Below, in pieces: positions 1 to 64,000 of a stretch of 64,000 bases of DNA (the stretch's first letter is position 1; the number at the start of each line of letters is the position of its first letter). Position numbers and translations under genes: made by a program. The stretch is from Alphaproteobacteria bacterium (GTDB lineage: Bacteria > Pseudomonadota > Alphaproteobacteria > Caulobacterales > Caulobacteraceae): contig JAHJOK010000046.1 in NCBI GenBank assembly GCA_018820205.1, forward strand, positions 1-64,000, read 5' to 3'. The notes beneath the pieces were generated by a model. It saw only the letters and a list, made by a program, of their open reading frames with translations, was not told where the DNA came from and did not search any database.

Positions 1-40
1 CTGGAAAATCTTGGTTATAAGCAGTCAAGAATGGATTATT

Positions 41-2203
41 TCACTTCTCCATTACCCTGCCGCCGCCGCCGCGCGGGCCGCCCTCGCCGCCCGGGCCTCG
101 GCGACCCTGCTCCGCCGCTGCGGGCGTCGGCTTGCCGAAGGGGGTGGAGAAGTTGAAGCCGGTGCGCAGTTCGGACCGCTCGGTCCGGGCGAAATTCAGC
201 GGGCGGGCGTCCAGGGCGATCAGTTGTCCGGTCGCATCGCGCGTGAACCGTTCCGGCAGGGCGGCCTCAAGGTCCGGCGTGATCGTGGGGAAGGAGATGA
301 TCGCGTCGTTGACGGTGGATGATGTGTAGTTCGAGCTGAAGGTCAGGTCGCGCTCCGACCAGGGCCTGAAGTTGACGCCCAGCTTGATGACCTGACGGTT
401 GTCGGGTGTCAGGTTCGGATTGCCGCCGCTGACGCGCGTGACCAGCACGGTCTGGCCCGTCTGGAAGTCGAACACCGCGCTGTTGGGCGTCGAGATGATC
501 GGGTCGTTCAGCTGCGAGATCGTCGGGGCGCCCTCTTCGTCGGTATAGCTGACGATGAAGGACAGGGGTTCGATCGGCGACCAGTTGGCCCCGACACCCA
601 GGCTGACCAGGCCGCCGATGTCGGAGGCTTCATCGTAGCCGGCGTTGGCGTTGAACGACAGATCGCCGAACTGGCCCAGGACGTCGCGGCCGCGGCTGGC
701 GACCGGCAGGGTGAAGTTGGCGGTGCCATAGACCCGGTCGCGACCGATGGCGCGTTCGCTGAACACGCCCGACCGGGTGCTCTCGGAGGTCAGGTCACGG
801 GTATCGACGCCCAGCTTGAACGTCGAGTTCAGATCGCCGGCCGGCGCCTCGAACAGGTCGCCGGTCAGGACCGCTTCCAGATTGCCGCCGCTGGAGACGG
901 AGTTGGCGGTGTCGACCAGAGGCGTGAAGCTGTTCGCCGACAGGGCGCCGAAGGGGTTCAGCGTTCCGGCGGTCACCGCCGCCTGGGCGGCGGCGGCGTC
1001 GAAGCCGCGCCCGGTGGTCGTGTCGGTCTCGACCCGGTCGTAGGCGCCCGAAAGCGTCCAGCGCCAGTCGCTGATGAACCCGTCCAGCAGCAGGCCCAGG
1101 CTGGCGTTCAGGGTCTCGGTGTCGCGCGTCAGGGCAGAGGGTGCGTCGAGGTAGCGATAGACCTGAACGTCCTGGCTGAACGGCGAACCATTGCGACCCG
1201 CTGGGGCCGTCAGGGTCACGCCCGGAAGGCCCAGGTAGGAGAAGCTGGCGCTGTCGACCAGTTCCAGGCTGACCGTGCCCTTGGTCGTGGCGTTGAGGTC
1301 GCGGGCGATCGAGGCGTTCAGCGTGGTCTCGTCGCTGCGCGGCAGCAGGGTGCGATAGTCGCCCAGGTTGCCGGTGCGCGGCGCGTTGGCGCCGGCCGCG
1401 AAGTCGGCCAGCGACGGATTGTCCAGCCCGGGGTTGGCCGCCAGGGTGACGGGCTGACCGGCCAGGGCCGACAGGGCGGGATCGATCTCGGCCCCCGCGG
1501 TCAGGCCGCCGACGTTGCCGATCAGGTCGAACGGCTGGGAGCCAGGCGCGCGGGTGATGTCGCGCTCGTCCTCGAACAGGGCGGTGTCGTGTTCGTATTC
1601 CAGGCCGACGTTAATGCGGTTGCCCTCGACGACGCTGAAATAGTTGGTCTCGACCTCGGTCGACAGACGTCCGCCCTGGGACGGCGCCCGCCCGGTCAGC
1701 TCGGCCGTGGTCTGGCGGAACCGGGCCTTGAGGACGATGTTCACGACCCGCTGGTCGGCGGCGTAGCCATAGGTCAGGGCGACTTCTTCCGGCAGGATTT
1801 CCGTCCGCTCGATCGCCTCGAACGGGATGTTGCGGATCTCGCGGAAGCCCGAGGTCCGGCGTCCGTTCAGCAGCACGACGGGGCCGCCGCCCGACCGGCC
1901 GCGGGCGCTGCGGGTCAGGGGCTCCAGAGCCGTCAGAAGTTCGGCGATGTTCGAGGCGCCGTAGGCGCGCAGCTGTTCCGCATCCAGCACGATGTCCGGC
2001 TCGATGTCGCCCTGGACGCTGCCGCGCGGGCGGGCGGAGGTCACCACCACGTCGTCGAGACGATAGGCGTCATCCGACGGGGCGCCGGTGGGCTGGTAGT
2101 CGTCCTGTTCGTCTGTGTTCAGCGGGGAGGTCTGGACCTGGGGCGTGGCGGTCTGGATGGCCCCCGAAACGAGCACGGAGAGCAGGGCGGCGGATAGGGT
2201 CAT
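41..2203 (-). CDS. TonB-dependent receptor, C-terminally truncated
   Basis: Outer-membrane TonB-dependent receptor; the substrate cannot be told from sequence. A signal peptide (residues 1 to about 20) is followed by a TonB-box-like DVVVTSARPRG near residue 50 and a plug domain with the VVLLNGRRTSG loop. Beta-barrel strands follow, with alternating patterns and aromatic turns. The ATG at 2203 is chosen because it opens the signal peptide; an in-frame upstream start at 2254 adds only an unlikely Arg/Pro/Cys leader. About 720 residues are encoded. The protein stops just after a Gly/Arg-rich stretch (GGPRGGGGR) with VMEK and a TGA. Related receptors often carry such a Gly-rich insert and then continue for another 200-300 residues to a C-terminal aromatic residue, which is missing here. 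The DNA changes abruptly to AT-rich at about base 57, so truncation by insertion or an assembly edge is likely. A possible -10 (TATAAC, minus strand) lies at 2286-2291. Confidence 0.8.
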   Translation of the reverse strand: MTLSAALLSVLVSGAIQTATPQVQTSPLNTDEQDDYQPTGAPSDDAYRLDDVVVTSARPRGSVQGDIEPDIVLDAEQLRAYGASNIAELLTALEPLTRSARGRSGGGPVVLLNGRRTSGFREIRNIPFEAIERTEILPEEVALTYGYAADQRVVNIVLKARFRQTTAELTGRAPSQGGRLSTEVETNYFSVVEGNRINVGLEYEHDTALFEDERDITRAPGSQPFDLIGNVGGLTAGAEIDPALSALAGQPVTLAANPGLDNPSLADFAAGANAPRTGNLGDYRTLLPRSDETTLNASIARDLNATTKGTVSLELVDSASFSYLGLPGVTLTAPAGRNGSPFSQDVQVYRYLDAPSALTRDTETLNASLGLLLDGFISDWRWTLSGAYDRVETDTTTGRGFDAAAAQAAVTAGTLNPFGALSANSFTPLVDTANSVSSGGNLEAVLTGDLFEAPAGDLNSTFKLGVDTRDLTSESTRSGVFSERAIGRDRVYGTANFTLPVASRGRDVLGQFGDLSFNANAGYDEASDIGGLVSLGVGANWSPIEPLSFIVSYTDEEGAPTISQLNDPIISTPNSAVFDFQTGQTVLVTRVSGGNPNLTPDNRQVIKLGVNFRPWSERDLTFSSNYTSSTVNDAIISFPTITPDLEAALPERFTRDATGQLIALDARPLNFARTERSELRTGFNFSTPFGKPTPAAAEQGRRGPGGEGGPRGGGGRVMEK

Positions 2204-2376
2204 GCAACAGTCCGAACAAGGCGTGGGGAGACGCCCGCCGGGTGCGACCTCCACGCCGCGGCGCGGGGTTTATCCGACGGTCTCAGTTATACGCCGCAGT
2301 CATCGGTATCCGTCGCGGCGCGAATGAGGCGCGAATCGGCCTGGCGCCGGGTCGGGGTCGGGGTGTGACCTTTCGG

Positions 2377-3825
2377 TCAGCCCGCCTCTTTGAGCGCGCC
2401 TTCCAGTCCCTGTTCGCGGACCTTGCGGTACAGGGTCGAACGGCCGATGCCGAGGCGGCGCGCGATCTCGGACATATGACCGGCGTAGACCTCGATCGCA
2501 TGCTGGATCAGGTCGCGCTCGATGTCCTCCAGCGTCCGCAGATGGCCGCGCTCGTCGAGAATCTTGATCGGTTGATCGGGCAGGGGCGGCAGGTCGGCGT
2601 AATTCATGATGGCCGCCGAAGGCTCGACCGCCTGGGTCTCCAGCGGCATGGCGACGCCCGAGATGGCGGGGAAGTCGTGCGGCTGAAGGAAGGGGGCGTC
2701 GGCCAGGACGATGGCGCGATAGATGGTGTTCTCCAGCTGGCGCACGTTGCCGGGCCAGTCGAAGGCGGTCAGCAGGGCCAGGGTCTCGGGCGAGGCGCCG
2801 GCGATCCGCTTGCCCTCCTCGACATTGAAGCGGCCGATGAAGTGATCGATCAGGGCCGGGACGTCCTCGGCCCGTTCGCGCAGGGACGGAGCCTCGATCG
2901 GGAAGACGTTCAGGCGATAGAACAGATCCTCGCGGAACCGGCCCTCGGCGACGGCGGTCGACAGGTCGCGGTTGGTGGCCGAGACGATGCGGACGTCGAC
3001 CTTGACGGCGCGCTTGGCGCCGACCGGGTCGATCTCGCCTTCCTGCAGAGCGCGCAACAGCTTGACCTGCATGTCCAGCGGCAGCTCGCCGATCTCGTCC
3101 AGGAACAGCGTGCCGCCGTTGGCCTCGGCGAACTTGCCCAGGTGCTTGTCCGAGGCGCCGGTGAACGACCCCTTTTCGTGGCCGAACAGGATGGACTCGA
3201 CCAGGTTAGCGGGCAGGGCGCCGCAGTTGACGGCGACGAAGGGCTTGCCGGCGCGATCGCTGGCGCCGTGCAGGGCGCGGGCGATGACCTCCTTGCCGAC
3301 GCCGCTCTCGCCCGTGATCAGGACGGGGATGGTGGATTTGGCGGCGCGGACGCCGAGTTGCTTGACCATCTGCATCGGGCGGCTGTCGCCGACCAGATCG
3401 GCGAAGGTGACGCGACCGGCGACGTGCTTCTTCAGCCGGCCGACCTCTGCGGTCAGCTGGGTCAGTTGCAAGGCATTGCGGATGCCGACCAGGATGCGTT
3501 CGGGGCTGGCGGGCTTGATGAAGAAGTCCTGGGCTCCGGCCTGCATGGCCTTGACCACGGTCTCGATGCCGCCGTTCGCGGTCAGAACGATGACGGGGGT
3601 GGTGACGCCCGCAGTCCGAATCTCGGCCAGTGCCTCCATCCCGCTCATGCCCGGCATGACCAGGTCCAGCAACACGACGTCGGCCCCGCCGCCCTTGGTC
3701 AGGCGATCGATGGCCTCGCCGCCGGATTCGGCGTGGGCGACGATATAGCCTTCACGATCCAGAACCGCCTGAACCAGGCGGCGCTGGGTCGGATCATCGT
3801 CGACCACCAGAACGGTCTTGGCCAT
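2377..3825 (-). CDS. tacA: Sigma-54-dependent response regulator, TacA-like
   Basis: NtrC-family transcription activator of 482 residues. The receiver domain (about 1-120) has the acidic pocket VVDDD and the phospho-acceptor in [10 protein letters not shown]. The AAA+ sigma-54 interaction domain (about 145-385) shows Walker A GESGVGKE, the sigma-54 contact loop GSFTGA, Walker [12 protein letters not shown] and an arginine-finger region. A Fis-type helix-turn-helix ends the protein ([19 protein letters not shown]). In Caulobacter the TacA protein of this length and architecture drives stalk and polar-development genes from sigma-54 promoters; equating this gene with TacA rests on remembered resemblance, not an alignment. 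The start [12 protein letters not shown] at 3825 is chosen over a longer in-frame extension without domain similarity. The stop codon lies in a small GAAA-loop hairpin at 2366-2379, too weak to call a terminator. Confidence 0.88.
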
Positions 3826-3947
3826 GTGGGGGCACCCTTGTTCATCACCGGATCGGCCGGTTCTCGCGGAAGCGGGACTGGCTCGTTTCGGGACGTTTTT
3901 ACCTCGACGCGGTGAAGATCGGGTTGTGGGGCGTGGTGTGCGGGGGG

Positions 3948-5729
3948 TTAACGGGGAGGGTCGCAGGCGAAGGGCGCGGCGGGCGATAGCGACGATTGGC
4001 GCTGTCCGCCAGTGTCGAGACCGGGCAGGCTTTCGTAGCCGGCCTTGAGTTTGCCCTGTCGCAGTAGATCGCGGGCATCCACCCCGGTTTCGTCGCCACA
4101 GCGGACCGGCACATAGGTCCCCAGAGGAAGGTAGGTCCCGAACTCGGCGTCCTCGGCGTAGATCGTGACCCGATAGGACTGGACCAGCAGGACGGTGTTC
4201 GGCTGGAAGCCGATGGCCTCGCCGACCGTCGCCAGGCACTCCCCTTCGGAACGGCACTCTCGCCGCGCATCGTCGTCGGTCACGATCTGGAAGAAGGGCT
4301 CGGGCAGGGCCGGGGCGCCGGGAAGCGTGCCGATCTCGGGCCTGAAATCCTCCCGGCCGGTGGGGTCCGTTGGAACGGTCTCGGCCTGGGCCGCCTTGGC
4401 GCGGTCGGCGATCGCGGGGTCGTCGGAAGCCGCCAGTTTGGCGAGGGCGGCCCGCCCGGCCTTGCCGCTGGAATGCTGCAGGAAGTCATAGTCGAACTTT
4501 TCAGGGGCGACCTTGCCACGCTCCAGCCGCGCGACCTGATCGGCGACCGACAGCCGGGCCGGATCGGCGACCGGGCTGAACAGGGCGAGGACCGCCAGGA
4601 CCGCCGCGACGGCCGCGATCAGGTTGGTCGGCTCCAGCGGCTGCATCCAGTCTCCGGGCCGCCAGAAAGTGCGCAGGGCCGCCCAGGCGTATCCGCCTAC
4701 ATAGATCGCGCCGACGAGGGCGCAGGCGCAGGCGATTATCCGGTCCGGCGTCAGGCCGTGCTGGCCGATGCGCAGGGTCAGGCCCCAGACCGCCAGCCCG
4801 ACCAGCGGGACCAGCAGCACGGAGGCGGCGCGCACCGCGATCTGAAGCACGCGCGGCGGCAGGTTGTCCTCGCGCCCGTCCTGATAGGCGGCGTTGATCA
4901 AGATGATGAGCGCGCCCGTCGCGGCCAGCAGGATGGCCGTGGCGCTGCCCGTCTCCCACAGACCCGACAGACCGGTGAAAGGCAGGGCGCACAGGAAGGC
5001 GCCGACCAGAACGGTCAGAACCAGCAGCAGCCATGACAGCAGCATCAGGGCGATCGACCGCACGCCCCGGATCAGGCTTTCGCGCACATCGGTCAGGTGC
5101 ACGGCCGTGGCGAAGGCGAGGCCGGTCAGTGGCAGGGAGAACCAGCCTTTCTCGATCAGGTCGCCGAGGAAGCTGAGCCCGATGATGTTGAACAGCGCGG
5201 CGCCCAACCAGAGCAGCAGCCAGAACGCGCCGGCGAAGGCGACCGAGGCCGCCAGCTGCACCCCGGCCATCCAGGCGGCGTCGAAATAAGCCGGATAGGG
5301 GGCGACTGGTCGGCGCGCCCGGTCCGCCGTCAGGATCAGGTGATGGGCGATGAACAGGGCCGCTGCCGCGAAGGCGAACATGACGGGCGTCGGCTCGCGG
5401 CCTGTCGTTCCCGCCTGTCGCGCGACGTCGTGCCAGCCGAGCAGCGCCAGACCTGACGCGGCGATCACGGCCCACATGCCCAGCGTCAGCCAGCGCATCT
5501 TGCCCGCCCCGGCCAGCACCACCGGCGGCAGGAACAGGGCGATGAGCACCAGCGGCGCGAACGTGCCGGGATGGGTTTGCGACCAGCTGTCCTCGCCCTC
5601 GGTCAGGCGGAACAGAAGATAGAGGCAGACGCCCTGCGCCAGGCCGACCGCCAGCCGAAACAGGCCGACCGCCGGGCCTGCCGTGCCTGCGATGGCGTTT
5701 CGTCCTGAACCGATGTCCTCGTTCGCCAT
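3948..5729 (-). CDS. DUF4153 multi-pass membrane protein
   Basis: A 593-residue inner-membrane protein. About a dozen hydrophobic helices fill residues 20 to 400 (for example LVLIALFLPPVVLAG, SIALMLLSWLLLVLTVLVG and LIAAVAAVLAVLALFSPV). A soluble C-terminal region of about 180 residues follows, with several cysteines (ARRECRSEGEC, VRCGDETG). The arrangement matches the DUF4153 family, whose biochemical role is unknown to me. The ATG at 5729 is the first in the frame and gives a short hydrophilic lead before helix 1. It lies upstream of the tacA-like gene on the same strand, 122 bases away, so cotranscription is possible but not shown. Confidence 0.75.
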   Translation of the reverse strand: MANEDIGSGRNAIAGTAGPAVGLFRLAVGLAQGVCLYLLFRLTEGEDSWSQTHPGTFAPLVLIALFLPPVVLAGAGKMRWLTLGMWAVIAASGLALLGWHDVARQAGTTGREPTPVMFAFAAAALFIAHHLILTADRARRPVAPYPAYFDAAWMAGVQLAASVAFAGAFWLLLWLGAALFNIIGLSFLGDLIEKGWFSLPLTGLAFATAVHLTDVRESLIRGVRSIALMLLSWLLLVLTVLVGAFLCALPFTGLSGLWETGSATAILLAATGALIILINAAYQDGREDNLPPRVLQIAVRAASVLLVPLVGLAVWGLTLRIGQHGLTPDRIIACACALVGAIYVGGYAWAALRTFWRPGDWMQPLEPTNLIAAVAAVLAVLALFSPVADPARLSVADQVARLERGKVAPEKFDYDFLQHSSGKAGRAALAKLAASDDPAIADRAKAAQAETVPTDPTGREDFRPEIGTLPGAPALPEPFFQIVTDDDARRECRSEGECLATVGEAIGFQPNTVLLVQSYRVTIYAEDAEFGTYLPLGTYVPVRCGDETGVDARDLLRQGKLKAGYESLPGLDTGGQRQSSLSPAAPFACDPPR

Positions 5730-5786
5730 GATCGCCCCCTCAAGACGAGGGCATCTGACCCCATTCAGGACGCGGGCGAAAGGGCC

Positions 5787-6257
5787 TCAGTCGTGGCGGA
5801 CGGCGCGGGCCAGGTAGCAGCCGCGCGGGGCGAAGTGAATGTGGATCTGATCGGTCGCGGGTTCGGCGAACCACCGGGCGATCCGGTCGTCCAGATCGGC
5901 CCCGTCGATGACCTGACCCTCGATCATCATGTTGCGCCGGTCGTAGATGCGCAGCGACAGCGGGCGTTTGCGCAGCATCTCGGGGGCTTCCATGACGGGA
6001 TCGGCCATGACGGCGTTCTCGCGCACGAAGATCGGACCGGCGGCGCGGTAGGGGGAGGTAGGGTCGGTCAGGTGCGCGTGGTTGACCAGAACCAGAGCCT
6101 CTCCGGCATCAGCGTCTCGCAGGCTGACGCGGCAAGGCGCGCGGCCGGGAGCGTCGGCGACCCAGCGGCGGGCGCCGACCTCGGCCAGTTCGGCATCGGA
6201 CATGGCGAAATAGGGAGCGAACGGCGCGACGGGCAGGGCTTCAATTCGGTAGGTCAT
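5787..6257 (-). CDS. DUF1203 domain protein
   Basis: A small cytosolic protein of 156 residues that fits the DUF1203 family. It has the N-terminal MTYRIEALPVAPFAPYF segment, a central EALVLVNHAHLTDPTSPYRAAGPIFVRE block and a C-terminal HIHFAPRGCYLARAVRHD. The function of the family is not known to me. The ATG at 6257 is preceded by a good AGGAAA ribosome-binding site six bases away. The gene is divergent from the M3 peptidase gene, sharing about 105 bases of upstream DNA. A very long open frame continuing on this strand across the next two plus-strand genes is antisense coding shadow and was not used for the start. Confidence 0.8.
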   Translation of the reverse strand: MTYRIEALPVAPFAPYFAMSDAELAEVGARRWVADAPGRAPCRVSLRDADAGEALVLVNHAHLTDPTSPYRAAGPIFVRENAVMADPVMEAPEMLRKRPLSLRIYDRRNMMIEGQVIDGADLDDRIARWFAEPATDQIHIHFAPRGCYLARAVRHD

Positions 6258-6362
6258 GATCGATTTCCTTTTGTGCGTGGGAGGAGGTTGCGCCGCCGAT
6301 CGCACGCCGTCTGGCGGGTTTCGGCCGTTGCGCCGGGCGCTGGGCGACCCCACAACGAGGGT

Positions 6363-8174
6363 ATGAACGCACCCTTCAAAACGCCCGCCCCGTCCGCCGA
6401 CCCGACCGAAGCACCGCTGTGGGATCTGACCGATCTCTATGCCTCGCGAGATGATGCACGGATCGCGTCCGATCTTGAGGCGGCGCGGGCGGTGGTTGAT
6501 CGGATGAATGGTCTGCAAGGGCGGATGCTGGCCGAACGCGCCGATCCGGCGGCTTTGGGGGCGACTCTGAACCAGGCGATCAGCCTGTATGAGCAGGCGT
6601 CCGACCGGCTGGGCGCGCTGGGCGCCTATGCGTTTCTGGCGGCCTCGACCGCACGAGATGACGCAGGCGCGCAGGGGTTCGAGGCGGATCTGCGCCAGAA
6701 GACCACCGCCATCGCCACGCCCACGGTCTGGCTGACGCTGGAGATCAACGCGCTGGACGAGGCCGAGATCGAGGCGGCGCTGGCCGCCGACGCGGGCGCG
6801 GCGAATTGGCGACCGTGGCTGCGGCGGGTGCGAGCGATGAAGCCGCACGAACTGTCGCAAGAGCTGGAAACCTTCATCGCCGAGAAGTTGCCGATCGCGT
6901 CCCAGTGGCCCCGGCTGTTCGACGAAACCCTGGCGGCCCTGAGGGTCGAGAGCGGCAAGGACAAGCTGACCCTGGCCGAGGCGCTGAACCAGCTGTCCGA
7001 TCCCAAGGCGGCCCGCCGCCGGTCGGCGGCCGAGGGGCTGAACACGGCGCTGGCGGCGCGGACCTCGACCCTGGCGCTGGTGATGAACACGGTCGCGGCC
7101 GACAAGGCGATGGAGGACCGCTGGCGCGGGTTCAAACGCCCGGCCGACAGCCGCCACCTGGCTAACGAGGTCGATGGCGAATCGGTCGATGCCATGGCCG
7201 AGGCGGTGGCCGCCGCCTATGCGAAACTGTCGCACCGCTATTACGCGCTGAAGGCGAAAGCGCTGGGCAAGGCCAGGCTGGATCAGTGGGATCGCAACGC
7301 GCCGCTGGAGACGACCGCGCCGCGCGGGTTCGACTGGACGCAGGGGCGTGAGCTGGTGCTGGAAAGTTTCGGCGATCTGGGCGGGGATTTCGCCGAGCGG
7401 GCCGGGCGGTTCTTCGACAAGCCGTGGATCGACGGTCGTGCGCGGGCCGGGAAACAGTCGGGCGCATACGCCCATCCCGTAACCGCCGACCGCCACCCCT
7501 ATGTCTTCCTGAACTGGATGGGAGAACGCCGCGACGTGCTGACGCTGGCGCACGAATTGGGCCACGGGGTGCACCAGACCCTGGCGGCGGAGAAGGGCAC
7601 CCTTCTGGCCGATACGCCCCTGACCCTGGCCGAAACCGCCTCGATCTTCGCCGAGGGGCTGACGTTCGACCGGCTGCTGGCCAGCGCGCCGAAATCCGAA
7701 CAGCGCGGCCTGCTGGCCGGACGGATCGAGGACGGGCTGAACACCGTGGTGCGCCAGATCGCCTTCCACCGGTTCGAGACGCGGTTCCACGACGAACGGG
7801 CCAGGGGCGAGGTCTCGGCCGACCGGCTGGGCGAACTGTGGCTGGAGGAGATGGGCGCGTCCCTGGGGCCGGCGGTGACGCTGAACCCAGGCTACGACGC
7901 GTGGTGGAGCTATGTCAGCCATTTCGTCCACTCGCCGTTCTACGTCTACGCCTATGCGTTCGGCGATCTGCTGGTGGCGGCGCTGATGGAGACGCGCAGA
8001 AAGGATCCCGATGGGTTCACGCCATTGTACCGCGACCTGCTGGCCGGCGGCGGGACGCGAACCTATGTCGAGGCGCTGGAGCCGTTCGGGCTGAACCCGC
8101 GCGACCCGGCCTTCTGGACGATTGGAACGGAAAGGCTGGAACGACTGATCGATCAGTTCGAGGCGCTGGGGTAA
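6363..8174 (+). CDS. pepF: M3 family oligoendopeptidase (PepF-like)
   Basis: Zinc metallopeptidase of 603 residues that cleaves short peptides in the cytosol. The catalytic motif HELGH lies at residues 397-401, inside HELGHGVHQ, and the third zinc ligand is probably the Glu in TLAETASIFAE about 25 residues later. The N-terminal half is the all-helical lid typical of the M3B/PepF clade (LTDLYASRDD near the start). Length is normal for PepF (about 600). The start at 6363 is chosen because conserved sequence begins there and no signal peptide precedes it. The 48 bases to the next gene contain no obvious terminator, so the serine hydrolase gene may be cotranscribed. Confidence 0.87.
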   Translation: MNAPFKTPAPSADPTEAPLWDLTDLYASRDDARIASDLEAARAVVDRMNGLQGRMLAERADPAALGATLNQAISLYEQASDRLGALGAYAFLAASTARDDAGAQGFEADLRQKTTAIATPTVWLTLEINALDEAEIEAALAADAGAANWRPWLRRVRAMKPHELSQELETFIAEKLPIASQWPRLFDETLAALRVESGKDKLTLAEALNQLSDPKAARRRSAAEGLNTALAARTSTLALVMNTVAADKAMEDRWRGFKRPADSRHLANEVDGESVDAMAEAVAAAYAKLSHRYYALKAKALGKARLDQWDRNAPLETTAPRGFDWTQGRELVLESFGDLGGDFAERAGRFFDKPWIDGRARAGKQSGAYAHPVTADRHPYVFLNWMGERRDVLTLAHELGHGVHQTLAAEKGTLLADTPLTLAETASIFAEGLTFDRLLASAPKSEQRGLLAGRIEDGLNTVVRQIAFHRFETRFHDERARGEVSADRLGELWLEEMGASLGPAVTLNPGYDAWWSYVSHFVHSPFYVYAYAFGDLLVAALMETRRKDPDGFTPLYRDLLAGGGTRTYVEALEPFGLNPRDPAFWTIGTERLERLIDQFEALG

Positions 8175-8222
8175 CGCCTGCGCTGCATTGACGATCGGTC
8201 CGGCTCCGCCCAGCGTCAGGCC

Positions 8223-9554
8223 ATGCGCCACACAGCCCTTTTCCTCGCCGCGACGCTGGTCGCCACGCCCGTTCTGGCCCAGCAGGCGCCCTCGCCCGGT
8301 CCAACGGTCCGGTCGATGGCCGCCGGCTATAAGGCCCTGATGGTCTGCGGGGCCGTGTTCAACGCCCGGGAGGCCGGATCCGAGCGAACGCTGGACAGTA
8401 TTCGCGACAACGAGCTGACCGGCATCTATTCCGAGTTGGACCCGCTGGTGCGCGATATGCCGGTCGAGATGGGATCGGCATCGGCCTCTGTGGCGTGGGA
8501 CGAGGCCATGCCGCCCCGGATGGCTGTCCACACCGCCGGGCGAGGCTGTTCCGTGGCGCCCGTCGGGGAGCAAGCGCTGGCGCCGCGAGACCCCATCGTC
8601 CGCGCCGCCGGGTCCGACTGGCCGACGGCCGAGCCCCGCGGTGACGGGGCCGGTCTGGACGCCACCCTGTCCGGTGCGCTGGGCGATGCCTATGGCGCGA
8701 CCGCCAACACCACCGCCTTGCTCGTGGTCCAGGACGGCAAGCTGGTGGCTGAACGCTATGCCGAGGGCTTCGGGCCCGACACGCCCCAGCGGACATGGTC
8801 GGTGGCCAAGAGCCTGGCGGGGACATTGATCGGATGGGCCGCGCACCAGCAGACGATCGATGTGAACGCCCCCGTGTCCATCCCGGACTGGTCGACGCCC
8901 GGCGATCCCCGCGCCGACATCACGCTGGACAATCTGTTGCGAATGGCCTCGGGACTCACCAGCGATACGGCCGGGAACCGGACCGACGCTCTGTATTTCG
9001 GTGGCGTCACGATTGCCGAACAGACCCCGACCTGGCCCCTGATCGCCCCGCCGGGCCAGCGGTTTCGCTATGCCAACAACGACATCCTGCTGGCTATCCT
9101 CAGCCTGCAGGGTTTCTTCGAGCACAATCCGCCCACGGACCTGCTGGATCGCCTCGGCATGGTCGACACCTTCGTCGAGACCGACTGGCGCGGCGGATAC
9201 ATGCTGTCCAGCCAGGTCTGGTCGACGGCTCGCGACCTGGCCCGCTTCGGCCAACTGTATATCCAGGACGGGATGTGGGAGGGCGAGCGCCTGCTGCCCG
9301 AAAACTGGCGCGCCTATGTCTCCGAACCCTCGGGGCCGCAACCGAACGGCGCCCTGGGCTATGGCGCGACCTTCTGGTTGATGAACCACTCGGACGGCGT
9401 GCCGACGGACACGATCGCGGCCCAGGGCAATCGCGGCCAGTATGTCGTCATCGTCCCCAGTCGCAACCTTGTCGTCGTGCGGCGAGGCGAGGATCCCGGC
9501 GGCGGCTTTGACGTGGTTGGCTTCACACGCGATGTCCTGGCGGTGCTGGATTGA
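8223..9554 (+). CDS. Exported serine hydrolase, beta-lactamase class C fold
   Basis: A 443-residue protein with a signal peptide (HTALFLAATLVATPVLAQ). Its penicillin-binding/class C beta-lactamase domain carries the nucleophile motif S193-x-x-K196 (WSVAKS) and the Y283-A-N285 motif (RFRYANND). A third, KTG-like motif is not obvious, so esterase, D-aminopeptidase or peptide hydrolase activity is as likely as beta-lactamase activity. An N-terminal region of about 130 residues between the signal peptide and the catalytic domain has no match I recognise. It probably acts in the periplasm. No AmpR-type regulator is adjacent, which argues against an inducible AmpC. Confidence 0.8.
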   Translation: MRHTALFLAATLVATPVLAQQAPSPGPTVRSMAAGYKALMVCGAVFNAREAGSERTLDSIRDNELTGIYSELDPLVRDMPVEMGSASASVAWDEAMPPRMAVHTAGRGCSVAPVGEQALAPRDPIVRAAGSDWPTAEPRGDGAGLDATLSGALGDAYGATANTTALLVVQDGKLVAERYAEGFGPDTPQRTWSVAKSLAGTLIGWAAHQQTIDVNAPVSIPDWSTPGDPRADITLDNLLRMASGLTSDTAGNRTDALYFGGVTIAEQTPTWPLIAPPGQRFRYANNDILLAILSLQGFFEHNPPTDLLDRLGMVDTFVETDWRGGYMLSSQVWSTARDLARFGQLYIQDGMWEGERLLPENWRAYVSEPSGPQPNGALGYGATFWLMNHSDGVPTDTIAAQGNRGQYVVIVPSRNLVVVRRGEDPGGGFDVVGFTRDVLAVLD

Positions 9555-9608
9555 GCCCGGAATAGCGGAAACACACGCCTGCTCGTTCCAGGCCGGGATG
9601 ATCTGCGC

Positions 9609-9636
9609 TTGAGCGACCGCTCCGCATCGCTATAAG
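9609..9636 (+). promoter_or_regulatory. Predicted housekeeping promoter for the oxidase subunit IV gene
   Basis: TTGAGC at 9609-9614 and GCTATAAG ending at 9636 are separated by 16 bases between the hexamers. The -10 region resembles the Caulobacter housekeeping pattern GCTANAWC. It lies 35 bases ahead of the start codon at 9671. The call rests on sequence pattern only. Confidence 0.55.
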
Positions 9637-9670
9637 TCCGCGCAAACGCTCATCGACCGGATACTCCCCC

Positions 9671-9940
9671 ATGGCCGACCATCACGCCCCGACCGAAGCC
9701 GCCGATCACGACGCGGACGCCTATGTCCACGGGATGATGCCGATCGAGGAACAGGCGGCGACTTGGGCCCTGGTCCAGGGCCTGTTCAAATGGGGATCGC
9801 TGGCCATCGCGGCGAGCCTGCTGTTTCTGGTGATCTGGTTCCAGCCGGGCGGCAGCTTCTTTGGCGGCCTGATCGCCGGGGTCGTGGTGGCCGTCGCGGG
9901 CTGGTTCTTCCTGAAGGGCGGCAAGGCGGCGTCGCATTAA
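9671..9940 (+). CDS. aa3-type cytochrome c oxidase subunit IV
   Basis: An 89-residue protein. Its acidic, His-rich N-terminus (MADHHAPTEAADHDADAYVHGMMPIEEQ) is followed by a transmembrane hairpin at residues about 37-84 (WGSLAIAASLLFLVIWF and FFGGLIAGVVVAVAGWFFL). This matches the small subunit IV of alphaproteobacterial aa3 cytochrome oxidases, which sits beside the catalytic subunits in the inner membrane and is not essential for catalysis. The catalytic subunit genes are not in this window, which is common because this small gene is often unlinked. It has its own promoter and a hairpin after its stop, so it is likely monocistronic. Confidence 0.82.
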   Translation: MADHHAPTEAADHDADAYVHGMMPIEEQAATWALVQGLFKWGSLAIAASLLFLVIWFQPGGSFFGGLIAGVVVAVAGWFFLKGGKAASH

Positions 9941-9950
9941 GCGGGGTGCC

Positions 9951-9988
9951 AACGCTCGCCGCGCAGCGGCTCGCTGCTTGAGCGTTTC
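9951..9988 (+). terminator. Stem-loop after the oxidase subunit gene
   Basis: Outer arms AACGCTC (9951-9957) and GAGCGTT (9980-9986) enclose an inner GCCGC-GCA-GCGGC hairpin (9958-9970), followed by TT. It begins 11 bases past the stop codon. It could act as an intrinsic terminator, although the T run is short. The rest of the gap to 10079 holds nothing I recognise. Confidence 0.45.
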
Positions 9989-10079
9989 GAGATCAGGGCG
10001 CTGACGTTCGGCTCGCGGAGCTTCTCTGCCTGAGCGCGGGATTGCGCGTGCGTGTCAGCAAGGTTTGCGCGTTGCGGCT

Positions 10080-10108
10080 TTGACGTGGCCGTCTCGCAAC
10101 GCCTAACG
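10080..10108 (+). promoter_or_regulatory. Predicted promoter of the transhydrogenase operon
   Basis: TTGACG at 10080-10085 matches the -35 consensus exactly. A GCCTAACG -10-like element ends at 10108, about 17 bases downstream. The leader to the proposed TTG start at 10142 would be about 25-30 bases. The call rests on sequence pattern only. Confidence 0.5.
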
Positions 10109-10141
10109 TTCTGCGATCCAGCTGTGGATGGGGAGATTCGT

Positions 10142-11281
10142 TTGGCCGTCGCCATCGCCGTGACCCGGGAACGCCGTGAGGGCGAGACGCGCTGCGCCGT
10201 CACGCCCGACACCGTCAAGAAATTCGTCGCCATGGGCGCGACCGTGACCGTCGAGGCGGGCACGGGCCTGGGCTCGTCCATTCTCGACAGCGAATACGTC
10301 GATGCGGGCGCGGTGGTGAAGCCCGACACCCGCGCGGTGCTGGACGGGGCCGATCTGGTGCTGAAGGTGCGCGGTCCGACGGCGCAGGAGACGTCGGCGC
10401 TGAAGCCCGGCGCGGTGGTCGTCGCCCTGCTGGACGCCTACCGCGAAAAGGACACGGTGGCCGGTCTGGCGGGGGCCAACGCCACGTCCTTCGCCATGGA
10501 GTTCGTGCCCCGGATCACGCGGGCCCAGGTGATGGACGCCCTGTCGTCCCAGGCGAACCTGGCGGGATACCGGGCCGTGATCGAGGCGGCCTACGCCTAT
10601 GGCAAAGGCTTTCCGATGATGATGACGGCGGCGGGCACGGTCGCCCCGGCCAAGGTCTTCATCATGGGCGTCGGCGTGGCGGGCCTTCAGGCCATCGCCA
10701 CGGCGCGGCGAATGGGGGCCGTGGTCACGGCCACCGACGTGCGGCCTGCGACCAAGGAACAGGTCGAATCGCTCGGCGCCAAATTCCTGGCCGTCGAGGA
10801 CGAGGAGTTCAGGAACGCCCAGACCGCCGGCGGCTACGCCAAGGCGATGTCGGCCGAGTATCAGGCCAAACAGGCGGCCCTGACCGGCGAACACATCAAG
10901 AAGCAGGACATCGTCATCACCACCGCCCTGATCCCCGGTCGCGCGGCGCCGGTGCTGGTCAGCGCCGAACAGGTGGCCTCGATGAAGCCGGGCAGCGTGC
11001 TGATCGACCTGGCGGTCGAGGCGGGCGGCAATGTCGCGGGGGCCAAGGCGGGAGAGGTCGTGACCACGGCGAACGGCGTCAGCATCGTCGGCTACACCAA
11101 CCTGCCCGCGCGGATCGCGGCGGACGCCTCGGCGCTGTACGCCAAGAACCTGGTCGCCTTCGCCGGGTTGATGATCAAGGACGGCGCCCTGACGATCGAC
11201 CTGGAGGACGAGATCCTCAAGGCGGCGGTCGTCACGAACGGGGGCGCGATCGTTCACGAAGGTCTCAAGGGAGCCGCATAA
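10142..11281 (+). CDS. pntA: NAD(P) transhydrogenase subunit alpha part 1
   Basis: Soluble NAD(H)-binding domain I of proton-translocating transhydrogenase, which transfers hydride between NADH and NADP+ using the proton gradient. The 379 residues match the part-1 form found when alpha is split. The N-terminal RERREGETRCAVTPDTVKK, the Rossmann glycine motif GVGVAGLQAIATARRMGA and the DVRPATKEQVESLGAKF loop are diagnostic. The TTG at 10142 is chosen because conserved sequence starts there (AVAIAVTRERR) and a GGGGAG ribosome-binding site sits six bases upstream. An in-frame GTG at 10052 would place the promoter inside the gene. The stop overlaps the pntAB ATG by one base (TAATG). Confidence 0.93.
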   Translation: MAVAIAVTRERREGETRCAVTPDTVKKFVAMGATVTVEAGTGLGSSILDSEYVDAGAVVKPDTRAVLDGADLVLKVRGPTAQETSALKPGAVVVALLDAYREKDTVAGLAGANATSFAMEFVPRITRAQVMDALSSQANLAGYRAVIEAAYAYGKGFPMMMTAAGTVAPAKVFIMGVGVAGLQAIATARRMGAVVTATDVRPATKEQVESLGAKFLAVEDEEFRNAQTAGGYAKAMSAEYQAKQAALTGEHIKKQDIVITTALIPGRAAPVLVSAEQVASMKPGSVLIDLAVEAGGNVAGAKAGEVVTTANGVSIVGYTNLPARIAADASALYAKNLVAFAGLMIKDGALTIDLEDEILKAAVVTNGGAIVHEGLKGAA

Positions 11282-11625
11282 TGGAACACGTCGATCCCAC
11301 CGTCTTTCGCCTGGCCATCTTCGTGCTGGCGATCTTCGTCGGCTATTACGTCGTCTGGTCGGTGACGCCGGCGCTGCACACGCCGCTGATGGCCGTGACC
11401 AACGCCATCTCGAGCGTCATCATCGTCGGCGGCCTGATCGCGGCGGCGGCCGTGTCGGGCGATGTCGCGGGGCCGAACGCCTGGATCGCCAAGGGGGCCG
11501 GGGTCGCGGCCGTGACCCTGGCGTCGGTCAACATCTTCGGGGGCTTCATGGTCACCCGGCGGATGCTGGCCATGTACAAGAAGAAGGAACGGCCGGCGAA
11601 ACCCGCAGAGGCGACCAGGGCCTGA
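11281..11625 (+). CDS. pntAB: NAD(P) transhydrogenase subunit alpha part 2
   Basis: A 114-residue membrane protein forming the small part of transhydrogenase domain II. Residues about 10-30 (LAIFVLAIFVGYYVVW), 38-60 (LMAVTNAISSVIIVGGLIAAA) and 75-98 (GAGVAAVTLASVNIFGGFMVTRRML) are transmembrane helices. The MAVTNAISSVIIVG and NIFGGFMVTRRM blocks are family hallmarks. Translation is coupled to pntA by a one-base overlap. Unusually, pntB does not follow directly: four other genes lie between. Confidence 0.93.
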   Translation: MEHVDPTVFRLAIFVLAIFVGYYVVWSVTPALHTPLMAVTNAISSVIIVGGLIAAAAVSGDVAGPNAWIAKGAGVAAVTLASVNIFGGFMVTRRMLAMYKKKERPAKPAEATRA

Positions 11626-11626
11626 C

Positions 11627-11935
11627 ATGTCGCTGGACGCGCTGAACCTCGCCCCCGCCTCGATCGCCTGGACCGGCTCCTGGATCGCCACGGGCATTGG
11701 CCTGGGCATGTGGGTCTGGAGCTGGCTGGGCGAGAAGAACGCGATCCAGAAGCTGAGATTTCGCGACTGCGGCGTGGTGCTGCTGTTCTCGGGCATCCTG
11801 ACCCGCATCGTGGTTCAGGAACGGGCGATGACGGCCATCGACTGGGCCATGGCGTTCCTGGGCCCGCTGTTCATCGCCGCCGCCCTCTGGCGGCTGGCGC
11901 GCACGGCGAGCCCGACCGGGAGAGAGGGGCCGTGA
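11627..11935 (+). CDS. Small membrane protein of unknown function
   Basis: A 102-residue protein with three hydrophobic segments: IAWTGSWIATGIGLGMWVW, CGVVLLFSGILTRIVV and AMAFLGPLFIAAALWRL. It starts one base after the pntAB stop (TGACATG), in the middle of the transhydrogenase operon, and its stop overlaps the next GTG start. I recognise no family. Because it is cotranscribed it could be an accessory membrane component, but that is inference from position only. Confidence 0.6.
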   Translation: MSLDALNLAPASIAWTGSWIATGIGLGMWVWSWLGEKNAIQKLRFRDCGVVLLFSGILTRIVVQERAMTAIDWAMAFLGPLFIAAALWRLARTASPTGREGP

Positions 11936-12318
11936 CGCGCGCGTTCGCGGGGGCGATCGTCTTGGGTCTGATGGTGGTCGCGCCCACCGCGTCGGCCCAG
12001 GTCCACCTTGGGAAGAATTTCGAGAACGGCCTGCACTGGTCGGTCGCCGCCCCGCAGGGGGCCAGCTGGTCGCTGGAATGCCGGTTCGCCCCTGTGACCT
12101 ATGAGGCCAGCCAGTACGACCTGCGGCACTGGACCAACCGCATCAGAACCGGCGGGACCGGCGCGGACCGCGGTCGTTTGCCGCAACAGGACGGGCGCTG
12201 CACCGTGACCAAGACCGGCGGGGCAGGACCGGTCGGGATCGCCATGGTGCGCGGGTCTGAGGTTGTCGCAGACGGCGTGGCGGAGACCGGCAAGACGGCG
12301 CGGGCGGGGCTGCTCTGA
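11932..12318 (+). CDS. Exported protein of unknown function
   Basis: A 128-residue protein with a clear signal peptide (residues 1-22, FAGAIVLGLMVVAPTASA). The mature domain is small and contains two cysteines (LECRF, GRCTVTK). A central QYDLRHWTNRIRTGGTG segment and the ECRF/GIAMVRGSEVV strands suggest a compact beta-rich fold. I do not recognise the family. The GTG start at 11932 overlaps the preceding stop (GTGA) and has a strong GAGAGGGG ribosome-binding site. Its own stop overlaps the mntA start (TGATG). Confidence 0.6.
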   Translation: MTRAFAGAIVLGLMVVAPTASAQVHLGKNFENGLHWSVAAPQGASWSLECRFAPVTYEASQYDLRHWTNRIRTGGTGADRGRLPQQDGRCTVTKTGGAGPVGIAMVRGSEVVADGVAETGKTARAGLL

Positions 12319-12617
12319 TGGCTCAGATCGGCGAGCGGGACCGGGTCCTGGACGTGCTTCGCGCCGCCCGCCCACGCGCCCGGGAGCTCGGCGTGACGTT
12401 CGTGGGCATCGTGGGCTCTATGGCGCGGGACGACGCGCGACAGGACAGCGATATCGACCTGGTTTTCGACGCGGTCGCAGAGGGGCATCTGTGGCCGCTG
12501 TTGGGGCTGGTGGCCGACATCGAGGACGCGTTGGGCCGACGCATCGATCTGATCGATCGCGCGATGATGCCGGCGGATAGCTGGGCCTGGATGGCCCGCG
12601 ATCTCGTGCCCCTATGA
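12318..12617 (+). CDS. mntA: MntA-type nucleotidyltransferase antitoxin
   Basis: A 99-residue minimal nucleotidyltransferase. The signature G33-S34-x-A-R ... S44-D45-I46-D47 is intact, and a third acidic residue lies at D77 in RRIDLID. In the characterised MntA/HepT systems this enzyme transfers AMP to a tyrosine of the HEPN RNase partner and so neutralises it. The partner follows immediately with a four-base ATGA overlap. Its start overlaps the preceding stop in TGATG, so the pair is translationally tied into the transhydrogenase operon rather than standing as an independent unit. Confidence 0.86.
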   Translation: MAQIGERDRVLDVLRAARPRARELGVTFVGIVGSMARDDARQDSDIDLVFDAVAEGHLWPLLGLVADIEDALGRRIDLIDRAMMPADSWAWMARDLVPL

Positions 12618-12964
12618 AAAATCCGGCGATCCGCGACCGACTTCAGGACATCGTCGCCTATGGCCGCGAGGCGGTCGAGGCGGTCGCGGACCTGTCGGCC
12701 GAACAGATTCTGGCCGAGCGTTTTCGCGAACACGCGGTGCTGAGAACGGTTCAGGTCGTGGGCGAGGCCTCGGCGCAACTGCTCAAGCTGGACCCGGCCA
12801 TGCAGGTCAGGATTCCGCACATTCGGCGGGCGGTCGATCTCAGGAACATGCTCGTGCACGGCTATACGAAAATTCGAATGGAAGAGATCGTGCGCATCGT
12901 CCGGTCGGATTTACCGGACCTGATTGATCGAGCGACGGCTATCCTGGGGGAAGACTACCAATGA
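12614..12964 (+). CDS. hepT: HepT-type HEPN ribonuclease toxin
   Basis: A 116-residue all-helical HEPN protein (DUF86 type). The RNase and AMPylation motif R-x4-H-x-Y is complete: R77-NMLV-H82-G-Y84, inside DLRNMLVHGYTKI. In characterised pairs HepT is an RNase toxin and the Tyr is modified by MntA. The gene starts within mntA (ATGA) and its stop TGA (12962-12964) overlaps the ATG of pntB (12961). A toxin-antitoxin pair therefore sits in frame-coupled order between two subunits of a metabolic enzyme. The motifs are all present, so it appears intact. Confidence 0.87.
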   Translation: MKNPAIRDRLQDIVAYGREAVEAVADLSAEQILAERFREHAVLRTVQVVGEASAQLLKLDPAMQVRIPHIRRAVDLRNMLVHGYTKIRMEEIVRIVRSDLPDLIDRATAILGEDYQ

Positions 12965-14379
12965 ACGCATCCATCGCGGCGCTGGCCTATCTGGTTTCGG
13001 GCGTCCTGTTCATCCTGTCGTTGCGGGGCCTGTCCAGCCCGGAGACGAGCCGTCAGGGCAATATCCTGGGCATGGTCGGCATGGCGCTGGCGATCGGGAT
13101 CACCCTGCTGACGCTGGGGACCACGGGCGCGCTGGACCCGTTGACGCTGGCGCTGCTGGCAGGCGGCGTGATCGTGGGCGGCGGCGGCGGGGCGCTGATC
13201 GCCAAGCGTGTGGCGATGACCGACATGCCCCAGCTGGTCGCGGCCTTCCACAGCCTGGTCGGGATGGCCGCCTGTCTGGTCGCCATCGGGGCCGTCTATG
13301 CGCCCGACGCCTTCGGCATCCTCACCGCCGACGGGATCGGCATCAAGACTCTGTCGATCGTGGAACTTTCGCTGGGCGTGGCCATCGGGGCCATCACCTT
13401 CACCGGCTCGGTGATCGCTTTCGCCAAGCTGAACGGCAATATGAGCGGCGCGCCGATCATCCTGCCGGCGCGGCACCTGATCAACATCGGCCTGGCGCTG
13501 GGGCTGGTGTTCCTGATCGGCATTCTGATCTGGACGGGCGGGGCGGCGGTCTGGGCCTTCTGGGGCGTGTTCGCCATCGCCCTGATCCTGGGGGCGACCC
13601 TGATCATCCCCATCGGCGGGGCCGACATGCCCGTCGTGGTGTCGATGCTGAATTCCTACTCGGGCTGGGCGGCGGCGGCCCTGGGCTTCACGCTGGAGAA
13701 CATCGCCCTGATCATCACCGGCGCCCTGGTCGGGTCGTCGGGCGCGATCCTCAGCTACATCATGTGCAAGGGCATGAACCGCAGCTTTATCAGCGTGATC
13801 CTGGGCGGCTTCGGCGGCGACAGCGGTCCGGCGGGCGAGGCGCGGGTGGAAACCCGGCCGGTCAAACAGGGCAGCGCCGACGACGCCGCCTTCATCATGA
13901 AGAACGCCTCGAAGGTCATCATCGTGCCCGGCTACGGCATGGCGGTGGCCCAGGCCCAGCATGCCCTGCGCGAGATGGCCGACAAGCTGAAGGAGGAAGG
14001 CGTCGAGGTGAAATACGCCATCCACCCCGTCGCCGGCCGGATGCCGGGCCATATGAACGTCCTGCTGGCCGAGGCCAATGTGCCCTACGACGAGGTGTTC
14101 GAGCTGGAGGACATCAACGCCGAGTTCGCCAACTGCGACGTCGCCTTCGTCATCGGCGCCAACGACGTCACCAACCCCGCGGCGAAAACGGACCCGCAGT
14201 CGCCGATCTACGGCATGCCGATCCTGGACGTGGAAAAGGCCGGCACCGTGCTGTTCATCAAACGCGGCATGGCGGCGGGCTATGCGGGGGTCGAGAACGA
14301 GCTGTTCTTCCGCGACAACACGATGATGCTGTTCAGCGACGCCAAGAAGATGGTCGAGGGGATCGTGAAGGGGCTGTGA
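12961..14379 (+). CDS. pntB: NAD(P) transhydrogenase subunit beta
   Basis: A 472-residue subunit carrying the proton channel and the NADP(H)-binding domain III. About eight or nine transmembrane helices occupy residues 1-270 (for example ASIAALAYLVSGVLFILSL). Domain III shows VIIVPGYGMAVAQAQ, KYAIHPVAGRMPGHMNVLLAEA and VIGANDVTNPAA. Length is normal. The ATG overlaps the hepT stop (ATGA), so its translation may depend on ribosomes finishing hepT. It works with the subunits encoded at 10142 and 11281. Confidence 0.95.
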   Translation: MNASIAALAYLVSGVLFILSLRGLSSPETSRQGNILGMVGMALAIGITLLTLGTTGALDPLTLALLAGGVIVGGGGGALIAKRVAMTDMPQLVAAFHSLVGMAACLVAIGAVYAPDAFGILTADGIGIKTLSIVELSLGVAIGAITFTGSVIAFAKLNGNMSGAPIILPARHLINIGLALGLVFLIGILIWTGGAAVWAFWGVFAIALILGATLIIPIGGADMPVVVSMLNSYSGWAAAALGFTLENIALIITGALVGSSGAILSYIMCKGMNRSFISVILGGFGGDSGPAGEARVETRPVKQGSADDAAFIMKNASKVIIVPGYGMAVAQAQHALREMADKLKEEGVEVKYAIHPVAGRMPGHMNVLLAEANVPYDEVFELEDINAEFANCDVAFVIGANDVTNPAAKTDPQSPIYGMPILDVEKAGTVLFIKRGMAAGYAGVENELFFRDNTMMLFSDAKKMVEGIVKGL

Positions 14380-14777
14380 GCTCGCCGGTCCGGACCTACG
14401 TTCGGTTCGTCTGCTTCCAGACCGTCGGCAAGCAGCGCAATCGCCTCGGACTGTTCAAGGCCATCGACGAGGCTGCCGAAAGCGAACACGCGCCGAGTTG
14501 GGCGATCGTCGAAGCGCGCAGCCTAGATGCTTGGTTCAACGCCAACCTAGCGATCCCGAAGGCCTTCTCTGCTGGCGGTCACACGGGCTTCGGCCAGCCG
14601 GGCCTGTCATGGTTCAAGCCCGCCGCGGCCGAACATATCCGCCGAATGCACCAGCTGAAGCTCGCACTCGAGGCGTGCGGCATTCACGTCGAAGTGCTGA
14701 CCACGCGTGATCCCGGACTGGTGGTCTGGCAGGACGAACACCAACTCGTCGCTGAGCCGCGCGGTCGAAAGTTCTGA
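14376..14777 (+). CDS. Conserved hypothetical protein at the end of the pnt operon
   Basis: A 133-residue cytosolic protein starting at a GTG that overlaps the pntB stop (GTGA). Its features are RTYVRFVCFQTVGKQ at the N-terminus, a conserved-looking AWFNANLAIPKAF segment, SWFKPAAAEHIRRM and a C-terminal VEVLTTRDPGLVVWQDEHQLVAEP. It reminds me of an uncharacterised family of short proteins with LSWFKP...TRDPG...YED motifs; no function is known to me. Its stop directly abuts the stop of the convergent flavoprotein gene, leaving no spacer. Confidence 0.6.
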   Translation: MSSPVRTYVRFVCFQTVGKQRNRLGLFKAIDEAAESEHAPSWAIVEARSLDAWFNANLAIPKAFSAGGHTGFGQPGLSWFKPAAAEHIRRMHQLKLALEACGIHVEVLTTRDPGLVVWQDEHQLVAEPRGRKF

Positions 14778-16040
14778 CTAGCCAATACCTACCTCCTTCA
14801 TCGACACAGCCTTGTCCGCCAGCTTCGCCACATCGACCGCTCGCCGCTCGCCGATCAGCTTCTTGCCCATCATGAACTCGGGCGGGGCGTTGATGGCTTC
14901 GACCGCGTGGACCGTGTCGCCCTTCAGGTGGAAGACGGCGAAGCCGGTGCTGGAAGGGACGCCGCGCACGACGATGCGGTCGGCGTCGAACGGATAGCCG
15001 GCGATCTGCAGTTTCAGGTCGTACTGGTCCGACCACTGCCAGGGCGTCTCTCCGGCGGGGGCGGGGCGGCCGGTGATGGCGGCGGCGGCCTGTTTGGCCT
15101 GTTCCAGGGCGTTGGGGACGCTCTCCATGCGGAACATCCGGTCGTAGATCGGCATGGGGCGGCGCGTCACGTCGCCGATGGCGAAGATGGCGGGGTCCGA
15201 GGTGCGGGCCTGCAGATCGACGACTATGCCGCCGTCGATGGTCAATCCGGCGTCGTGCGCCAGGGCGTCGTTGGGAATGGCGCCGACGCCGACGACGACG
15301 GCGTCGCAGGCCACGGTACGGCCGTCGGCGAGGACGACGCCGGCCACCCGGCCGCCCTGTCCGGTGAAGCCGGTCACGTCGGCGGCCAGTTCGAAGCGGA
15401 CCCCGTTGGCCTGATGATAGGTCTGGAAGAAGTCCGACAGGACGCCGCAGGCGACGCGCGCCAGCAGACGCGCCTCTCGCTCCAGCACCACGACCTCCGA
15501 CCCCAGGGCGCGGGCGGAAGCGGCGACCTCCAGCCCGACATAGCCGCCGCCGACGACGGCCAGGGTGCGGCCCGGGCCGAGGGAGGCCTTGATCGCCTCG
15601 GCGTCGGCGGCGGTGCGCAACACATGCACGCCGTCCAGGTCCGCGCCCGGCACGTCCAGCGTGCGGGCGCGGGCGCCTGTGGCCAGGATCAGGCGGGACC
15701 AGGACAGGGTCGCGCCGTCGGACAGGCGCACCTGTCGGCCCTCGCGGTCAATCGCGTCGGCGACGACGCCCAGCCTCAGATCGATGGCCTGTTCGACGTA
15801 GAACTCAGGCGCGCGCAGGGCGAGGGAGTCCCCGTCCGCCTCGCCCTTCAGCCAGGCCTTGGACAGGGGCGGACGCTGATAGGGGGGCAGGGGCTCCTCG
15901 CCGATCAGGCTGATCGATCCGGCGAACCCGTACTGGCGCAGCATCGCGGCCGCCGTGCCGCCGGCGTGTCCGGCGCCGATGATCACGACCGCGTCCGACG
16001 GGTCCGCGCCTGTGTCCGTGTTCGTCGTCGATGCCGTCAT
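14778..16040 (-). CDS. NAD(P)/FAD-dependent oxidoreductase, ferredoxin-reductase type
   Basis: A 420-residue flavoprotein. The FAD-binding motif VIIGAGHAGGTAAAM is near residues 19-33, the NAD(P)-binding motif LAVVGGGYVGLEVAA near 155-169, and the second FAD contact IFAIGDVTR near 290. A C-terminal reductase/dimerisation domain follows (DQYDLKLQIAGYP). This is the layout of rubredoxin, putidaredoxin and terpredoxin reductases, which pass electrons from NAD(P)H to a ferredoxin serving an oxygenase or P450. No ferredoxin or oxygenase gene is adjacent, so the partner is unknown. Confidence 0.82.
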   Translation of the reverse strand: MTASTTNTDTGADPSDAVVIIGAGHAGGTAAAMLRQYGFAGSISLIGEEPLPPYQRPPLSKAWLKGEADGDSLALRAPEFYVEQAIDLRLGVVADAIDREGRQVRLSDGATLSWSRLILATGARARTLDVPGADLDGVHVLRTAADAEAIKASLGPGRTLAVVGGGYVGLEVAASARALGSEVVVLEREARLLARVACGVLSDFFQTYHQANGVRFELAADVTGFTGQGGRVAGVVLADGRTVACDAVVVGVGAIPNDALAHDAGLTIDGGIVVDLQARTSDPAIFAIGDVTRRPMPIYDRMFRMESVPNALEQAKQAAAAITGRPAPAGETPWQWSDQYDLKLQIAGYPFDADRIVVRGVPSSTGFAVFHLKGDTVHAVEAINAPPEFMMGKKLIGERRAVDVAKLADKAVSMKEVGIG

Positions 16041-16091
16041 GGGATGGCCTTCGCACAGGCGGCGGCGGATGAAAACGGGCGCCGCCCGGCT

Positions 16092-17552
16092 CTACAAATA
16101 GGCGCCGACCTGCCAGGGAACGAACTCGTTGTCGCCGACGCTCAGGGTCTCGGACCGGGTCGGTTCGCCCGACGCCACGGCCAGGATGCGCTCGAAGATC
16201 GTCCGGCCCATCGATTCCAGCGACACCCCGGTCAGGACGGGCGAGGCGTCGATGTCTATGTCCTCGTCCATCCAGTCGGCGAGGCGGCCGTTCGAGGCGA
16301 TCTTGAGACAGGGCGCCGGCCGCGATCCGAACACCGAGCCCCGGCCGGTGGTGAAGACGATCAGATTGGCGCCCGACGCGATCTGGCCCGTCGCCGAACA
16401 GGGATCATAGCCGGGGCTGTCCATGAAGGTCAGGCCGGGACCGCGTACCGGCTGGGCATAGCCGATGACGTCGGTCAGGGGGGTGGATCCGGACTTGGCC
16501 ACGGCGCCCAAAGACTTCTCGAGAATGGTGGTCAGCCCGCCCTTCAGATTGCCGGGCGACGGATTGTTGTTCAGCTCCATCCCGTGCCTGTCGGCATAGG
16601 CGCGCCACCAGTCGAGACGGGCAATCAGGTCGGCGGCGACCCGCGGCGAGGCGGCGCGGCGCAGCAGCAGATGTTCGGCGCCCCAGATCTCGGGGGTCTC
16701 CGACAGCATGGCTGATCCGCCGTGGGCGACCAGCGTGTCCACCGCCATCCCCAGCGACGGATTGGCGGTGACGCCGGACCAGCCGTCGGAGCCGCCGCAC
16801 TGCAGACCCAGGGTCAGCAGGGAGGCGGGCAGGGGTTCGCGCACGGATCTGGCGGCCTCGGCGACCAGTTCGGCGACGATGGCGCGGCCCTGTTCGATGG
16901 CGCGCGTGGTGCCGCCGGCCTCCTGGATCGTCAGGGTGCGCAGGGTCGGACCGGCGGACAGCCCCTCTCGCGACAGCCAGTCGGGGATCTGGTTGGCCTC
17001 GCAGCCCAGGCCGACGATCAGCACGCCGGAGACGTTGGGGTGGTTGGCGTATCCCGCCAGCGTCCGTTGCAGCAGGGCGACGTCTCCGCCCATCGAGGCC
17101 CCGCCACAGCCGCCCTGATGGGTGAAGGCGACGACGCCGTCGACGTCGGCGGGCAGGGCGTCGTCTGGAAAGGCGTCGGCGATCCGGCGGGCGACGGTGG
17201 CCGAACAGTTCACGCTGGTCAGGACCAGGACGAAATTGCGCGTGCCGCCGCGTCCGTCGGCGCGACGATAGCCCTGGAAGGTCGCGGGCGCCTCCGGAGG
17301 CGGAACGGACCGCACGTCGGCGCCGATCTCGGCGTCGCGGGCGTCGTCGCTCATCGCCATATTGTGGGTGTGGACCCAGTCCCCGGCGGCGATGTCGGCC
17401 GAGGCGCGGCCGATGACCTGACCGTATTTGCGGATCGGCGATCCCGTCGGGATGCGCTCCAGCGCGATCTTGTGGCCAGCGGCGATTCCGCCCGGCAGGT
17501 CGGTCAGGGCGACGGCGACGCTGTCGCCTGGGTTCAGGGTCAGGGTGTTCAC
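16092..17552 (-). CDS. uxaA: Altronate dehydratase
   Basis: A 486-residue UxaA/GarD-family dehydratase, which removes water from D-altronate to give 2-keto-3-deoxygluconate in galacturonate breakdown. The N-terminal SAF-like part (residues 1-90, LNPGDSVAVALTDLPGG, with DWVHTHNM) is followed by the large catalytic part with the CGGSDGWSGVTANPSLG block and conserved cysteines (HQGGCGGAS, GLGCEANQIP). Length is normal. The GTG start at 17552 overlaps the uxuB stop (GTGA). It is the last gene of the uxaC-uxuB-uxaA set. Confidence 0.88.
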   Translation of the reverse strand: MNTLTLNPGDSVAVALTDLPGGIAAGHKIALERIPTGSPIRKYGQVIGRASADIAAGDWVHTHNMAMSDDARDAEIGADVRSVPPPEAPATFQGYRRADGRGGTRNFVLVLTSVNCSATVARRIADAFPDDALPADVDGVVAFTHQGGCGGASMGGDVALLQRTLAGYANHPNVSGVLIVGLGCEANQIPDWLSREGLSAGPTLRTLTIQEAGGTTRAIEQGRAIVAELVAEAARSVREPLPASLLTLGLQCGGSDGWSGVTANPSLGMAVDTLVAHGGSAMLSETPEIWGAEHLLLRRAASPRVAADLIARLDWWRAYADRHGMELNNNPSPGNLKGGLTTILEKSLGAVAKSGSTPLTDVIGYAQPVRGPGLTFMDSPGYDPCSATGQIASGANLIVFTTGRGSVFGSRPAPCLKIASNGRLADWMDEDIDIDASPVLTGVSLESMGRTIFERILAVASGEPTRSETLSVGDNEFVPWQVGAYL

Positions 17553-19030
17553 GCCGCCGTCTCCAGCAGGGCCGCGACGGCGCCCTTGGCCCCGCGTTCG
17601 TCGAGCGAGGCGTGGGCCGAGACGACGACCTCGGCGAACCGGGCGTCCTCCGCCAGGCGGGCGGGGAAGACGGCGCGGATGGACAACAGGGCGCGCGCCC
17701 GTCCGGCGGGATCAGGGGCGTCGGCGACCAGTCGACCGGCCTTGGAGGCCAGCGGATCGTCCACGACGAAGGTCCGGCCCGCGTCGTCTCGGCCGTCCTG
17801 CCAGCGCATCCAGGCGGCGACGGCGACGGCCAGGGCGTCGATGGGCTGGTCGCGATCCAGCCGGATGGCGCAGCCGGCCAGCAGCCGCTGCGGCAGCTTC
17901 TGCGAACCGTCCATGGCGATCTGGCGGGTGCGATGGTTCAGGGCGGGGTTGGCGAAGCGGGCCATCAGGTCGCGGCGATAGGCGGCCAGATCGAGGCCCG
18001 GCGGCGGGTCGAGCGTGGTCTGCGCCTCGTCCCACAGGCGGTCGACATAGGTTCTGAACGCGGGCTCGGCGACGACCTGATGCACGAACTCCAGCCCGGC
18101 CAGACCGCCCAGATAGGCGATGGCGGAATGGGCCCCGTTCAGCAGGCGCAGCTTGGCGTCCTCCCACGGGGCGACGGAGGATGTCAGGCGCGCTCCGAAG
18201 GCCTCGAAGTCCGGACGGGCGCCGGCGAACCGGTCCTCGATCACCCACTGGGTGAAGGGCTCGGTCAGGACCAGACCCTCGTCGCGAACGCCGAGACGCG
18301 TGGCGGCGGCGTCGATGTCGTCTGCGGTCGTGGCCGGGACGATCCGGTCCACCATGGTCGCGGGAAAGGCGCAGGTCTCGGCGATCCAGTCGCGCAGACC
18401 GGCATCGTGGCGGGCGGCCATGGCCAGCACGGCGTCGAGCACCCGCGTCCCATTGTGCGGAAGGTTGTCGCAGCTGATCACGGTCAGCGGCCCGCGCCCC
18501 TCGGTCCGGCGTCGGGCGAGGGCCGCGGTCAGGAAGCCGGGCGCGGTGCGCGGGCGCGACAGGTCGGCGAGATCGGCCGCCACGTCCGGGTCGCTCTCGA
18601 TCAGGGCGCCCGAGGCCGGGTCAAGACGATAGCCCTTCTCGGTGACGGTCAGGGTGATCAGATGGGTGTCGGGCGCGGCCATTCGCTCGAGGAGTGCGGC
18701 CGGGTCTTCGGGAGCCACCAGCACGTCCTGAACCGCGCCGATGATCCGCACCGCCGCCCCGTCGCCGTCTCGGACATGCAGGCCGTAGAGACCGTCCTGG
18801 GGGACCAGTTGATCGCGCACGCCGGGCGACCTCAGGGACGCCCCGACGACGCCCCAGCGCAGATCGCCGGCCGCAAGGGCGTCGTCGAACACCACCGCCT
18901 GATGCGCGCGGTGAAAGGCGCCGATGCCCAGATGGACGACGCCGGTCTGGACGGCTGCGCGGTCATAGGCCGGGCGGGCGACCTGGGCAGGCAATGACGA
19001 CAGGGTCGCCTGGGACAGGCGCGGCGTCAC
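17549..19030 (-). CDS. uxuB: Mannitol dehydrogenase family hexuronate reductase (UxuB-like)
   Basis: A 493-residue NAD-dependent long-chain polyol dehydrogenase. The Rossmann-type N-terminus has HLGIGAFHRAHQAV, and the C-terminal domain includes LRLLNGAHSAIAYLGGL, the usual Lys/Asn/His active-site neighbourhood. By family it could be fructuronate reductase (UxuB), mannitol 2-dehydrogenase or tagaturonate reductase. Position between uxaC and uxaA favours a hexuronate reductase, but sequence alone does not decide whether it uses fructuronate or tagaturonate. GTG start; overlaps neighbours by four bases on both sides. Confidence 0.78.
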   Translation of the reverse strand: MTPRLSQATLSSLPAQVARPAYDRAAVQTGVVHLGIGAFHRAHQAVVFDDALAAGDLRWGVVGASLRSPGVRDQLVPQDGLYGLHVRDGDGAAVRIIGAVQDVLVAPEDPAALLERMAAPDTHLITLTVTEKGYRLDPASGALIESDPDVAADLADLSRPRTAPGFLTAALARRRTEGRGPLTVISCDNLPHNGTRVLDAVLAMAARHDAGLRDWIAETCAFPATMVDRIVPATTADDIDAAATRLGVRDEGLVLTEPFTQWVIEDRFAGARPDFEAFGARLTSSVAPWEDAKLRLLNGAHSAIAYLGGLAGLEFVHQVVAEPAFRTYVDRLWDEAQTTLDPPPGLDLAAYRRDLMARFANPALNHRTRQIAMDGSQKLPQRLLAGCAIRLDRDQPIDALAVAVAAWMRWQDGRDDAGRTFVVDDPLASKAGRLVADAPDPAGRARALLSIRAVFPARLAEDARFAEVVVSAHASLDERGAKGAVAALLETAA

Positions 19031-20442
19031 AGACGGTAGGCCGCCTTGACCAGATCATAGGTCAGGGCGCGGGCGACCTCATGCGCCTCGTCCTCCTCCA
19101 TCCGGTGCTCTACCACCAGTTTGGCCAGCCAGCCGCAGTCCATCCGCCGGGCGACGTCGTGGCGCGCCGGGATCGACAGGAAGGCGCGGGTGTCGTCGTT
19201 GAAGCCGACGGTGTTGTAGAAGCCGGCCGTCTCGGTCGCCTGTTCTCGGAACCGGCGCATGCCCTCGGGGCTGTCGTGGAACCACCAGGGCGGGCCCAGC
19301 CGCAGGGCGGGATAGTGGCCGGCCAGGGGCGCCAGTTCGCGGCTGTAGCTGGTCTCGTCCAGGGTGAAGACGATGATGGTCAGGCCGGGCTCGGACCCGA
19401 ACCTGTCCAGCAGGGGCTTCAGGTTGGCGACATAGTCGGTGCGGGTCGGAATGTCGGCGCCCTTGTCACGGCCGAAACGCTCGAACACCCGGGCATTGTG
19501 GTTGCGCGAACTGCCCGGGTGGATCTGCATCACCAGTTCGTCGTCCAGGCTCATCCGGGCCATCTCGGTCAGCATCTGGCCGCGGAACAGTTCGGCGTCG
19601 GCGGGCGAGGCGGGGCTGGTCGCGATTCGTTCGTAGAGGGCGGCGGCGTCGGCTTGCGACAGGTCGGCGGTGAAGGCGGTGGGATGGCCGTGGTCGGTCG
19701 AGGTTGCGCCGTGGGCGGCGAAGAAGGCCCGGCGTTTGCGATGGGCGGCCAGATAGCCTTCCCAGCGGCTGACGTCCTCGCCGGTCAGGGTGCCGAAGGC
19801 GACCAGATTGTCGTGGAAGCCTTCGAAGTCGGGGTCCAGCACCGGGTCGGGCCGATAGGCGGTGACGACGCGGCCGGACCAGCCCGAAGCCCGGATAGCC
19901 TTGTGATGCTCCAGCGGATCCAGCGGGCTTTCGGTCGTGGCGATCAGTTCGATATTGTACTGTTCGAACAGGGCGCGGGGTCGGAAGGCCTCGGTCTTTA
20001 GCGCCGCGTCGATGACGTCGTAATAGTGGTCGGCGGTCTCGGCCGTCAGGCGGACGTCGATGCCGAACGCCTGGGCGTAGACCCAGTCGTGCCACATCCG
20101 CGAGGGCGTTCCCCGGAACAGGGGATAGCGCTCGGCGAACCGGCGCCAGATGGCGCGCGGGTCGGTCTCCACCGGGCCGCCGTCGGCGCGCGGAACGCCC
20201 AGATCCTCCATCGCCACGCCCTGGCTGAACAGCATGCGGAAGACATAGTGGTCGGGCGTGATCAGCAGTTCGGCCGGATTGGCCCAGGGCTGGTTCAACG
20301 CGAACCACGATGGGTCAGTGTGGCCGTGCGGGCTTATGATCGGCAGGTCCGCGACCTCGGCGTGCAGGCGGCGCGCGACCGCACGGGTGTCGGGATCGGC
20401 GGGGAACAGGCGATCGGGGTGGAGGCGAAGCGGATGGGTCAT
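19027..20442 (-). CDS. uxaC: Glucuronate/galacturonate isomerase
   Basis: A 471-residue amidohydrolase-fold isomerase that interconverts D-glucuronate and D-fructuronate, and D-galacturonate and D-tagaturonate. The metal-binding start LPIISPHGHTDPSWF (residues about 30-45) and the DHYVFRMLFSQGV block are typical of UxaC. Length is normal. The ATG at 20442 is preceded by about 110 bases holding a promoter candidate. It is the first gene of a tightly overlapped three-gene operon for hexuronate catabolism. No uxuA, kdgK or regulator is visible beside it. Confidence 0.92.
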   Translation of the reverse strand: MTHPLRLHPDRLFPADPDTRAVARRLHAEVADLPIISPHGHTDPSWFALNQPWANPAELLITPDHYVFRMLFSQGVAMEDLGVPRADGGPVETDPRAIWRRFAERYPLFRGTPSRMWHDWVYAQAFGIDVRLTAETADHYYDVIDAALKTEAFRPRALFEQYNIELIATTESPLDPLEHHKAIRASGWSGRVVTAYRPDPVLDPDFEGFHDNLVAFGTLTGEDVSRWEGYLAAHRKRRAFFAAHGATSTDHGHPTAFTADLSQADAAALYERIATSPASPADAELFRGQMLTEMARMSLDDELVMQIHPGSSRNHNARVFERFGRDKGADIPTRTDYVANLKPLLDRFGSEPGLTIIVFTLDETSYSRELAPLAGHYPALRLGPPWWFHDSPEGMRRFREQATETAGFYNTVGFNDDTRAFLSIPARHDVARRMDCGWLAKLVVEHRMEEDEAHEVARALTYDLVKAAYRL

Positions 20443-20499
20443 GGAGCGTGTTCGCCTTGGTCTCGGCGCCGCGTCAGGTCGATGTCACGGCGGCTTTCA

Positions 20500-20528
20500 A
20501 ACCTAGCGAGGGGCGCGCCGTCGGACAA
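20500..20528 (-). promoter_or_regulatory. Predicted promoter of the uxaC operon
   Basis: On the minus strand, TTGTCC (20528-20523) and TAGGTT (20505-20500) are 17 bases apart. The latter sits within GCTAGGTT, close to the Caulobacter -10 pattern GCTANAWC. It lies about 58 bases ahead of the uxaC ATG. The call rests on sequence pattern only; no UxuR-like operator was recognised. Confidence 0.42.
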
Positions 20529-20556
20529 TCGCGTTCGCATGACGTCGTTGCGAGGA

Positions 20557-22404
20557 TCAGCCCGAGTGCAGGCGGAAACGCCGGGAAAAGAACGCCCGCG
20601 CCGTTTCGTCGGGCCCGGAGGCGGGGTTGCGCTCCAGCCACCACAGGCCGGCCAGGACGATCATGAGGGCGACGAACCACGGCCAGGGCGATCCGGGGGC
20701 GCGAAGGCTGGCGGGCGTCGCACCGTCGGAGCCGGATGATGCCGCGAGCGCCAGGGTCGCCAGCTGGTTCCTCGATGCAGCCAGCGAGGGCGCCGCGCCG
20801 GCGGGGTGGACATAGAAGGCCGTTTCGCGACCCCGGCCGTCCTGCACGGAATGCCAGCCGTCGCGTTCCGGCCAATAGGCGGCGCAGGCGCGTTCGCCGG
20901 TCGCGGGATCGACGCGCAGCGGCCGATCGTCCCCGCCCGGACCCGCCACGCGCGCCGCGCCCTCAAGCCTGCACAGGGAGACCCGCTCCCCGGTTCGGGC
21001 GAAGTCGTCGATGCGGACGTGGCTTTCCGAGCCCGCGCGCGCCAGGGCTGAGAACAGTTCGCTCCACATCTCGCCGTAGCGATCGTCGCGTCCGATCAGG
21101 ACGAGGGCGTAGCTGTCGGTCACGGTCCACAGGCCGACCCGGCCCCGCCCGCGAGCACGCCAGCTGGCCAGGGCGGCGCCGTCCGCGTCCGGCACGATCG
21201 AGATCGCCCCCGGCCCCGCGTGCGTCAGGTCGCGTCGCGCCAGTTCCGGCAGCGGATCGGCGTCGGCGTCGGCGGCGTCGGTCGGGTCCGATCCGGGCGG
21301 GGTCTCCGGCGGATCGAGCTGGACCGCGACGGCGTCGCCGCTGCCGGAAAGCGCGACCCCCAGCCCGGCCCAGTCGCGACGCGTCGCGGCCGACAGGGGG
21401 CCGGTGGGGCGCAGCAACAGCCCCAGTCCGCCGTCCACGGCCGAGATCAGCGCCCCTCTCGCCCCTGCGCCAAGCGCTTCCCAACGCCGATCGTCGACGA
21501 CGACCAGATCCAGTTCGCCGAGGGTCGCACGGGTCAGCGGCACGGGCGGATCGCCCAGCCGCACGCCCGCGCCGATGTCGATGTCGATGCTCAGATCGAT
21601 GCCCGAGTCCTCCGCCCAGCGATCGAGGAATTTGGTCTCCGCGCCCGGCGCTCCGGCCAGGACCAGTACTTTGGGCGGGGTCTGTTCGCGGGTCTCCAGC
21701 GGCACGGCGATGGTCTCGATCAATGCGCCGCTCGCATCGCGCAGCCGCAGCTCGAACAGGGCCAGGCCCGGGGTGCGGGTGCTGGAGCTCAGCCCGAACC
21801 GGCTTCCGGCCACGACGCGCGTCCGGTCGATCACCGCCCCGGACGGGTCCGCCAGTTCGACTGAGCTCGCCGGCAGGGCGCCGATCCGGCCGCCGACGGA
21901 GAACAGGGCGCCGGGGGCGACGGGCTCGGGCGAGGCGAGATCGACGACGCCCGCCGGCAGGAGCGGCGGATCGAACGCGACCGGCAGGGGCAGGGGCGTC
22001 TGATCGCGCGGCGTCAGCCCCGCCCCGACGATGCGAAGGCGCGCGGCCTGCGGGTGGCGGCGCAGGGCTGTGGCCAGGTCCGGCGCCCGTTCGGCATTCT
22101 GGAGGGCGCCGGCTTCGGGCAGGGCGACGAGCGTGTCGTTCAGCCCCTGATCGATCGCGCCCGGCGCGCTCTCCGTGGCGACGATCAGGGTGCCGCTGCG
22201 GATCGCGTCACTGGGCGGAAACAGTGTCAGGCCCAGCAGGGCCGCGGCCGCGACCTGCAGCCCTATCAGCATTCCGATCCGCCAGCGGGGCGGGCGGTTC
22301 TCAGGCGTGAGCGAACGGCTCCACAGCACAAGCCGGACGACGCCGAGCGCCATCGCCGTCGCGATCGCGAAGATCGCCCACAGGCCGGGCTCGTTCACGC
22401 TCAT
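20557..22404 (-). CDS. Large membrane protein of the MoxR/DUF58 cluster
   Basis: A 615-residue protein. Two N-terminal transmembrane helices (WAIFAIATAMALGVVRLVLW, GMLIGLQVAAAALLGLTLF) lead into a large extracytoplasmic region, and a C-terminal helix follows (FVALMIVLAGLWWL). The middle contains a glutamine-amidotransferase/ThuA-like Rossmann segment (VLVLAGAPGAETKFLDRW, LDLVVVDDRRWEALG) of the kind seen at the end of MoxR-DUF58-BatA operons. The start at 22404 overlaps the upstream stop (ATGA). The exact role is unknown; it is probably part of an envelope complex powered by the MoxR ATPase. Confidence 0.7.
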   Translation of the reverse strand: MSVNEPGLWAIFAIATAMALGVVRLVLWSRSLTPENRPPRWRIGMLIGLQVAAAALLGLTLFPPSDAIRSGTLIVATESAPGAIDQGLNDTLVALPEAGALQNAERAPDLATALRRHPQAARLRIVGAGLTPRDQTPLPLPVAFDPPLLPAGVVDLASPEPVAPGALFSVGGRIGALPASSVELADPSGAVIDRTRVVAGSRFGLSSSTRTPGLALFELRLRDASGALIETIAVPLETREQTPPKVLVLAGAPGAETKFLDRWAEDSGIDLSIDIDIGAGVRLGDPPVPLTRATLGELDLVVVDDRRWEALGAGARGALISAVDGGLGLLLRPTGPLSAATRRDWAGLGVALSGSGDAVAVQLDPPETPPGSDPTDAADADADPLPELARRDLTHAGPGAISIVPDADGAALASWRARGRGRVGLWTVTDSYALVLIGRDDRYGEMWSELFSALARAGSESHVRIDDFARTGERVSLCRLEGAARVAGPGGDDRPLRVDPATGERACAAYWPERDGWHSVQDGRGRETAFYVHPAGAAPSLAASRNQLATLALAASSGSDGATPASLRAPGSPWPWFVALMIVLAGLWWLERNPASGPDETARAFFSRRFRLHSG

Positions 22405-24560
22405 CGCAAGGCGTCCAGATAGCGCTGGCCGCGGGCGTTCGGCGCCCGACGGCGTTGCACGGTCGGGGCGGGGCGTTCCAGCGCGCCCCACAACAGACCC
22501 CTGAGCGTTCGGCGGCAGCTGAGGCAGTTCGGCTCGTTGCGCACGGTGTCGATGGCGGCGCTCAGGGCGAGGGCGTCCGACAGCCGGCCGCGATTGTCGC
22601 GCACCCAGCGATCCAGGGCCCCCAAGGCCAGCGGCGCCGACGGTCCCGGTCCCTCCTGCAGGGCGCGCCAGGCCTCGGCGGGAACGGCGTCCGCCCGCGT
22701 CCGCTCCGGGCGGTCGGGGTCTTCGGCGACGATGTCCTCGCGTTCGCCGCTCAGACGGCGGGAAAGGTCGATGGGCGGCAGGTCGGGGCCGGTGCGGGCC
22801 AGGAAGATCCGCGACGCCTGCTGCGCCTGTTTCAGAAGCTCCAGCGCCTGGTATGCGAAGGGCAACGCCTCCTGCGGGCGGCCCTGACGCAGGGCCCGCT
22901 CGGAACTCCACATCGCGTCCAGCGCCAGCGCCAGGGTCGATCGGGTGCCGGGATCGAACAGGGTGGCGGCGTCGCCGGTGTCGTGGGCGTGGCCGAACTG
23001 GTTCAGCACGTCGTCGCCCGAGCCGACCGGGCCGCCGGGTTCCTCGGCCCCATGATCGTGGTCGTCGTGGTCGTCGTGGTGATCGGGCGCGGCCGGAGCC
23101 GGATCGTCGTTGGTGGGCAGGGCCGGGCGGGCAGGCGCGTCGTTGGTCGGCAGGGCGATGCCGCCGCCGCTTCCGCCGCCCTCGGCTTCCTCGCCCATGA
23201 ACTGGCCATAGCGCAGGCGCAGGTCGGCCTGGTCGGCGCCCAGCGTGTTCGAACGGTTCATGAAGGTCTGCGGCTCGATGTGCGCGCGTTCGGCGATCAG
23301 GGCCTCGGCATCGATGATGATCTGGCGTTGGCTGCGGAAATAGGCGGGCACGATGTTCAGGGCCATGCCGTCCAGCCCGTCGGCCATGGCGAGATCGGCG
23401 GGCCATCTCAGGATCACGCTGGGGCCTTCGACCTGATGCCGTTCGGGGCTGCGGTTGTCGCTGACGATCAGCTGGACGATCAGGTCGCTGCCCGGCGCCA
23501 TTCCCTCGCGCGCCATGTCGAGCGTAACGGCGAAGCGAAGTCGCTTCGGATCGCCGCGCCCCGTCACGGGGATCGAGCGCTGTTCGAAAGTGATGTTCTC
23601 CCCGTCGCCCTTGGTGACCGTGATGCGCAGGGTGGCTGAGGCGATGACGCCATAGTCGTCGCTGGCCTCGAACACCGGCGACCAGCTGGTCTGGCCGGGC
23701 GTGACGAGGACCAACTGCCGGTCGGGCTCGATCAGCTGGACGGTCGGAGGGGCGTCGGCGACGGCTTCCAGCCGATGCAGTCGCTGGCGGACCATGCCGT
23801 CGGCTTCGATCCGGTAGAGCATCGGCTGGGTGATGATCCGCGACCCGGTCCAGCCGGAGCCGTCGCGGACCAGGGCGGTCGGTGTGTTTTCGGGAAAGGC
23901 GAGCGTGGCCGAGGCGGGCTGTGGCGCAAAACCGATGATCCATTCGACCCGCGATCCCTCGGGCGCGCGGGCGTCGAGGGCGGTCTGCTCGCGGGCGGGC
24001 AGACCGGTGTAGGCGGGCGGCGTGATCCGCAGTCGGCCGCCGGTGATGGCGGGCGCGGCGGCCGTCGATGGAGCGGAGGTCGTCGCGGTCGCCTGGCCCG
24101 TGGTCCGTTCGCCGGCAGGCCACAGCAGGACGGCGACGGCGATGATGACGGCCAAGCCCCAGCCGATCAGGATCGGACGCAGGGTCCAGCCGGGGCGCAG
24201 GTCGACCTGAACCGCCTCGGAGATGCGCGCCTCCAGCCGATCGCGTTGCAGCGCCGCCAGACCCGTGAACGCGCTTCGGTCGCGGAACAACAGGACCGTG
24301 CTGTCCTCGAACCGGGGGACTCCGGCGTCCAGGCGGGCGACCAGCCAGCGCTGATCGAGCCGTCGCGCGCGCCAGACGGCGGCGCCGGCCACCACCGCCA
24401 TGGCCGTCAGGGCGATCGCGGCCGAACCGCCGGCGCCGGACAGGCGCCACAACAGCGCTGCGAGGACCAGAACGGCCGGCGCGCCCAGCGCCAGGGTGTC
24501 GAACACGACGCGCCACTGGGCCTTGCGCTGAAGGTCGCGCAGGATCGGCTGGGCGATCAT
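22401..24560 (-). CDS. DUF4175-type membrane protein
   Basis: A 719-residue protein with N-terminal transmembrane helices (ALGAPAVLVLAALLW, IALTAMAVVAGAAVW, then LIGWGLAVIIAVAVLLWP). A long periplasmic region follows, with Ig-like segments (LRITPPAYTGLPAREQT), a His/Asp-rich linker near residues 490-505 and a helical C-terminal part. It fits the DUF4175 family commonly coded beside MoxR, DUF58 and BatA proteins. It overlaps both neighbours by four bases. The His/Asp run may bind metal, but that is a guess from composition. Confidence 0.7.
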   Translation of the reverse strand: MIAQPILRDLQRKAQWRVVFDTLALGAPAVLVLAALLWRLSGAGGSAAIALTAMAVVAGAAVWRARRLDQRWLVARLDAGVPRFEDSTVLLFRDRSAFTGLAALQRDRLEARISEAVQVDLRPGWTLRPILIGWGLAVIIAVAVLLWPAGERTTGQATATTSAPSTAAAPAITGGRLRITPPAYTGLPAREQTALDARAPEGSRVEWIIGFAPQPASATLAFPENTPTALVRDGSGWTGSRIITQPMLYRIEADGMVRQRLHRLEAVADAPPTVQLIEPDRQLVLVTPGQTSWSPVFEASDDYGVIASATLRITVTKGDGENITFEQRSIPVTGRGDPKRLRFAVTLDMAREGMAPGSDLIVQLIVSDNRSPERHQVEGPSVILRWPADLAMADGLDGMALNIVPAYFRSQRQIIIDAEALIAERAHIEPQTFMNRSNTLGADQADLRLRYGQFMGEEAEGGGSGGGIALPTNDAPARPALPTNDDPAPAAPDHHDDHDDHDHGAEEPGGPVGSGDDVLNQFGHAHDTGDAATLFDPGTRSTLALALDAMWSSERALRQGRPQEALPFAYQALELLKQAQQASRIFLARTGPDLPPIDLSRRLSGEREDIVAEDPDRPERTRADAVPAEAWRALQEGPGPSAPLALGALDRWVRDNRGRLSDALALSAAIDTVRNEPNCLSCRRTLRGLLWGALERPAPTVQRRRAPNARGQRYLDALR

Positions 24561-25711
24561 GGGCCGACCGTCCGGCGTCGGCGCGTCGCCATCCAGCGCT
24601 CGCCGGCGAAGACCAGTCCGATGATCAGGGCCAGCCAGGGCCGCAGATCGAACGGAGGCTGATCATAGGGCTCCGCCCCGACAAGCGGCGCGTGGGCGGC
24701 GGACGCGACCCAGGACGGAGGCGGCGAGGGCGTCAGCATGTCCGCCAGGGCCGCCGGGAACTCGGGCTCGACCAACTGGGGAAGGGTCGAGGGCTGCAGC
24801 GGGCGGGTCATTCGGATCACACGCCCCTGGCCCAGCCTTCCGGCGAGCGCGAGCGGTTCGCCCGCCGGGTCGCGCCAGACGACGGTGGTCTCACTCTCGA
24901 CCGGCGCACGCGTCTCCAGCGAGGTCAGGGCGACGCCGCCGGCGCGAACCCAGGCGACGACGGGCGGGGGCAAGGGGCCGGCCGCCAGCCAGACCAGATA
25001 CCGGGCATCGCGGGGGACGGGTCGCTCGACGGTCGCCGCGTCGAACGCCGGATCGACTTCGGCTGCGGTCCAGGCCGTGGCGGCGGCGCGAAAATAACGA
25101 ACCTGCGGCTCGGCGCCTGCGGAATAGCGGACGGTCAGGGCGGGCGGGGCGAGGGCGGCCGGCGGTGCGGGGCGGTCGATCTCGGCGCCCACGCGCCAGT
25201 CCACGCGCCGCGACAATCGAGGCCGTTCGGCGTCGACGCCGGTCAGGGTCGCGGGGACCAGGATCGTGACTGGCGTCGAAGTCGGCAGGTCGGCGTCCAG
25301 CTGGCGGATCAGACTGATCAGGTTCGCAGGTGCAGACGGACTCGGTCCGCCGGTCGCCGGGAAGCCGGGCGCCAGCCACAGGGTTCGGGCGCCGTCCGGG
25401 GCGGCCTCGGCGATGGCGTTCGGCGTGATGCCCGGCGCCACAGCGACGACGGGGCGACGATCCGCGAAATTCCACAGCACCGGCTTCGCCAGCCACAGGG
25501 CGATCAGGGCCAGCAGCAACAGTCGCACGGCCAGCAGCCGCCGCTCGTCGATCATCAGACTGCGGCGAGGTTTGGGCTGGGGGTCCAGCCAGCGCAGGGC
25601 GGCGAAGTCGATCGTGCGGCTTTCGGTGCGTCGCGCGATATGGATGACGATCGGGATCGCCACGGCCAGCAGGGCGGCCAGACCGGCCGGGAACAGCAGT
25701 GCCGGGGTCAT
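24557..25711 (-). CDS. BatA domain membrane protein
   Basis: A 384-residue protein whose N-terminus (LFPAGLAALLAVAIPIVIHIARR, then SRTIDFAALRWL) is the BatA domain signature. A second helix follows (LLAVRLLLLALIALWLAKPVLW), and the C-terminal helix closes the protein. The middle is an extracytoplasmic domain without a clear von Willebrand MIDAS motif. It is probably a membrane scaffold for the MoxR/DUF58 machinery. ATG start; four-base overlaps with DUF58 upstream and DUF4175 downstream. Confidence 0.78.
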   Translation of the reverse strand: MTPALLFPAGLAALLAVAIPIVIHIARRTESRTIDFAALRWLDPQPKPRRSLMIDERRLLAVRLLLLALIALWLAKPVLWNFADRRPVVAVAPGITPNAIAEAAPDGARTLWLAPGFPATGGPSPSAPANLISLIRQLDADLPTSTPVTILVPATLTGVDAERPRLSRRVDWRVGAEIDRPAPPAALAPPALTVRYSAGAEPQVRYFRAAATAWTAAEVDPAFDAATVERPVPRDARYLVWLAAGPLPPPVVAWVRAGGVALTSLETRAPVESETTVVWRDPAGEPLALAGRLGQGRVIRMTRPLQPSTLPQLVEPEFPAALADMLTPSPPPSWVASAAHAPLVGAEPYDQPPFDLRPWLALIIGLVFAGERWMATRRRRTVGP

Positions 25712-26595
25712 CGCCGTTCCGCCGGGCGGAACAGGGCGCGGATCGGCTGGTCCGCGCTCTCGTCGATGAAATGGGTCGTGTGGCGGACGCCCCGGGCGTC
25801 CAGCCGGGCATCAAGCTGGGTGCGGGCCGCCGCGAACCGGGTCAGGAAATCCTGTCTCAGGGCCCGGCCGTCGCCGACCAGGTCTTCGCCGGTTTCGGGA
25901 TCGTGGAAGCGATAGCCCTGGTCGAAGGGGAAGTCCCGTTCGTCGGTGGTCAGAACCTGGATCAGGGCGACGTCGCGGCCGGACGCCGCCAGCCGCTCGA
26001 CCGTGGCGATACAGTCCTCGTCGAACCCGTCGGTGAGGACCAGCAGGATGTCATGGGCGCCGATCTGTTCGCCGAAGACCGACACGTCGCGCCGCCATTG
26101 CGCCACGCCGCCGGGGCGCAGTCCTGCGAGCGTCAGCAGCAGCCGGTCGCGGTGGCGGCCGCCGGCATGGGGCGTCAGGACGACCGGACCGTCGGCGGCC
26201 TCCACGATCAGGCCGAACCGGTCGCCCTGATAAAGGGCGATCTCGATCAGGGCGGCGGCCAGACGCCGGGCCGCGTCGAAGCGTGACCAGTTCGGCCGGG
26301 AGAGGTCCGACTGGTTCATGGAGGCGCTGGCGTCCAGCACGATCCAGACCGCGATCGGGCTTTCCCGCTCGGCGTCGCGCACGAAGAACCGGTCGGAGCG
26401 GGCGTACAGTTTCCAGTCGATATTGCGCAGATCGTCGCCGCGTTCGTAGGCCCGGTACTGGGCGAACTCCATCCCGCCGCCCCGATTGCGGCTGTCGTGC
26501 ATGCCCGCGCTGGCCAGCGCCGCGGCGCGCCGCGGCACGATCGACAGCCGTCGCAGCCGGCTGCGCAGTTCTGGAGGCAGGTCGAGCGGGGACAC
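25708..26595 (-). CDS. DUF58 domain protein with VWA-like core
   Basis: A 295-residue cytosolic protein. The DUF58 core YERGDDLRNIDWKLYARSDRFFVRDAERE (about residues 49-78) precedes a VWA-like segment with the metal site VWIVLDASASMNQSD. DUF58 proteins are the usual partners of MoxR AAA+ ATPases and are thought to act as adaptors. The GTG start at 26595 is eight bases after the moxR stop. No ATG alternative exists nearby. Confidence 0.86.
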   Translation of the reverse strand: MSPLDLPPELRSRLRRLSIVPRRAAALASAGMHDSRNRGGGMEFAQYRAYERGDDLRNIDWKLYARSDRFFVRDAERESPIAVWIVLDASASMNQSDLSRPNWSRFDAARRLAAALIEIALYQGDRFGLIVEAADGPVVLTPHAGGRHRDRLLLTLAGLRPGGVAQWRRDVSVFGEQIGAHDILLVLTDGFDEDCIATVERLAASGRDVALIQVLTTDERDFPFDQGYRFHDPETGEDLVGDGRALRQDFLTRFAAARTQLDARLDARGVRHTTHFIDESADQPIRALFRPAERR

Positions 26596-26603
26596 GCCGG
26601 TGA

Positions 26604-27602
<999 letters not shown>

Positions 27603-27633
27603 TCAGGATCCGGGGAGGGAGGTTCGCGAGAGG

Positions 27634-28356
27634 TCAGGCCGTCAAGGCGTAGATGATGATGTTGACCGCGAATTTGGTATTGTCTTCGGCCAGGAAACGC
27701 TTGTTTCGCCAGTCGTAATCCCACTCGCAGCCGTAGTCCTTGTTGGAATAGAGGACGCCCAGACGGCCATCGATCACGATACCTTTGAGGTAGTCGTGGA
27801 CCAGGTCGTCACCCCAGCCGTTCAGTTCGAAGCCGGTCGCCGGCGGCCCATCCTCGAAATGGAAGAAGCTGCTATACAGGCCGTGGTCGTTGGGCAGCTT
27901 CTGCATCGCGTCGGCCCCGAAGATCGACGCCATCTGACGCTCGAACGAGGTGGCGAACAGGCCGTCGATGTCGTGATTGCAGTCGTCGACGAAGACGAAC
28001 CCGCCATTGCGCACGTAGCGCTCGAAATTCGCGGCCTCGGCGGCATTGAATTCCACCAGCTTGTGCCCGGCCAGATAGCAGAAGGGCGAGGTCAGCATGG
28101 CCGGGTCCGCCAGGCTGATGACCCGCTCTTCGGGGTCGACGCGCAGGTTGGTGTAATCGACCAGGGAGGTCAGGATGTTGGCCGGCATCCGCTGATCGAC
28201 GTCCCAGTCGCCGGAATCATAGCGCAGTCGGGTGAACCAGAAATCGTAGGCGGCCTGGGCGTCGGCGACGCCGGGCGCCCCCGCGAACAGGGCCCCCAGG
28301 GCGCCGCCGGCCAGAAGCCGCAAGGCGTCGGCGCGTGTCAGACTGTTACTCGACAC
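27634..28356 (-). CDS. Exported DUF4159 protein
   Basis: A 240-residue protein with an N-terminal export signal (ADALRLLAGGALGALFAGAPGVADA). Its DUF4159 body includes FWFTRLRYDSGDWDVDQRMPANI, the GGFVFVDDCNHDIDG strand and the C-terminal VLYSNKDYGCEWDYDWRNKRFL. DUF4159 proteins are regularly coded with MoxR/BatA genes; some resemble amidotransferase folds. The GTG start at 28356 lies 11 bases after the tldE stop. It probably acts in the periplasm. Confidence 0.78.
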   Translation of the reverse strand: MSSNSLTRADALRLLAGGALGALFAGAPGVADAQAAYDFWFTRLRYDSGDWDVDQRMPANILTSLVDYTNLRVDPEERVISLADPAMLTSPFCYLAGHKLVEFNAAEAANFERYVRNGGFVFVDDCNHDIDGLFATSFERQMASIFGADAMQKLPNDHGLYSSFFHFEDGPPATGFELNGWGDDLVHDYLKGIVIDGRLGVLYSNKDYGCEWDYDWRNKRFLAEDNTKFAVNIIIYALTA

Positions 28357-28367
28357 GCGCCCTCCGG

Positions 28368-29702
28368 TCAGACCGCGTCGGACAGCGAGGTGAAGGTGAA
28401 GTCCCTCAGACGCATCGGCGGGATCATCATGCGCAGGTTCGATTCGTCGCCCGCCACCCGCACCGGACGACCCAGTTCGTCGATGTTGTTCAGCATGATC
28501 ACCGGCGATTCGTTGAAGCGGAAATTCTTCAGCGGATATTTCAGCTCGCCGTTCTCGATGTAGAAGGTGCCGTCGCGGGTCAGGCCCGTCAGCAGCACCG
28601 TCTGCGGATCGACCATGCGGATATACCAGGTGCGGGTCACCAGGATGCCGCGCTGGGTTTCGCGCACCAGCTCGGAGGTCGATTTCGTACCGCCCGACAT
28701 GATCAGGTTGCCGGGTTGCGCCGTCGCCGTCTTGCCCTGTTTCTGGGCCCAGTAGCGGTTGTAGATCAGGTTCGTGATACGCCCGTCCTCAACCCAGGCG
28801 GTGCGCTCGCGCGGCAGGCCGTCGCCGTCCCAGGGCAGGGTCGGCGCCTCGTCGTGCCAAGGGTCTGACGTGAAGCTGACGCGCGGATCATAGACCTGCT
28901 CGGCCAGCTTGTTGCCGCCGCCGGCCTTGGACAGGAAGCTGCGGCCTTCGTCGGCCGGTCGGGCATTGAAAAAGTTGAACATGAACGAGATCAGGCCGGC
29001 GGCCGCCGCCGGTTCCAGGATCACCGTATATTTGCCCGGCTCCAGAGCCTGGGCATCGGCCGAGGCCGCCGCCTTGCGCATGGCGACCTGGATGTCGCTG
29101 TCGACGTTGAACTGGCTGGCGTCCTGAAGACTGCGCCCCACCCAGCCCGAACCGCGACCGTCTTCGGTCCGCACCGTGCAGGTGTAGTTGAAGCCCGTCG
29201 CGCGCTGGTAACCGAAATTGCCGTTCGAGTTGGCGAAGGCGACAAAGGTATGGTTGTCGTTCAGGAAGCCGGCCGCGATCAGCTGCTGGGCCTTGCACGG
29301 CGCGATGGAAGCCCGGGCGATTTCGGCCCGGTTTTCCGGCGTGATGGCGGCGGTGGCGGCGTCGAAGGTGTTGCTGGCGCGATAGGTCTGTTTCTCGACC
29401 GCAGGCACGAACTCCGGGTTCTCGGGCGCCAGCCGGGCCAGATCCTCGGCCCGACGAACCCCCCGTTCCAGCGAGGCGTCGTCGAACGCGTTGATGGTCG
29501 TGGAGCCGACCCGCTTGCCGAACGCGGCCTGGATCGAAAGAGCGGTGTCGCTGACGACGCCCGAGGTCGAGACGTTGTTCAGCGCGAAACGGATATTGCC
29601 CTCGATCGAACCGACCAGCTGGGCGGTGCATTCGTCGGCGGCGGACAGTGCGATCACCTTGTCCAGGATCGTCTTGGCCTCGGCCTCTGTCATGATGCTC
29701 AT
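28368..29702 (-). CDS. TldE/PmbA-like protein, metallopeptidase partner
   Basis: A 444-residue TldD/PmbA-family protein of the TldE type: it lacks the HExxxH zinc motif. Characteristic blocks include YQRATGFNYTCTVRTEDGRGSGWVG, LEPAAAAGLISFMF and the C-terminal LTGLTRDGTFYIENGELKYPLKNFRF. TldE normally pairs with TldD to form a peptidase that trims modified peptides and degrades unfolded peptides. No signal peptide is visible, although its partner coded 22 bases upstream carries a twin-arginine signal. A second ATG four codons in could be the real start. Confidence 0.86.
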   Translation of the reverse strand: MSIMTEAEAKTILDKVIALSAADECTAQLVGSIEGNIRFALNNVSTSGVVSDTALSIQAAFGKRVGSTTINAFDDASLERGVRRAEDLARLAPENPEFVPAVEKQTYRASNTFDAATAAITPENRAEIARASIAPCKAQQLIAAGFLNDNHTFVAFANSNGNFGYQRATGFNYTCTVRTEDGRGSGWVGRSLQDASQFNVDSDIQVAMRKAAASADAQALEPGKYTVILEPAAAAGLISFMFNFFNARPADEGRSFLSKAGGGNKLAEQVYDPRVSFTSDPWHDEAPTLPWDGDGLPRERTAWVEDGRITNLIYNRYWAQKQGKTATAQPGNLIMSGGTKSTSELVRETQRGILVTRTWYIRMVDPQTVLLTGLTRDGTFYIENGELKYPLKNFRFNESPVIMLNNIDELGRPVRVAGDESNLRMMIPPMRLRDFTFTSLSDAV

Positions 29703-29724
29703 GTGATGTTTCCCTTAGGTCCGA

Positions 29725-31359
29725 TCAACCGAGCGAACGCGCGGTGTTGATGACGTTGATCTGGTCGAAGCGGGTGGTCGAGGAGCCGTGGCTGACGGCC
29801 GAGACCTGGCTGGGCTGGCCCTTGCCGTCGAAGAACGAGCCGAACATCCGGTAGTCGCTCTCGTCGCAGATGGCCGAACAGGCGCCCCAGAACTCGGGCG
29901 TGCGCATCTGATAGGCGACGTCCTCCAGCGGCTGGGTGATTTCGCCGTCCTTGATCTCGTAGAACAGGGTGCCGCCGAACTGGGCATTGTAGCGCTGCTG
30001 GTCGATCGAGAACGATCCCCGGCCCAGGATGTAGATGCCGTTCTCGACGTTGGCGATCATGTCGGCCGCCTTCATCGGGGTCTTGCCCGGCTCCAGCGAG
30101 ATATTGGCCATCCGCTGGAACTGAACCGTCGACCAGCTGTCGGCATAGGAGCAGCCGTCCGAGGCTGTCTTGCCCAGGATGTGGGCCTGATCGCGCGTGG
30201 CCTGATAGTCGACCAGCTTGCCTTGTTCGATCAGGTTCCAGCGCTTGGTGGCGACGCCTTCGTCGTCATAGCCGACGGCGCCCAGGCTGCCGGGCTGAAC
30301 CTTGTCGGCGAACAGGTTGACGATCTCCGACCCGTACTGGAAGCGCGCCTCGCGCTTGTCCAGGGTGGCGAAACTGGTGCCGGCGTAGTTGGCCTCGTAG
30401 CCCAGCACCCGGTCCAGCTCGAGCGGGTGACCGACCGATTCGTGGATGGTCAGACCCAGGTGGTTGGGGTCCAGCACCAGGTCGTACTGACCCGGTTGAA
30501 CGGTCTTGGCCGACAGCTTCTCGCGCGCCTGATTGGCGGCGGCGATGGCGTCCTCGGTCATGTCGTAGGACATGCCGTAGCTGATCAGTCCGCCCGGTCC
30601 GTTCAGCTTGTCCTCGGCGCGGCCTTCCAGATATTCGTAGCCCAGCCCCATTGGCGCCGACAGGCCGTCGCGCGAGCGGAACTTGCCCGTCTCCTGGTCG
30701 ATCGCGGTGACGCTGAACGGGGCCCAGATGCGGTGCACGTCCTGGTCGATGTACGACCCGTCCGAGCTGGCGAAATATTTCTGCTCATTGACCAGGAACA
30801 GCTGCGAATTGACGAAATTGGCGCCCGCGTTCATCGCGGCGGCGTTGACGCCCAGCAGCAGCTCGACCTTCTCCTGGATCGGCACCTCCATGGCGTTGCG
30901 CCGGATCGGCGTCTTCCAGCTGACCTCGCCCACGCCGGGCGTCGGGGCCAGTTGCACGGGCTGGGTCTGGCTCTGGGCGTTGGCCTTGGCGATGGCGACG
31001 GCCAGACGTGCGGCCTCGGCCACGGCTTCGGGCGTCATCTCGTTGGTGGCGGCGAAGCCCCACGCCCCGTCGGCGATGACGCGCACGCCGCAACCGGTCG
31101 ATTCGGTGTTGACGATGTTCTGGACGTTCGCCTCGCGCGTGATCACGAACTGGCGCATATAGCGGCCGACCCGCACGTCGCAGTAGGTCGAGCCGGCGTT
31201 GGCGGCGGCGCTCAGGCCGGCGTCGGCCAGACGCTTCTTGACCGCCATGTCGATGGTTTCGACCAGTTGCGGCGCGGCGATGGCCCGTCCGACAAAGCCC
31301 GGAAGCAGAACGCCCCCCGCCCCGATGCCGCACGCGGCGAGGAATGAACGTCTATCCAA
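29725..31359 (-). CDS. TldD-like zinc metallopeptidase with twin-arginine signal
   Basis: A 544-residue TldD-family peptidase. The zinc motif HESVGH is at residues 306-311 (TIHESVGHPLELDRV), and the family C-terminus is present (GKGQPSQVSAVSHGSS). The N-terminus DRRSFLAACGIGAGGVLLPG, ending in AIAAP, is a twin-arginine (Tat) signal, which is unusual because the textbook TldD is cytosolic. The start is a TTG at 31359 with a GGGGAG ribosome-binding site seven bases upstream; no ATG fits. It is the first gene of the tldD-tldE-DUF4159-moxR-DUF58-batA-DUF4175 series. Confidence 0.86.
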   Translation of the reverse strand: MDRRSFLAACGIGAGGVLLPGFVGRAIAAPQLVETIDMAVKKRLADAGLSAAANAGSTYCDVRVGRYMRQFVITREANVQNIVNTESTGCGVRVIADGAWGFAATNEMTPEAVAEAARLAVAIAKANAQSQTQPVQLAPTPGVGEVSWKTPIRRNAMEVPIQEKVELLLGVNAAAMNAGANFVNSQLFLVNEQKYFASSDGSYIDQDVHRIWAPFSVTAIDQETGKFRSRDGLSAPMGLGYEYLEGRAEDKLNGPGGLISYGMSYDMTEDAIAAANQAREKLSAKTVQPGQYDLVLDPNHLGLTIHESVGHPLELDRVLGYEANYAGTSFATLDKREARFQYGSEIVNLFADKVQPGSLGAVGYDDEGVATKRWNLIEQGKLVDYQATRDQAHILGKTASDGCSYADSWSTVQFQRMANISLEPGKTPMKAADMIANVENGIYILGRGSFSIDQQRYNAQFGGTLFYEIKDGEITQPLEDVAYQMRTPEFWGACSAICDESDYRMFGSFFDGKGQPSQVSAVSHGSSTTRFDQINVINTARSLG

Positions 31360-31380
31360 GGCTGGTCTCCCCGAAATTGT

Positions 31381-31397
31381 CCCGCGCGCCGCGCGGG
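31381..31397. promoter_or_regulatory. Perfect 17-base palindrome ahead of tldD
   Basis: CCCGCGCG and its reverse complement flank a single central base, about 22 bases upstream of the tldD TTG. A second, imperfect dyad (GAAAC at 31436-31440, GTTTC at 31446-31450, with outer CG pairs) lies further upstream in the same 145-base gap. Either could be an operator or a leader hairpin. No binding protein is suggested by the sequence. Confidence 0.3.
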
Positions 31398-31504
31398 TTA
31401 GCGAACGTCAAATGGATGAACCATGACGATCACGCGAAACTGCATGTTTCACGCCGATAAGGAAGCGGTCAAATGAACGTCCGGACAGAATTGGCCGGTC
31501 GCGC

Positions 31505-32845
31505 TCAATAGACGTCGCGCCGGTATCGTCCGGCTTCGACCAACGCCTGACAGACCTCTGCGCCCAGAACAGCCTCCAGCGCCGACTGCACGCCGCCCGC
31601 CATGCCTTCCAGACTGCCGCAGACATAGACAGACGCGCCGTCCGCGACCCAGGCCGCGACCTCTTCGGCGGCGGCGGCGATCAAGGCCTGCACATAGCGT
31701 CCATCGCCCGGATCGCGGGAGAATGTGCGGTCCAGCCGCGTCAATATGCCGTCTGCGAGCCAGGCCCTCAGGTCCTCGTCGTAGAAACTGTCGCAGCCCT
31801 GGGTTCGTTCGCCGAACAGCAACCAGGCCGGCCCTGCGGCCGCGCAGGCGGCGCGGGCTTTCAGATGGGCGCGCAGTCCCGCGATGCCGGTGCCGTTGCC
31901 GATCAGGATCATCGGCGTTTCCGGCGTCGGACCGTGGAAGGCGCGGTTCGTGCGGATCCGCATGGACGCCATCGCGCCGACGGCCATCCCCTCTGTCAAC
32001 CAGCCCGAGCCCAGCCCCGGCGTTCCGTCCGGCCGTCGCATCAGCCGCACGAGAAATTCCGCGCGACCGTCGGACGGCAGGGAGGCGACCGAATACTCGC
32101 GGTGCGTCAGCTCGCCGTCCGCCGTCGGGATGCCGATCTCGGCGATGTCGCCGGCGACCCAGGACGGCGCGTGGCCGTCCGGCTCGAAGGCCAGGCGCCA
32201 GGCGCCCTCGCCGGGACTGCCGGGGTTCATCAGGCGTCGCTCGACCAGCCGCCAGGACGAATAGGCGGGCAGGGACCAGTCGGCGGCCGCGGCGGACCCG
32301 GTCAGCCGGGCCAGTGCCTCGCGCCAGTGCTCCAGCGCCAGGGCGTCGCCGCCGTCGACCTCGATTCGGTCGAACAGGGCGGTCGCGCCGCCGTCGGCCA
32401 GCCAGCCGTCGAGCGCACGGCCGAAACCGCAAAAATCCTGATAGGTCCGGTCGCCCAGCGCCAGCAGGCCGTAGCGGACGCCGGCCAGATCCAGGTCGTC
32501 CCGCATGGATTTGCGCACGAACCCTGCCGCGCTGTCGGGCGCATCGCCCTCGCCGGTCGTGGAGGCGATGAACAGGACGCGACCAGCCGATTGCAGATCA
32601 TCGACGCCGACGTCCGCGAAGGTGGCGATCCGCGTCGCCAAGCCACTTTCCGCCACGGCCGCGCGCGTCATTTCGGCCAGTTCGTCGCCGAAGCCGGTCT
32701 GGCTGGCCACGACGATCAGGGTCTCGCCGGCCACGGGTTGGGCGGCGGGGCCGCGACGCGCGCGCCAGGCGATCCAGACCGTGCCTGCGATCCACAGTGC
32801 GACGGTCAGGGCCGCCCAGACCCATCGGACTGGATCGGCGCTCAC
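31505..32845 (-). CDS. Membrane-anchored diflavin reductase (flavodoxin plus FAD/NADPH domains)
   Basis: A 446-residue protein. One N-terminal transmembrane helix (VWAALTVALWIAGTVWIAW) anchors a flavodoxin domain (about 40-180; SQTGFGDELAEMT, STTGEGDAPDSA). A ferredoxin-NADP reductase module follows, with FAD motif REYSVASLPS, NADPH motif LIGNGTGIAGLRAHL and C-terminal VYVCGSLEGMAGGV. This is the layout of sulfite-reductase flavoprotein and P450 reductases. In this operon it would feed electrons to the PepSY membrane protein or flavinylated partners. The GTG start overlaps the apbE stop (GTGA). Confidence 0.82.
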   Translation of the reverse strand: MSADPVRWVWAALTVALWIAGTVWIAWRARRGPAAQPVAGETLIVVASQTGFGDELAEMTRAAVAESGLATRIATFADVGVDDLQSAGRVLFIASTTGEGDAPDSAAGFVRKSMRDDLDLAGVRYGLLALGDRTYQDFCGFGRALDGWLADGGATALFDRIEVDGGDALALEHWREALARLTGSAAAADWSLPAYSSWRLVERRLMNPGSPGEGAWRLAFEPDGHAPSWVAGDIAEIGIPTADGELTHREYSVASLPSDGRAEFLVRLMRRPDGTPGLGSGWLTEGMAVGAMASMRIRTNRAFHGPTPETPMILIGNGTGIAGLRAHLKARAACAAAGPAWLLFGERTQGCDSFYDEDLRAWLADGILTRLDRTFSRDPGDGRYVQALIAAAAEEVAAWVADGASVYVCGSLEGMAGGVQSALEAVLGAEVCQALVEAGRYRRDVY

Positions 32846-33831
32846 GCGTCGTCGTCCTCGTCCATCATGGCGACGAAGGCGGGGGTCAGGCGCTCGATCA
32901 TGCCTTCCGGCGTCCGCGCCACGATCTGCGCGGCCAGGCCATGGGCGGCCGCCATCGCCTGACCCTCGTCCGGGCCGAACACGCTCAGGGCCGTGGCCCA
33001 GGCGTCGGCGGTCATGGCGCTGGCATGGAAGACGGTGACGGAGGCGACGCCGTTGTCGATCGGCCGACCGTTTCGGCCGTCCAGCGTGTGGGGATAGAGC
33101 CGGCCGTCGATCTCGAACGTCCGAACCCAGTCGCCCGAGGTCGCCACGGCGATGTCGGCCAGGGCCGCGACCGTGCGGGGCGAAGGCGCGCCCGGCGGCT
33201 GTTCCAGGCCGATCCACCACGGCTGGGCGTCCGGCTTAACCCCGGCGCCGCGCAGTTCGCCGCCGATCTCTACCAGGTGGGATGTCGCGCCCAGCCGGGT
33301 CAGGGCTTCGGACGCCCGATCCACCGCGTGACCCTTGGCGATGCCGGAGAAGTCCAGCTTCATGCCTCCGGTCTGGACCGCGCCGCGCGCATTGGGGCTG
33401 AGACGCAGCTTCTGCCAGCCGCTGACGGCCAGGGCGGCGGCGATCTCGTCGTCGGACGGCAACGGCGCGTCGGCGGGGCGCGGTCCGGGCGGGCCGAAGC
33501 CCCACAGATCGACCAGGGCGCCCAGGGTCGGATCGACCGCGCCGTCGGTGTCGTCGGCCAGGTTCATCGCCGCGTTCAGGATGTCCCAGAACCGCTCGGA
33601 CAGGGCCCAGACGCCGGGCGGAGCGGCGTTGAAGCGGCTGATCTCGGTGGTCCGCTCCCACGGGCTGAACAGCGCGACGACCGCGTCAAGTTCGGCCTGG
33701 ACGGCGGCGGTCAGCGCATCGCGGTCCGCACGCGGAGAGGCGACGAGCCGCACCGACCAGGTCGTGCCCATCGTGTCACCGCCCAGGGACCAGACCTCGT
33801 CGCCCGGCGGGCGGGACGGGGCCCGGTCCAT
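32842..33831 (-). CDS. apbE: FAD:protein FMN transferase
   Basis: A 329-residue ApbE-family enzyme that attaches FMN covalently to a Thr/Ser of exported proteins. Diagnostic segments are GGDTMGTTWSVRLVA near the N-terminus, DGAVDPTLGALVDLWGFG, the GIAKGHAVDRA Mg/FAD loop and AMTADAWATALSVFG. No signal peptide or lipobox is seen with the ATG at 33831. The frame stays open upstream to the DUF4198 stop but offers only a CTG there, so the true N-terminus could be longer. The likely client is in the same operon. Confidence 0.86.
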   Translation of the reverse strand: MDRAPSRPPGDEVWSLGGDTMGTTWSVRLVASPRADRDALTAAVQAELDAVVALFSPWERTTEISRFNAAPPGVWALSERFWDILNAAMNLADDTDGAVDPTLGALVDLWGFGPPGPRPADAPLPSDDEIAAALAVSGWQKLRLSPNARGAVQTGGMKLDFSGIAKGHAVDRASEALTRLGATSHLVEIGGELRGAGVKPDAQPWWIGLEQPPGAPSPRTVAALADIAVATSGDWVRTFEIDGRLYPHTLDGRNGRPIDNGVASVTVFHASAMTADAWATALSVFGPDEGQAMAAAHGLAAQIVARTPEGMIERLTPAFVAMMDEDDDA

Positions 33832-33917
33832 GGGCGGGATCAGGACGCGCGTCCCCGCGCGGTCTTCGGCCTGTGCCAGGTCGAGCGGCGGCGGCGCGCC
33901 GCGCGATCCCCGCGAGG

Positions 33918-34724
33918 TCAGGGCAGGACTTCCAGAACGGCCGTGTACTGCATCGACTGCGCCGGGGCGTCGCCGACGGCGTCAGCCCGCTCGGAGGTGT
34001 TGATCCAGTACATCCCGGCTTCCGGCCAGGTGATCGAGAAGGACCCGTCGGCTCCGGTGCGGACGGTGGTCTCTTCCGGATTGTCGCGATAGCGCAGACC
34101 GCCGCGCGCGACGATGACCGCCATGTCCGCCGCCGGCTGGCCGTCCTTCATCAGGGTGAAGGTCGCCTCTTCGCCGGCGACCAGGTCGTTGGGGTGGGTG
34201 ACCGGGACCATCTCCAGCCCCTGGCCCGTCGGCGCGAACACGCTGTCGGTCGGATTGCCCAGGGTGACGAAGGTCTCCAGCCGGTTGTTGTTGACCTGGG
34301 CCCGGACGTCAGTCGCCCCGGCCGGGATGGCCGTGGCGAAATCCGTCGCCGGTCCGCGCCAGCGCTGGGCCTCGCCATCCAGGGTGTAGCTGGCCGACAT
34401 TCCGGCCGAGACGTTGGCGATCTTCCAGGTGCCGGGCTTGTCGATATGGACGTCGAAGGTGGTCCGATATTCGCCCTGCATCATGTTGGCGGCCGACCCG
34501 GACGAACCGTCCGGCGCGGTGATGACCAGGCTGTTGGCCAGACGCAGCGGGGCGTGGTCGGCGATGAACACCCCGTTCGAGGCGCCGGCGTCGAAGGCCA
34601 CCCAGGCCTCTGCGCCCGACAGGACGGTGGCCGACGGCAACAGCCAGCCGCGGTGCGCCTGGGCCGCCATCGGGACGGCGGCGGCCAGGATCAGGGCGAG
34701 CGCGGGAAGGGCGAATTTCTTCAT
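33918..34724 (-). CDS. Exported DUF4198 protein
   Basis: A 268-residue periplasmic protein with a signal peptide (KFALPALALILAAAVPMAAQA). It is followed by AHRGWLLPSATVLSG, the typical start of DUF4198, and beta-rich repeats. The family resembles the periplasmic part of nickel/cobalt or iron-uptake accessory proteins; the ligand is unknown. The C-terminal domain is carboxypeptidase-regulatory-like (TVRTGADGSFSITWPEAGMYWI). The ATG at 34724 has an AGGACC ribosome-binding site. It lies between DUF2271 and apbE in the operon. Confidence 0.8.
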   Translation of the reverse strand: MKKFALPALALILAAAVPMAAQAHRGWLLPSATVLSGAEAWVAFDAGASNGVFIADHAPLRLANSLVITAPDGSSGSAANMMQGEYRTTFDVHIDKPGTWKIANVSAGMSASYTLDGEAQRWRGPATDFATAIPAGATDVRAQVNNNRLETFVTLGNPTDSVFAPTGQGLEMVPVTHPNDLVAGEEATFTLMKDGQPAADMAVIVARGGLRYRDNPEETTVRTGADGSFSITWPEAGMYWINTSERADAVGDAPAQSMQYTAVLEVLP

Positions 34725-34735
34725 GGCGAGGGTCC

Positions 34736-35254
34736 TTAGCGGGTGACGGCGACGCGGACGCCGCCCAGTTCGGAGGTTCCGGCGGCGGAGGCGTTGTTGG
34801 CGGCGCCGCCCCAGGTGAAGGGCACGCGCACGACCTCGCGGCCGCCCTGTTCTCGGGCCGCCTCGACGACGATGTTGTAGGTTCCGGCGGGCAGGCTGGA
34901 GAGCCGGGCGGCCGGGACGGTCACCGTCTGGCGGCCGGGCGCACGGGTCGGGCTGGTGATGCCGTCGATCGGCAGGGTCAGGGCGCGACCGCCCTTGCGC
35001 CACCAGGTGCGCAGATCCTTCAGATACTGTTCCCCGTCAGCGTCGCCCCGCGCGGTGGCGCCCGCCTCGTACCACAGGGCGATGGTGCGCACGGCGGTCT
35101 GGTCCGGCTGTTCGATCCAGACCGCGACATAGGGGCGGTGATAGGCGGCGGTGCGGATGGTCGGCACCTCCAGCGACACGGTCAGGTCGGCGGCCAGGGC
35201 CGGGGCGGCGACCGATCCGGCGGCGACGGCGAGCATCAGGGGCAGGGGACGCAT
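34736..35254 (-). CDS. Exported DUF2271 protein, possible FMN carrier
   Basis: A 172-residue protein with a signal peptide (PLPLMLAVAAGSVAAPALA). The DUF2271 body includes YVAVWIEQPDQTAVRTIALWYE and YLKDLRTWWRKGGR. Residues 97-103 read DGITSPT, at the place where I recall related proteins having D-A-V-T/S-G-A-T, which resembles the ApbE flavinylation motif. Here the central Gly-Ala is Ser-Pro but the acceptor-position Thr103 is kept. With apbE two genes downstream, it is a candidate FMN-bearing electron carrier; this is inference. Confidence 0.78.
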   Translation of the reverse strand: MRPLPLMLAVAAGSVAAPALAADLTVSLEVPTIRTAAYHRPYVAVWIEQPDQTAVRTIALWYEAGATARGDADGEQYLKDLRTWWRKGGRALTLPIDGITSPTRAPGRQTVTVPAARLSSLPAGTYNIVVEAAREQGGREVVRVPFTWGGAANNASAAGTSELGGVRVAVTR

Positions 35255-35265
35255 GGCGGAACTCG

Positions 35266-35931
35266 TCAGTGGATGAAGATGAGGGCGATGATGACGGGGA
35301 TGGCGACGCCCAGCCCGACCAGGGGCCAGGTCGAGGCGCGGTTTCGGGCGTGCAGCCACAACAGGGTCAGGCCGGTGATCGCGAAGACGACGCAGGCGAC
35401 GGCGAAGACGTCGATGAACCAGTACCAGACCGGGCCGGTGTCGCGACCCTTGTGCAGGTCGTTCAGATAGGCGACCCAGCCGCGGCTGGTGGTCTCGTGA
35501 ACCGCCTCGCCCGTCGTGCGGTCGATGGTCAGCCAGCCGTCCGCGCCGGGGCCGGGCAGGGCGACGTAGATTTCATCGGCTTCGGTCTCGGTCGGTCGCC
35601 CGGCGACCGGGGCGTTCAGTTCGGAGGACGCCCATCGCGCGATCGCGTCGGGGACCGGATCGGTCGTCGTCTCCGGTATGTCGGACAGGCGCGCCAGCAG
35701 GGGAGCGGGAAGGGTCGCGGTGGTCTGGACCGTGACCGGCTCGGCCGGAATCTGGGCCGCGTGGTTCAGGGTGATGCCGGTGATCGCGAACAGCAGCATG
35801 CCCGCCAGGCTCAGCCCCGCCGAGATCCAGTGCCACCGGTGCAGTTGCTTCAGCCAGAACGCACGCGCGCCGCTGACCGGCCGGGTACGGGCGGCGGGCG
35901 GGGCGGCGGGATCTGTCGCGGCGTCGGTCAC
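35266..35931 (-). CDS. PepSY-associated transmembrane protein
   Basis: An inner-membrane protein of about 221 residues. Helix 1 follows a His-rich entry (FWLKQLHRWHWISAGLSLAGMLLFAITGITLNH), a periplasmic PepSY-like region carries YLNDLHKGRDTG, and helices 2 and 3 close the protein (VWYWFIDVFAVACVVFAITGLTLLWL, LVGLGVAIPVIIALIFI). Conserved His residues near the membrane suggest heme or metal-linked electron transfer. I prefer the GTG at 35931, with an AAAGG site upstream, over a TTG at 35967, because the latter lies inside the Fur-box-like dyad. It is the first gene of the ferric/flavin cluster. Confidence 0.8.
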   Translation of the reverse strand: MTDAATDPAAPPAARTRPVSGARAFWLKQLHRWHWISAGLSLAGMLLFAITGITLNHAAQIPAEPVTVQTTATLPAPLLARLSDIPETTTDPVPDAIARWASSELNAPVAGRPTETEADEIYVALPGPGADGWLTIDRTTGEAVHETTSRGWVAYLNDLHKGRDTGPVWYWFIDVFAVACVVFAITGLTLLWLHARNRASTWPLVGLGVAIPVIIALIFIH

Positions 35932-35949
35932 CCTCGGCCTTTGCCATAT

Positions 35950-35968
35950 CTTGCGAATGATTTGCAAG
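35950..35968. promoter_or_regulatory. Fur-box-like dyad
   Basis: A 19-base near-perfect inverted repeat, CTTGCGAATGATTTGCAAG, with one mismatched pair. It resembles the Fur operators recalled for iron genes (TTGCGAATGATTCGCAA type) and stands out as AT-rich in a GC-rich region. It lies just upstream of the PepSY gene, the head of an operon whose content fits iron reduction, so Fur repression is a reasonable inference. Confidence 0.6.
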
Positions 35969-35996
35969 AACTGATGCGTTCGATTCGACGAAAGGC

Positions 35997-37757
35997 TCAG
36001 GGCAGCAGGGGGAACATCCCGGTGAGGCGGTCGCGCGCCCGCTCCAGCAGGCCACGACGCTCCGGCGGCGCCGCCGGCAGTTCGGCCTCAAGGGCAGACA
36101 GGGCCAGGGGATAGGAGCCGTTGGTGCGGACCATCTTTACGGCGGTGACGAAATCGCTGGTCGGACACCCCGTGCCGAAGGTCCAGAACCGAGTCTGGTC
36201 CGTGCCGGCCGTCTGCAGCACGCAACGGCGATCCGGCGCCAGCGACAGCCACACCACGCCCTGGAAGTCGGCCAGGGCGCTGCCGGCGAAATCGTCATGG
36301 CCCAGGAGGCCGCCCGAGGCCTGGGTGGTGTCGACGGTCTGCAATCCGGGCTGGACGACGACCTGACGCGCGTCGCCGACCCGGCGCATGCCGTTCACCT
36401 GCGCCGACACCTGCAGCGCCCGGTCGCGGCGCGAGGCGTAGAGGGTGAACCGGTCGGCCGTCGGGACGATGCGGGGCCAGGTCGCGTCGAACTCGTCCAC
36501 GGCGACATCGGCGGCCGCCAGGATCACCTCGTTGAACATCGGCGGCTGTCCTTGCGTGCTCGCCCCGATCCGGTCCAGCGCTCGCAGCAGGACCCGATTG
36601 CCCATCGAGTGGGCGACCAGATGCACCCGCTCGGCGCCCGTCTGCCGGGCCACCTGGGTCAGGAAGCCGGCGACGTCGTCCAGCAGGGCCTCGTCCGCGA
36701 CAGTGCGGGTGTCGGCGGCATAGGCCAGCAGCGAGGCGCGCGAGGGCCAGGAATACAGGATCGGCGCGCCGTCCAGATTCATGTCGACCGCCAGCTGGGC
36801 CGTGCGCAGGGCCGCCCCCTCGAAGCTGGTGTTGTAGCCATGGATGAAAACGAACACCTCCTTACGGGACGAGGCGCCGATGCGGGCGGTGACGGCGGCC
36901 ATGAAGCTTTCGCGATCGGTGACCGGCGACACGCTGTTCAGGATCATGTGGCGTTCCGGATCGGGTCGGAACTCGAACGTCAGAAAGGACGCGGGCAGGG
37001 GCAGGGAGCCGACGGCCCGGTCGCGCGGCACGCTGACCTCGGCGGTCCCGAACGTCATTGGCCCCCGGTCGCCGCCGAACACCTCGTCCGCGGCGCTGCG
37101 CCCCGTCGGCGCTCGGTGGGTCGCCCAGTAGATGTCGACGAGCCGGAAATTGCGATCCGCCTCCGCGACCACCGGCGGCTCGACCGGAGCAGGCGGCGGC
37201 GCCGGCGGGGGCGCGATGCCGCGCGCGGCCAGGTCGCGATTGACGATGTCCCGCACGCCCTCCAGTTCGGTCCGATAGGGCACGAGGACGGGATTGGCGG
37301 CGCCCACGACCTGGCGACGGATGCGATACGCGTCCTCCAGCCCTTCCAGCCGGTCCGCAGGATCGACTTGCAGCCGGGCCAGGGCCGCCAGCGGATCGGC
37401 CAGCGACAGATCGTCCTCGCCCCTGGTTTCGCGGATGACCTGCAGCGCCAGTTCGAAGGCGGCGATGGCGTCCTGGGTCTGGTTCGCCTCGGCATAGGCC
37501 TGGGCGAGGGCCAGCTGGAAGGCGATGAAGGTGTCGGCGTCGGAAGCGCGAAGCTGTTGCAGCAGGGGCAGATCGCGGGACACGGCGCGCAGCGCGGCGA
37601 TGTCGCCCTGGTCCACGGCGACCGCGACCCTTTGAAGGTCGGGCCCGGCAAGGTCGGACCCGGCGTCCTGGGCGCGGGCTTCCGCCGCTCCGATGGACAA
37701 GGCCATCAAGGCGATCAGTCCGAAACGCGGCGCCAATGTTTTGCTCAACCAACTCAT
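35997..37757 (-). CDS. Exported TPR and DUF900 alpha/beta hydrolase
   Basis: A 586-residue protein with a signal peptide (FGLIALMALSIGAAEARAQ). Residues about 40-190 form helical TPR-like hairpins (FIAFQLALAQAYAEANQTQDAIAAFELALQ), followed by a Pro-rich linker (APPPAPPPAPVEPP). The DUF900 hydrolase domain begins at VDIYWATHRAPTG. The nucleophile elbow is AHSMG, and VFVFIHGYNTSFEG is the oxyanion strand. DUF900 proteins are serine esterase-like; the substrate is unknown. It is divergent from the CHASE2 gene, sharing a 166-base intergenic region, and may belong to the same envelope system because both sides combine TPR and exported hydrolases. Confidence 0.8.
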   Translation of the reverse strand: MSWLSKTLAPRFGLIALMALSIGAAEARAQDAGSDLAGPDLQRVAVAVDQGDIAALRAVSRDLPLLQQLRASDADTFIAFQLALAQAYAEANQTQDAIAAFELALQVIRETRGEDDLSLADPLAALARLQVDPADRLEGLEDAYRIRRQVVGAANPVLVPYRTELEGVRDIVNRDLAARGIAPPPAPPPAPVEPPVVAEADRNFRLVDIYWATHRAPTGRSAADEVFGGDRGPMTFGTAEVSVPRDRAVGSLPLPASFLTFEFRPDPERHMILNSVSPVTDRESFMAAVTARIGASSRKEVFVFIHGYNTSFEGAALRTAQLAVDMNLDGAPILYSWPSRASLLAYAADTRTVADEALLDDVAGFLTQVARQTGAERVHLVAHSMGNRVLLRALDRIGASTQGQPPMFNEVILAAADVAVDEFDATWPRIVPTADRFTLYASRRDRALQVSAQVNGMRRVGDARQVVVQPGLQTVDTTQASGGLLGHDDFAGSALADFQGVVWLSLAPDRRCVLQTAGTDQTRFWTFGTGCPTSDFVTAVKMVRTNGSYPLALSALEAELPAAPPERRGLLERARDRLTGMFPLLP

Positions 37758-37803
37758 GCACCCATTGAAAGGCCAAAGGGACCGGACCCGTCAACCGGCG
37801 ATC

Positions 37804-37835
37804 TCCGACACGGCTCCTGACTGCATGCTGTCGGA
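37804..37835. promoter_or_regulatory. Inverted repeat in the divergent hydrolase/CHASE2 intergenic region
   Basis: Seven-base arms TCCGACA (37804-37810) and TGTCGGA (37829-37835) are separated by 18 bases. The right arm, as CTGTCGGA, recurs upstream of the small exported protein gene at 41944-41951. It could be a binding site for a regulator acting on both promoters. Such 7-8-mers arise by chance in GC-rich DNA, so the call is weak. Confidence 0.3.
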
Positions 37836-37923
37836 AATGGTCGGCTTGACCCGATGATCGGTGAACGGGACTATCCGGACGCCCCGCGACCCATTCCGAC
37901 GGGCGTCGTTGCGGGAAAAGATC

Positions 37924-39474
37924 GTGAACGGTTCAGAGGATCCGGAACCCTGGTGGAACAAGGCCCTGGTCGCGGCGCTGGCGGGCCTTTTGTTCAGCCT
38001 GGTCATGTCGGCCCTGTTCTCGCTGGGGTCGGCGTTTCGCATCGCGCCGCTGGTGGCCGTCGAGCGCGCCGGGATCGACTTCGGCATGATGGCCTACACC
38101 GCCTTTTCAGGCCGGCCCCAGCAAACGACGGACGACCCGCGATACGTCTTCGTCGATGTCGATCGTGCAGCCTGCGAGGCCTTCTCCGAGGCGCCGGAGG
38201 CCTGTGTCGGCGGCCGCCCAATTCCGCCGGCCCTGACCGTAGCCTTCGCCAGGGCGGTGCGCGGTTCGGGCGCCTCGGTGGTGTTGATCGACGTCAGGGC
38301 GCCCGAGGATGAGGAAGAGCGCGCGCGCCTGGCCGATGCGATGACCGCGACCGACGGTCCGTGGATGATCGCCTCGCTCGGCGTCCGTCCCCGCCGGTCG
38401 ACCCGGCAGATGGAGGTGGTCGCCGAGCCGGAGACCTTGCTCGGGCCCAGCGATCGAGCGGCGCTGCGGCGCGGTCGGCTGGTGCTGGCGCCGTTCGTGA
38501 CCTCGACCGACGCCTTCGCCGCCGATGGGATCATCCGCCACTATCCGTTGCTGGAGCAGGTTCACGGCCTGGGCGGTGCGGCGGAACCTCGCGGTCTGCC
38601 CAGCGCGCCCTTCCTCGCCGCCAGCCTGACCGACCCGGCAAACGCTGAAGCCATCCTGTGCCGCTACTACGCCGAGACCGGCGACACCTGCGCGTCGTCT
38701 GGGCGTCCGGGAGCAACCGCCGACATCCGATTCGGCGAACGCACCGACATGCGCAACCGGATCTTCTACAGCCTGCCCAGTCTTGCGGCGGCCGGAGCGG
38801 AGCAGGGCCGGGTCTATCGTGACCGCTATCTGGGATTCTATGACCGGATCGACGCCTCCGCATTGCTGGACGGCGACGGGTTTTCCTGGCCGCCGGAGCT
38901 GATGCAGGGCGCGGTCGTCGTCCTGGGGACCAGCGCGCCCGAAGGCCACGACTGGCATGTGACGCCGGTGGGGCCGATGGCCGGGCCGGAAATCCTGCTG
39001 AACGCCATCCGCGCCTTCTCCGAATATTCTCCGCTCAGCGAACCGTCAGTGACGGCCACGGCGGGCGAGCGGTTCGCCGCCGCCTGGCGCGGGTTTGCGA
39101 TCAAGGTCGGCGCGATGACCAGCGGAACCCTGATCATGCTGGTCGGCTGGTTCGCCATCTTCTGGATCAGCGACTGCTGGACGGCGGCGCCGAGGTGGGT
39201 TCGTCAGGCGGCCTGCGTGACGATCTTCCTCGTTATCCTGTTGGTCACGGCCATGTACGAACTGTTCAGCGGCATCGCCTCGCTGGAGCGGAACGCGCAG
39301 GTTTCCGAGGCTACCGACCTGCTGACCCCCTTGCTGGCCCTGGGGCTGGAGGGCTTCGCCGAGGCGGCGCGGACCTTCGCCCAGGCCTCGGAGGCCCTGG
39401 TCGCCTGGGCGTTGGCCCGGGGACTGACCATGGCCAGGACATTGAACAGGAGCGCGTCCGATGAGGTCGCCTAG
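37924..39474 (+). CDS. CHASE2 domain membrane protein without output domain
   Basis: A protein of about 516 residues. One N-terminal transmembrane helix (ALVAALAGLLFSLVMSALFSL) precedes a large extracytoplasmic CHASE2 domain with RYVFVDVDRAAC, VVLIDVRAPEDEEERARLADAM and the terminal VVVLGTSAPEGHDWHVTPVG. Two helices follow near residues 397-455 (GTLIMLVGWFAIFWISDCW, AACVTIFLVILLVTAMYELF) and a short helical tail. CHASE2 normally sits in front of a kinase, cyclase or phosphodiesterase; none is present. The GTG at 37924 has a GGGAAAAG site; an in-frame GTG at 37861 without one is the alternative. The stop lies 14 bases inside the next gene. Confidence 0.82.
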   Translation: MNGSEDPEPWWNKALVAALAGLLFSLVMSALFSLGSAFRIAPLVAVERAGIDFGMMAYTAFSGRPQQTTDDPRYVFVDVDRAACEAFSEAPEACVGGRPIPPALTVAFARAVRGSGASVVLIDVRAPEDEEERARLADAMTATDGPWMIASLGVRPRRSTRQMEVVAEPETLLGPSDRAALRRGRLVLAPFVTSTDAFAADGIIRHYPLLEQVHGLGGAAEPRGLPSAPFLAASLTDPANAEAILCRYYAETGDTCASSGRPGATADIRFGERTDMRNRIFYSLPSLAAAGAEQGRVYRDRYLGFYDRIDASALLDGDGFSWPPELMQGAVVVLGTSAPEGHDWHVTPVGPMAGPEILLNAIRAFSEYSPLSEPSVTATAGERFAAAWRGFAIKVGAMTSGTLIMLVGWFAIFWISDCWTAAPRWVRQAACVTIFLVILLVTAMYELFSGIASLERNAQVSEATDLLTPLLALGLEGFAEAARTFAQASEALVAWALARGLTMARTLNRSASDEVA

Positions 39475-40393
39475 AGCATTTCGCACAGCGCCGGTCGCGA
39501 GCGCCTGGTCTGGCCGAACCCGGCGCTGGCTGGCGGTTGTCGTCTTCGCGTGGTTCGCGATCGCCGCCCCGGTCTCGGCCCAGCAAAGGCCGGTCGGTCA
39601 GATCGATGCCGCGAGTGGGGTCGTACGCCCGACCGATGCGACGGTCACTCGCGCGGTGGGCGGGACGACGCCGGCGCGGTCGCTGGTCCGCCTCTATGAC
39701 GGCGACCGCGTCTCGGTCAGCGGCGCCCGGACCCGGCTGACGTTGTTCCTCGCCGGGGTCGAGACCCCCACCGTGGTCACTCGCGCCAACAGCCCGTTCA
39801 TCGTCAGGGGACGCCGGACGGGCGCAAGTCAGGGCTTCGTGACCGAGATGTTCGCCAGCCTGGACCTGATGTTCAATCGACCCCGCATGGCCATCGCCAC
39901 GGCGACCGAAGCGCGCGGACCCGAAGATGCGCGCACGGCCGCTGCGGCCCTGCCCTCGGGGCGCCAGCGTCTGCCGGAAGGGGAACGCCGTCTGCTGGTG
40001 CTCTGGTCCGGTCCGGCGTCGGTGGTGCAGGTCGCTCAGGGCGACGAGAGACGCGAATGGGCGGCGTCCCTGTATGCGTCCACCTTCATCGACGCGCCGG
40101 AAACAGGCGATTTCGACGTCGTGCTGCCGGGAGACGCCCTGGGCTGGACCGTCTCTCGCGTTCCGGCGGCGGATGCGCCCCGGGCGCCCGGAGCGCCGGC
40201 CGAGGGCGAACTGACTGCCGACGAGCGACTGGCCAACGCCATATGGCTGATCGCCGAAGGAGACGCGGAATGGCGCCTTTTCGCCCTGTCGGAGGTCGCG
40301 GACCTGGCCCAGACCGACTATGGCGCCGCGCGTCTGCTGGCCGCCACACGCGCGGACGAGATCGAGCCCGGCGATCTTCTGGCGGCCGAATAG
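39461..40393 (+). CDS. Exported FecR-like domain protein
   Basis: A 310-residue protein with a signal peptide (WLAVVVFAWFAIAAPVSAQ). A FecR-like beta domain follows (residues about 45-115; VGGTTPARSLVRLYDGDRVSVSGARTRLTL). The remainder includes RLLVLWSGPASVVQVA and a C-terminal helical segment (ERLANAIWLIAEGDAEWRLFALSEVADLA). Unlike classical FecR there is no cytosolic anti-sigma part and no FecI-type sigma factor nearby. It is probably a periplasmic ligand-binding or partner protein for the CHASE2 sensor; the two genes overlap by 14 bases. Confidence 0.72.
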   Translation: MRSPRAFRTAPVASAWSGRTRRWLAVVVFAWFAIAAPVSAQQRPVGQIDAASGVVRPTDATVTRAVGGTTPARSLVRLYDGDRVSVSGARTRLTLFLAGVETPTVVTRANSPFIVRGRRTGASQGFVTEMFASLDLMFNRPRMAIATATEARGPEDARTAAAALPSGRQRLPEGERRLLVLWSGPASVVQVAQGDERREWAASLYASTFIDAPETGDFDVVLPGDALGWTVSRVPAADAPRAPGAPAEGELTADERLANAIWLIAEGDAEWRLFALSEVADLAQTDYGAARLLAATRADEIEPGDLLAAE

Positions 40394-40502
40394 ACCGTCG
40401 CTGAGCGCCGGGAGCGCCGGAGTTGGTCGGACGACAGCGACGGGCTTCGACGTCCATGCTCGGCGAGGGGGCGCACGGGGCGTCGCAGACCAGCAGGATC
40501 AC

Positions 40503-41900
40503 ATGCCGAACATGACCGCCGCCGGGATCGGCGCCGTCTCCATCGCCGCGATGGCCCTGGCCATCAGCCTGACGCCGGTTCCGGCGGCCGCCGCAATCCA
40601 GACCCTTGAAAGCTCGGCGGAAGCCGTAGGCGCGGCCTCGCCTCGCCGGACCATGGCGGAGGCCCTGCGTTCGATCGTTCTGATCGGCCCCGCCGATGCA
40701 GGCTCGGGTCCGGCGTCAGGAACCGGCTCGGGCTTCGTCTTTACGGGCGGGGGGGAGGTGCTGACCAACGCCCATGTGGTGGGCGCGGCGCGTACCGTCA
40801 GGGCGACCCTGTTCGACGGGCGCAGTTTCGACGCGGATGTCGTAGGGGTCGATGCCCGAACGGACATCGCCGTGGTTCGCCTTCCGCCCGAGGCGAGTGC
40901 CGCCCCCCTGGCTTTGGCGGGCCCGGGTCGAGACCTGCCGCCGGGCTCGCCCGTCTATGCTCTGGGCAATCCGATGGGCTTCGGGTTTTCCGTCACCTCC
41001 GGCGTCATTTCGGGCGTGGGCCGCAGTTATGATGTGGTGACGCCGGTCGACTTCCTGCAGCACGATGCGGCGTTGAACCCCGGCAGCTCGGGCGGGCCGC
41101 TGGTGGACGCGGATGGCGTGGTCGTGGGCGTCAACACCGCGACGCCGGCCGAGACGATTTTCGATATCGGGATCGGTCTGGCTATCCCGTCGGACTTCGC
41201 CGACGATGTCGCCCGTCGCCTGATCGCGGATGGATCGATCGAGCGGGGGGCGCTGGGGTTGAGGGTCAGCTACGCAGATTCGGCGGTGGCCGCTGCCCTG
41301 GGCGTGGAGGGCGTCGCCGGGGCTCTGGTGGACGAGGTCGAGGCCGACAGCGCCGCCGGACGGGCCGGCCTGCTGGCGGGCGATCTGATCCTGACGATCG
41401 ACCAGGAACCGGTCGCCTTTCCCCGGGACGTCCTCGCGCGCACCATGAGGCGTGCGCCGGGTGAGCGGGTGACGATCGATTTCGTGCGATCGGGACGACG
41501 CAGGTCGGCGGTCGTGACCCTGCAGAGAGACGCCCCCGCCCGTGCGGCCGCCGGACGGATCTCTGGCGGCGCCCACGGCGAAGAGGACGCCGACTTGGGT
41601 CTGAGTCTGGGCCCGGCGCCAGACGGCTCGGGCGCTGTGGTCGTCGATGTGGTCTTCGGTTCGCTGGCGCAGACCTATGGCCTGGGACCGGGCGACCGCA
41701 TCGAAGCCGTGAACGGAGCAACCGTCGCCGGACCCGAAGACGTTCGCGTCCGCCTGGCCCGCGCGACCGGCGCCGTGGTCGTTCTGAGGGTTGAGCGGCA
41801 GGGCCTCGGCGTGCGCCATATCAACCTTCCGCGTACGCTAGCGGACAGTATGTCGCGTCGTCCGGGACTGGCGGCCGAACAGCAATCCTCCCCGCTGTGA
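40503..41900 (+). CDS. HtrA/DegP-like serine protease with two PDZ domains
   Basis: A 465-residue exported protease. The signal peptide (AVSIAAMALAISLTPVPAAA) leads to a trypsin-fold domain with catalytic triad H91 (TNAHVVGA), D121 (ARTDIAVV) and S196 (NPGSSGGPL). Two PDZ domains follow (GALGLRVSYADSAV..., DLGLSLGPAPDGSGAV... with YGLGPGDRIEAVNG). This is the DegP/DegQ layout used for periplasmic quality control and for regulated cleavage of membrane signalling proteins. The ATG at 40503 has an AGGA site. It lies 109 bases after the FecR-like gene and could be the first protease of a cascade. Confidence 0.88.
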   Translation: MPNMTAAGIGAVSIAAMALAISLTPVPAAAAIQTLESSAEAVGAASPRRTMAEALRSIVLIGPADAGSGPASGTGSGFVFTGGGEVLTNAHVVGAARTVRATLFDGRSFDADVVGVDARTDIAVVRLPPEASAAPLALAGPGRDLPPGSPVYALGNPMGFGFSVTSGVISGVGRSYDVVTPVDFLQHDAALNPGSSGGPLVDADGVVVGVNTATPAETIFDIGIGLAIPSDFADDVARRLIADGSIERGALGLRVSYADSAVAAALGVEGVAGALVDEVEADSAAGRAGLLAGDLILTIDQEPVAFPRDVLARTMRRAPGERVTIDFVRSGRRRSAVVTLQRDAPARAAAGRISGGAHGEEDADLGLSLGPAPDGSGAVVVDVVFGSLAQTYGLGPGDRIEAVNGATVAGPEDVRVRLARATGAVVVLRVERQGLGVRHINLPRTLADSMSRRPGLAAEQQSSPL

Positions 41901-41912
41901 TTGGCTATGAGT

Positions 41913-41931
41913 GGTGAAAACCTAGTTCACC
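41913..41931. promoter_or_regulatory. Inverted repeat 1 upstream of the small exported protein gene
   Basis: GGTGAA (41913-41918) and TTCACC (41926-41931) are perfect arms around a seven-base AACCTAG spacer, 13 bases after the serine protease stop. No T run follows, so an operator is more likely than a terminator. It lies in a 129-base gap that probably holds the promoter of the next gene. Confidence 0.38.
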
Positions 41932-41941
41932 GAATGACGGA

Positions 41942-41965
41942 ATCTGTCGGATGACACTGTCAGAT
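41942..41965. promoter_or_regulatory. Inverted repeat 2 upstream of the small exported protein gene
   Basis: ATCTG (41942-41946) and CAGAT (41961-41965) flank a region that itself contains the palindrome TGACA-C-TGTCA (41952-41962). The left part includes CTGTCGGA, also found in the divergent intergenic region near 37.8 kb. It is a candidate site for the OmpR-type regulator coded at 44737, an inference from position. Confidence 0.35.
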
Positions 41966-42029
41966 ACCGGCGTTAGGGTTGTCGAGATCGGGGGCAAATG
42001 GTGCTCTCGCCAGAATTGGGGACGTTCAA

Positions 42030-42728
42030 ATGAAAACCATCCGTACCAAGTCGATCCTGCTCGCATCCGTCGTCGTGGCCCTCGCGGGCTCGGCGATGGC
42101 GCAGGATCAGACCGGCCAGAACATGGGAACCGGCAGCGGCGAGATGTCGCCGGCGGCCACCTCCGTGGCGACCGCCACGGACGCCTTGAGCCTGGCGGCC
42201 TGGGCTCGCGAATCGCAGGACGCAGAGGCCATGCTGGTCGCCGCGCGCATGCTGGCCTCGGTCGGCACCCTGGGTGAAGGCGAAGAGCCCGAAGCCACGA
42301 CGGACTCGACCGCCGAAGGTTCGGCGACCGGATCGCCGCCGACGGCGGCGGCCCTGTTCGACGAAGCCGTCGAACTGGCCGAAGGCGATCCCGCCATCAT
42401 CGAGCGGGTCTCGGCCGCGCGTTCGCAGGCCTCGCGCGGACTGGTCGGCGGCGCTGTCAGCTGGGTCCGCGACATCTCGGCCCGGTCGAGCGTCAGCTAT
42501 CAGATGACGCCGCGCGGCGGCTATGTCTGGAACGTCGTGGCGGCCGGCGACGGCGACACCGATGTCGACATGGACGTCTTCGACCAGAACGGCAATCTGG
42601 TGTGCCGTGACATCCGGGTCTCGTCGCGCGCGAGCTGCAGCCTGACGCCCGCCTGGACCGGTCCGTTCACGGTCCGCATCAGCAACCTGGGCGGCGTGTG
42701 GACCCGCACCTTGGTCATGAGCAACTAG
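42030..42728 (+). CDS. Small exported beta-sandwich protein (PPC-like), copy 1
   Basis: A 232-residue protein with a signal peptide (SILLASVVVALAGSAMAQ). A helical segment follows (LAAWARESQDAEAMLVAARMLASVG), then an acidic Ser/Thr/Glu linker, a second helix (AALFDEAVELAEGDPAIIERV) and a C-terminal beta domain (residues about 165-232, YVWNVVAAGDGDTDVDMDVFD). That domain resembles bacterial pre-peptidase C-terminal domains. Two cysteines (LVCRDIR, SCSL) could form a disulfide. A paralogue lies at 47017. The ATG at 42030 has a GGGGAC site; it probably has its own promoter and is followed by a strong hairpin. Confidence 0.72.
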   Translation: MKTIRTKSILLASVVVALAGSAMAQDQTGQNMGTGSGEMSPAATSVATATDALSLAAWARESQDAEAMLVAARMLASVGTLGEGEEPEATTDSTAEGSATGSPPTAAALFDEAVELAEGDPAIIERVSAARSQASRGLVGGAVSWVRDISARSSVSYQMTPRGGYVWNVVAAGDGDTDVDMDVFDQNGNLVCRDIRVSSRASCSLTPAWTGPFTVRISNLGGVWTRTLVMSN

Positions 42729-42736
42729 GGCCGATG

Positions 42737-42764
42737 GCGGAGGGCGGTGCGAGCCGCCCTCCGC
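42737..42764 (+). terminator. Strong stem-loop between the small exported protein and CHAT genes
   Basis: Perfect 11-base arms GCGGAGGGCGG (42737-42747) and CCGCCCTCCGC (42754-42764) enclose a six-base loop. It starts nine bases after the stop codon and no T run follows. It may act as an incomplete terminator or 3' stabiliser that lowers expression of the protease genes downstream relative to the small protein. Confidence 0.6.
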
Positions 42765-42789
42765 ATCACCGTCGTCATAGTCAGGGGGA

Positions 42790-44712
42790 GTGCGTCCGGT
42801 GAAGGTCTCGAGCAGCACGAAGCGAGCCGGCCGATATGGAATGACCGTGGGTCTGACGCTGAGCCTCGGCGTCCTGGCCGCTGCGGCGCAGGCCGGGGAC
42901 GAGGGTTTCCAGCGGGACTGCCCGCCGGCCTTCGACTTCGGTCCCCTGATAATGGACGATGCGGCGGCGGACGCCCCGATCCCGATCGAGGTTCTGCGGT
43001 GCGAAACCTTCGTCCGCGCCCAATGGACGGTCCTGTCCGACGGCGCCGATGCGCTCCAGGCGATGTCGGCCCGAATCGCCCAGGGCGGCGATCGACTGGG
43101 GGTGATCGAGGCGGAACGGCGCCGCATCACCGCCCTGATCGCCACGAAACAACGGCGCCGGGAAGAACTGCTCGGCGAACCGGAGGACCGGCGCGAGCCG
43201 CAGCTGGGCCAGCTGACCGCCGAGATCACCGAACTGTCCCGGGCCGTCAGTGAACTGAACGATCAGATCGTTCGCGAATTCCCCGCCTATGGCGAGCTGT
43301 CGGCGCCGTCGGCCATCGACATCCCCCGTCTGCGCTCGTTGATGCGCGACGACGAGGTGGTGGTCCAGATCCTGGTCAATGACGACGCCGCCTATATATG
43401 GGCCGTCAGTCGCGACCGCATCGAATGGCGTCGGGCGGCGGACTTCGGGACCGAGGCGATGAACGCCGCCGTCACCGACCTGCGCCGGGGACTTGAAGTC
43501 GCCGACGTGACGCGCGGCCGCGATCTGGTCGCCGAGGCGCAGGCCAGGCAGGAGGCACAGGCGGCCCAGGCCGAGGCGGCGACCGCTCCGACCCCCTACA
43601 ACCGCATTCTGGCCCACAAGCTGTACGCCGATCTCTTCGGCCAGGTATCAGAGACGCTGGCTGGCAAGCGGACGATGATCGTGGTGGTCAACGGCGCCCT
43701 TTCAGGCATCCCTCTGGGCGTACTGGTGACCGAGACGCCGAGCGGTGACGATCGCAATCCCGACGCCCTGCGCGCCACGCAATGGCTGGCCGATCGCCAT
43801 ACGCTGGTGACCCTGCCGTCCCTGTCTTCGCTGGTGTCGCTACGGTGTTTCGAGCGGGGAGCGGCCGCGTCCCAGCGACCCGCCGGTTGTCCGTCCCTGA
43901 GCGACGCCGGCGCCGCCAGCCTGACGGTCTCGGAGGTGGAGCCGCTGTCGTTCTTCGGGGTCGGCGATCCCATTCTGGGCGGGGCGACAGGCGTCGCTTC
44001 GCGCGGCTCGGCGGCGACGCCGACGGTGGATGCGGCCTATTCGGGAAAGCTGGCGAACGTCGAGGTTCTGCGCGCCATGCGCCGGCTGCCCGGAACGCGT
44101 ATCGAGCTGGAGGCGATCGCCGAACAGTTCAAGGCGCGCGGCGAAACCAGCGTGATCCTGTTCGATGACGAGGCGCGCGAGCCGAAGATCATGACCCGGG
44201 ACGCCGACGGCGGCGGCGTCAGGACCAACCCGGATCTGGCGCGTGCGCGCTATGTCTCGTTCTCGACCCACGGCCTGCTGACCGGACAGGGGGGCGAAGG
44301 CGCCGAGCCCGGCCTTGTCCTCACCCCGCCGGCGACAGCGACGGAGGCCGACGATGGTCTGTTGTCCGCGTCGGAAGCCGCCCAGCTGACGCTGCGCGCG
44401 GAGTTCGTGGTCCTGTCCGCCTGCAACACGGCGGCGGCGGACGGATCGGTCGGCGCCGAAGGGCTGGCCGGGCTGGGGCCCGCCTTCTTCTATGCCGGCG
44501 CGCGCTCGCTTCTGGTCTCGCACTGGGAGGTGTCCGACAGTGCCACCGCCGAACTGATGAGCGGCACGTTCGCCGGTCTCGACGCGGGGCAGGGGCGCGC
44601 CGCCGCGCTGCAACAGTCGATGAAGGCGGTTCGCGACAACCGCGATCACCCCGAATGGGCCCACCCCAGCTTCTGGGCCCCCTTCAGTTTCATCGGAGAG
44701 CCCGGTCGCTGA
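42790..44712 (+). CDS. Exported CHAT domain protease
   Basis: A 640-residue clan CD (caspase-fold) cysteine protease. An N-terminal signal (YGMTVGLTLSLGVLAAAAQA) is followed by a partly coiled-coil region (residues about 85-165) and the CHAT domain (about 180-637). The catalytic pair is visible: H494 in FSTHG and C545 in VLSACNTA, with ARSLLVSHWEVSD and FWAPFSFIGEPG completing the family signature. CHAT proteases usually have TPR repeats in the same chain; here TPR repeats are instead on a separate protein at 50358. The start at 42790 is a GTG; the ATG at 42841 is possible but cuts into the positive N-region of the signal. Confidence 0.88.
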   Translation: MRPVKVSSSTKRAGRYGMTVGLTLSLGVLAAAAQAGDEGFQRDCPPAFDFGPLIMDDAAADAPIPIEVLRCETFVRAQWTVLSDGADALQAMSARIAQGGDRLGVIEAERRRITALIATKQRRREELLGEPEDRREPQLGQLTAEITELSRAVSELNDQIVREFPAYGELSAPSAIDIPRLRSLMRDDEVVVQILVNDDAAYIWAVSRDRIEWRRAADFGTEAMNAAVTDLRRGLEVADVTRGRDLVAEAQARQEAQAAQAEAATAPTPYNRILAHKLYADLFGQVSETLAGKRTMIVVVNGALSGIPLGVLVTETPSGDDRNPDALRATQWLADRHTLVTLPSLSSLVSLRCFERGAAASQRPAGCPSLSDAGAASLTVSEVEPLSFFGVGDPILGGATGVASRGSAATPTVDAAYSGKLANVEVLRAMRRLPGTRIELEAIAEQFKARGETSVILFDDEAREPKIMTRDADGGGVRTNPDLARARYVSFSTHGLLTGQGGEGAEPGLVLTPPATATEADDGLLSASEAAQLTLRAEFVVLSACNTAAADGSVGAEGLAGLGPAFFYAGARSLLVSHWEVSDSATAELMSGTFAGLDAGQGRAAALQQSMKAVRDNRDHPEWAHPSFWAPFSFIGEPGR

Positions 44713-44736
44713 CGCGAGCGGCTGGAGACATTCGTT

Positions 44737-45555
44737 TTGCCCGATCTGCTCGACCATCCGGCCCAGGACGCCATCGACGCGCTGCGCAACGTCTGCGGCG
44801 GCCGCCACGCGCTGATCCTGGAAGACGACCCCCTGACCGCCGCCCGGGGCCGCGAGGGTCTGGCGGCGATAGGCTTCACCGAGATCGATGTGGTCGAGGT
44901 CGGGGAGCAGGCGGTCCAGGCGGCGTCGCGCAAATGCTATGACGTCATCCTGCTGGACCGGATGAACCCCGGCCTGGACGGGCTCGAAGTGCTCAGCAGG
45001 ATTCGCGCCCTGCCGGATCGACCGGACCGGTCGACACGGTCGCCGATCCTGATGCTGACGGCGCTGGGCGGCGACCGGAACCGGATCGAGGGCCTGCTGC
45101 GCGGCGCCGACGACTATGTGCCCAAACCCATCTCGATGTCGGAGCTTCAGGCCCGCGTGGCCGCCCAGATCCGCCGCACGACATGGACGGCACCGCGCGG
45201 CGTGGCGACGCCGCTGCTGAACAACGGGCCGCTGGTCATCGACACCCAGGCGCCCACCGTGAGGCTGGGCGAGATCGAAATCCGGCTGCCGCCGCGATCA
45301 CTGGGCGTGCTTGTCGAACTGATCCGGTTCGCGGGCCAGCCCGTATCCAAGACCATGCTGTGGGACCGCGCCTGGAGCGACTGGGCCAGCCAGCCCGACG
45401 AGTGGCAGGACACGATCGACGTCGCCGTCCGCCGCGTTCGCCGCAGCCTGGAGGAGGCCGAAGCCGCGGTCCTGCCGGCGAACCTGCGGCCGATCGTCAT
45501 GACCGTGCCGCGCGTCGGCTATATGGCGCGCGACCTGACCGGTCTGACGGACTGA
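44737..45555 (+). CDS. OmpR-family response regulator
   Basis: A 272-residue regulator. The receiver domain (about 22-145) has the acidic pair LILEDDP, the phospho-acceptor D74 (VILLDRMNPGLDG) and the Lys in DDYVPKPIS. A winged helix-turn-helix follows (about 165-268; RLPPRSLGVLVELIRFAGQPVSKTML and the DTIDVAVRRVRRSL recognition helix). The start is a TTG at 44737 with a GGAGAC site; no ATG fits. It is coded one base before its likely kinase and inside the protease cluster, so it probably controls this locus. Confidence 0.88.
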   Translation: MPDLLDHPAQDAIDALRNVCGGRHALILEDDPLTAARGREGLAAIGFTEIDVVEVGEQAVQAASRKCYDVILLDRMNPGLDGLEVLSRIRALPDRPDRSTRSPILMLTALGGDRNRIEGLLRGADDYVPKPISMSELQARVAAQIRRTTWTAPRGVATPLLNNGPLVIDTQAPTVRLGEIEIRLPPRSLGVLVELIRFAGQPVSKTMLWDRAWSDWASQPDEWQDTIDVAVRRVRRSLEEAEAAVLPANLRPIVMTVPRVGYMARDLTGLTD

Positions 45556-45556
45556 G

Positions 45557-47020
45557 ATGTGGCGGTTCACGACATCGCGGGCGATCGCGGCGCTGGGCCT
45601 GTTCGCCCTGGCGGTGATGATCGGCGCGGTCGCGGCCACCGATCTGTGGCTGCGCCAGTTGAGCGAAGAGCGGATGCTGGCCGTCGCGCGACGGGACGCC
45701 TCGACGTTTCGAACCCTGTATGCCGGCTTGCCTGAGCCGGCCCGGACCGACGCCCTGCTTCTGGCGGCGCCGGCCTTCGCCCTGCAGGCCCAGGCCGCGC
45801 GCGGCGACATCGGCCAGGGGGCGGCGGCGGCGGCGGACCCCTGCGGCGCGGCGGACCGGGACCGCACGATCATGGCGGCCTGGTTCGATGCTCCGGTGGC
45901 CAACAGCGGGGGCTTCGTCGGTGCGTCTCCCGGGTCCGTGGTGCTCGACTGGGAACGTCTGCGGCGCCTTCCGTCCGGCTCGACCGTCAGATTTCAGGTC
46001 GCGCCCGACGCCGCCTGCAACCGGACAGAGGCCCATGCCGTGGGCGTGGTGGAGCGGATCGGCGACGTGCATCTGGTCGTGGGCGGTCTGGTCGATCCTG
46101 AAAACGCCGTCCGAAGCCGGGTCTGGATGGCCGGGGCGGGAGCGGCGGGTCTGATCGCCGTGGCCGGCGTCCTGGCCTTCGTCCTGGTGACCCGTCGCAC
46201 CGCTGATCAGGTTCGTGACCTGTCGCGGGTGCTGACCCGCGCGGGTCGCGGTGATTTCGCCGCCCGGGCCGATGTTCCGCATGCGGAGGGCGAATTCGCC
46301 ATTCTCGGCGGCCAGATCAACGACGCCATCGATCGGCTCGCCACCCAGAACCGGGGCCTTCGCGAGATCGCCTCGCGCATCGCCCACGATTTCCAGCGCC
46401 CTCTGACCGCAGCGCAGTTCAAGCTGGAGGACATGGTGCGCGCCGCCCCGACGCCAGAGGCGAGGGCGTCGGCCGAGGCGGCGTCGGGCGCCCTGGACGA
46501 ACTTTCGCGGGGTTTCCGCGCCTATCTGGACGTGGGCGAGATCGCCGGCGGAATGATCCGCGAATTCTCGCCGATCGACCTTTCGGCGGCAGTGGCGCGG
46601 GCGACGGAATTCTATGCCGACGGTCCGGCGGAACAGCGGGGCATCCAGCTGGAGCTTTCGCTGATCCCGTCCACGGTCCTGGGCTCGACGGCTCTGATCG
46701 AGCGCGCGATCTCGAACCTGTTGTCCAACGCTGTGAAATTCTCGCCCGATGGCGGTCATGTCCGCATCGACCTTGTCCGCGCCGGAGCCGGCGTGGTGCT
46801 GGAGATCCGCGACCAGGGGCCGGGCTGGCCCGCGGAACTCGAGGATACGCTGGGCCAGTTCGGCGTGCGCTCGGAACGGGACGAGGGTGGCGGACACGGG
46901 GTAGGACTGGCGTCGGTCATCGCCATCATGGCCCATCACGGCGGCAGTCTGGAACGGTCGACCACGACGGGCGGCGGCGCCGTCGCCCGTCTGGTGTGGC
47001 CTGTGACGGTCGCGCCATGA
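45557..47020 (+). CDS. Sensor histidine kinase
   Basis: A 487-residue transmembrane kinase. Helices at about 8-28 (IAALGLFALAVMIGAVAAT) and 195-218 (AGLIAVAGVLAFVLV) bound a periplasmic sensor region of about 165 residues with two cysteines (DPCGAAD, AACNRTE). A HAMP-like linker precedes the H-box IAHDFQRPL with phospho-acceptor H277. The ATPase domain has N box ISNLLSNAVKFSP, G1 DQGPGW and G2 GHGVGLA. It likely phosphorylates the regulator coded just upstream. Its stop overlaps the next start (ATGA), tying it to the second small exported protein. Confidence 0.9.
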   Translation: MWRFTTSRAIAALGLFALAVMIGAVAATDLWLRQLSEERMLAVARRDASTFRTLYAGLPEPARTDALLLAAPAFALQAQAARGDIGQGAAAAADPCGAADRDRTIMAAWFDAPVANSGGFVGASPGSVVLDWERLRRLPSGSTVRFQVAPDAACNRTEAHAVGVVERIGDVHLVVGGLVDPENAVRSRVWMAGAGAAGLIAVAGVLAFVLVTRRTADQVRDLSRVLTRAGRGDFAARADVPHAEGEFAILGGQINDAIDRLATQNRGLREIASRIAHDFQRPLTAAQFKLEDMVRAAPTPEARASAEAASGALDELSRGFRAYLDVGEIAGGMIREFSPIDLSAAVARATEFYADGPAEQRGIQLELSLIPSTVLGSTALIERAISNLLSNAVKFSPDGGHVRIDLVRAGAGVVLEIRDQGPGWPAELEDTLGQFGVRSERDEGGGHGVGLASVIAIMAHHGGSLERSTTTGGGAVARLVWPVTVAP

Positions 47021-47622
47021 CCCTGTCGCTGATCGTCCTATTGGTGCTGGCCGAGCCGGCTCAGACCTCCCCGCCCGAGGGAACCGCCGAACTCATGCTG
47101 GCCGCCCGGGTCGCGGACTGGGCCCGCAGGACGGGGGATGCGGACGCCATGATCGTGGCCGCCGATCTGGTGCGCGCCCATTCCGGCGCCGCGCCGGCGG
47201 GCGCGGAAGGCGATATCGACGTCGGCGATCAGGCCCTGTTCGACGAAGCTGCGGCGCTGGCGCCGGACGTCGAGGCGGCCGCCCGTGTGGCGACGCATCG
47301 CGCCATCGATCCGCGCGGCGTGGCCCGCGCTCTGGGCGCCGACGGTCCGATCGGCCGGCTGATGCTGATCGCGCCCGGTCGCCCGTTGACCTTCTCGCTG
47401 ACGGCGCGCGGCAGCGAACAGGCCCTGCTTCACGTCGGCCCGACCGGCGGGGGCGATCTGCAGGTCACGATCCAGGATGATCGGGGCCAGACCCAGTGTT
47501 CCGAGCGGGCGCCCGCTCGCCCGGTGCTGTGCAACTGGCGCCCAACATTCACCACCACCTACCGCGTGTCTATCCGCGTGGTTTCGGCTGTCCCGGTGAC
47601 GACCGTGATCACCAGTAACTGA
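47017..47622 (+). CDS. Small exported beta-sandwich protein (PPC-like), copy 2
   Basis: A 201-residue paralogue of the protein at 42030. It has a short signal (TLSLIVLLVLAEPAQT), then a matching helix (AARVADWARRTGDADAMIVAADLVRAH, compare LAAWARESQDAEAMLVAARML) and a second helix (ALFDEAAALAPDVEAAARV). The C-terminal beta domain has two cysteines (TQCSERA, VLCNW), and both copies end in V-x-SN after a TVRIS/RVSIR strand. It is translationally coupled to the histidine kinase by ATGA and lies 10 bases ahead of the caspase gene, suggesting a role beside the kinase or the protease. Confidence 0.72.
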   Translation: MTLSLIVLLVLAEPAQTSPPEGTAELMLAARVADWARRTGDADAMIVAADLVRAHSGAAPAGAEGDIDVGDQALFDEAAALAPDVEAAARVATHRAIDPRGVARALGADGPIGRLMLIAPGRPLTFSLTARGSEQALLHVGPTGGGDLQVTIQDDRGQTQCSERAPARPVLCNWRPTFTTTYRVSIRVVSAVPVTTVITSN

Positions 47623-47632
47623 GGAGGGCCCG

Positions 47633-50302
47633 ATGGCTTTTGTTTCGACGATCCGGCGATGCGGCCTGGTTCTGGGACTGGCGGCGTTCATCGCCCTGGG
47701 CGGCGCCGTTCACGGCGCCGGCGCACAAACGACGGCGGCGGATCAGCCGCGCCTGCACGTGCTGCTGATCGCGGGGAACCAGTACGAGCATCTGCCCTTC
47801 TCCGGCGACATGCCCTCGGCCACGGCCGACGCCTTCCTGTTGGCCGACGTGCTGATGGATCGCGGGGCCCGAAGCGAGGACGTCCGGCTGGTGACCGACG
47901 GCGCCCCGACCGACGCCATGTGGTCGGAATCGGAAAATGCGGCGCCCTCGGCCTTCCGCATCGCCCAAGCCGAAGCGACGCGCCAAGACGCCCACGCCCT
48001 GGCCGAACGGGGCGTGGCGCCGCTCGGCGCCGCCACCCGCGCCCGGATTCTGGAAGAGCTCGATCGACTGGTCCGCGTGGCCGAACCGGGAGATCAGGCC
48101 TTCATCGCCATGGCCGGTCACGGCGAACAACAACCGACGGATGATCGCGAACAGGAGCCGGACGGTTTCGACGAGGCTTATCTGCCTGTCGATTTCGTGC
48201 GCCGGCTCGACGACGGACGGCTGGATGTCGCCGTGCTCGACGACGAGATCGGGGAGCGGGTGCGCGCCCTGCTCGACAAGGGAGTTCAGGTCGTCTTCGT
48301 CGGCGACTTCTGCCACTCCGAAGGCGGCACGCGCGGCGCCGGCAGCGCGGCCGGAGGACGGGCGGACATGCGGCTTATGGCCGGGGCCATGGGCACGACC
48401 GACGACGAAGGCAAAGGCCTGTTCACCGGCTTCTATGCCGCGCCGTCCCTGGCCCAGGCGCTGGGTCTGCCCGTGCCCTATTGGGCCAGCGACCCGTCCA
48501 CCCGGCGCATCCATGGCGCCCTGACCTATTATCTGGCGACCGCGCTTCAGGATCCGACTCTGACGACGATGCGCGATGTCGCCGTGCGGGTCGAGCGCGA
48601 CATCAACATGCACGCGCGCGAATCCAGTGTCCGCCTGCGACTGCCGCCGCCCCAGTTCGAGGGCGAGTTCGGCGCGCCCCTGCCGGGGTCCTCGGTCGGG
48701 CTGGCCGCCAGCCTGTGGCAGGTGGCCAAGCCGGTCACCTCGACCACGCTGGACCTGCGGACCGAGGTCAGCGAGCTGACGCTTCCCGCAGGCGTCCTGA
48801 ACGGCGTCGAACCGGGCGCGATCTACTCCCTGTCCCAGACCTGGAGCGGGCGCGAGCAGGTCATCCTGTACGGCCGGGCAGAGGACGTTTCGGCGAACCG
48901 CGCCATCCTGCGGCCCGTTGCGGCCGGAGACCTGGGCGTCGACGCCTGGACCGACCTGCGCACCGAAGAAGGCCAGCCGATGACACGGCCCGCCACCTTC
49001 ACCGCCCGGCTGTTCGCCCCCGGCGCCCCGGAGACGGTGTGGATCGCGCGGCCCGCACCGCCGGCAGATCCGACCCCGGCCCAAGCAGAAGCTCTCGCGG
49101 ATCTCGACGAACTTTACGCGGTGCAGGCCCGCGGACTGGACGCCGCGTCCGACAGCACGGTGCAGTTGCCGGCCTATGTCCGGTTGGTCGACGCGGACGC
49201 GGCCGGAGCATCGCTGAGCCTCGCCTTCGAAAACGACAACCTCGTGCTGGTGGACGACGCCGAAGACGGTCGCAGTCTGGCGAGCATGGATCTGGACAGG
49301 GCGCTGGAGCGGATCCGGCCCGCCGGCTCGGACGACCGCCTCAGCGACCTGCGCGCCAGCCTGGCGGAGGGGCTGGCGGTCGCCGCGCGATTCCAGCGCA
49401 TCCGGTCCGCCGCGATGCGGGTCAGCGACGCGACGGGCCAGGACGGGGTTTCGTCCTTCGACGGACTGGCGCTGAGCCTCTACCGCCATCGCCCTGCCGC
49501 CGTGGTGAACGGCGAATGCGCTGACGGCCCGTGGGCCGACGCGGGTATCATCGACTGGGCCATGGCTGACGGAGCGCCGACGGGAACCATGGAGATCGAC
49601 CCGACCGATCTGGGCAGCCCGGGCGGCGCCCAGGTCTGCGACACCTTCGTCATCGAGGTGCGCAACGAGGGATCGCGCACGGTGGCCATGAGCGCGTTGC
49701 GAAATGAACCGTCGGGCGGCTGGGACGGGCCTTGCGCCCGCGTCGCCGGAGGGGCCGGGGGCCTCGCGGCCCTGGCGCCCGATCAGACCTACGCCTGCAC
49801 CCAGCCGGTGTCGGTGGGTCTGGTCGCCTTCGACGCCGACAGCTCGATTTCGGCCCTCAGCGCGGTCGGCGGGGAGACGCCCCAGCGCAACGGCGCCACC
49901 CGGCTGACGCGCGGCGGTCGCGTTCGCTATGTCTATCAACTAACCGAGGCCGATCCGGCGTATCTGGTCCGGATGGATTTCATGATCCTGGCCGCCCGGT
50001 CCCTGTATCGCCAGGACAGTCTGCCGGTCCATTTCAGCCAGCTGTGCCAGCGCCCGTTGCAGGACGCTTTCGTCGGCCCGATGGCGCCGGGCGAAACGGC
50101 CGCGCCCGATCCCTGTCTGGCGGCACAGGGTCGGTTCCGCAGCGCCCGGGCGGCGAGCGACGCATCCGCTCCGCCGGCCGTGGACGGACTGTTCGCCCTG
50201 CTGTCCGGCGAGGCCACGCGGGGGGATTCGCCCCAGCCCGTCGGCGGCACCGCGATGCGGCGCCTGACCCTTCAGGTCACGCCGAGGGCGGTGAACGAGT
50301 AA
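47633..50302 (+). CDS. Exported caspase-family (peptidase C14) protease
   Basis: An 889-residue protein with a signal peptide (LVLGLAAFIALGGAVHGAGA). A p20-like caspase domain occupies residues about 38-330. The catalytic dyad is H163 (MAGHGEQQ) and C227 (VGDFCHSEGG, with the D-x-C spacing of metacaspases). After it come about 550 residues of mixed beta domains, including a late segment with CDTFVIEVRNEGSRTVAMSAL, which may bind partners or substrate. It probably acts in the periplasm. No p10 domain is evident, so it is metacaspase/orthocaspase-like, with expected Arg/Lys specificity only by analogy. Confidence 0.86.
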   Translation: MAFVSTIRRCGLVLGLAAFIALGGAVHGAGAQTTAADQPRLHVLLIAGNQYEHLPFSGDMPSATADAFLLADVLMDRGARSEDVRLVTDGAPTDAMWSESENAAPSAFRIAQAEATRQDAHALAERGVAPLGAATRARILEELDRLVRVAEPGDQAFIAMAGHGEQQPTDDREQEPDGFDEAYLPVDFVRRLDDGRLDVAVLDDEIGERVRALLDKGVQVVFVGDFCHSEGGTRGAGSAAGGRADMRLMAGAMGTTDDEGKGLFTGFYAAPSLAQALGLPVPYWASDPSTRRIHGALTYYLATALQDPTLTTMRDVAVRVERDINMHARESSVRLRLPPPQFEGEFGAPLPGSSVGLAASLWQVAKPVTSTTLDLRTEVSELTLPAGVLNGVEPGAIYSLSQTWSGREQVILYGRAEDVSANRAILRPVAAGDLGVDAWTDLRTEEGQPMTRPATFTARLFAPGAPETVWIARPAPPADPTPAQAEALADLDELYAVQARGLDAASDSTVQLPAYVRLVDADAAGASLSLAFENDNLVLVDDAEDGRSLASMDLDRALERIRPAGSDDRLSDLRASLAEGLAVAARFQRIRSAAMRVSDATGQDGVSSFDGLALSLYRHRPAAVVNGECADGPWADAGIIDWAMADGAPTGTMEIDPTDLGSPGGAQVCDTFVIEVRNEGSRTVAMSALRNEPSGGWDGPCARVAGGAGGLAALAPDQTYACTQPVSVGLVAFDADSSISALSAVGGETPQRNGATRLTRGGRVRYVYQLTEADPAYLVRMDFMILAARSLYRQDSLPVHFSQLCQRPLQDAFVGPMAPGETAAPDPCLAAQGRFRSARAASDASAPPAVDGLFALLSGEATRGDSPQPVGGTAMRRLTLQVTPRAVNE

Positions 50303-50357
50303 GGCGCAGGATGACAGTTGTGTCGCACCGGGCACTGGGCTCAACTCACAACGGTTT

Positions 50358-52880
50358 ATGAACGGGAAGGGCCCGATGGTCTGGGGCGGTCTGGCGAAAG
50401 CAGCCGGTGTTTCGATCGCTCTCTGGCTGGCGCCGGGGACGACCGTGACCTATGCGCCCGGCGTCAATGCGCGGGTCGAGATATCCGCCGCCGTCGTCGG
50501 CTCCAGCGCGACCCTGGAGGCGATCGAGCGACAGGCTGCTTCTCGCGACCGCGTCCGCCAGCAGGAGATCGCCGCGCTGCAGACTCGTCTGGCGGCCGCC
50601 GAGGCGCAGGGCGCGGCGGATATCGCGACGCTGCAGACGGAACTGGCCACGGCGCGCGAGGCCTTGGTCGCGGACCTGGCGTCACGCGACCGCGCCTATG
50701 CCCAGGAAATCGCGGTCTTCCGCCGCGAAGTGACCGATATCGCCTCGACGGACGAGGGCGCCGCCGCGCTGGCCCAGTTCAACCAGGGCGACGAGATCGG
50801 GGCGCTGGCGGTTCTGGACCGGCTGCGCGCGGCCAACGACCGCGCGCGCCAGGTTCGCGCCGACCTGCAAAGCGCGGCCGAGGCGCGCCGTATCGCGGGT
50901 CTGGCGCTGGATGCCCGCAACCGCAGCCGGATCGGCGCCGATGCGGTGATCCTCCGCTTCGAGGAGGTGACGCGGCTCGATCCCGAATCCTACGAGGACT
51001 GGCTGCGGCTGGTCATCCTCTACTCCGAAGTCGGCCGCCGGACCGATGCTCTGGGAGCGGCGGGACGGCTGGAGGCGCTGGCCGACGACGACCACAAGCG
51101 GGCGGTGGCTGGCATGCGCACGGCCGACATCCTGTTGAGCCAGGGCGATCGGGCCGGCGCGCTGGAGCGCTATCGGCAAAGCCTCGCCCTGCTGCAGCCC
51201 GCGCTGGCCGAGACCCCGACGTCTGAAGACCTGGCCATCGACGTCACACGCAGCCTGGACCGCATCGCCGCCGTCCTGGTGGGTCAGGGAGATCGGCCCG
51301 GCGCGCTGGCGCTTTACCAGCAGGCGCTGGCGTTCGACGAGCGGCTGTACGCCGCCCATCCGCAATCGGCCCAGTGGGCGCGCAATGTCAGCATCTCTCT
51401 GGACAGGATCGGCGCGCTTCTTCAGAGCCAGGGCGATCGCGCGGGGGCGCGGGCCCACTACGATCGCAGTCGGGAAATTCGCGAGGATCTGGCGATCGCC
51501 GAACCGACGTCGATGTTGCGCGCCAGCGATGTCGCGGTGTCGCTGACCCTGCTCGCCGACGTCAAAGCCAGTCAGGGCGACCGCGACGGGGCGCTGGATA
51601 GCCATCGAACGGCGCTGGATATCCGCCAGCGGCTATCCGCCGCCGACCCCGCATCGGCCGATCTGGCGGACAAGGTGTTCGGGTCGCTGATCAGCGTGGG
51701 CGATCTGCTGGCGGAAGGCGGCGCCCGGTCGGACGCACAGGAGCGCTACCAGCAGGCGCTGGAAATCGCCGAACGGACCTCGGCGGCCGACCCGGCGTCG
51801 ATCGAACTGGCCTTCAGCGTCAGCCTCGCGCTCGACCGGCTGGGCGGCCTCTTGCAGGACCAGGGCGATCGGGCGGGCGCGCGGGCGCTCTATCAGCGCA
51901 GTCTCGAGATCGATGAACGCCTGTACGTTCAGGATCCGACGTCAGCGGGCGTGGCGGTCAATCTTTCCGGTTCGCTCCAGCGCATGGGCGCGCTGCTGGC
52001 TGGCCAGAACGACGTCGAAGGCGCGCTCGAGTTCTATCGCCGCAGTCTGGAAATCCGCGAGCGTGCGGCCGCCGCCGATCCGGAGTCCGCAGTCTTCGCC
52101 GAACAGGTGTCCACCGCTCTTAGCGGGATGGGCGCGTTGCTGGAGCGTCACGGCGATCAGGACGGTGCGATGTCCCTCTATGAGCGCAGCCTGGAAATCG
52201 CCGAGCGACTGTCGGCGGCCGATCCGGCCTCGTTCGACCGGGTCAGGTTGGTCAGCATCGCCCAGGACCAGATCGCTGGTCTGCTATTGAGGCGCGGCGA
52301 CCGTGACGCCGCACTGGCCCGCTATGAGCTTAGCCTGGCCATCGACGAGCGGCTGTTCGCGGCGGCTCCCGGGTCCGAGACATTTGCCCGCAGTCTCAGC
52401 ATCGCACTTGAACGGATCGCTGCGATCAAAGTCGAACAGCGAGAGCACAAGGCGGCGCTGGCGTACTATCGGCGCAGCCTCGACATCACCGATCGGGTTT
52501 ACGCCGCCAGCCCGACCTCGCATGCGCTCGCGCGCGAATTCTCGACCTCCCTCATCCGAGTCGGTGATGTGGAGCGAATTCTGGGCCGGACGGAGACCGC
52601 GCGTATTCACTATCTGCGCAGCCTGGCGATATCGCGGCGCTTGATCGCCGCCGATCCTGAGTCAGCGACCGTAGCCCGCGATATGTGCGTTTCCCTGTTG
52701 AAGCTCGCTGCTTTGACAGAGCAGCCGCGCTATCGTGTTCGCGCCCTTCTGATCCTGCGGAACATGAAGGCTACAGGCCGCCTCGCGGCAGACGATCGGA
52801 CATGGCTGACCCAGGTCGAGGACGAAGTTCACCGGGATGCGGCCGCGAGGCGGGAGACGCAGGCGTCACGCGCCTCTTGA
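50358..52880 (+). CDS. Exported or anchored TPR protein with eleven 48-residue repeats
   Basis: An 840-residue protein. A hydrophobic N-terminus (VWGGLAKAAGVSIALWLAPG) serves as signal or anchor, and a coiled coil spans about residues 48-130. From residue 262 there are eleven tandem 48-residue helical units with the core QGDRAGALxxYxxSL...AxxxP.S...A..VS.SLDRIGALL. These are TPR-type repeats with an inserted turn. The basic tail reads AARRETQASRAS. The ATG at 50376 (seventh codon) has a better ribosome-binding site (GGGAAGGG) and may be the true start. It closes the CHAT/caspase cluster and is its obvious scaffold candidate. Confidence 0.85.
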   Translation: MNGKGPMVWGGLAKAAGVSIALWLAPGTTVTYAPGVNARVEISAAVVGSSATLEAIERQAASRDRVRQQEIAALQTRLAAAEAQGAADIATLQTELATAREALVADLASRDRAYAQEIAVFRREVTDIASTDEGAAALAQFNQGDEIGALAVLDRLRAANDRARQVRADLQSAAEARRIAGLALDARNRSRIGADAVILRFEEVTRLDPESYEDWLRLVILYSEVGRRTDALGAAGRLEALADDDHKRAVAGMRTADILLSQGDRAGALERYRQSLALLQPALAETPTSEDLAIDVTRSLDRIAAVLVGQGDRPGALALYQQALAFDERLYAAHPQSAQWARNVSISLDRIGALLQSQGDRAGARAHYDRSREIREDLAIAEPTSMLRASDVAVSLTLLADVKASQGDRDGALDSHRTALDIRQRLSAADPASADLADKVFGSLISVGDLLAEGGARSDAQERYQQALEIAERTSAADPASIELAFSVSLALDRLGGLLQDQGDRAGARALYQRSLEIDERLYVQDPTSAGVAVNLSGSLQRMGALLAGQNDVEGALEFYRRSLEIRERAAAADPESAVFAEQVSTALSGMGALLERHGDQDGAMSLYERSLEIAERLSAADPASFDRVRLVSIAQDQIAGLLLRRGDRDAALARYELSLAIDERLFAAAPGSETFARSLSIALERIAAIKVEQREHKAALAYYRRSLDITDRVYAASPTSHALAREFSTSLIRVGDVERILGRTETARIHYLRSLAISRRLIAADPESATVARDMCVSLLKLAALTEQPRYRVRALLILRNMKATGRLAADDRTWLTQVEDEVHRDAAARRETQASRAS
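51141..52724 (+). repeat. Eleven in-register 144-bp coding repeats
   Basis: Units begin at 51141, 51285, 51429, 51573, 51717, 51861, 52005, 52149, 52293, 52437 and 52581, exactly 144 bases apart with no insertion or deletion. The first codon of each unit encodes Q, Q, Q, Q, G, Q, Q, H, R, Q and L. The repeats are diverged in sequence but fixed in length, and the last two are the most divergent. Confidence 0.85.
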
Positions 52881-52935
52881 GCCGGCACAGGCGCCGTGTC
52901 ACGCAACGCGCATCGCCGTCCTGGAGAGTTCGAAC

Positions 52936-54327
52936 ATGAGCCCTGTGTCAATTCATCGTCGCGCGGCTCTGGCCGGCATCGGCGGCGGGATGCTTGCGGG
53001 CATGATGCCGGGAACGGCAGACGCTCGCGCCGAAGACTGGGCCGCGCTCGGCGTCGATGTGAAGTCCGAGTTCAAATGGGCGTGGGATCACTATGTCGAA
53101 CGCGCCTGGGGCAAGGACGAGATCAATCCGGTCTCGGGCACGTCCCAGTCCTTCTTAATCGAGGGTCATGACCTGGGCCTGTCGCTGGTCGAGGCGCTGG
53201 ACACGCTGTGGATCATGGAACTGGACGCCGAGTTCCAGGCCGGGGTCGACTGGGTCAAGGCGAACCTCGACTTCGACATCGACGGCGAGGCCCAGGTGTT
53301 CGAGACCAATATCCGTCTGGTCGGCGGCCTGTTGTCGGCCTACCTCGCCTGCGAGGATCCGGCGCTGCTGGCCAAGGCAAGGGACCTGGGCGACCGGCTG
53401 ATGAAGGCGTTCGACGCCTCGCCTCACGGCCTGCCGTATCGCTATGTGAACCTGAGAACGGGCGCGGTGCGCGACCCGGAAACCAACCTGGCCGAGATCG
53501 GCACCTACATCACCGAGTTCGGCGTGCTCAGCCAACTGACGGGCGACCCGAAATACCATCAGGCCGCCAAACGGGCGATGATGCACGCCCTGAACATGCG
53601 CTCGCCGATCGGATTGATGGCGGCCAACATCCATGCCGAGACGGGACAGTTCATCAGCCGGAACGCCTCGATCGACGTCTATGCCGACAGCTTTTACGAA
53701 TATCTGTGGGACGCCTGGGAGCTGTTCGGCGACGCGGAGCTGAAGACCGCCGCACAGGAATGCCTGCAGGCGATGATCGACCATCAGGGCAAGCGCTATG
53801 ACGGCCTGTTGTGGTTCCCGATGGTCGATTTCGAGACCGGCGAAGTGACCAACACCTCACAGACCGTGCTGGGCGCCTATCTCGCCGGCCTGCTGGGCCA
53901 GGCCGGGTTCAAGGCCGAGGGCGACGACTTCCTGGCGACCTACACGACGATGCAGGAGCGCTATCTGATCGTTCCGGAATCGACGGATGTCACGACGGCT
54001 CGCCCGCGCACACTGCGCACCGGCCTGCGTCCCGAGGTCGCCGACGCCGCGCTGAACCTGTGGCAACACGATCGCGACGACCGCTATCGCGCCATCGCCG
54101 CGACCCACTATCGCAACATGAAGGCGAGCTCGAAGGCGGCCTACGGCTACACCTCGCTGACCGACATCTCGACCCGCCCCATGACCCAGGGCGACAACTG
54201 CCCCGGCTACTGGTGGTCCGAGCAGATGAAATACTACTACCTGATGTTCGCCGAGCCGAAGCGGATCGACATCGACCGGCTGGTTCTGAGCACGGAGGCG
54301 AACGTGCTGCGGGGGTTTATCAGCTAG
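52936..54327 (+). CDS. Glycoside hydrolase family 47 alpha-1,2-mannosidase
   Basis: A 463-residue exported GH47 enzyme that trims alpha-1,2-linked mannose. The N-terminus HRRAALAGIGGGMLAGMMPG, ending in ADA, is a twin-arginine-like signal. The catalytic (alpha/alpha)7 barrel shows LIEGHDLGLSLVEALDTLWIM, FETNIRLVGGLLSAYLACED, NLAEIGTYITEFGVLSQLTG, SFYEYLWDAWELFGD and TGLRPEVADAALNLW. Bacterial GH47 enzymes are rare; one from Caulobacter has been studied structurally, which fits the inferred lineage. The ATG at 52936 has a GGAGAG site. It faces the GH92 gene at 57301. Confidence 0.9.
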   Translation: MSPVSIHRRAALAGIGGGMLAGMMPGTADARAEDWAALGVDVKSEFKWAWDHYVERAWGKDEINPVSGTSQSFLIEGHDLGLSLVEALDTLWIMELDAEFQAGVDWVKANLDFDIDGEAQVFETNIRLVGGLLSAYLACEDPALLAKARDLGDRLMKAFDASPHGLPYRYVNLRTGAVRDPETNLAEIGTYITEFGVLSQLTGDPKYHQAAKRAMMHALNMRSPIGLMAANIHAETGQFISRNASIDVYADSFYEYLWDAWELFGDAELKTAAQECLQAMIDHQGKRYDGLLWFPMVDFETGEVTNTSQTVLGAYLAGLLGQAGFKAEGDDFLATYTTMQERYLIVPESTDVTTARPRTLRTGLRPEVADAALNLWQHDRDDRYRAIAATHYRNMKASSKAAYGYTSLTDISTRPMTQGDNCPGYWWSEQMKYYYLMFAEPKRIDIDRLVLSTEANVLRGFIS

Positions 54328-54976
54328 ACGAGGGCGGGTTGCCTTTTAGGCCCTCAACAATGGCGGCCCTCCAGCTTTGATTGTTAATGAGCCGCGAGAT
54401 CGCAAATGGGATGTCATCGCAACCATCCTGTCCGCATGCGATGTCTTTTAGGGTTCGGGCCAGTGGTTCTGGCATCGTCGGGCCCAGAGTGACCTTCTTG
54501 ATCAACGATGGCGGCATCTTAATCGTGTAAGTGTCAGATGATAGAACGTCCCATTCCCACGCTACAACCCGGTATTCCGCTTCCGCTGAGAAAGTATCGC
54601 GCTTGAGAAAGGGAATTGCATCCGTCGGAATTGGCGACAGGTCTCTTATTTCCGTCAGATTTTTGTATTGCACCCACCCGGCGAGTACTGAGGGATCCGC
54701 TTTGGAGACATGGGCAATGAACTCATCCTTGTCGAACTGAACGCACAGACCATGAGAGTGCCCCGCGAACAGCTGCCAGTGGTGCGCTGTTTCCTTACCT
54801 TCAGTCATGCAAAGGGCGTAAACTGAGCCTTCTCCCTTTCGCTTGCCATACTCGGCCATTCCAAAACTGTCGTTTTGGTCGAACCAACGCTCTGGCGACA
54901 TGAGCGAAAGTCGACCATGCCGAACCATATCCAGAAGTGATAGAACGTCAGTATATCTCCTGAGGGACTCGGCCAC
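54320..54976 (-). CDS. DUF2971-like protein of lower GC
   Basis: A 218-residue protein resembling DUF2971. An N-terminal SLLDMVRHGRLSLMSPERWFDQNDSFGM block precedes the diagnostic HHWQLFAGHSHGLCVQFDKDEF, then EAEYRVVAWEW. The function is unknown, although such genes are often found in variable genome islands. The GTG at 54976 follows directly on the GH92 stop (TGAGTG), and the 3' end overlaps the GH47 gene by eight bases. Base composition is visibly closer to 50% GC than its neighbours, suggesting recent acquisition. Confidence 0.68.
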   Translation of the reverse strand: MAESLRRYTDVLSLLDMVRHGRLSLMSPERWFDQNDSFGMAEYGKRKGEGSVYALCMTEGKETAHHWQLFAGHSHGLCVQFDKDEFIAHVSKADPSVLAGWVQYKNLTEIRDLSPIPTDAIPFLKRDTFSAEAEYRVVAWEWDVLSSDTYTIKMPPSLIKKVTLGPTMPEPLARTLKDIACGQDGCDDIPFAISRLINNQSWRAAIVEGLKGNPPSSS

Positions 54977-57301
54977 TCAGTTACCCAGTTTCTGACTCAT
55001 CGAATACGGCCGCGCCGCCTCGCCCGCGCCCCAGGTCCGGTTCGGCACGGCGCCCATGACGAAATGCAATTCGCCGCCAGCGGTGATTTCCTCATGTCCG
55101 ATCCAGGTGCGGTCCAGCGGGCGGCCGTTGAGGGTGACCGACTGGATGTAGCGGTTGGCGTCGGCCAGACCGGCGGTCGAGATCACGAACCGACGCCCAT
55201 TCGGCAGGTTCAGGGTCGTGCGATCCGTGAACGGACGGCCGATCACATACTGGTTCGAGCCCGGCGTGACCGGATAGAAGCCCATCGCCGTGAACATCAG
55301 CCAGGCCGACATCTGGCCCACGTCGTCATTGCCGGCGAGGCCGTCGGGACGCGAGTGGTACTGGCTCTCGACGATCTGTTTCAGCCGCTCCTGCGTGCGC
55401 CAGGGCTGGCCGGCATAGACATAGGCGTAGGCCGAGTGGTGGCTGGGTTCGTTGCCGTGGATGTACTGGCCGATCAGGCCGGCGATGTCCTCGGCGTGGG
55501 AGTAGTCCAGGCCCGTGTTGTCGTAGTCGAACATGGCGTCCAGCTTCGCCACCGTCGCTTCCTCGCCACCCATGACCTCGACCAGGGCGGCCATGTCCTG
55601 GGGCACGAACCACGAATACTGCCAGGCGTTGCCCTCGGTGTAGTCCGAGCCGTAGTTGATCGCGACCGGGTCAAACGGCTCGCGGAAGCTGCCGTCCGCC
55701 TTGCGAGCGCGGACGAACCGGGTCTCCTGATCCCAGGTATTGCGCCAGAAGCCGGCGCGGCGGTCGAACTCGGTCTCGACATCGGTGCGGCCCATCCGCT
55801 CGGCCATGCGGGCGATGGTCCAGTCGTCATAGGCGTATTCGACCGTCTTGGACGCCGCTTCGGGCTCCCGGTCGATCGGGACGTAGCCCAGGTCCATATA
55901 GTCGCCGAGCCCACCGTAGGGCCGATAGGTCGCCGAGGCCGTCATCGCGTCCAGCGCCGCCTCTCCGTCGATGCCGGGGATGCCCTTCAGATACGCGTCG
56001 GCGATCACCGGCACGGCGTGATAGCCGATCATGGTCCAGGTCTCCTGACCGTGGAACGACCAGACCGGCAGGATGCCGTACGGGCTGACCTGTTGCGCCG
56101 CGATCAGCGAGTTGACGATGTCGGCGTTGCGCTCGGCCGGGGCCAGCAGGGTCAGCAGCGGATGCTCGGCCCGGAAGGTGTCCCACAGGCTGAAGGTCGA
56201 GTGGACGGTGAAGTCCGCCTGATGCACCGCATTGTCCGGCCCGCGCCACCGACCGTCGGCGTCGGAGTGGACCGAGGGCGCGATCAGGGCGTGATACAGT
56301 GCCGTATAGAGGGTCGTCCGCATCTCCGGCTCGGCCTCGATGTCGACGACGCCGAGGGCCTCGTTCCAGGCGGCGCGGGTCGTGGCGCGCTGGGCGTCGA
56401 AGTCGAAGCCCTCGCCCTCTGACTCCAAGTTGGCGATGGCGCCGGCCTCGTCGACCGAGGAGATGGCGACCTTGACCAGCAGCGGGCCTGATACTTGACC
56501 GAAGTCGAAGGCGGCTTCGAGGGCGCGGCCCTGGACCTGTTGGCGATCATCGAGCGCCCGGCCCGGCTGACGGAAGCCGTTGTAGGGGACGTCGGTCTCG
56601 CGGTTCTGGATCTCGTGGCCGACGATGGGCTGCGAGAACCGCATGGCGAAATACAGCTGACGCCCCGGCGCCCAGCCGCGCATTTCGCGAAAGCCCGTGA
56701 CGGTTCCGTCAGGATGCAGCCGGATGCGCGACCACAGGACCTTGCCCGGATAGTCGTAGATGGAGTTGCGCAGATCCAGCAGCACCCGCGCCCGCTGCCC
56801 TTCCGCGAATGTGTAGCGATGCAGGCCGGTGCGGACGCCGGTCGTCAGCTCGGCGCGGACGGGGGTGTCGGTCAGCTGGACCGAATAGTAGCCAGGCTCG
56901 GCGGTCTCGGAGGACTTGTCGTACCGCGAACGGTAACCGGAACCCGGCGTGGCGACGTCGCCGACATCCCATTTCACCGCATCGCCCGTCTGGGGCGTGA
57001 TCAGGACGTCGCCGAGGTCCGAGTGGCCGGTGCCCGAGAAATGGGTGTGCGAGAAGCCCATGATGGTCGGGTCGTCGTTGCGATAGCCCGAGGCCCAGTC
57101 ATAGGACTGGCGAAACGCGCGGTAGTCGGTGTCGGGGCTCAGCTGCACCATGCCGAAGGGCGCCACCGCGCCGGGGAAGGTGTGGCCCTTGCCGGCCGTG
57201 CCGATGAAGACATCGACGGCGGCCACCGGATTGGACGTCTGCGCCTGCGCGCCGCCTGTCAAACCTACCGCCATCGCCGCCGCCAGAACCCATGAACGCA
57301 T
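54977..57301 (-). CDS. Glycoside hydrolase family 92 alpha-mannosidase
   Basis: A 774-residue exported GH92 calcium-dependent exo-alpha-mannosidase. The signal peptide (SWVLAAAMAVGLTGGAQA) is followed by VDVFIGTAGKGHTFPGAVAPFGMVQLSPDT and GFSHTHFSGTGHSDLGD in the N-terminal beta domain. The catalytic barrel carries SLWDTFRAEHPLLTLL, EGNAWQYSWFVPQD and the hallmark GNDDVGQMSAW. Length is typical. The ATG at 57301 has a GGGAGG site. With GH47 it could remove mannose from high-mannose N-glycans or yeast mannans, likely of environmental origin. Confidence 0.92.
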   Translation of the reverse strand: MRSWVLAAAMAVGLTGGAQAQTSNPVAAVDVFIGTAGKGHTFPGAVAPFGMVQLSPDTDYRAFRQSYDWASGYRNDDPTIMGFSHTHFSGTGHSDLGDVLITPQTGDAVKWDVGDVATPGSGYRSRYDKSSETAEPGYYSVQLTDTPVRAELTTGVRTGLHRYTFAEGQRARVLLDLRNSIYDYPGKVLWSRIRLHPDGTVTGFREMRGWAPGRQLYFAMRFSQPIVGHEIQNRETDVPYNGFRQPGRALDDRQQVQGRALEAAFDFGQVSGPLLVKVAISSVDEAGAIANLESEGEGFDFDAQRATTRAAWNEALGVVDIEAEPEMRTTLYTALYHALIAPSVHSDADGRWRGPDNAVHQADFTVHSTFSLWDTFRAEHPLLTLLAPAERNADIVNSLIAAQQVSPYGILPVWSFHGQETWTMIGYHAVPVIADAYLKGIPGIDGEAALDAMTASATYRPYGGLGDYMDLGYVPIDREPEAASKTVEYAYDDWTIARMAERMGRTDVETEFDRRAGFWRNTWDQETRFVRARKADGSFREPFDPVAINYGSDYTEGNAWQYSWFVPQDMAALVEVMGGEEATVAKLDAMFDYDNTGLDYSHAEDIAGLIGQYIHGNEPSHHSAYAYVYAGQPWRTQERLKQIVESQYHSRPDGLAGNDDVGQMSAWLMFTAMGFYPVTPGSNQYVIGRPFTDRTTLNLPNGRRFVISTAGLADANRYIQSVTLNGRPLDRTWIGHEEITAGGELHFVMGAVPNRTWGAGEAARPYSMSQKLGN

Positions 57302-57338
57302 CACGCCGCCTCCCTGTCGCGAGACGCTTATCGAACGC

Positions 57339-58871
57339 CTAGGTCCCGGACGGCAACAGGCTTTCGGCGAAACGACGATAGCGGCCGGCCCGGACGCCCT
57401 CGGTGGCCCGGGCGATGTCGGGCGCGAAATAGTGGTCGCTGTCATAGGCGGCGACGCCTGCGCGCACGATGGACCAGACCTGTTCCAGTTCGGGCGAACT
57501 GGTCAGGGGCCGGTGGAAGTCGATGCCCTGCGCGGCGGCCAGAAGTTCGATGCCGACGACCGTCGCGGTGTTCTCGGCCATCTCCAGCAGACGGCGCGCG
57601 CCATGGGTGGCCATGGAGACGTGGTCCTCCTGATTGGCCGAGGTCGGGACCGTGTCGACGCTGCACGGATGGCTCAGCATCCGGTTCTCGGCGACCAAGG
57701 CGGCGGCGGTCACCTGGGCGATCATGAAGCCGGAGTTCAGCCCGCTCTCGCGCACCAGAAAGGCAGGCAGTTCACTCATCTTGGGATCGACCAAGATGGC
57801 GGTGCGGCGCTCCGAGATATTGCCGATCTCGCAGAGGACCATCGCCAGCTGGTCGGCGGCGAATGCGACCGGTTCAGCATGGAAGTTTCCACCGGAAATC
57901 ACGTCTCCATCGTCAAGCAGAACGAGCGGATTGTCGGTCACGGCGTTGGCCTCGCGCTCCAGCGTCGCGGCGGCGTTGCGCATAACATCCAGCACGGCGC
58001 CCATGACCTGGGGCTGACAGCGCAGGGAGTAGGGGTCCTGGACCTTCGCATCCCCTTCGCGGTGGCTGTCGCGGATGGCGCTGCCGGTCATCAGGGCACG
58101 CAGGGCGGCGGCGACATCGATCTGGCCGGGCTGGTTGCGCAGGGCGTGGATGCGCGGATCGAACGGGGCGTCCGAGCCCTTCAGCGCATCGACCGACAGG
58201 GCGCCGGCGGCGATCCCGGCGGCGAAGGCGGCCTCGGTGGCGAACAGGCCGGCGAGCGCCAGCGCGGTCGAACACTGGGTGCCGTTCAGCAGGGCGAGGC
58301 CTTCCTTGGGGCCCAGCGTCAGGGCGGTCAGACCGGCGCGCGACAGGGCGGTCTCGGCGTCCAGCGTCTGGCCGTCGTGGCGCGCCTCGCCGACGCCGAT
58401 CAGGACGCAGGACATGTGGGCCAGCGGGGCAAGGTCGCCCGAGGCGCCGACCGAACCCTTGGACGGGATGCACGGCAGGACGTCGGCGTTCACCAGGGCG
58501 ATCAGCGCCTGCATCGTCTCGCGACGGATCCCAGAGGCGCCCTTCGACAGGCTGGCGATCTTGAGGACCAGGATCAGGCGGACGACCGCATCATCCAGCA
58601 GCGGACCGACGCCGCAGGCATGGCTGAGGACCAGGTTCTTCTGCAGGGTCTCCAGATCGCCGGGCGCGATGGAGGTGCTGGCCAGCAGGCCGAAGCCCGT
58701 GTTGATTCCATAGACCGTGCGGCCCTCGGCGATGATGGCGGCGACGGTGGCGGCGGACCTGTCGACATCGGCCCAGGCGGCGGGGGCCAGTTCGACGGTG
58801 ACGGGTCCACCCAGAACGTCCCGAAGTTGGGCGAGGGCGAGGGGTGCGACGCCGAGTGTCAGGGTGGTCAT
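57339..58871 (-). CDS. hutH: Histidine ammonia-lyase
   Basis: A 510-residue lyase that converts L-histidine to urocanate and ammonia, the first step of histidine use. The MIO cofactor triad A143-S144-G145 lies in [13 protein letters not shown]. Other family blocks are [26 protein letters not shown] and [17 protein letters not shown]. Length is normal. The ATG at 58871 lies two bases after the hutU stop, so hutG-hutU-hutH form one minus-strand operon, with hutH last. Confidence 0.96.
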
Positions 58872-58873
58872 TG

Positions 58874-60538
58874 TCAGGCCCTCAGGCTCGGCAGGTTCAG
58901 GCCGTGTTCGCGCGAGGCGGCGCGGGCGATGTCGTAGCCGGCGTCGGCGTGGCGCATGACGCCGGTGGCCGGGTCGTTCCAAAGGACGCGCTCCAGACGT
59001 CTGGCCGCCTCGGGCGTGCCGTCGGCGACGATGACGACGCCCGAGTGCTGCGAATAGCCCATGCCGACGCCGCCGCCGTGGTGCAGCGAGACCCAGCTTG
59101 CCCCCGAGGCCGTGTTCAGCAACGCGTTCAGCAGGGGCCAGTCGGACACGGCGTCGGAGCCGTCCATCATGGCCTCGGTCTCGCGGTTCGGGCTGGCGAC
59201 CGAGCCTGAGTCCAGATGGTCGCGGCCGATGACGATGGGCCCCGAGAGTTCGCCGTTGGCGACCATCTCGTTGAACATCAGACCGGCGCGGTGACGGTCG
59301 CCCAGACCGATCCAGCAGATGCGCGCCGGCAGGCCCTGAAAGGCGATCCGCTCGCCCGCCATGTCCAGCCACCGGTGCAGGCCGGCGTTGTCCGGAAACA
59401 GCGTCTTCATCGCCGCGTCGGTCTTCTTGATATCCTCCGGATCGCCGGTCAGGGCGGCCCAGCGGAACGGGCCGACGCCCCGGCAGAACAGCGGGCGGAT
59501 ATAGGCGGGGACGAAGCCGGGGAAGTCGAAGGCGTTGGCCACCCCTTGGTCGAAGGCGACCTGGCGGATGTTGTTGCCATAGTCGGTGACGGGGACGCCC
59601 GTCGCCTGGAAGTCGAGCATGGCCTGGACGTGGAGGGCGCACGACGCCCTGGCGGCGGCCTCGACGGCGGCGGAATCGGAGACGCGCCTGTCCTCCCATT
59701 CCGCGACGGTCCAGCCGAGCGGCAGGTAGCCGTTGATCAGGTCGTGGGCGCTGGTCTGGTCGGTGACGAGGTCGGGTCGGACGCCGCGTCGTACCATCTC
59801 AGGCAGGACCTCGGCGGCGTTGCCGAGCAGGCCGACGGAGATCGGCTTGCCGGTGCGCCCGGCCTCTTCGATCAGGGCGAGGGCCTCGTCGAGCGTCTCG
59901 GCCATGACGTCGAGATAGCGGGTGCGCAGACGCATCTCGATCCGGCTGCGCTGGCATTCGACGGCGAGGCACGACGCGCCCGCCATGGTCGCGGCCAGGG
60001 TCTGGGCGCCGCCCATGCCGCCGAGGCCGGCTGTCAGGATCCATTTGCCCGACCAGTCGCCGCCGTGATGCTGGCGGCCGGCCTCCATGAAGGTCTCGTA
60101 GGTGCCCTGAACGATGCCCTGCGTACCGATGTAGATCCACGACCCGGCCGTCATCTGGCCGTACATCATCAGACCCTTGCGATCGAGCTTGTTGAAATGC
60201 TCCCAGGTCGCCCATTTGGGCACGAGGTTGGAGTTGGCGATCAGGACGCGCGGCGCGTCCTCATGCGTGCGGAAAACGCCGACCGGCTTTCCCGACTGGA
60301 CCAGCAGCGTTTCGTCGGGAGCGAGGGCGCGCAGGCTCTCGACGATGCGGTCGAAACTGGCCCAGTCGCGGGCCGCCTTGCCGATGCCGCCGTAGACGAC
60401 GAGGTCCTCGGGACGCTCGGCCACCTCGGGGTCGAGGTTGTTCATCAGCATCCGCAGGGCCGCCTCGGCGGCCCAGGTCCTGGCCGTCATCTCGGGGCCG
60501 CGCGGGCTACGGACGACGCGGGCGTTGGATCGGGTCAT
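58874..60538 (-). CDS. hutU: Urocanate hydratase
   Basis: A 554-residue NAD+-containing enzyme that hydrates urocanate to 4-imidazolone-5-propionate. Diagnostic segments are [27 protein letters not shown] near the N-terminus, [18 protein letters not shown] (NAD+ binding), [17 protein letters not shown] and the C-terminal [23 protein letters not shown]. Length is normal. The gene begins one base after the hutG stop. Confidence 0.96.
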
Positions 60539-60539
60539 G

Positions 60540-61358
60540 TCAGGCTTTCCGGGCGAAGTCGGCGCAGGCGGTCAGGATGGCGCGGAGATGCTCGCGCATT
60601 GGTTCGGCGCGGTCAGGGTCATAGGGCGAGGGCCAACTTGCTTCGTCCAACGCGCCCTCCGGATCGAGCATGTAGCCGCGGTCGGCCAGCTCCATCTGGA
60701 TGGCGTGTATCCCGGCTCCGGGCTGCCCGTAGTGCCGGGTGGTCCAGCCGCCCTTGAAGCGGCCGTTCAGCACGTGGGTCCAGCCGGTGACGGCGCAGGC
60801 GGCCTCGACCGCGCGGCTCAGTTCGGGGGCGCAGGTGACGCCGCCGTTGTCGCCGATGTTGAACAGGGGCAACTCGCCCTCGAACAGGCGCGGCACGACC
60901 GAGCGGATCGAATGAGCATCGTACAGCACGACCGGGCCGCTCGCTCGCAGCCGCCCGATCTGGGCCGTCACAGCCGCGTGGTACGGATCGAAGAAGGTGG
61001 CGCGGCGCTCGGCGATCTCGGCCTCGGTCGGCTCCTGGCCGGGTTGATAGAGCGGCTCGCCGTCGAAGGTCTCGACCGGGCACAGGCCCGTGGTGGTCAT
61101 GCCGGGATAGAGGGAGACGCCGGACGGGTCGCGGTTGACGTCGATGACGCTGCGGCTGATGGCGGTGCGGACGGTGGTGGCGCCCAGATCGGCGGCGAAA
61201 TCATACAACCGGTCCACCCACCAGTCGGCGTCCTTCCTGGCCAGCCAGGGCGACACCATCCGGGCCTCGATGTCGGCGGGGATGTCGGTCCCGGTGTGGG
61301 GAAAGGCGACGATCAGGGGCGCGTCGCCCTCGTGGACGGTCAGCCAGTCTGTGCTCAT
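60540..61358 (-). CDS. hutG: N-formylglutamate deformylase
   Basis: A 272-residue zinc hydrolase that splits N-formylglutamate into glutamate and formate, the last step of the HutF/HutG branch. Motifs are [51 protein letters not shown] and the C-terminal [13 protein letters not shown]. The ATG at 61358 (AGGGAGG site) is chosen over an in-frame TTG at 61376 lying in the promoter region. It is the first gene of the minus-strand hut operon, divergent from hutF. Confidence 0.93.
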
Positions 61359-61391
61359 CTCGGCCTCCCTCGCCAAACGTGTGATGCGTGG

Positions 61392-61405
61392 TATGTCTAG
61401 ACATA
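61392..61405. promoter_or_regulatory. Predicted HutC operator between hutG and hutF
   Basis: TATGTCTAGACATA is a perfect 14-base palindrome. Its core GTCTAGAC matches the GntR/HutC consensus GTMTAKAC. It lies 34 bases from the hutG ATG and 28 bases from the hutF GTG, so one repressor bound here could block both divergent operons. The hutC gene is three kilobases or less away. Confidence 0.75.
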
Positions 61406-61432
61406 TTGGTCGCAGCCAGCCGGGAATGTCCA

Positions 61433-62812
61433 GTGTCGCAATCGTCGTCCGAAGGTCGCAGCCTGTGGTTCGAACAGGCGCTCATGCCCGAGGGCTGGGC
61501 GCGCGACGTGCGGGTCACGGTCGCCGACGGGGTGATCATCGGCGTCGAGACCGGCGTCGCGCGGGCGGCGGATGATGAAGCGGGGGGCGTCGCCCTGCCC
61601 GGGATGGCCAATGTCCACAGCCACGCCTTCCAGCGCGCCATGGCGGGCCTGACCGAGGCGCGCGGGCCGGGTGGTGATGCGGGCGACAATTTCTGGACCT
61701 GGCGGCAGCTGATGTACCGCTTCCTCGACCGGGGCGGGCCGGAAGAGATCGAGGCGATCACGGCCCTGGCCTTCTGCGACATGCTGGAGGGCGGGTTCAC
61801 GCGGGTGGCGGAGTTCCACTATCTGCACAACGACCCGATGGGTGGTTCCTACGCCGATCCGGCGGAGCTGACCGGGCGGATCGTGGCGGCGGCCGAGACG
61901 ACGGGCATCGCCCTGACCCTGCTGCCGGTCTTCTACGCCCATTCGACGTTTGGAGGGTCCGCGCCGAACCAGGGCCAGCGGCGGTTCATCACCGACGTGG
62001 ACGGGTTCGCCGATCTGGTCGCGCGCGGCCGCACGCTGGCCGCGACCCTGCCGGATGCGGTCGTCGGCGTCGCGCCTCACAGTTTGCGCGCCGTGACGCC
62101 GGAGGAACTGGCGGCGATGCCGGGTCTGGCCGGGGACGGGCCGATTCACATCCACGTCGCCGAACAGACGAAGGAGGTCGACGACTGCCTGGCCTGGTCC
62201 GGCGCGCGGCCGGTCGAATGGCTGCTGGCCAATGCGCCGGTCGATCCGCGCTGGTGCCTGATCCACTCGACCCATGTGAGCGAGCCGGAATGGCGTGGCG
62301 TCGCGAAGGCGGGCGCCGTCGTCGGCCTGTGTCCCCTGACCGAAGCCAATCTGGGCGACGGCATCTTCCCGGCGCGGGACTTCGTCGAAGGCGGCGGGCG
62401 GTTCGGGATCGGCACGGATTCCAACATCCAGATCGGCGTCGCCGACGAACTGAGGATGCTGGAATATTCGCAACGTCTGGCGTTGCGGGCGCGGGGCGTG
62501 ATGGCGGACGCGGAGCGGTCGACGGGGCGGGCCCTGTTCGATCGGGCGCTGGCTGGCGGACGTCAGGCGACGGGCGCGGAGGGCGGCATCGCGGTCGGCA
62601 TGGCGGCGGACATCGTCGGGCTGGACGCGGGCGCCGTCGGCTTCGCCGGGCGTCGGGACGATGCGGTTCTGGACAGCTGGATCTTCGGCGGCGAGCGGGC
62701 CATCCGGTCGGTTTGGCGGCGCGGCCGGAAGGTCGTCGTCGAGGGGCGTCACGTGGCCCGCGACGGCATCGAGGCGCGTTATCGCAAGGCGCTGTCGGTG
62801 GTCCTGGGATGA
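61433..62812 (+). CDS. hutF: Formimidoylglutamate deiminase
   Basis: A 459-residue amidohydrolase that converts N-formimidoylglutamate to N-formylglutamate and ammonia, feeding HutG. Metal ligands lie in NVHSHAFQRAMAG, HIHVAEQTKEV and FGIGTDSNIQ; HSTHVSEPEW is also typical. The GTG at 61433 is preferred because conserved sequence begins at about SLWFEQALMPEG and upstream starts would overlap the operator; its ribosome-binding site is weak. The stop overlaps the hutC ATG (ATGA). Confidence 0.93.
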   Translation: MSQSSSEGRSLWFEQALMPEGWARDVRVTVADGVIIGVETGVARAADDEAGGVALPGMANVHSHAFQRAMAGLTEARGPGGDAGDNFWTWRQLMYRFLDRGGPEEIEAITALAFCDMLEGGFTRVAEFHYLHNDPMGGSYADPAELTGRIVAAAETTGIALTLLPVFYAHSTFGGSAPNQGQRRFITDVDGFADLVARGRTLAATLPDAVVGVAPHSLRAVTPEELAAMPGLAGDGPIHIHVAEQTKEVDDCLAWSGARPVEWLLANAPVDPRWCLIHSTHVSEPEWRGVAKAGAVVGLCPLTEANLGDGIFPARDFVEGGGRFGIGTDSNIQIGVADELRMLEYSQRLALRARGVMADAERSTGRALFDRALAGGRQATGAEGGIAVGMAADIVGLDAGAVGFAGRRDDAVLDSWIFGGERAIRSVWRRGRKVVVEGRHVARDGIEARYRKALSVVLG

Positions 62813-63534
62813 GCGAGACCGCCACCCTGCATCGGCGGATCTATGACGATCTGGAAGGTCGGATCCTGTCCGGCGACTGGGCGCCCGGGGCGCGTATCCC
62901 GTTCGAGCACGAGTTGACCGAACGCTACGGCTGCTCGCGGATGACGGTGAACAAGGCCATCTCCGAACTAGCCACGCGGGGTCTGGTGACGCGTCGGCGG
63001 CGGGCGGGGACGTTCGTGGCCCAGCCGCGCGTCCACTCCGCCATGCTGGCCATCCCCGACCTGCGCGCCGAGGCGACGGCGCGGGGGCTGGAGTACGAGT
63101 ACCGGTTGTTGGCGCGGCGCGAGCGCGGTCCGACCGACGAGGAGCGCGAACTCGCTGGGACCGGCCTGCTGCTGGAGCTGGATGGGTTGCATTCGGGCGA
63201 CGGGACGGCGCTGGCATTGGAGCGGCGATTGATCGCGCTTGCGGCCGCGCCCGAGGCGATGACGGTCGATTTCCGCAAGGTCCCGCCCGGCAGCTGGTTG
63301 CTGGATTTCGAACCATGGACCGAGGCCGAGCATCGCATCTCGGCCGTGTCCGCGAGCGCGCGCGAAGCGCGTCTGCTGGGGCTGAAGGCGGGCGCGGCCT
63401 GTCTGTGCGTCGAACGGCGCACCTGGCGGGACGGGCAGGGAGTGACCCGGGTCTGGCAGACCTTCCCCGGCGACCGCTATGATCTGGTCGCGCGGTTCTC
63501 GCCCGGCCGCGAGATGCGCGGAGACCGGGGATGA
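62809..63534 (+). CDS. hutC: GntR/HutC-family histidine-utilisation repressor
   Basis: A 241-residue repressor. The winged helix-turn-helix (about 5-72; [25 protein letters not shown]) is followed by a UTRA ligand-binding domain (about 90-235; [60 protein letters not shown]). HutC proteins are released from DNA by urocanate. It lies between hutF and hutI with four-base overlaps on both sides and probably acts at the palindrome at 61392, also repressing its own operon. Confidence 0.92.
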
Positions 63535-64000
63535 AGGCCGACCGACTGATCACCGATTGCCATCTGGCCACCATGGCGCCCGCTGCTGCCGGGACGAGCG
63601 GCGCGGCCTATGGCGCGATCGAGGACGGCGCCATCCTGATCCGCGACGGGCGCATCGCCTGGGCTGGCGCGCAACGCGACCTGCCCGCGCACGATGTCGC
63701 CGAGACAGACCGGCTGGATGGAGCCTGGGTCACGCCGGGACTGATCGACTGTCACACCCATCTGGTCTTCGGCGGCGACCGGTCGGGCGAGTTCGAACAG
63801 CGGCTGAACGGCGCGACCTACGAGCAGATCGCCCGGGCCGGCGGCGGCATCGTCTCTTCGATGAGCGCGACGCGGGCGGCGTCGGAGGAAGACCTCTTTG
63901 CCTCGGCCCTGACCCGGCTGGAGGGGCTGAAGGCGACGGGCGTCACGACGGTCGAGATCAAGTCCGGCTATGGTCTGGACCACGACAGCGAACTGAAGAT
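63531..64000 (+). CDS. hutI: Imidazolonepropionase, 5' part only
   Basis: The first 156 codons of HutI, cut by the right edge of the window with the frame still open. HutI hydrolyses 4-imidazolone-5-propionate to N-formimidoylglutamate, between HutU and HutF. The metal motif [19 protein letters not shown] and the family segments [19 protein letters not shown] and [10 protein letters not shown] are present. The ATG overlaps the hutC stop (ATGA). Confidence 0.93.

Follow-up and report, generated by a model that had tools for sequence, protein, structure and literature searches.

Three proteases, a two-component pair and a candidate substrate family in one Caulobacteraceae locus: comparative evidence for a putative envelope-located proteolytic signalling system

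Introduction

Do three proteases of different types, encoded beside a two-component pair within 16.9 kb of a Caulobacteraceae contig, belong to one system, and if so, which proteins would they cut? HtrA proteases act in the envelope. To our knowledge, most bacterial caspase homologues and CHAT proteases have no identified natural substrate, and proteases of these two kinds have been little studied in the envelope compartment. A first-pass annotation of the 64-kb stretch of DNA analysed here (the window) had read the block as a single envelope system of a composition for which it knew no described precedent. In our analysis, comparative genomics names a partner family that carries an exact candidate cut site for these proteases; if the reading developed below is true, caspase-type proteases would be tied to classical envelope-stress sensing.

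Results

Layout of the block

Open reading frames, GC3 bias and domain scans together define ten consecutive plus-strand genes (B to K, 37861-52880) and a single divergent gene, A, on the minus strand (Table 1), which confirms the arrangement described in the first-pass annotation. The short gaps and overlaps that it reported are also borne out, with intergenic distances of -4 to 55 bp from F to K. Read by eye, the start of D is probably 40503 rather than 40320, and the corrected starts of E, F and I are 42030, 42841 and 47017. The GH47 gene downstream lies outside the block. Neither a tRNA gene nor an Rfam family at its gathering score was found in the 64-kb window.

Table 1. Genes and derived features of the block, in window coordinates
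Feature	Description	Position	Strand	Remarks
A	TPR / DUF900 alpha-beta hydrolase	35997..37757	-	frequent accessory; PF05990
B	CHASE2 membrane protein	37861..39474	+	membership uncertain; PF05226
C	FecR-like by eye	39461..40393	+	membership uncertain
D	HtrA-like serine protease, two PDZ stretches	40503..41900	+	core
E	two-domain protein, candidate substrate	42030..42728	+	core
E linker	Arg-Gly codons, candidate cleavage site	42435-42440	+	derived by arithmetic
F	CHAT protease	42841..44712	+	frequent member; PF12770
G	OmpR-type response regulator	44737..45555	+	core; PF00072 + PF00486
H	membrane histidine kinase	45557..47020	+	core; PF02518 + PF00672
I	E paralogue, same linker Arg-Gly, ends 10 bp before J	47017..47622	+
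J	metacaspase-like protease, long C-terminal region	47633..50302	+	core
K	TPR protein	50358..52880	+	membership uncertain; PF13424

Hydropathy places an N-terminal or membrane segment in A, B, C, D, E, H and J, so an envelope location fits most parts of the block. F, I and K have no N-terminal segment by this measure, and a short hydrophobic stretch opens F and I. By hydropathy, the export signals that had been assigned to all three proteases find support in D and J and, in F, none beyond that short stretch; likewise, of the two small proteins described as exported paralogues, the paralogy stands and E has its segment, while I has none at its N-terminus. Among the other components, A matches DUF900 at 163 bits with a weak TPR match, B matches CHASE2 at 57.3 bits and carries no kinase or cyclase domain, and K matches its TPR family at 122 bits. 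G combines a response regulator domain with a winged helix. H combines a HATPase domain (73 bits) with HAMP and has two membrane segments by hydropathy. For C, Pfam gave nothing at E 0.1, leaving its description as FecR-like a reading by eye.

The three proteases

D matches Trypsin_2 (PF13365, 111 bits) and PDZ_2 (60 bits), the architecture of an HtrA-like protein, and its catalytic triad can be read by eye (NAHVV, RTDIAVV, NPGSSGGPL). Against TIGR02037, the Do/DegP HtrA equivalog, it scores 278.9 bits, below the cut-off of 416.2, and we therefore name it HtrA-like only. The CHAT domain of F scores 158.6 bits against a cut-off of 24, with His494 and Cys545 invariant in 8 of 8 rows.

J from the window has no Pfam match at E 0.1 and hence falls below PF00656, a family that its relative in locus L208 matches at 61.1 bits (cut-off 21.4). 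We considered whether the caspase call is wrong, given that Pfam misses J, and rejected this on the grounds of a metacaspase profile match and the fold. A profile of 30 relatives searched against solved structures retrieves metacaspases (4f6o, E 6.7e-29), and the best PDB matches of the structure model (mean pLDDT 72.6) are MALT1 and metacaspases. His163 and Cys227 are invariant in all 30 alignment rows, and Asp225, two residues before the cysteine, is kept in the same alignment, at the position that it has in Arg/Lys-specific metacaspases. The C-terminal half is conserved within the family and modelled with lower confidence. From alignment and model, J is a predicted caspase-fold protease with a His-Cys dyad. 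The catalytic residues called intact in the first-pass annotation are so in all three proteases (in D by eye), and its count of three protease types, which it called unrelated or distantly related, stands with the correction that the CHAT and caspase types are not unrelated, both belonging to clan CD. A preference for basic residues at P1 is typical of metacaspases and of the separase-like proteases of this clan.

A conserved basic residue in the linker of E

E and I are paralogues (25% identical) with no match in Pfam or NCBIfam. The model of E comprises a helical domain, a flexible linker and a jelly roll that is predicted to resemble pre-peptidase C-terminal (PPC) domains. All 31 E proteins taken from system loci have a basic residue (Arg or Lys) at one linker position; this set includes locus L076, where only a two-component pair adjoins E, and has 30 rows without it. 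After clustering at 50% identity the position is basic in 20 of 20 rows. This is the sole always-basic column of the E alignment. In the window the linker Arg-Gly corresponds to R153 and G154 counted from 41979 (Arg 136 counted from 42030), and the basic residue sits in a lower-confidence stretch of the model between two firm domains. Two cysteines and two alanines of E are equally invariant, and the linker Arg, with an invariant Gly next to it, may be structural.

Among E proteins that have no adjacent protease, 4 of 6 are still basic at this position. We rejected the idea that the basic residue disappears along with CHAT: it holds in genomes G071 and G027 and fails in G624, which belongs to the same genus as the window: a search of G624 gave no CHAT match, although its E keeps a linker Lys.

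In gene neighbourhoods, E and J share a strand and are no more than 300 bp apart at 19 of the best 80 J loci (of 170 relatives), one of these being weak. Among Caulobacterales genomes with a strong E match, CHAT lies within 10 kb in 11 of 15, a proportion that is partly circular because 8 of those genomes had contributed to the E profile and been identified via CHAT or J. When these seed genomes are left out, the count is 3 of 7 (G047, G168 and G198); G108 encodes CHAT elsewhere in its genome, and G010, G027 and G071 show no CHAT match. By position, E is the apparent hub of the block, a neighbour shared by both clan CD proteases.

Further variants of E were observed. The window's own genome holds a third copy at another site (contig C41, L070:10327-10953), with a linker Lys and no CHAT beside it. 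Several Rhizobiales pair J with a short E in which a Cys-rich tail takes the place of the jelly roll, and G894 and G914 have second E copies next to an FtsX-type gene, with the protease absent there.

The jelly roll of E also resembles, in its model, the substrate-binding appendages of secreted proteases, which speaks for an envelope quality-control operon in which the HtrA-like, caspase-like and CHAT proteases degrade damaged exported proteins under a CpxAR-like pair, with E and I as adaptors or chaperones. HtrA genes next to response regulators occur outside the system in the same genomes (the window's genome, contig C78; G083; G044, contig C6), in keeping with quality control, and this arm of the block may derive from such an ordinary envelope unit. 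An invariant basic linker residue and two site-specific protease types exceed what degradation needs, however, and we consider this explanation rather unlikely.

Conservation of a core in related genomes

A scan of a species collection with the J profile gave 170 relatives, the best 80 of which we retained, and 40 sampled 20-kb regions of eight genomes served as controls. Near J, we counted CHAT in 23 of the best 80 of 170 loci (0 of 40 controls), E in 22 (1 of 40), A in 13 (0 of 40), D in 10 (1 of 40), G in 8 (0 of 40), alpha-2-macroglobulin in 7 (0 of 40) and H in 5 (0 of 40), a rough comparison given that the controls are Alphaproteobacteria (35 of the 40 regions from Caulobacterales) and the J loci are taxonomically wider. 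J itself is absent from all 40 control regions. The lone control match to E is a true E at another site of G624, and control region L182 spans the empty block site of that genome. Four loci (L089, L090, L098, L108) come from genomes that seeded the profiles; without them the counts are E 18, F 20, A 11 and D 8 of 76. Contig ends truncate several of the J loci.

The set D, G, H, E and J is complete in the window and at six further loci (L080, L091, L098, L103, L208, L210), hosted by Caulobacter, Glycocaulis, Maricaulaceae, Acetobacteraceae and two species of another family. Gene order varies: HtrA-RR-HK-J-E-CHAT-A in a Caulobacter MAG (L080), HK-RR-HtrA-E-E-J-CHAT followed by alpha-2-macroglobulin in Maricaulaceae (L103), and E-E-HK-RR-HtrA-J in Acetobacteraceae (L091). 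Zavarzinia aquatilis (L090) has CHAT-E-J-E-E-RR-HK. Three genomes of genus g20, from another family, hold the response regulator, E, J, CHAT and A in one locus, with HtrA too, and L012 also carries alpha-2-macroglobulin and two TPR genes (Pfam). At the head of L080 (4547-7540), and likewise of L082, two adjacent HtrA genes run in opposite directions.

With the E helical domain as sole query, 10 of 398 genomes in the phylum gave a match, five from the window's genus (the window included) and five others. Two of the genomes reached in this way, G894 and G914 (family f27), have HtrA-RR-HK divergent from E-J. G642, with E-like genes, J and a TPR-CHAT gene, is the Mariprofundus locus L140, already recovered with the J profile; in G736 and G925 neither J nor CHAT adjoins the helical-domain match. 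Subsets of the system are also found. E stands next to CHAT with J absent in four genomes of the window's genus (G002, G032, G047, G052), and in some f4 genomes (L060, L062, L063) a two-component pair, E and CHAT share a stretch containing no J or HtrA. Among 200 Caulobacterales genomes, J was matched in 9, of which 4 (including the window) have E adjacent and 5 are other caspases by neighbourhood; CHAT was matched in 29 and E/I in 30, 15 of them at E 1e-15 or better.

These patterns bear on whether the block is a loose cluster of independent genes in a variable chromosomal spot. Gene content does vary among loci, and B, C and K are little conserved with the rest, as such a cluster would have it. 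Yet the core recurs in varied orders and orientations in several families against a near-zero background, which disfavours loose clustering for D to J and makes it, overall, very improbable. We are confident that the core of D, G/H, E/I and J is a real conserved system, and on gene content CHAT and the DUF900 hydrolase A are frequent additions to it. The first-pass annotation, which had named scattering in related genomes as the finding that would undo its single-system reading, is thus upheld for D, G, H, E and J in seven loci, often joined by A and F, and not for B, C and K. The conserved gene order that it proposed to look for was found in part: the core recurs in several families, with order and orientation changing and many genomes holding subsets only.

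As conserved members, B, C and K are weakly supported by these neighbourhoods. A single-sequence profile of B gave no match around the best 80 of 170 J relatives. Relatives of C were found at L109 alone among the best 80 of 170 J loci, and additionally in G161. TPR genes other than K lie close to J-CHAT in L012 and L081. In G161, which belongs to the same family as the window, FecR-like, CHASE2 and CHAT genes are adjacent (L057:7377-11331), and this layout is the clearest sign that B and C may go with CHAT. Stand-alone CHASE2 was tried as a marker of CHAT loci and rejected: counted by eye, there are six CHASE2 matches no more than 20 kb from a CHAT match, and one of the six, in G026, has a cyclase domain.

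Phylogeny of the shared components

With FastTree, the system HtrAs separate from other HtrAs of the same genomes in an exact split of negligible support (0.084); the best matching split in IQ-TREE, supported at 98, departs from the system set by one sequence, L236, a short, long-branch match. The regulator tree recovers the system split in FastTree (0.78) and not in IQ-TREE, and in the joined response regulator-kinase tree the other system pairs form one group with the window, L080 and L082 apart. These sets were adjusted post hoc: L085 and L105 had not grouped with the HtrA system set, nor L077 and L139 with the regulator set, and all four were removed for this reason; L213, L216, L243 and L253 are system copies, as are L248, L258 and L259, which were assigned by eye in the joined tree. 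Since the trees disagree, we rejected the claim that the regulator and kinase trees prove co-descent.

Site of the block and flanking genes

The block is flanked by metabolic genes, and the flank proteins are 80% (PepSY) and 91% (GH92) identical to those of the same-genus genome G624. On this identity we rejected a contaminant contig, which had to be considered given the listed contamination of 5.64%. In G624 the PepSY and GH92 matches are separated by 46 bp, GH47 follows about 3.7 kb further, and the 16.9-kb block A-K is missing from this site. The GH92-GH47 pair is inverted there relative to the window. We conclude from the absence of A-K as a whole and from the inverted pair that the block entered or left this site in one piece, accompanied by a rearrangement. 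GH47 and GH92 are alpha-mannosidase families; in the window their genes face each other (52933-57445), and the pair is adjacent also in G007 and G587.

Absence of the block from the G624 site, and the patchy distribution of this kind of J (4 of 200 Caulobacterales genomes), would suit a defence or self-killing module directed against phage or predators, with the caspase and CHAT proteases as envelope executioners. Alpha-2-macroglobulin adjoins some loci, and one J-E pair lies on a sequence titled plasmid (pMspAR07a, L104), as might be expected of such a module. Against it, a PADLOC scan of 10 of the 11 block proteins (G left out) found no known anti-phage system and gave weak, generic matches at the domain level only (RT-Protease_XI for D, caspase for J, TPR for K), the flanks are metabolic, and no toxin or pore domain was recognised in the block. 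We regard defence as improbable.

Discussion

Our own reading, to which we give slightly less than an even chance, is that the block encodes an accessory, envelope-located proteolytic signalling system in which J and CHAT would cut E and I at the linker. E and I would serve the two clan CD proteases as dedicated substrates or adaptors, and cleavage after the conserved Arg or Lys would part the helical domain from the jelly roll. The freed fragment would be either a periplasmic signal read by the kinase H or an effector acting on the envelope. D would remove misfolded or processed protein and the regulator G would adjust expression; the trigger would likely be envelope damage, and the output repair, defence or death. 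More tentatively, we propose that two different proteases of clan CD, one a metacaspase and the other a CHAT protease, both periplasmic, converge on E and I by cutting their conserved Arg/Lys-Gly linker, and that a two-component pair devoted to this system, with an HtrA of its own, would sense the result. This would constitute an undescribed class of bacterial envelope signalling, a periplasmic counterpart of caspase cascades.

Consistent with the first-pass annotation, we found no description of this gene combination in the one open-access library searched. In DegS-RseA, an HtrA-family protease takes part in envelope-stress proteolysis with output via an anti-sigma factor; the block likewise links an HtrA-family protease to envelope signalling, whereas DegS-RseA includes neither a caspase nor a CHAT protease. 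The nearest precedent for the proposed cutting of E and I is the Csx29/Csx30 pair of the type III-E CRISPR Craspase, in which, according to PMC10028731, the CHAT protease Csx29 cuts Csx30 and relieves sigma factor inhibition. Both settings place a CHAT-type protease beside a small multi-domain protein, with a cut in a flexible loop and a transcriptional consequence, the cut being a proposal for the block. Craspase differs in that it works in the cytoplasm on an RNA trigger and includes Cas7-11 and a sigma factor; the block has a predicted export route, a two-component pair, an HtrA-like protease and a caspase-like protease, and no Cas domain was found in it or in the neighbouring genes scanned.

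Other systems share individual elements. J has the His-Cys dyad and metacaspase-like fold of bacterial metacaspases and orthocaspases (PMC6426788) and differs from them in its long conserved C-terminal region, its predicted export and its fixed partner gene. The BiofilmReg operon of Burkholderia unites a response regulator, histidine kinase, FecR and CHASE2, as does the block; in the passages of PMC5192318 on this operon, CHASE2 lies inside the kinase, FecR is joined to LysM, and no proteases are included. In the block, CHASE2 (B) and the kinase (H) are separate, and Pfam finds no LysM. System 3 of the NucA/trypsin conflict systems is likewise alphaproteobacterial, with trypsin-like peptidases and a proposed proteolytic cascade, and is defined, in the section of PMC7159879 that treats it, by a NucA endonuclease, which was not found in the block. 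A small periplasmic protein that governs an adjacent two-component system is described in PMC12714742.

J relatives in other neighbourhoods

The system is not common to all J relatives: most Mesorhizobium J loci lack E, F and the two-component pair and lie in another recurrent neighbourhood. In L121 (6319-19993), a J relative stands between DNA polymerase I and genes for small Cys-containing, DUF4760, WD40, PGA_cap/Memo and MORN proteins (Pfam), and gene sizes in L110-L159, mostly from Mesorhizobium, are similar to this layout, which is possibly another caspase-based locus. In L096, L099 and L125, alpha-2-macroglobulin lies within 10 kb of J relatives, with E and CHAT absent. In L142 (9707-18177), a J relative is followed by a WD40 protein with a caspase domain of its own and then by a DUF900 protein.
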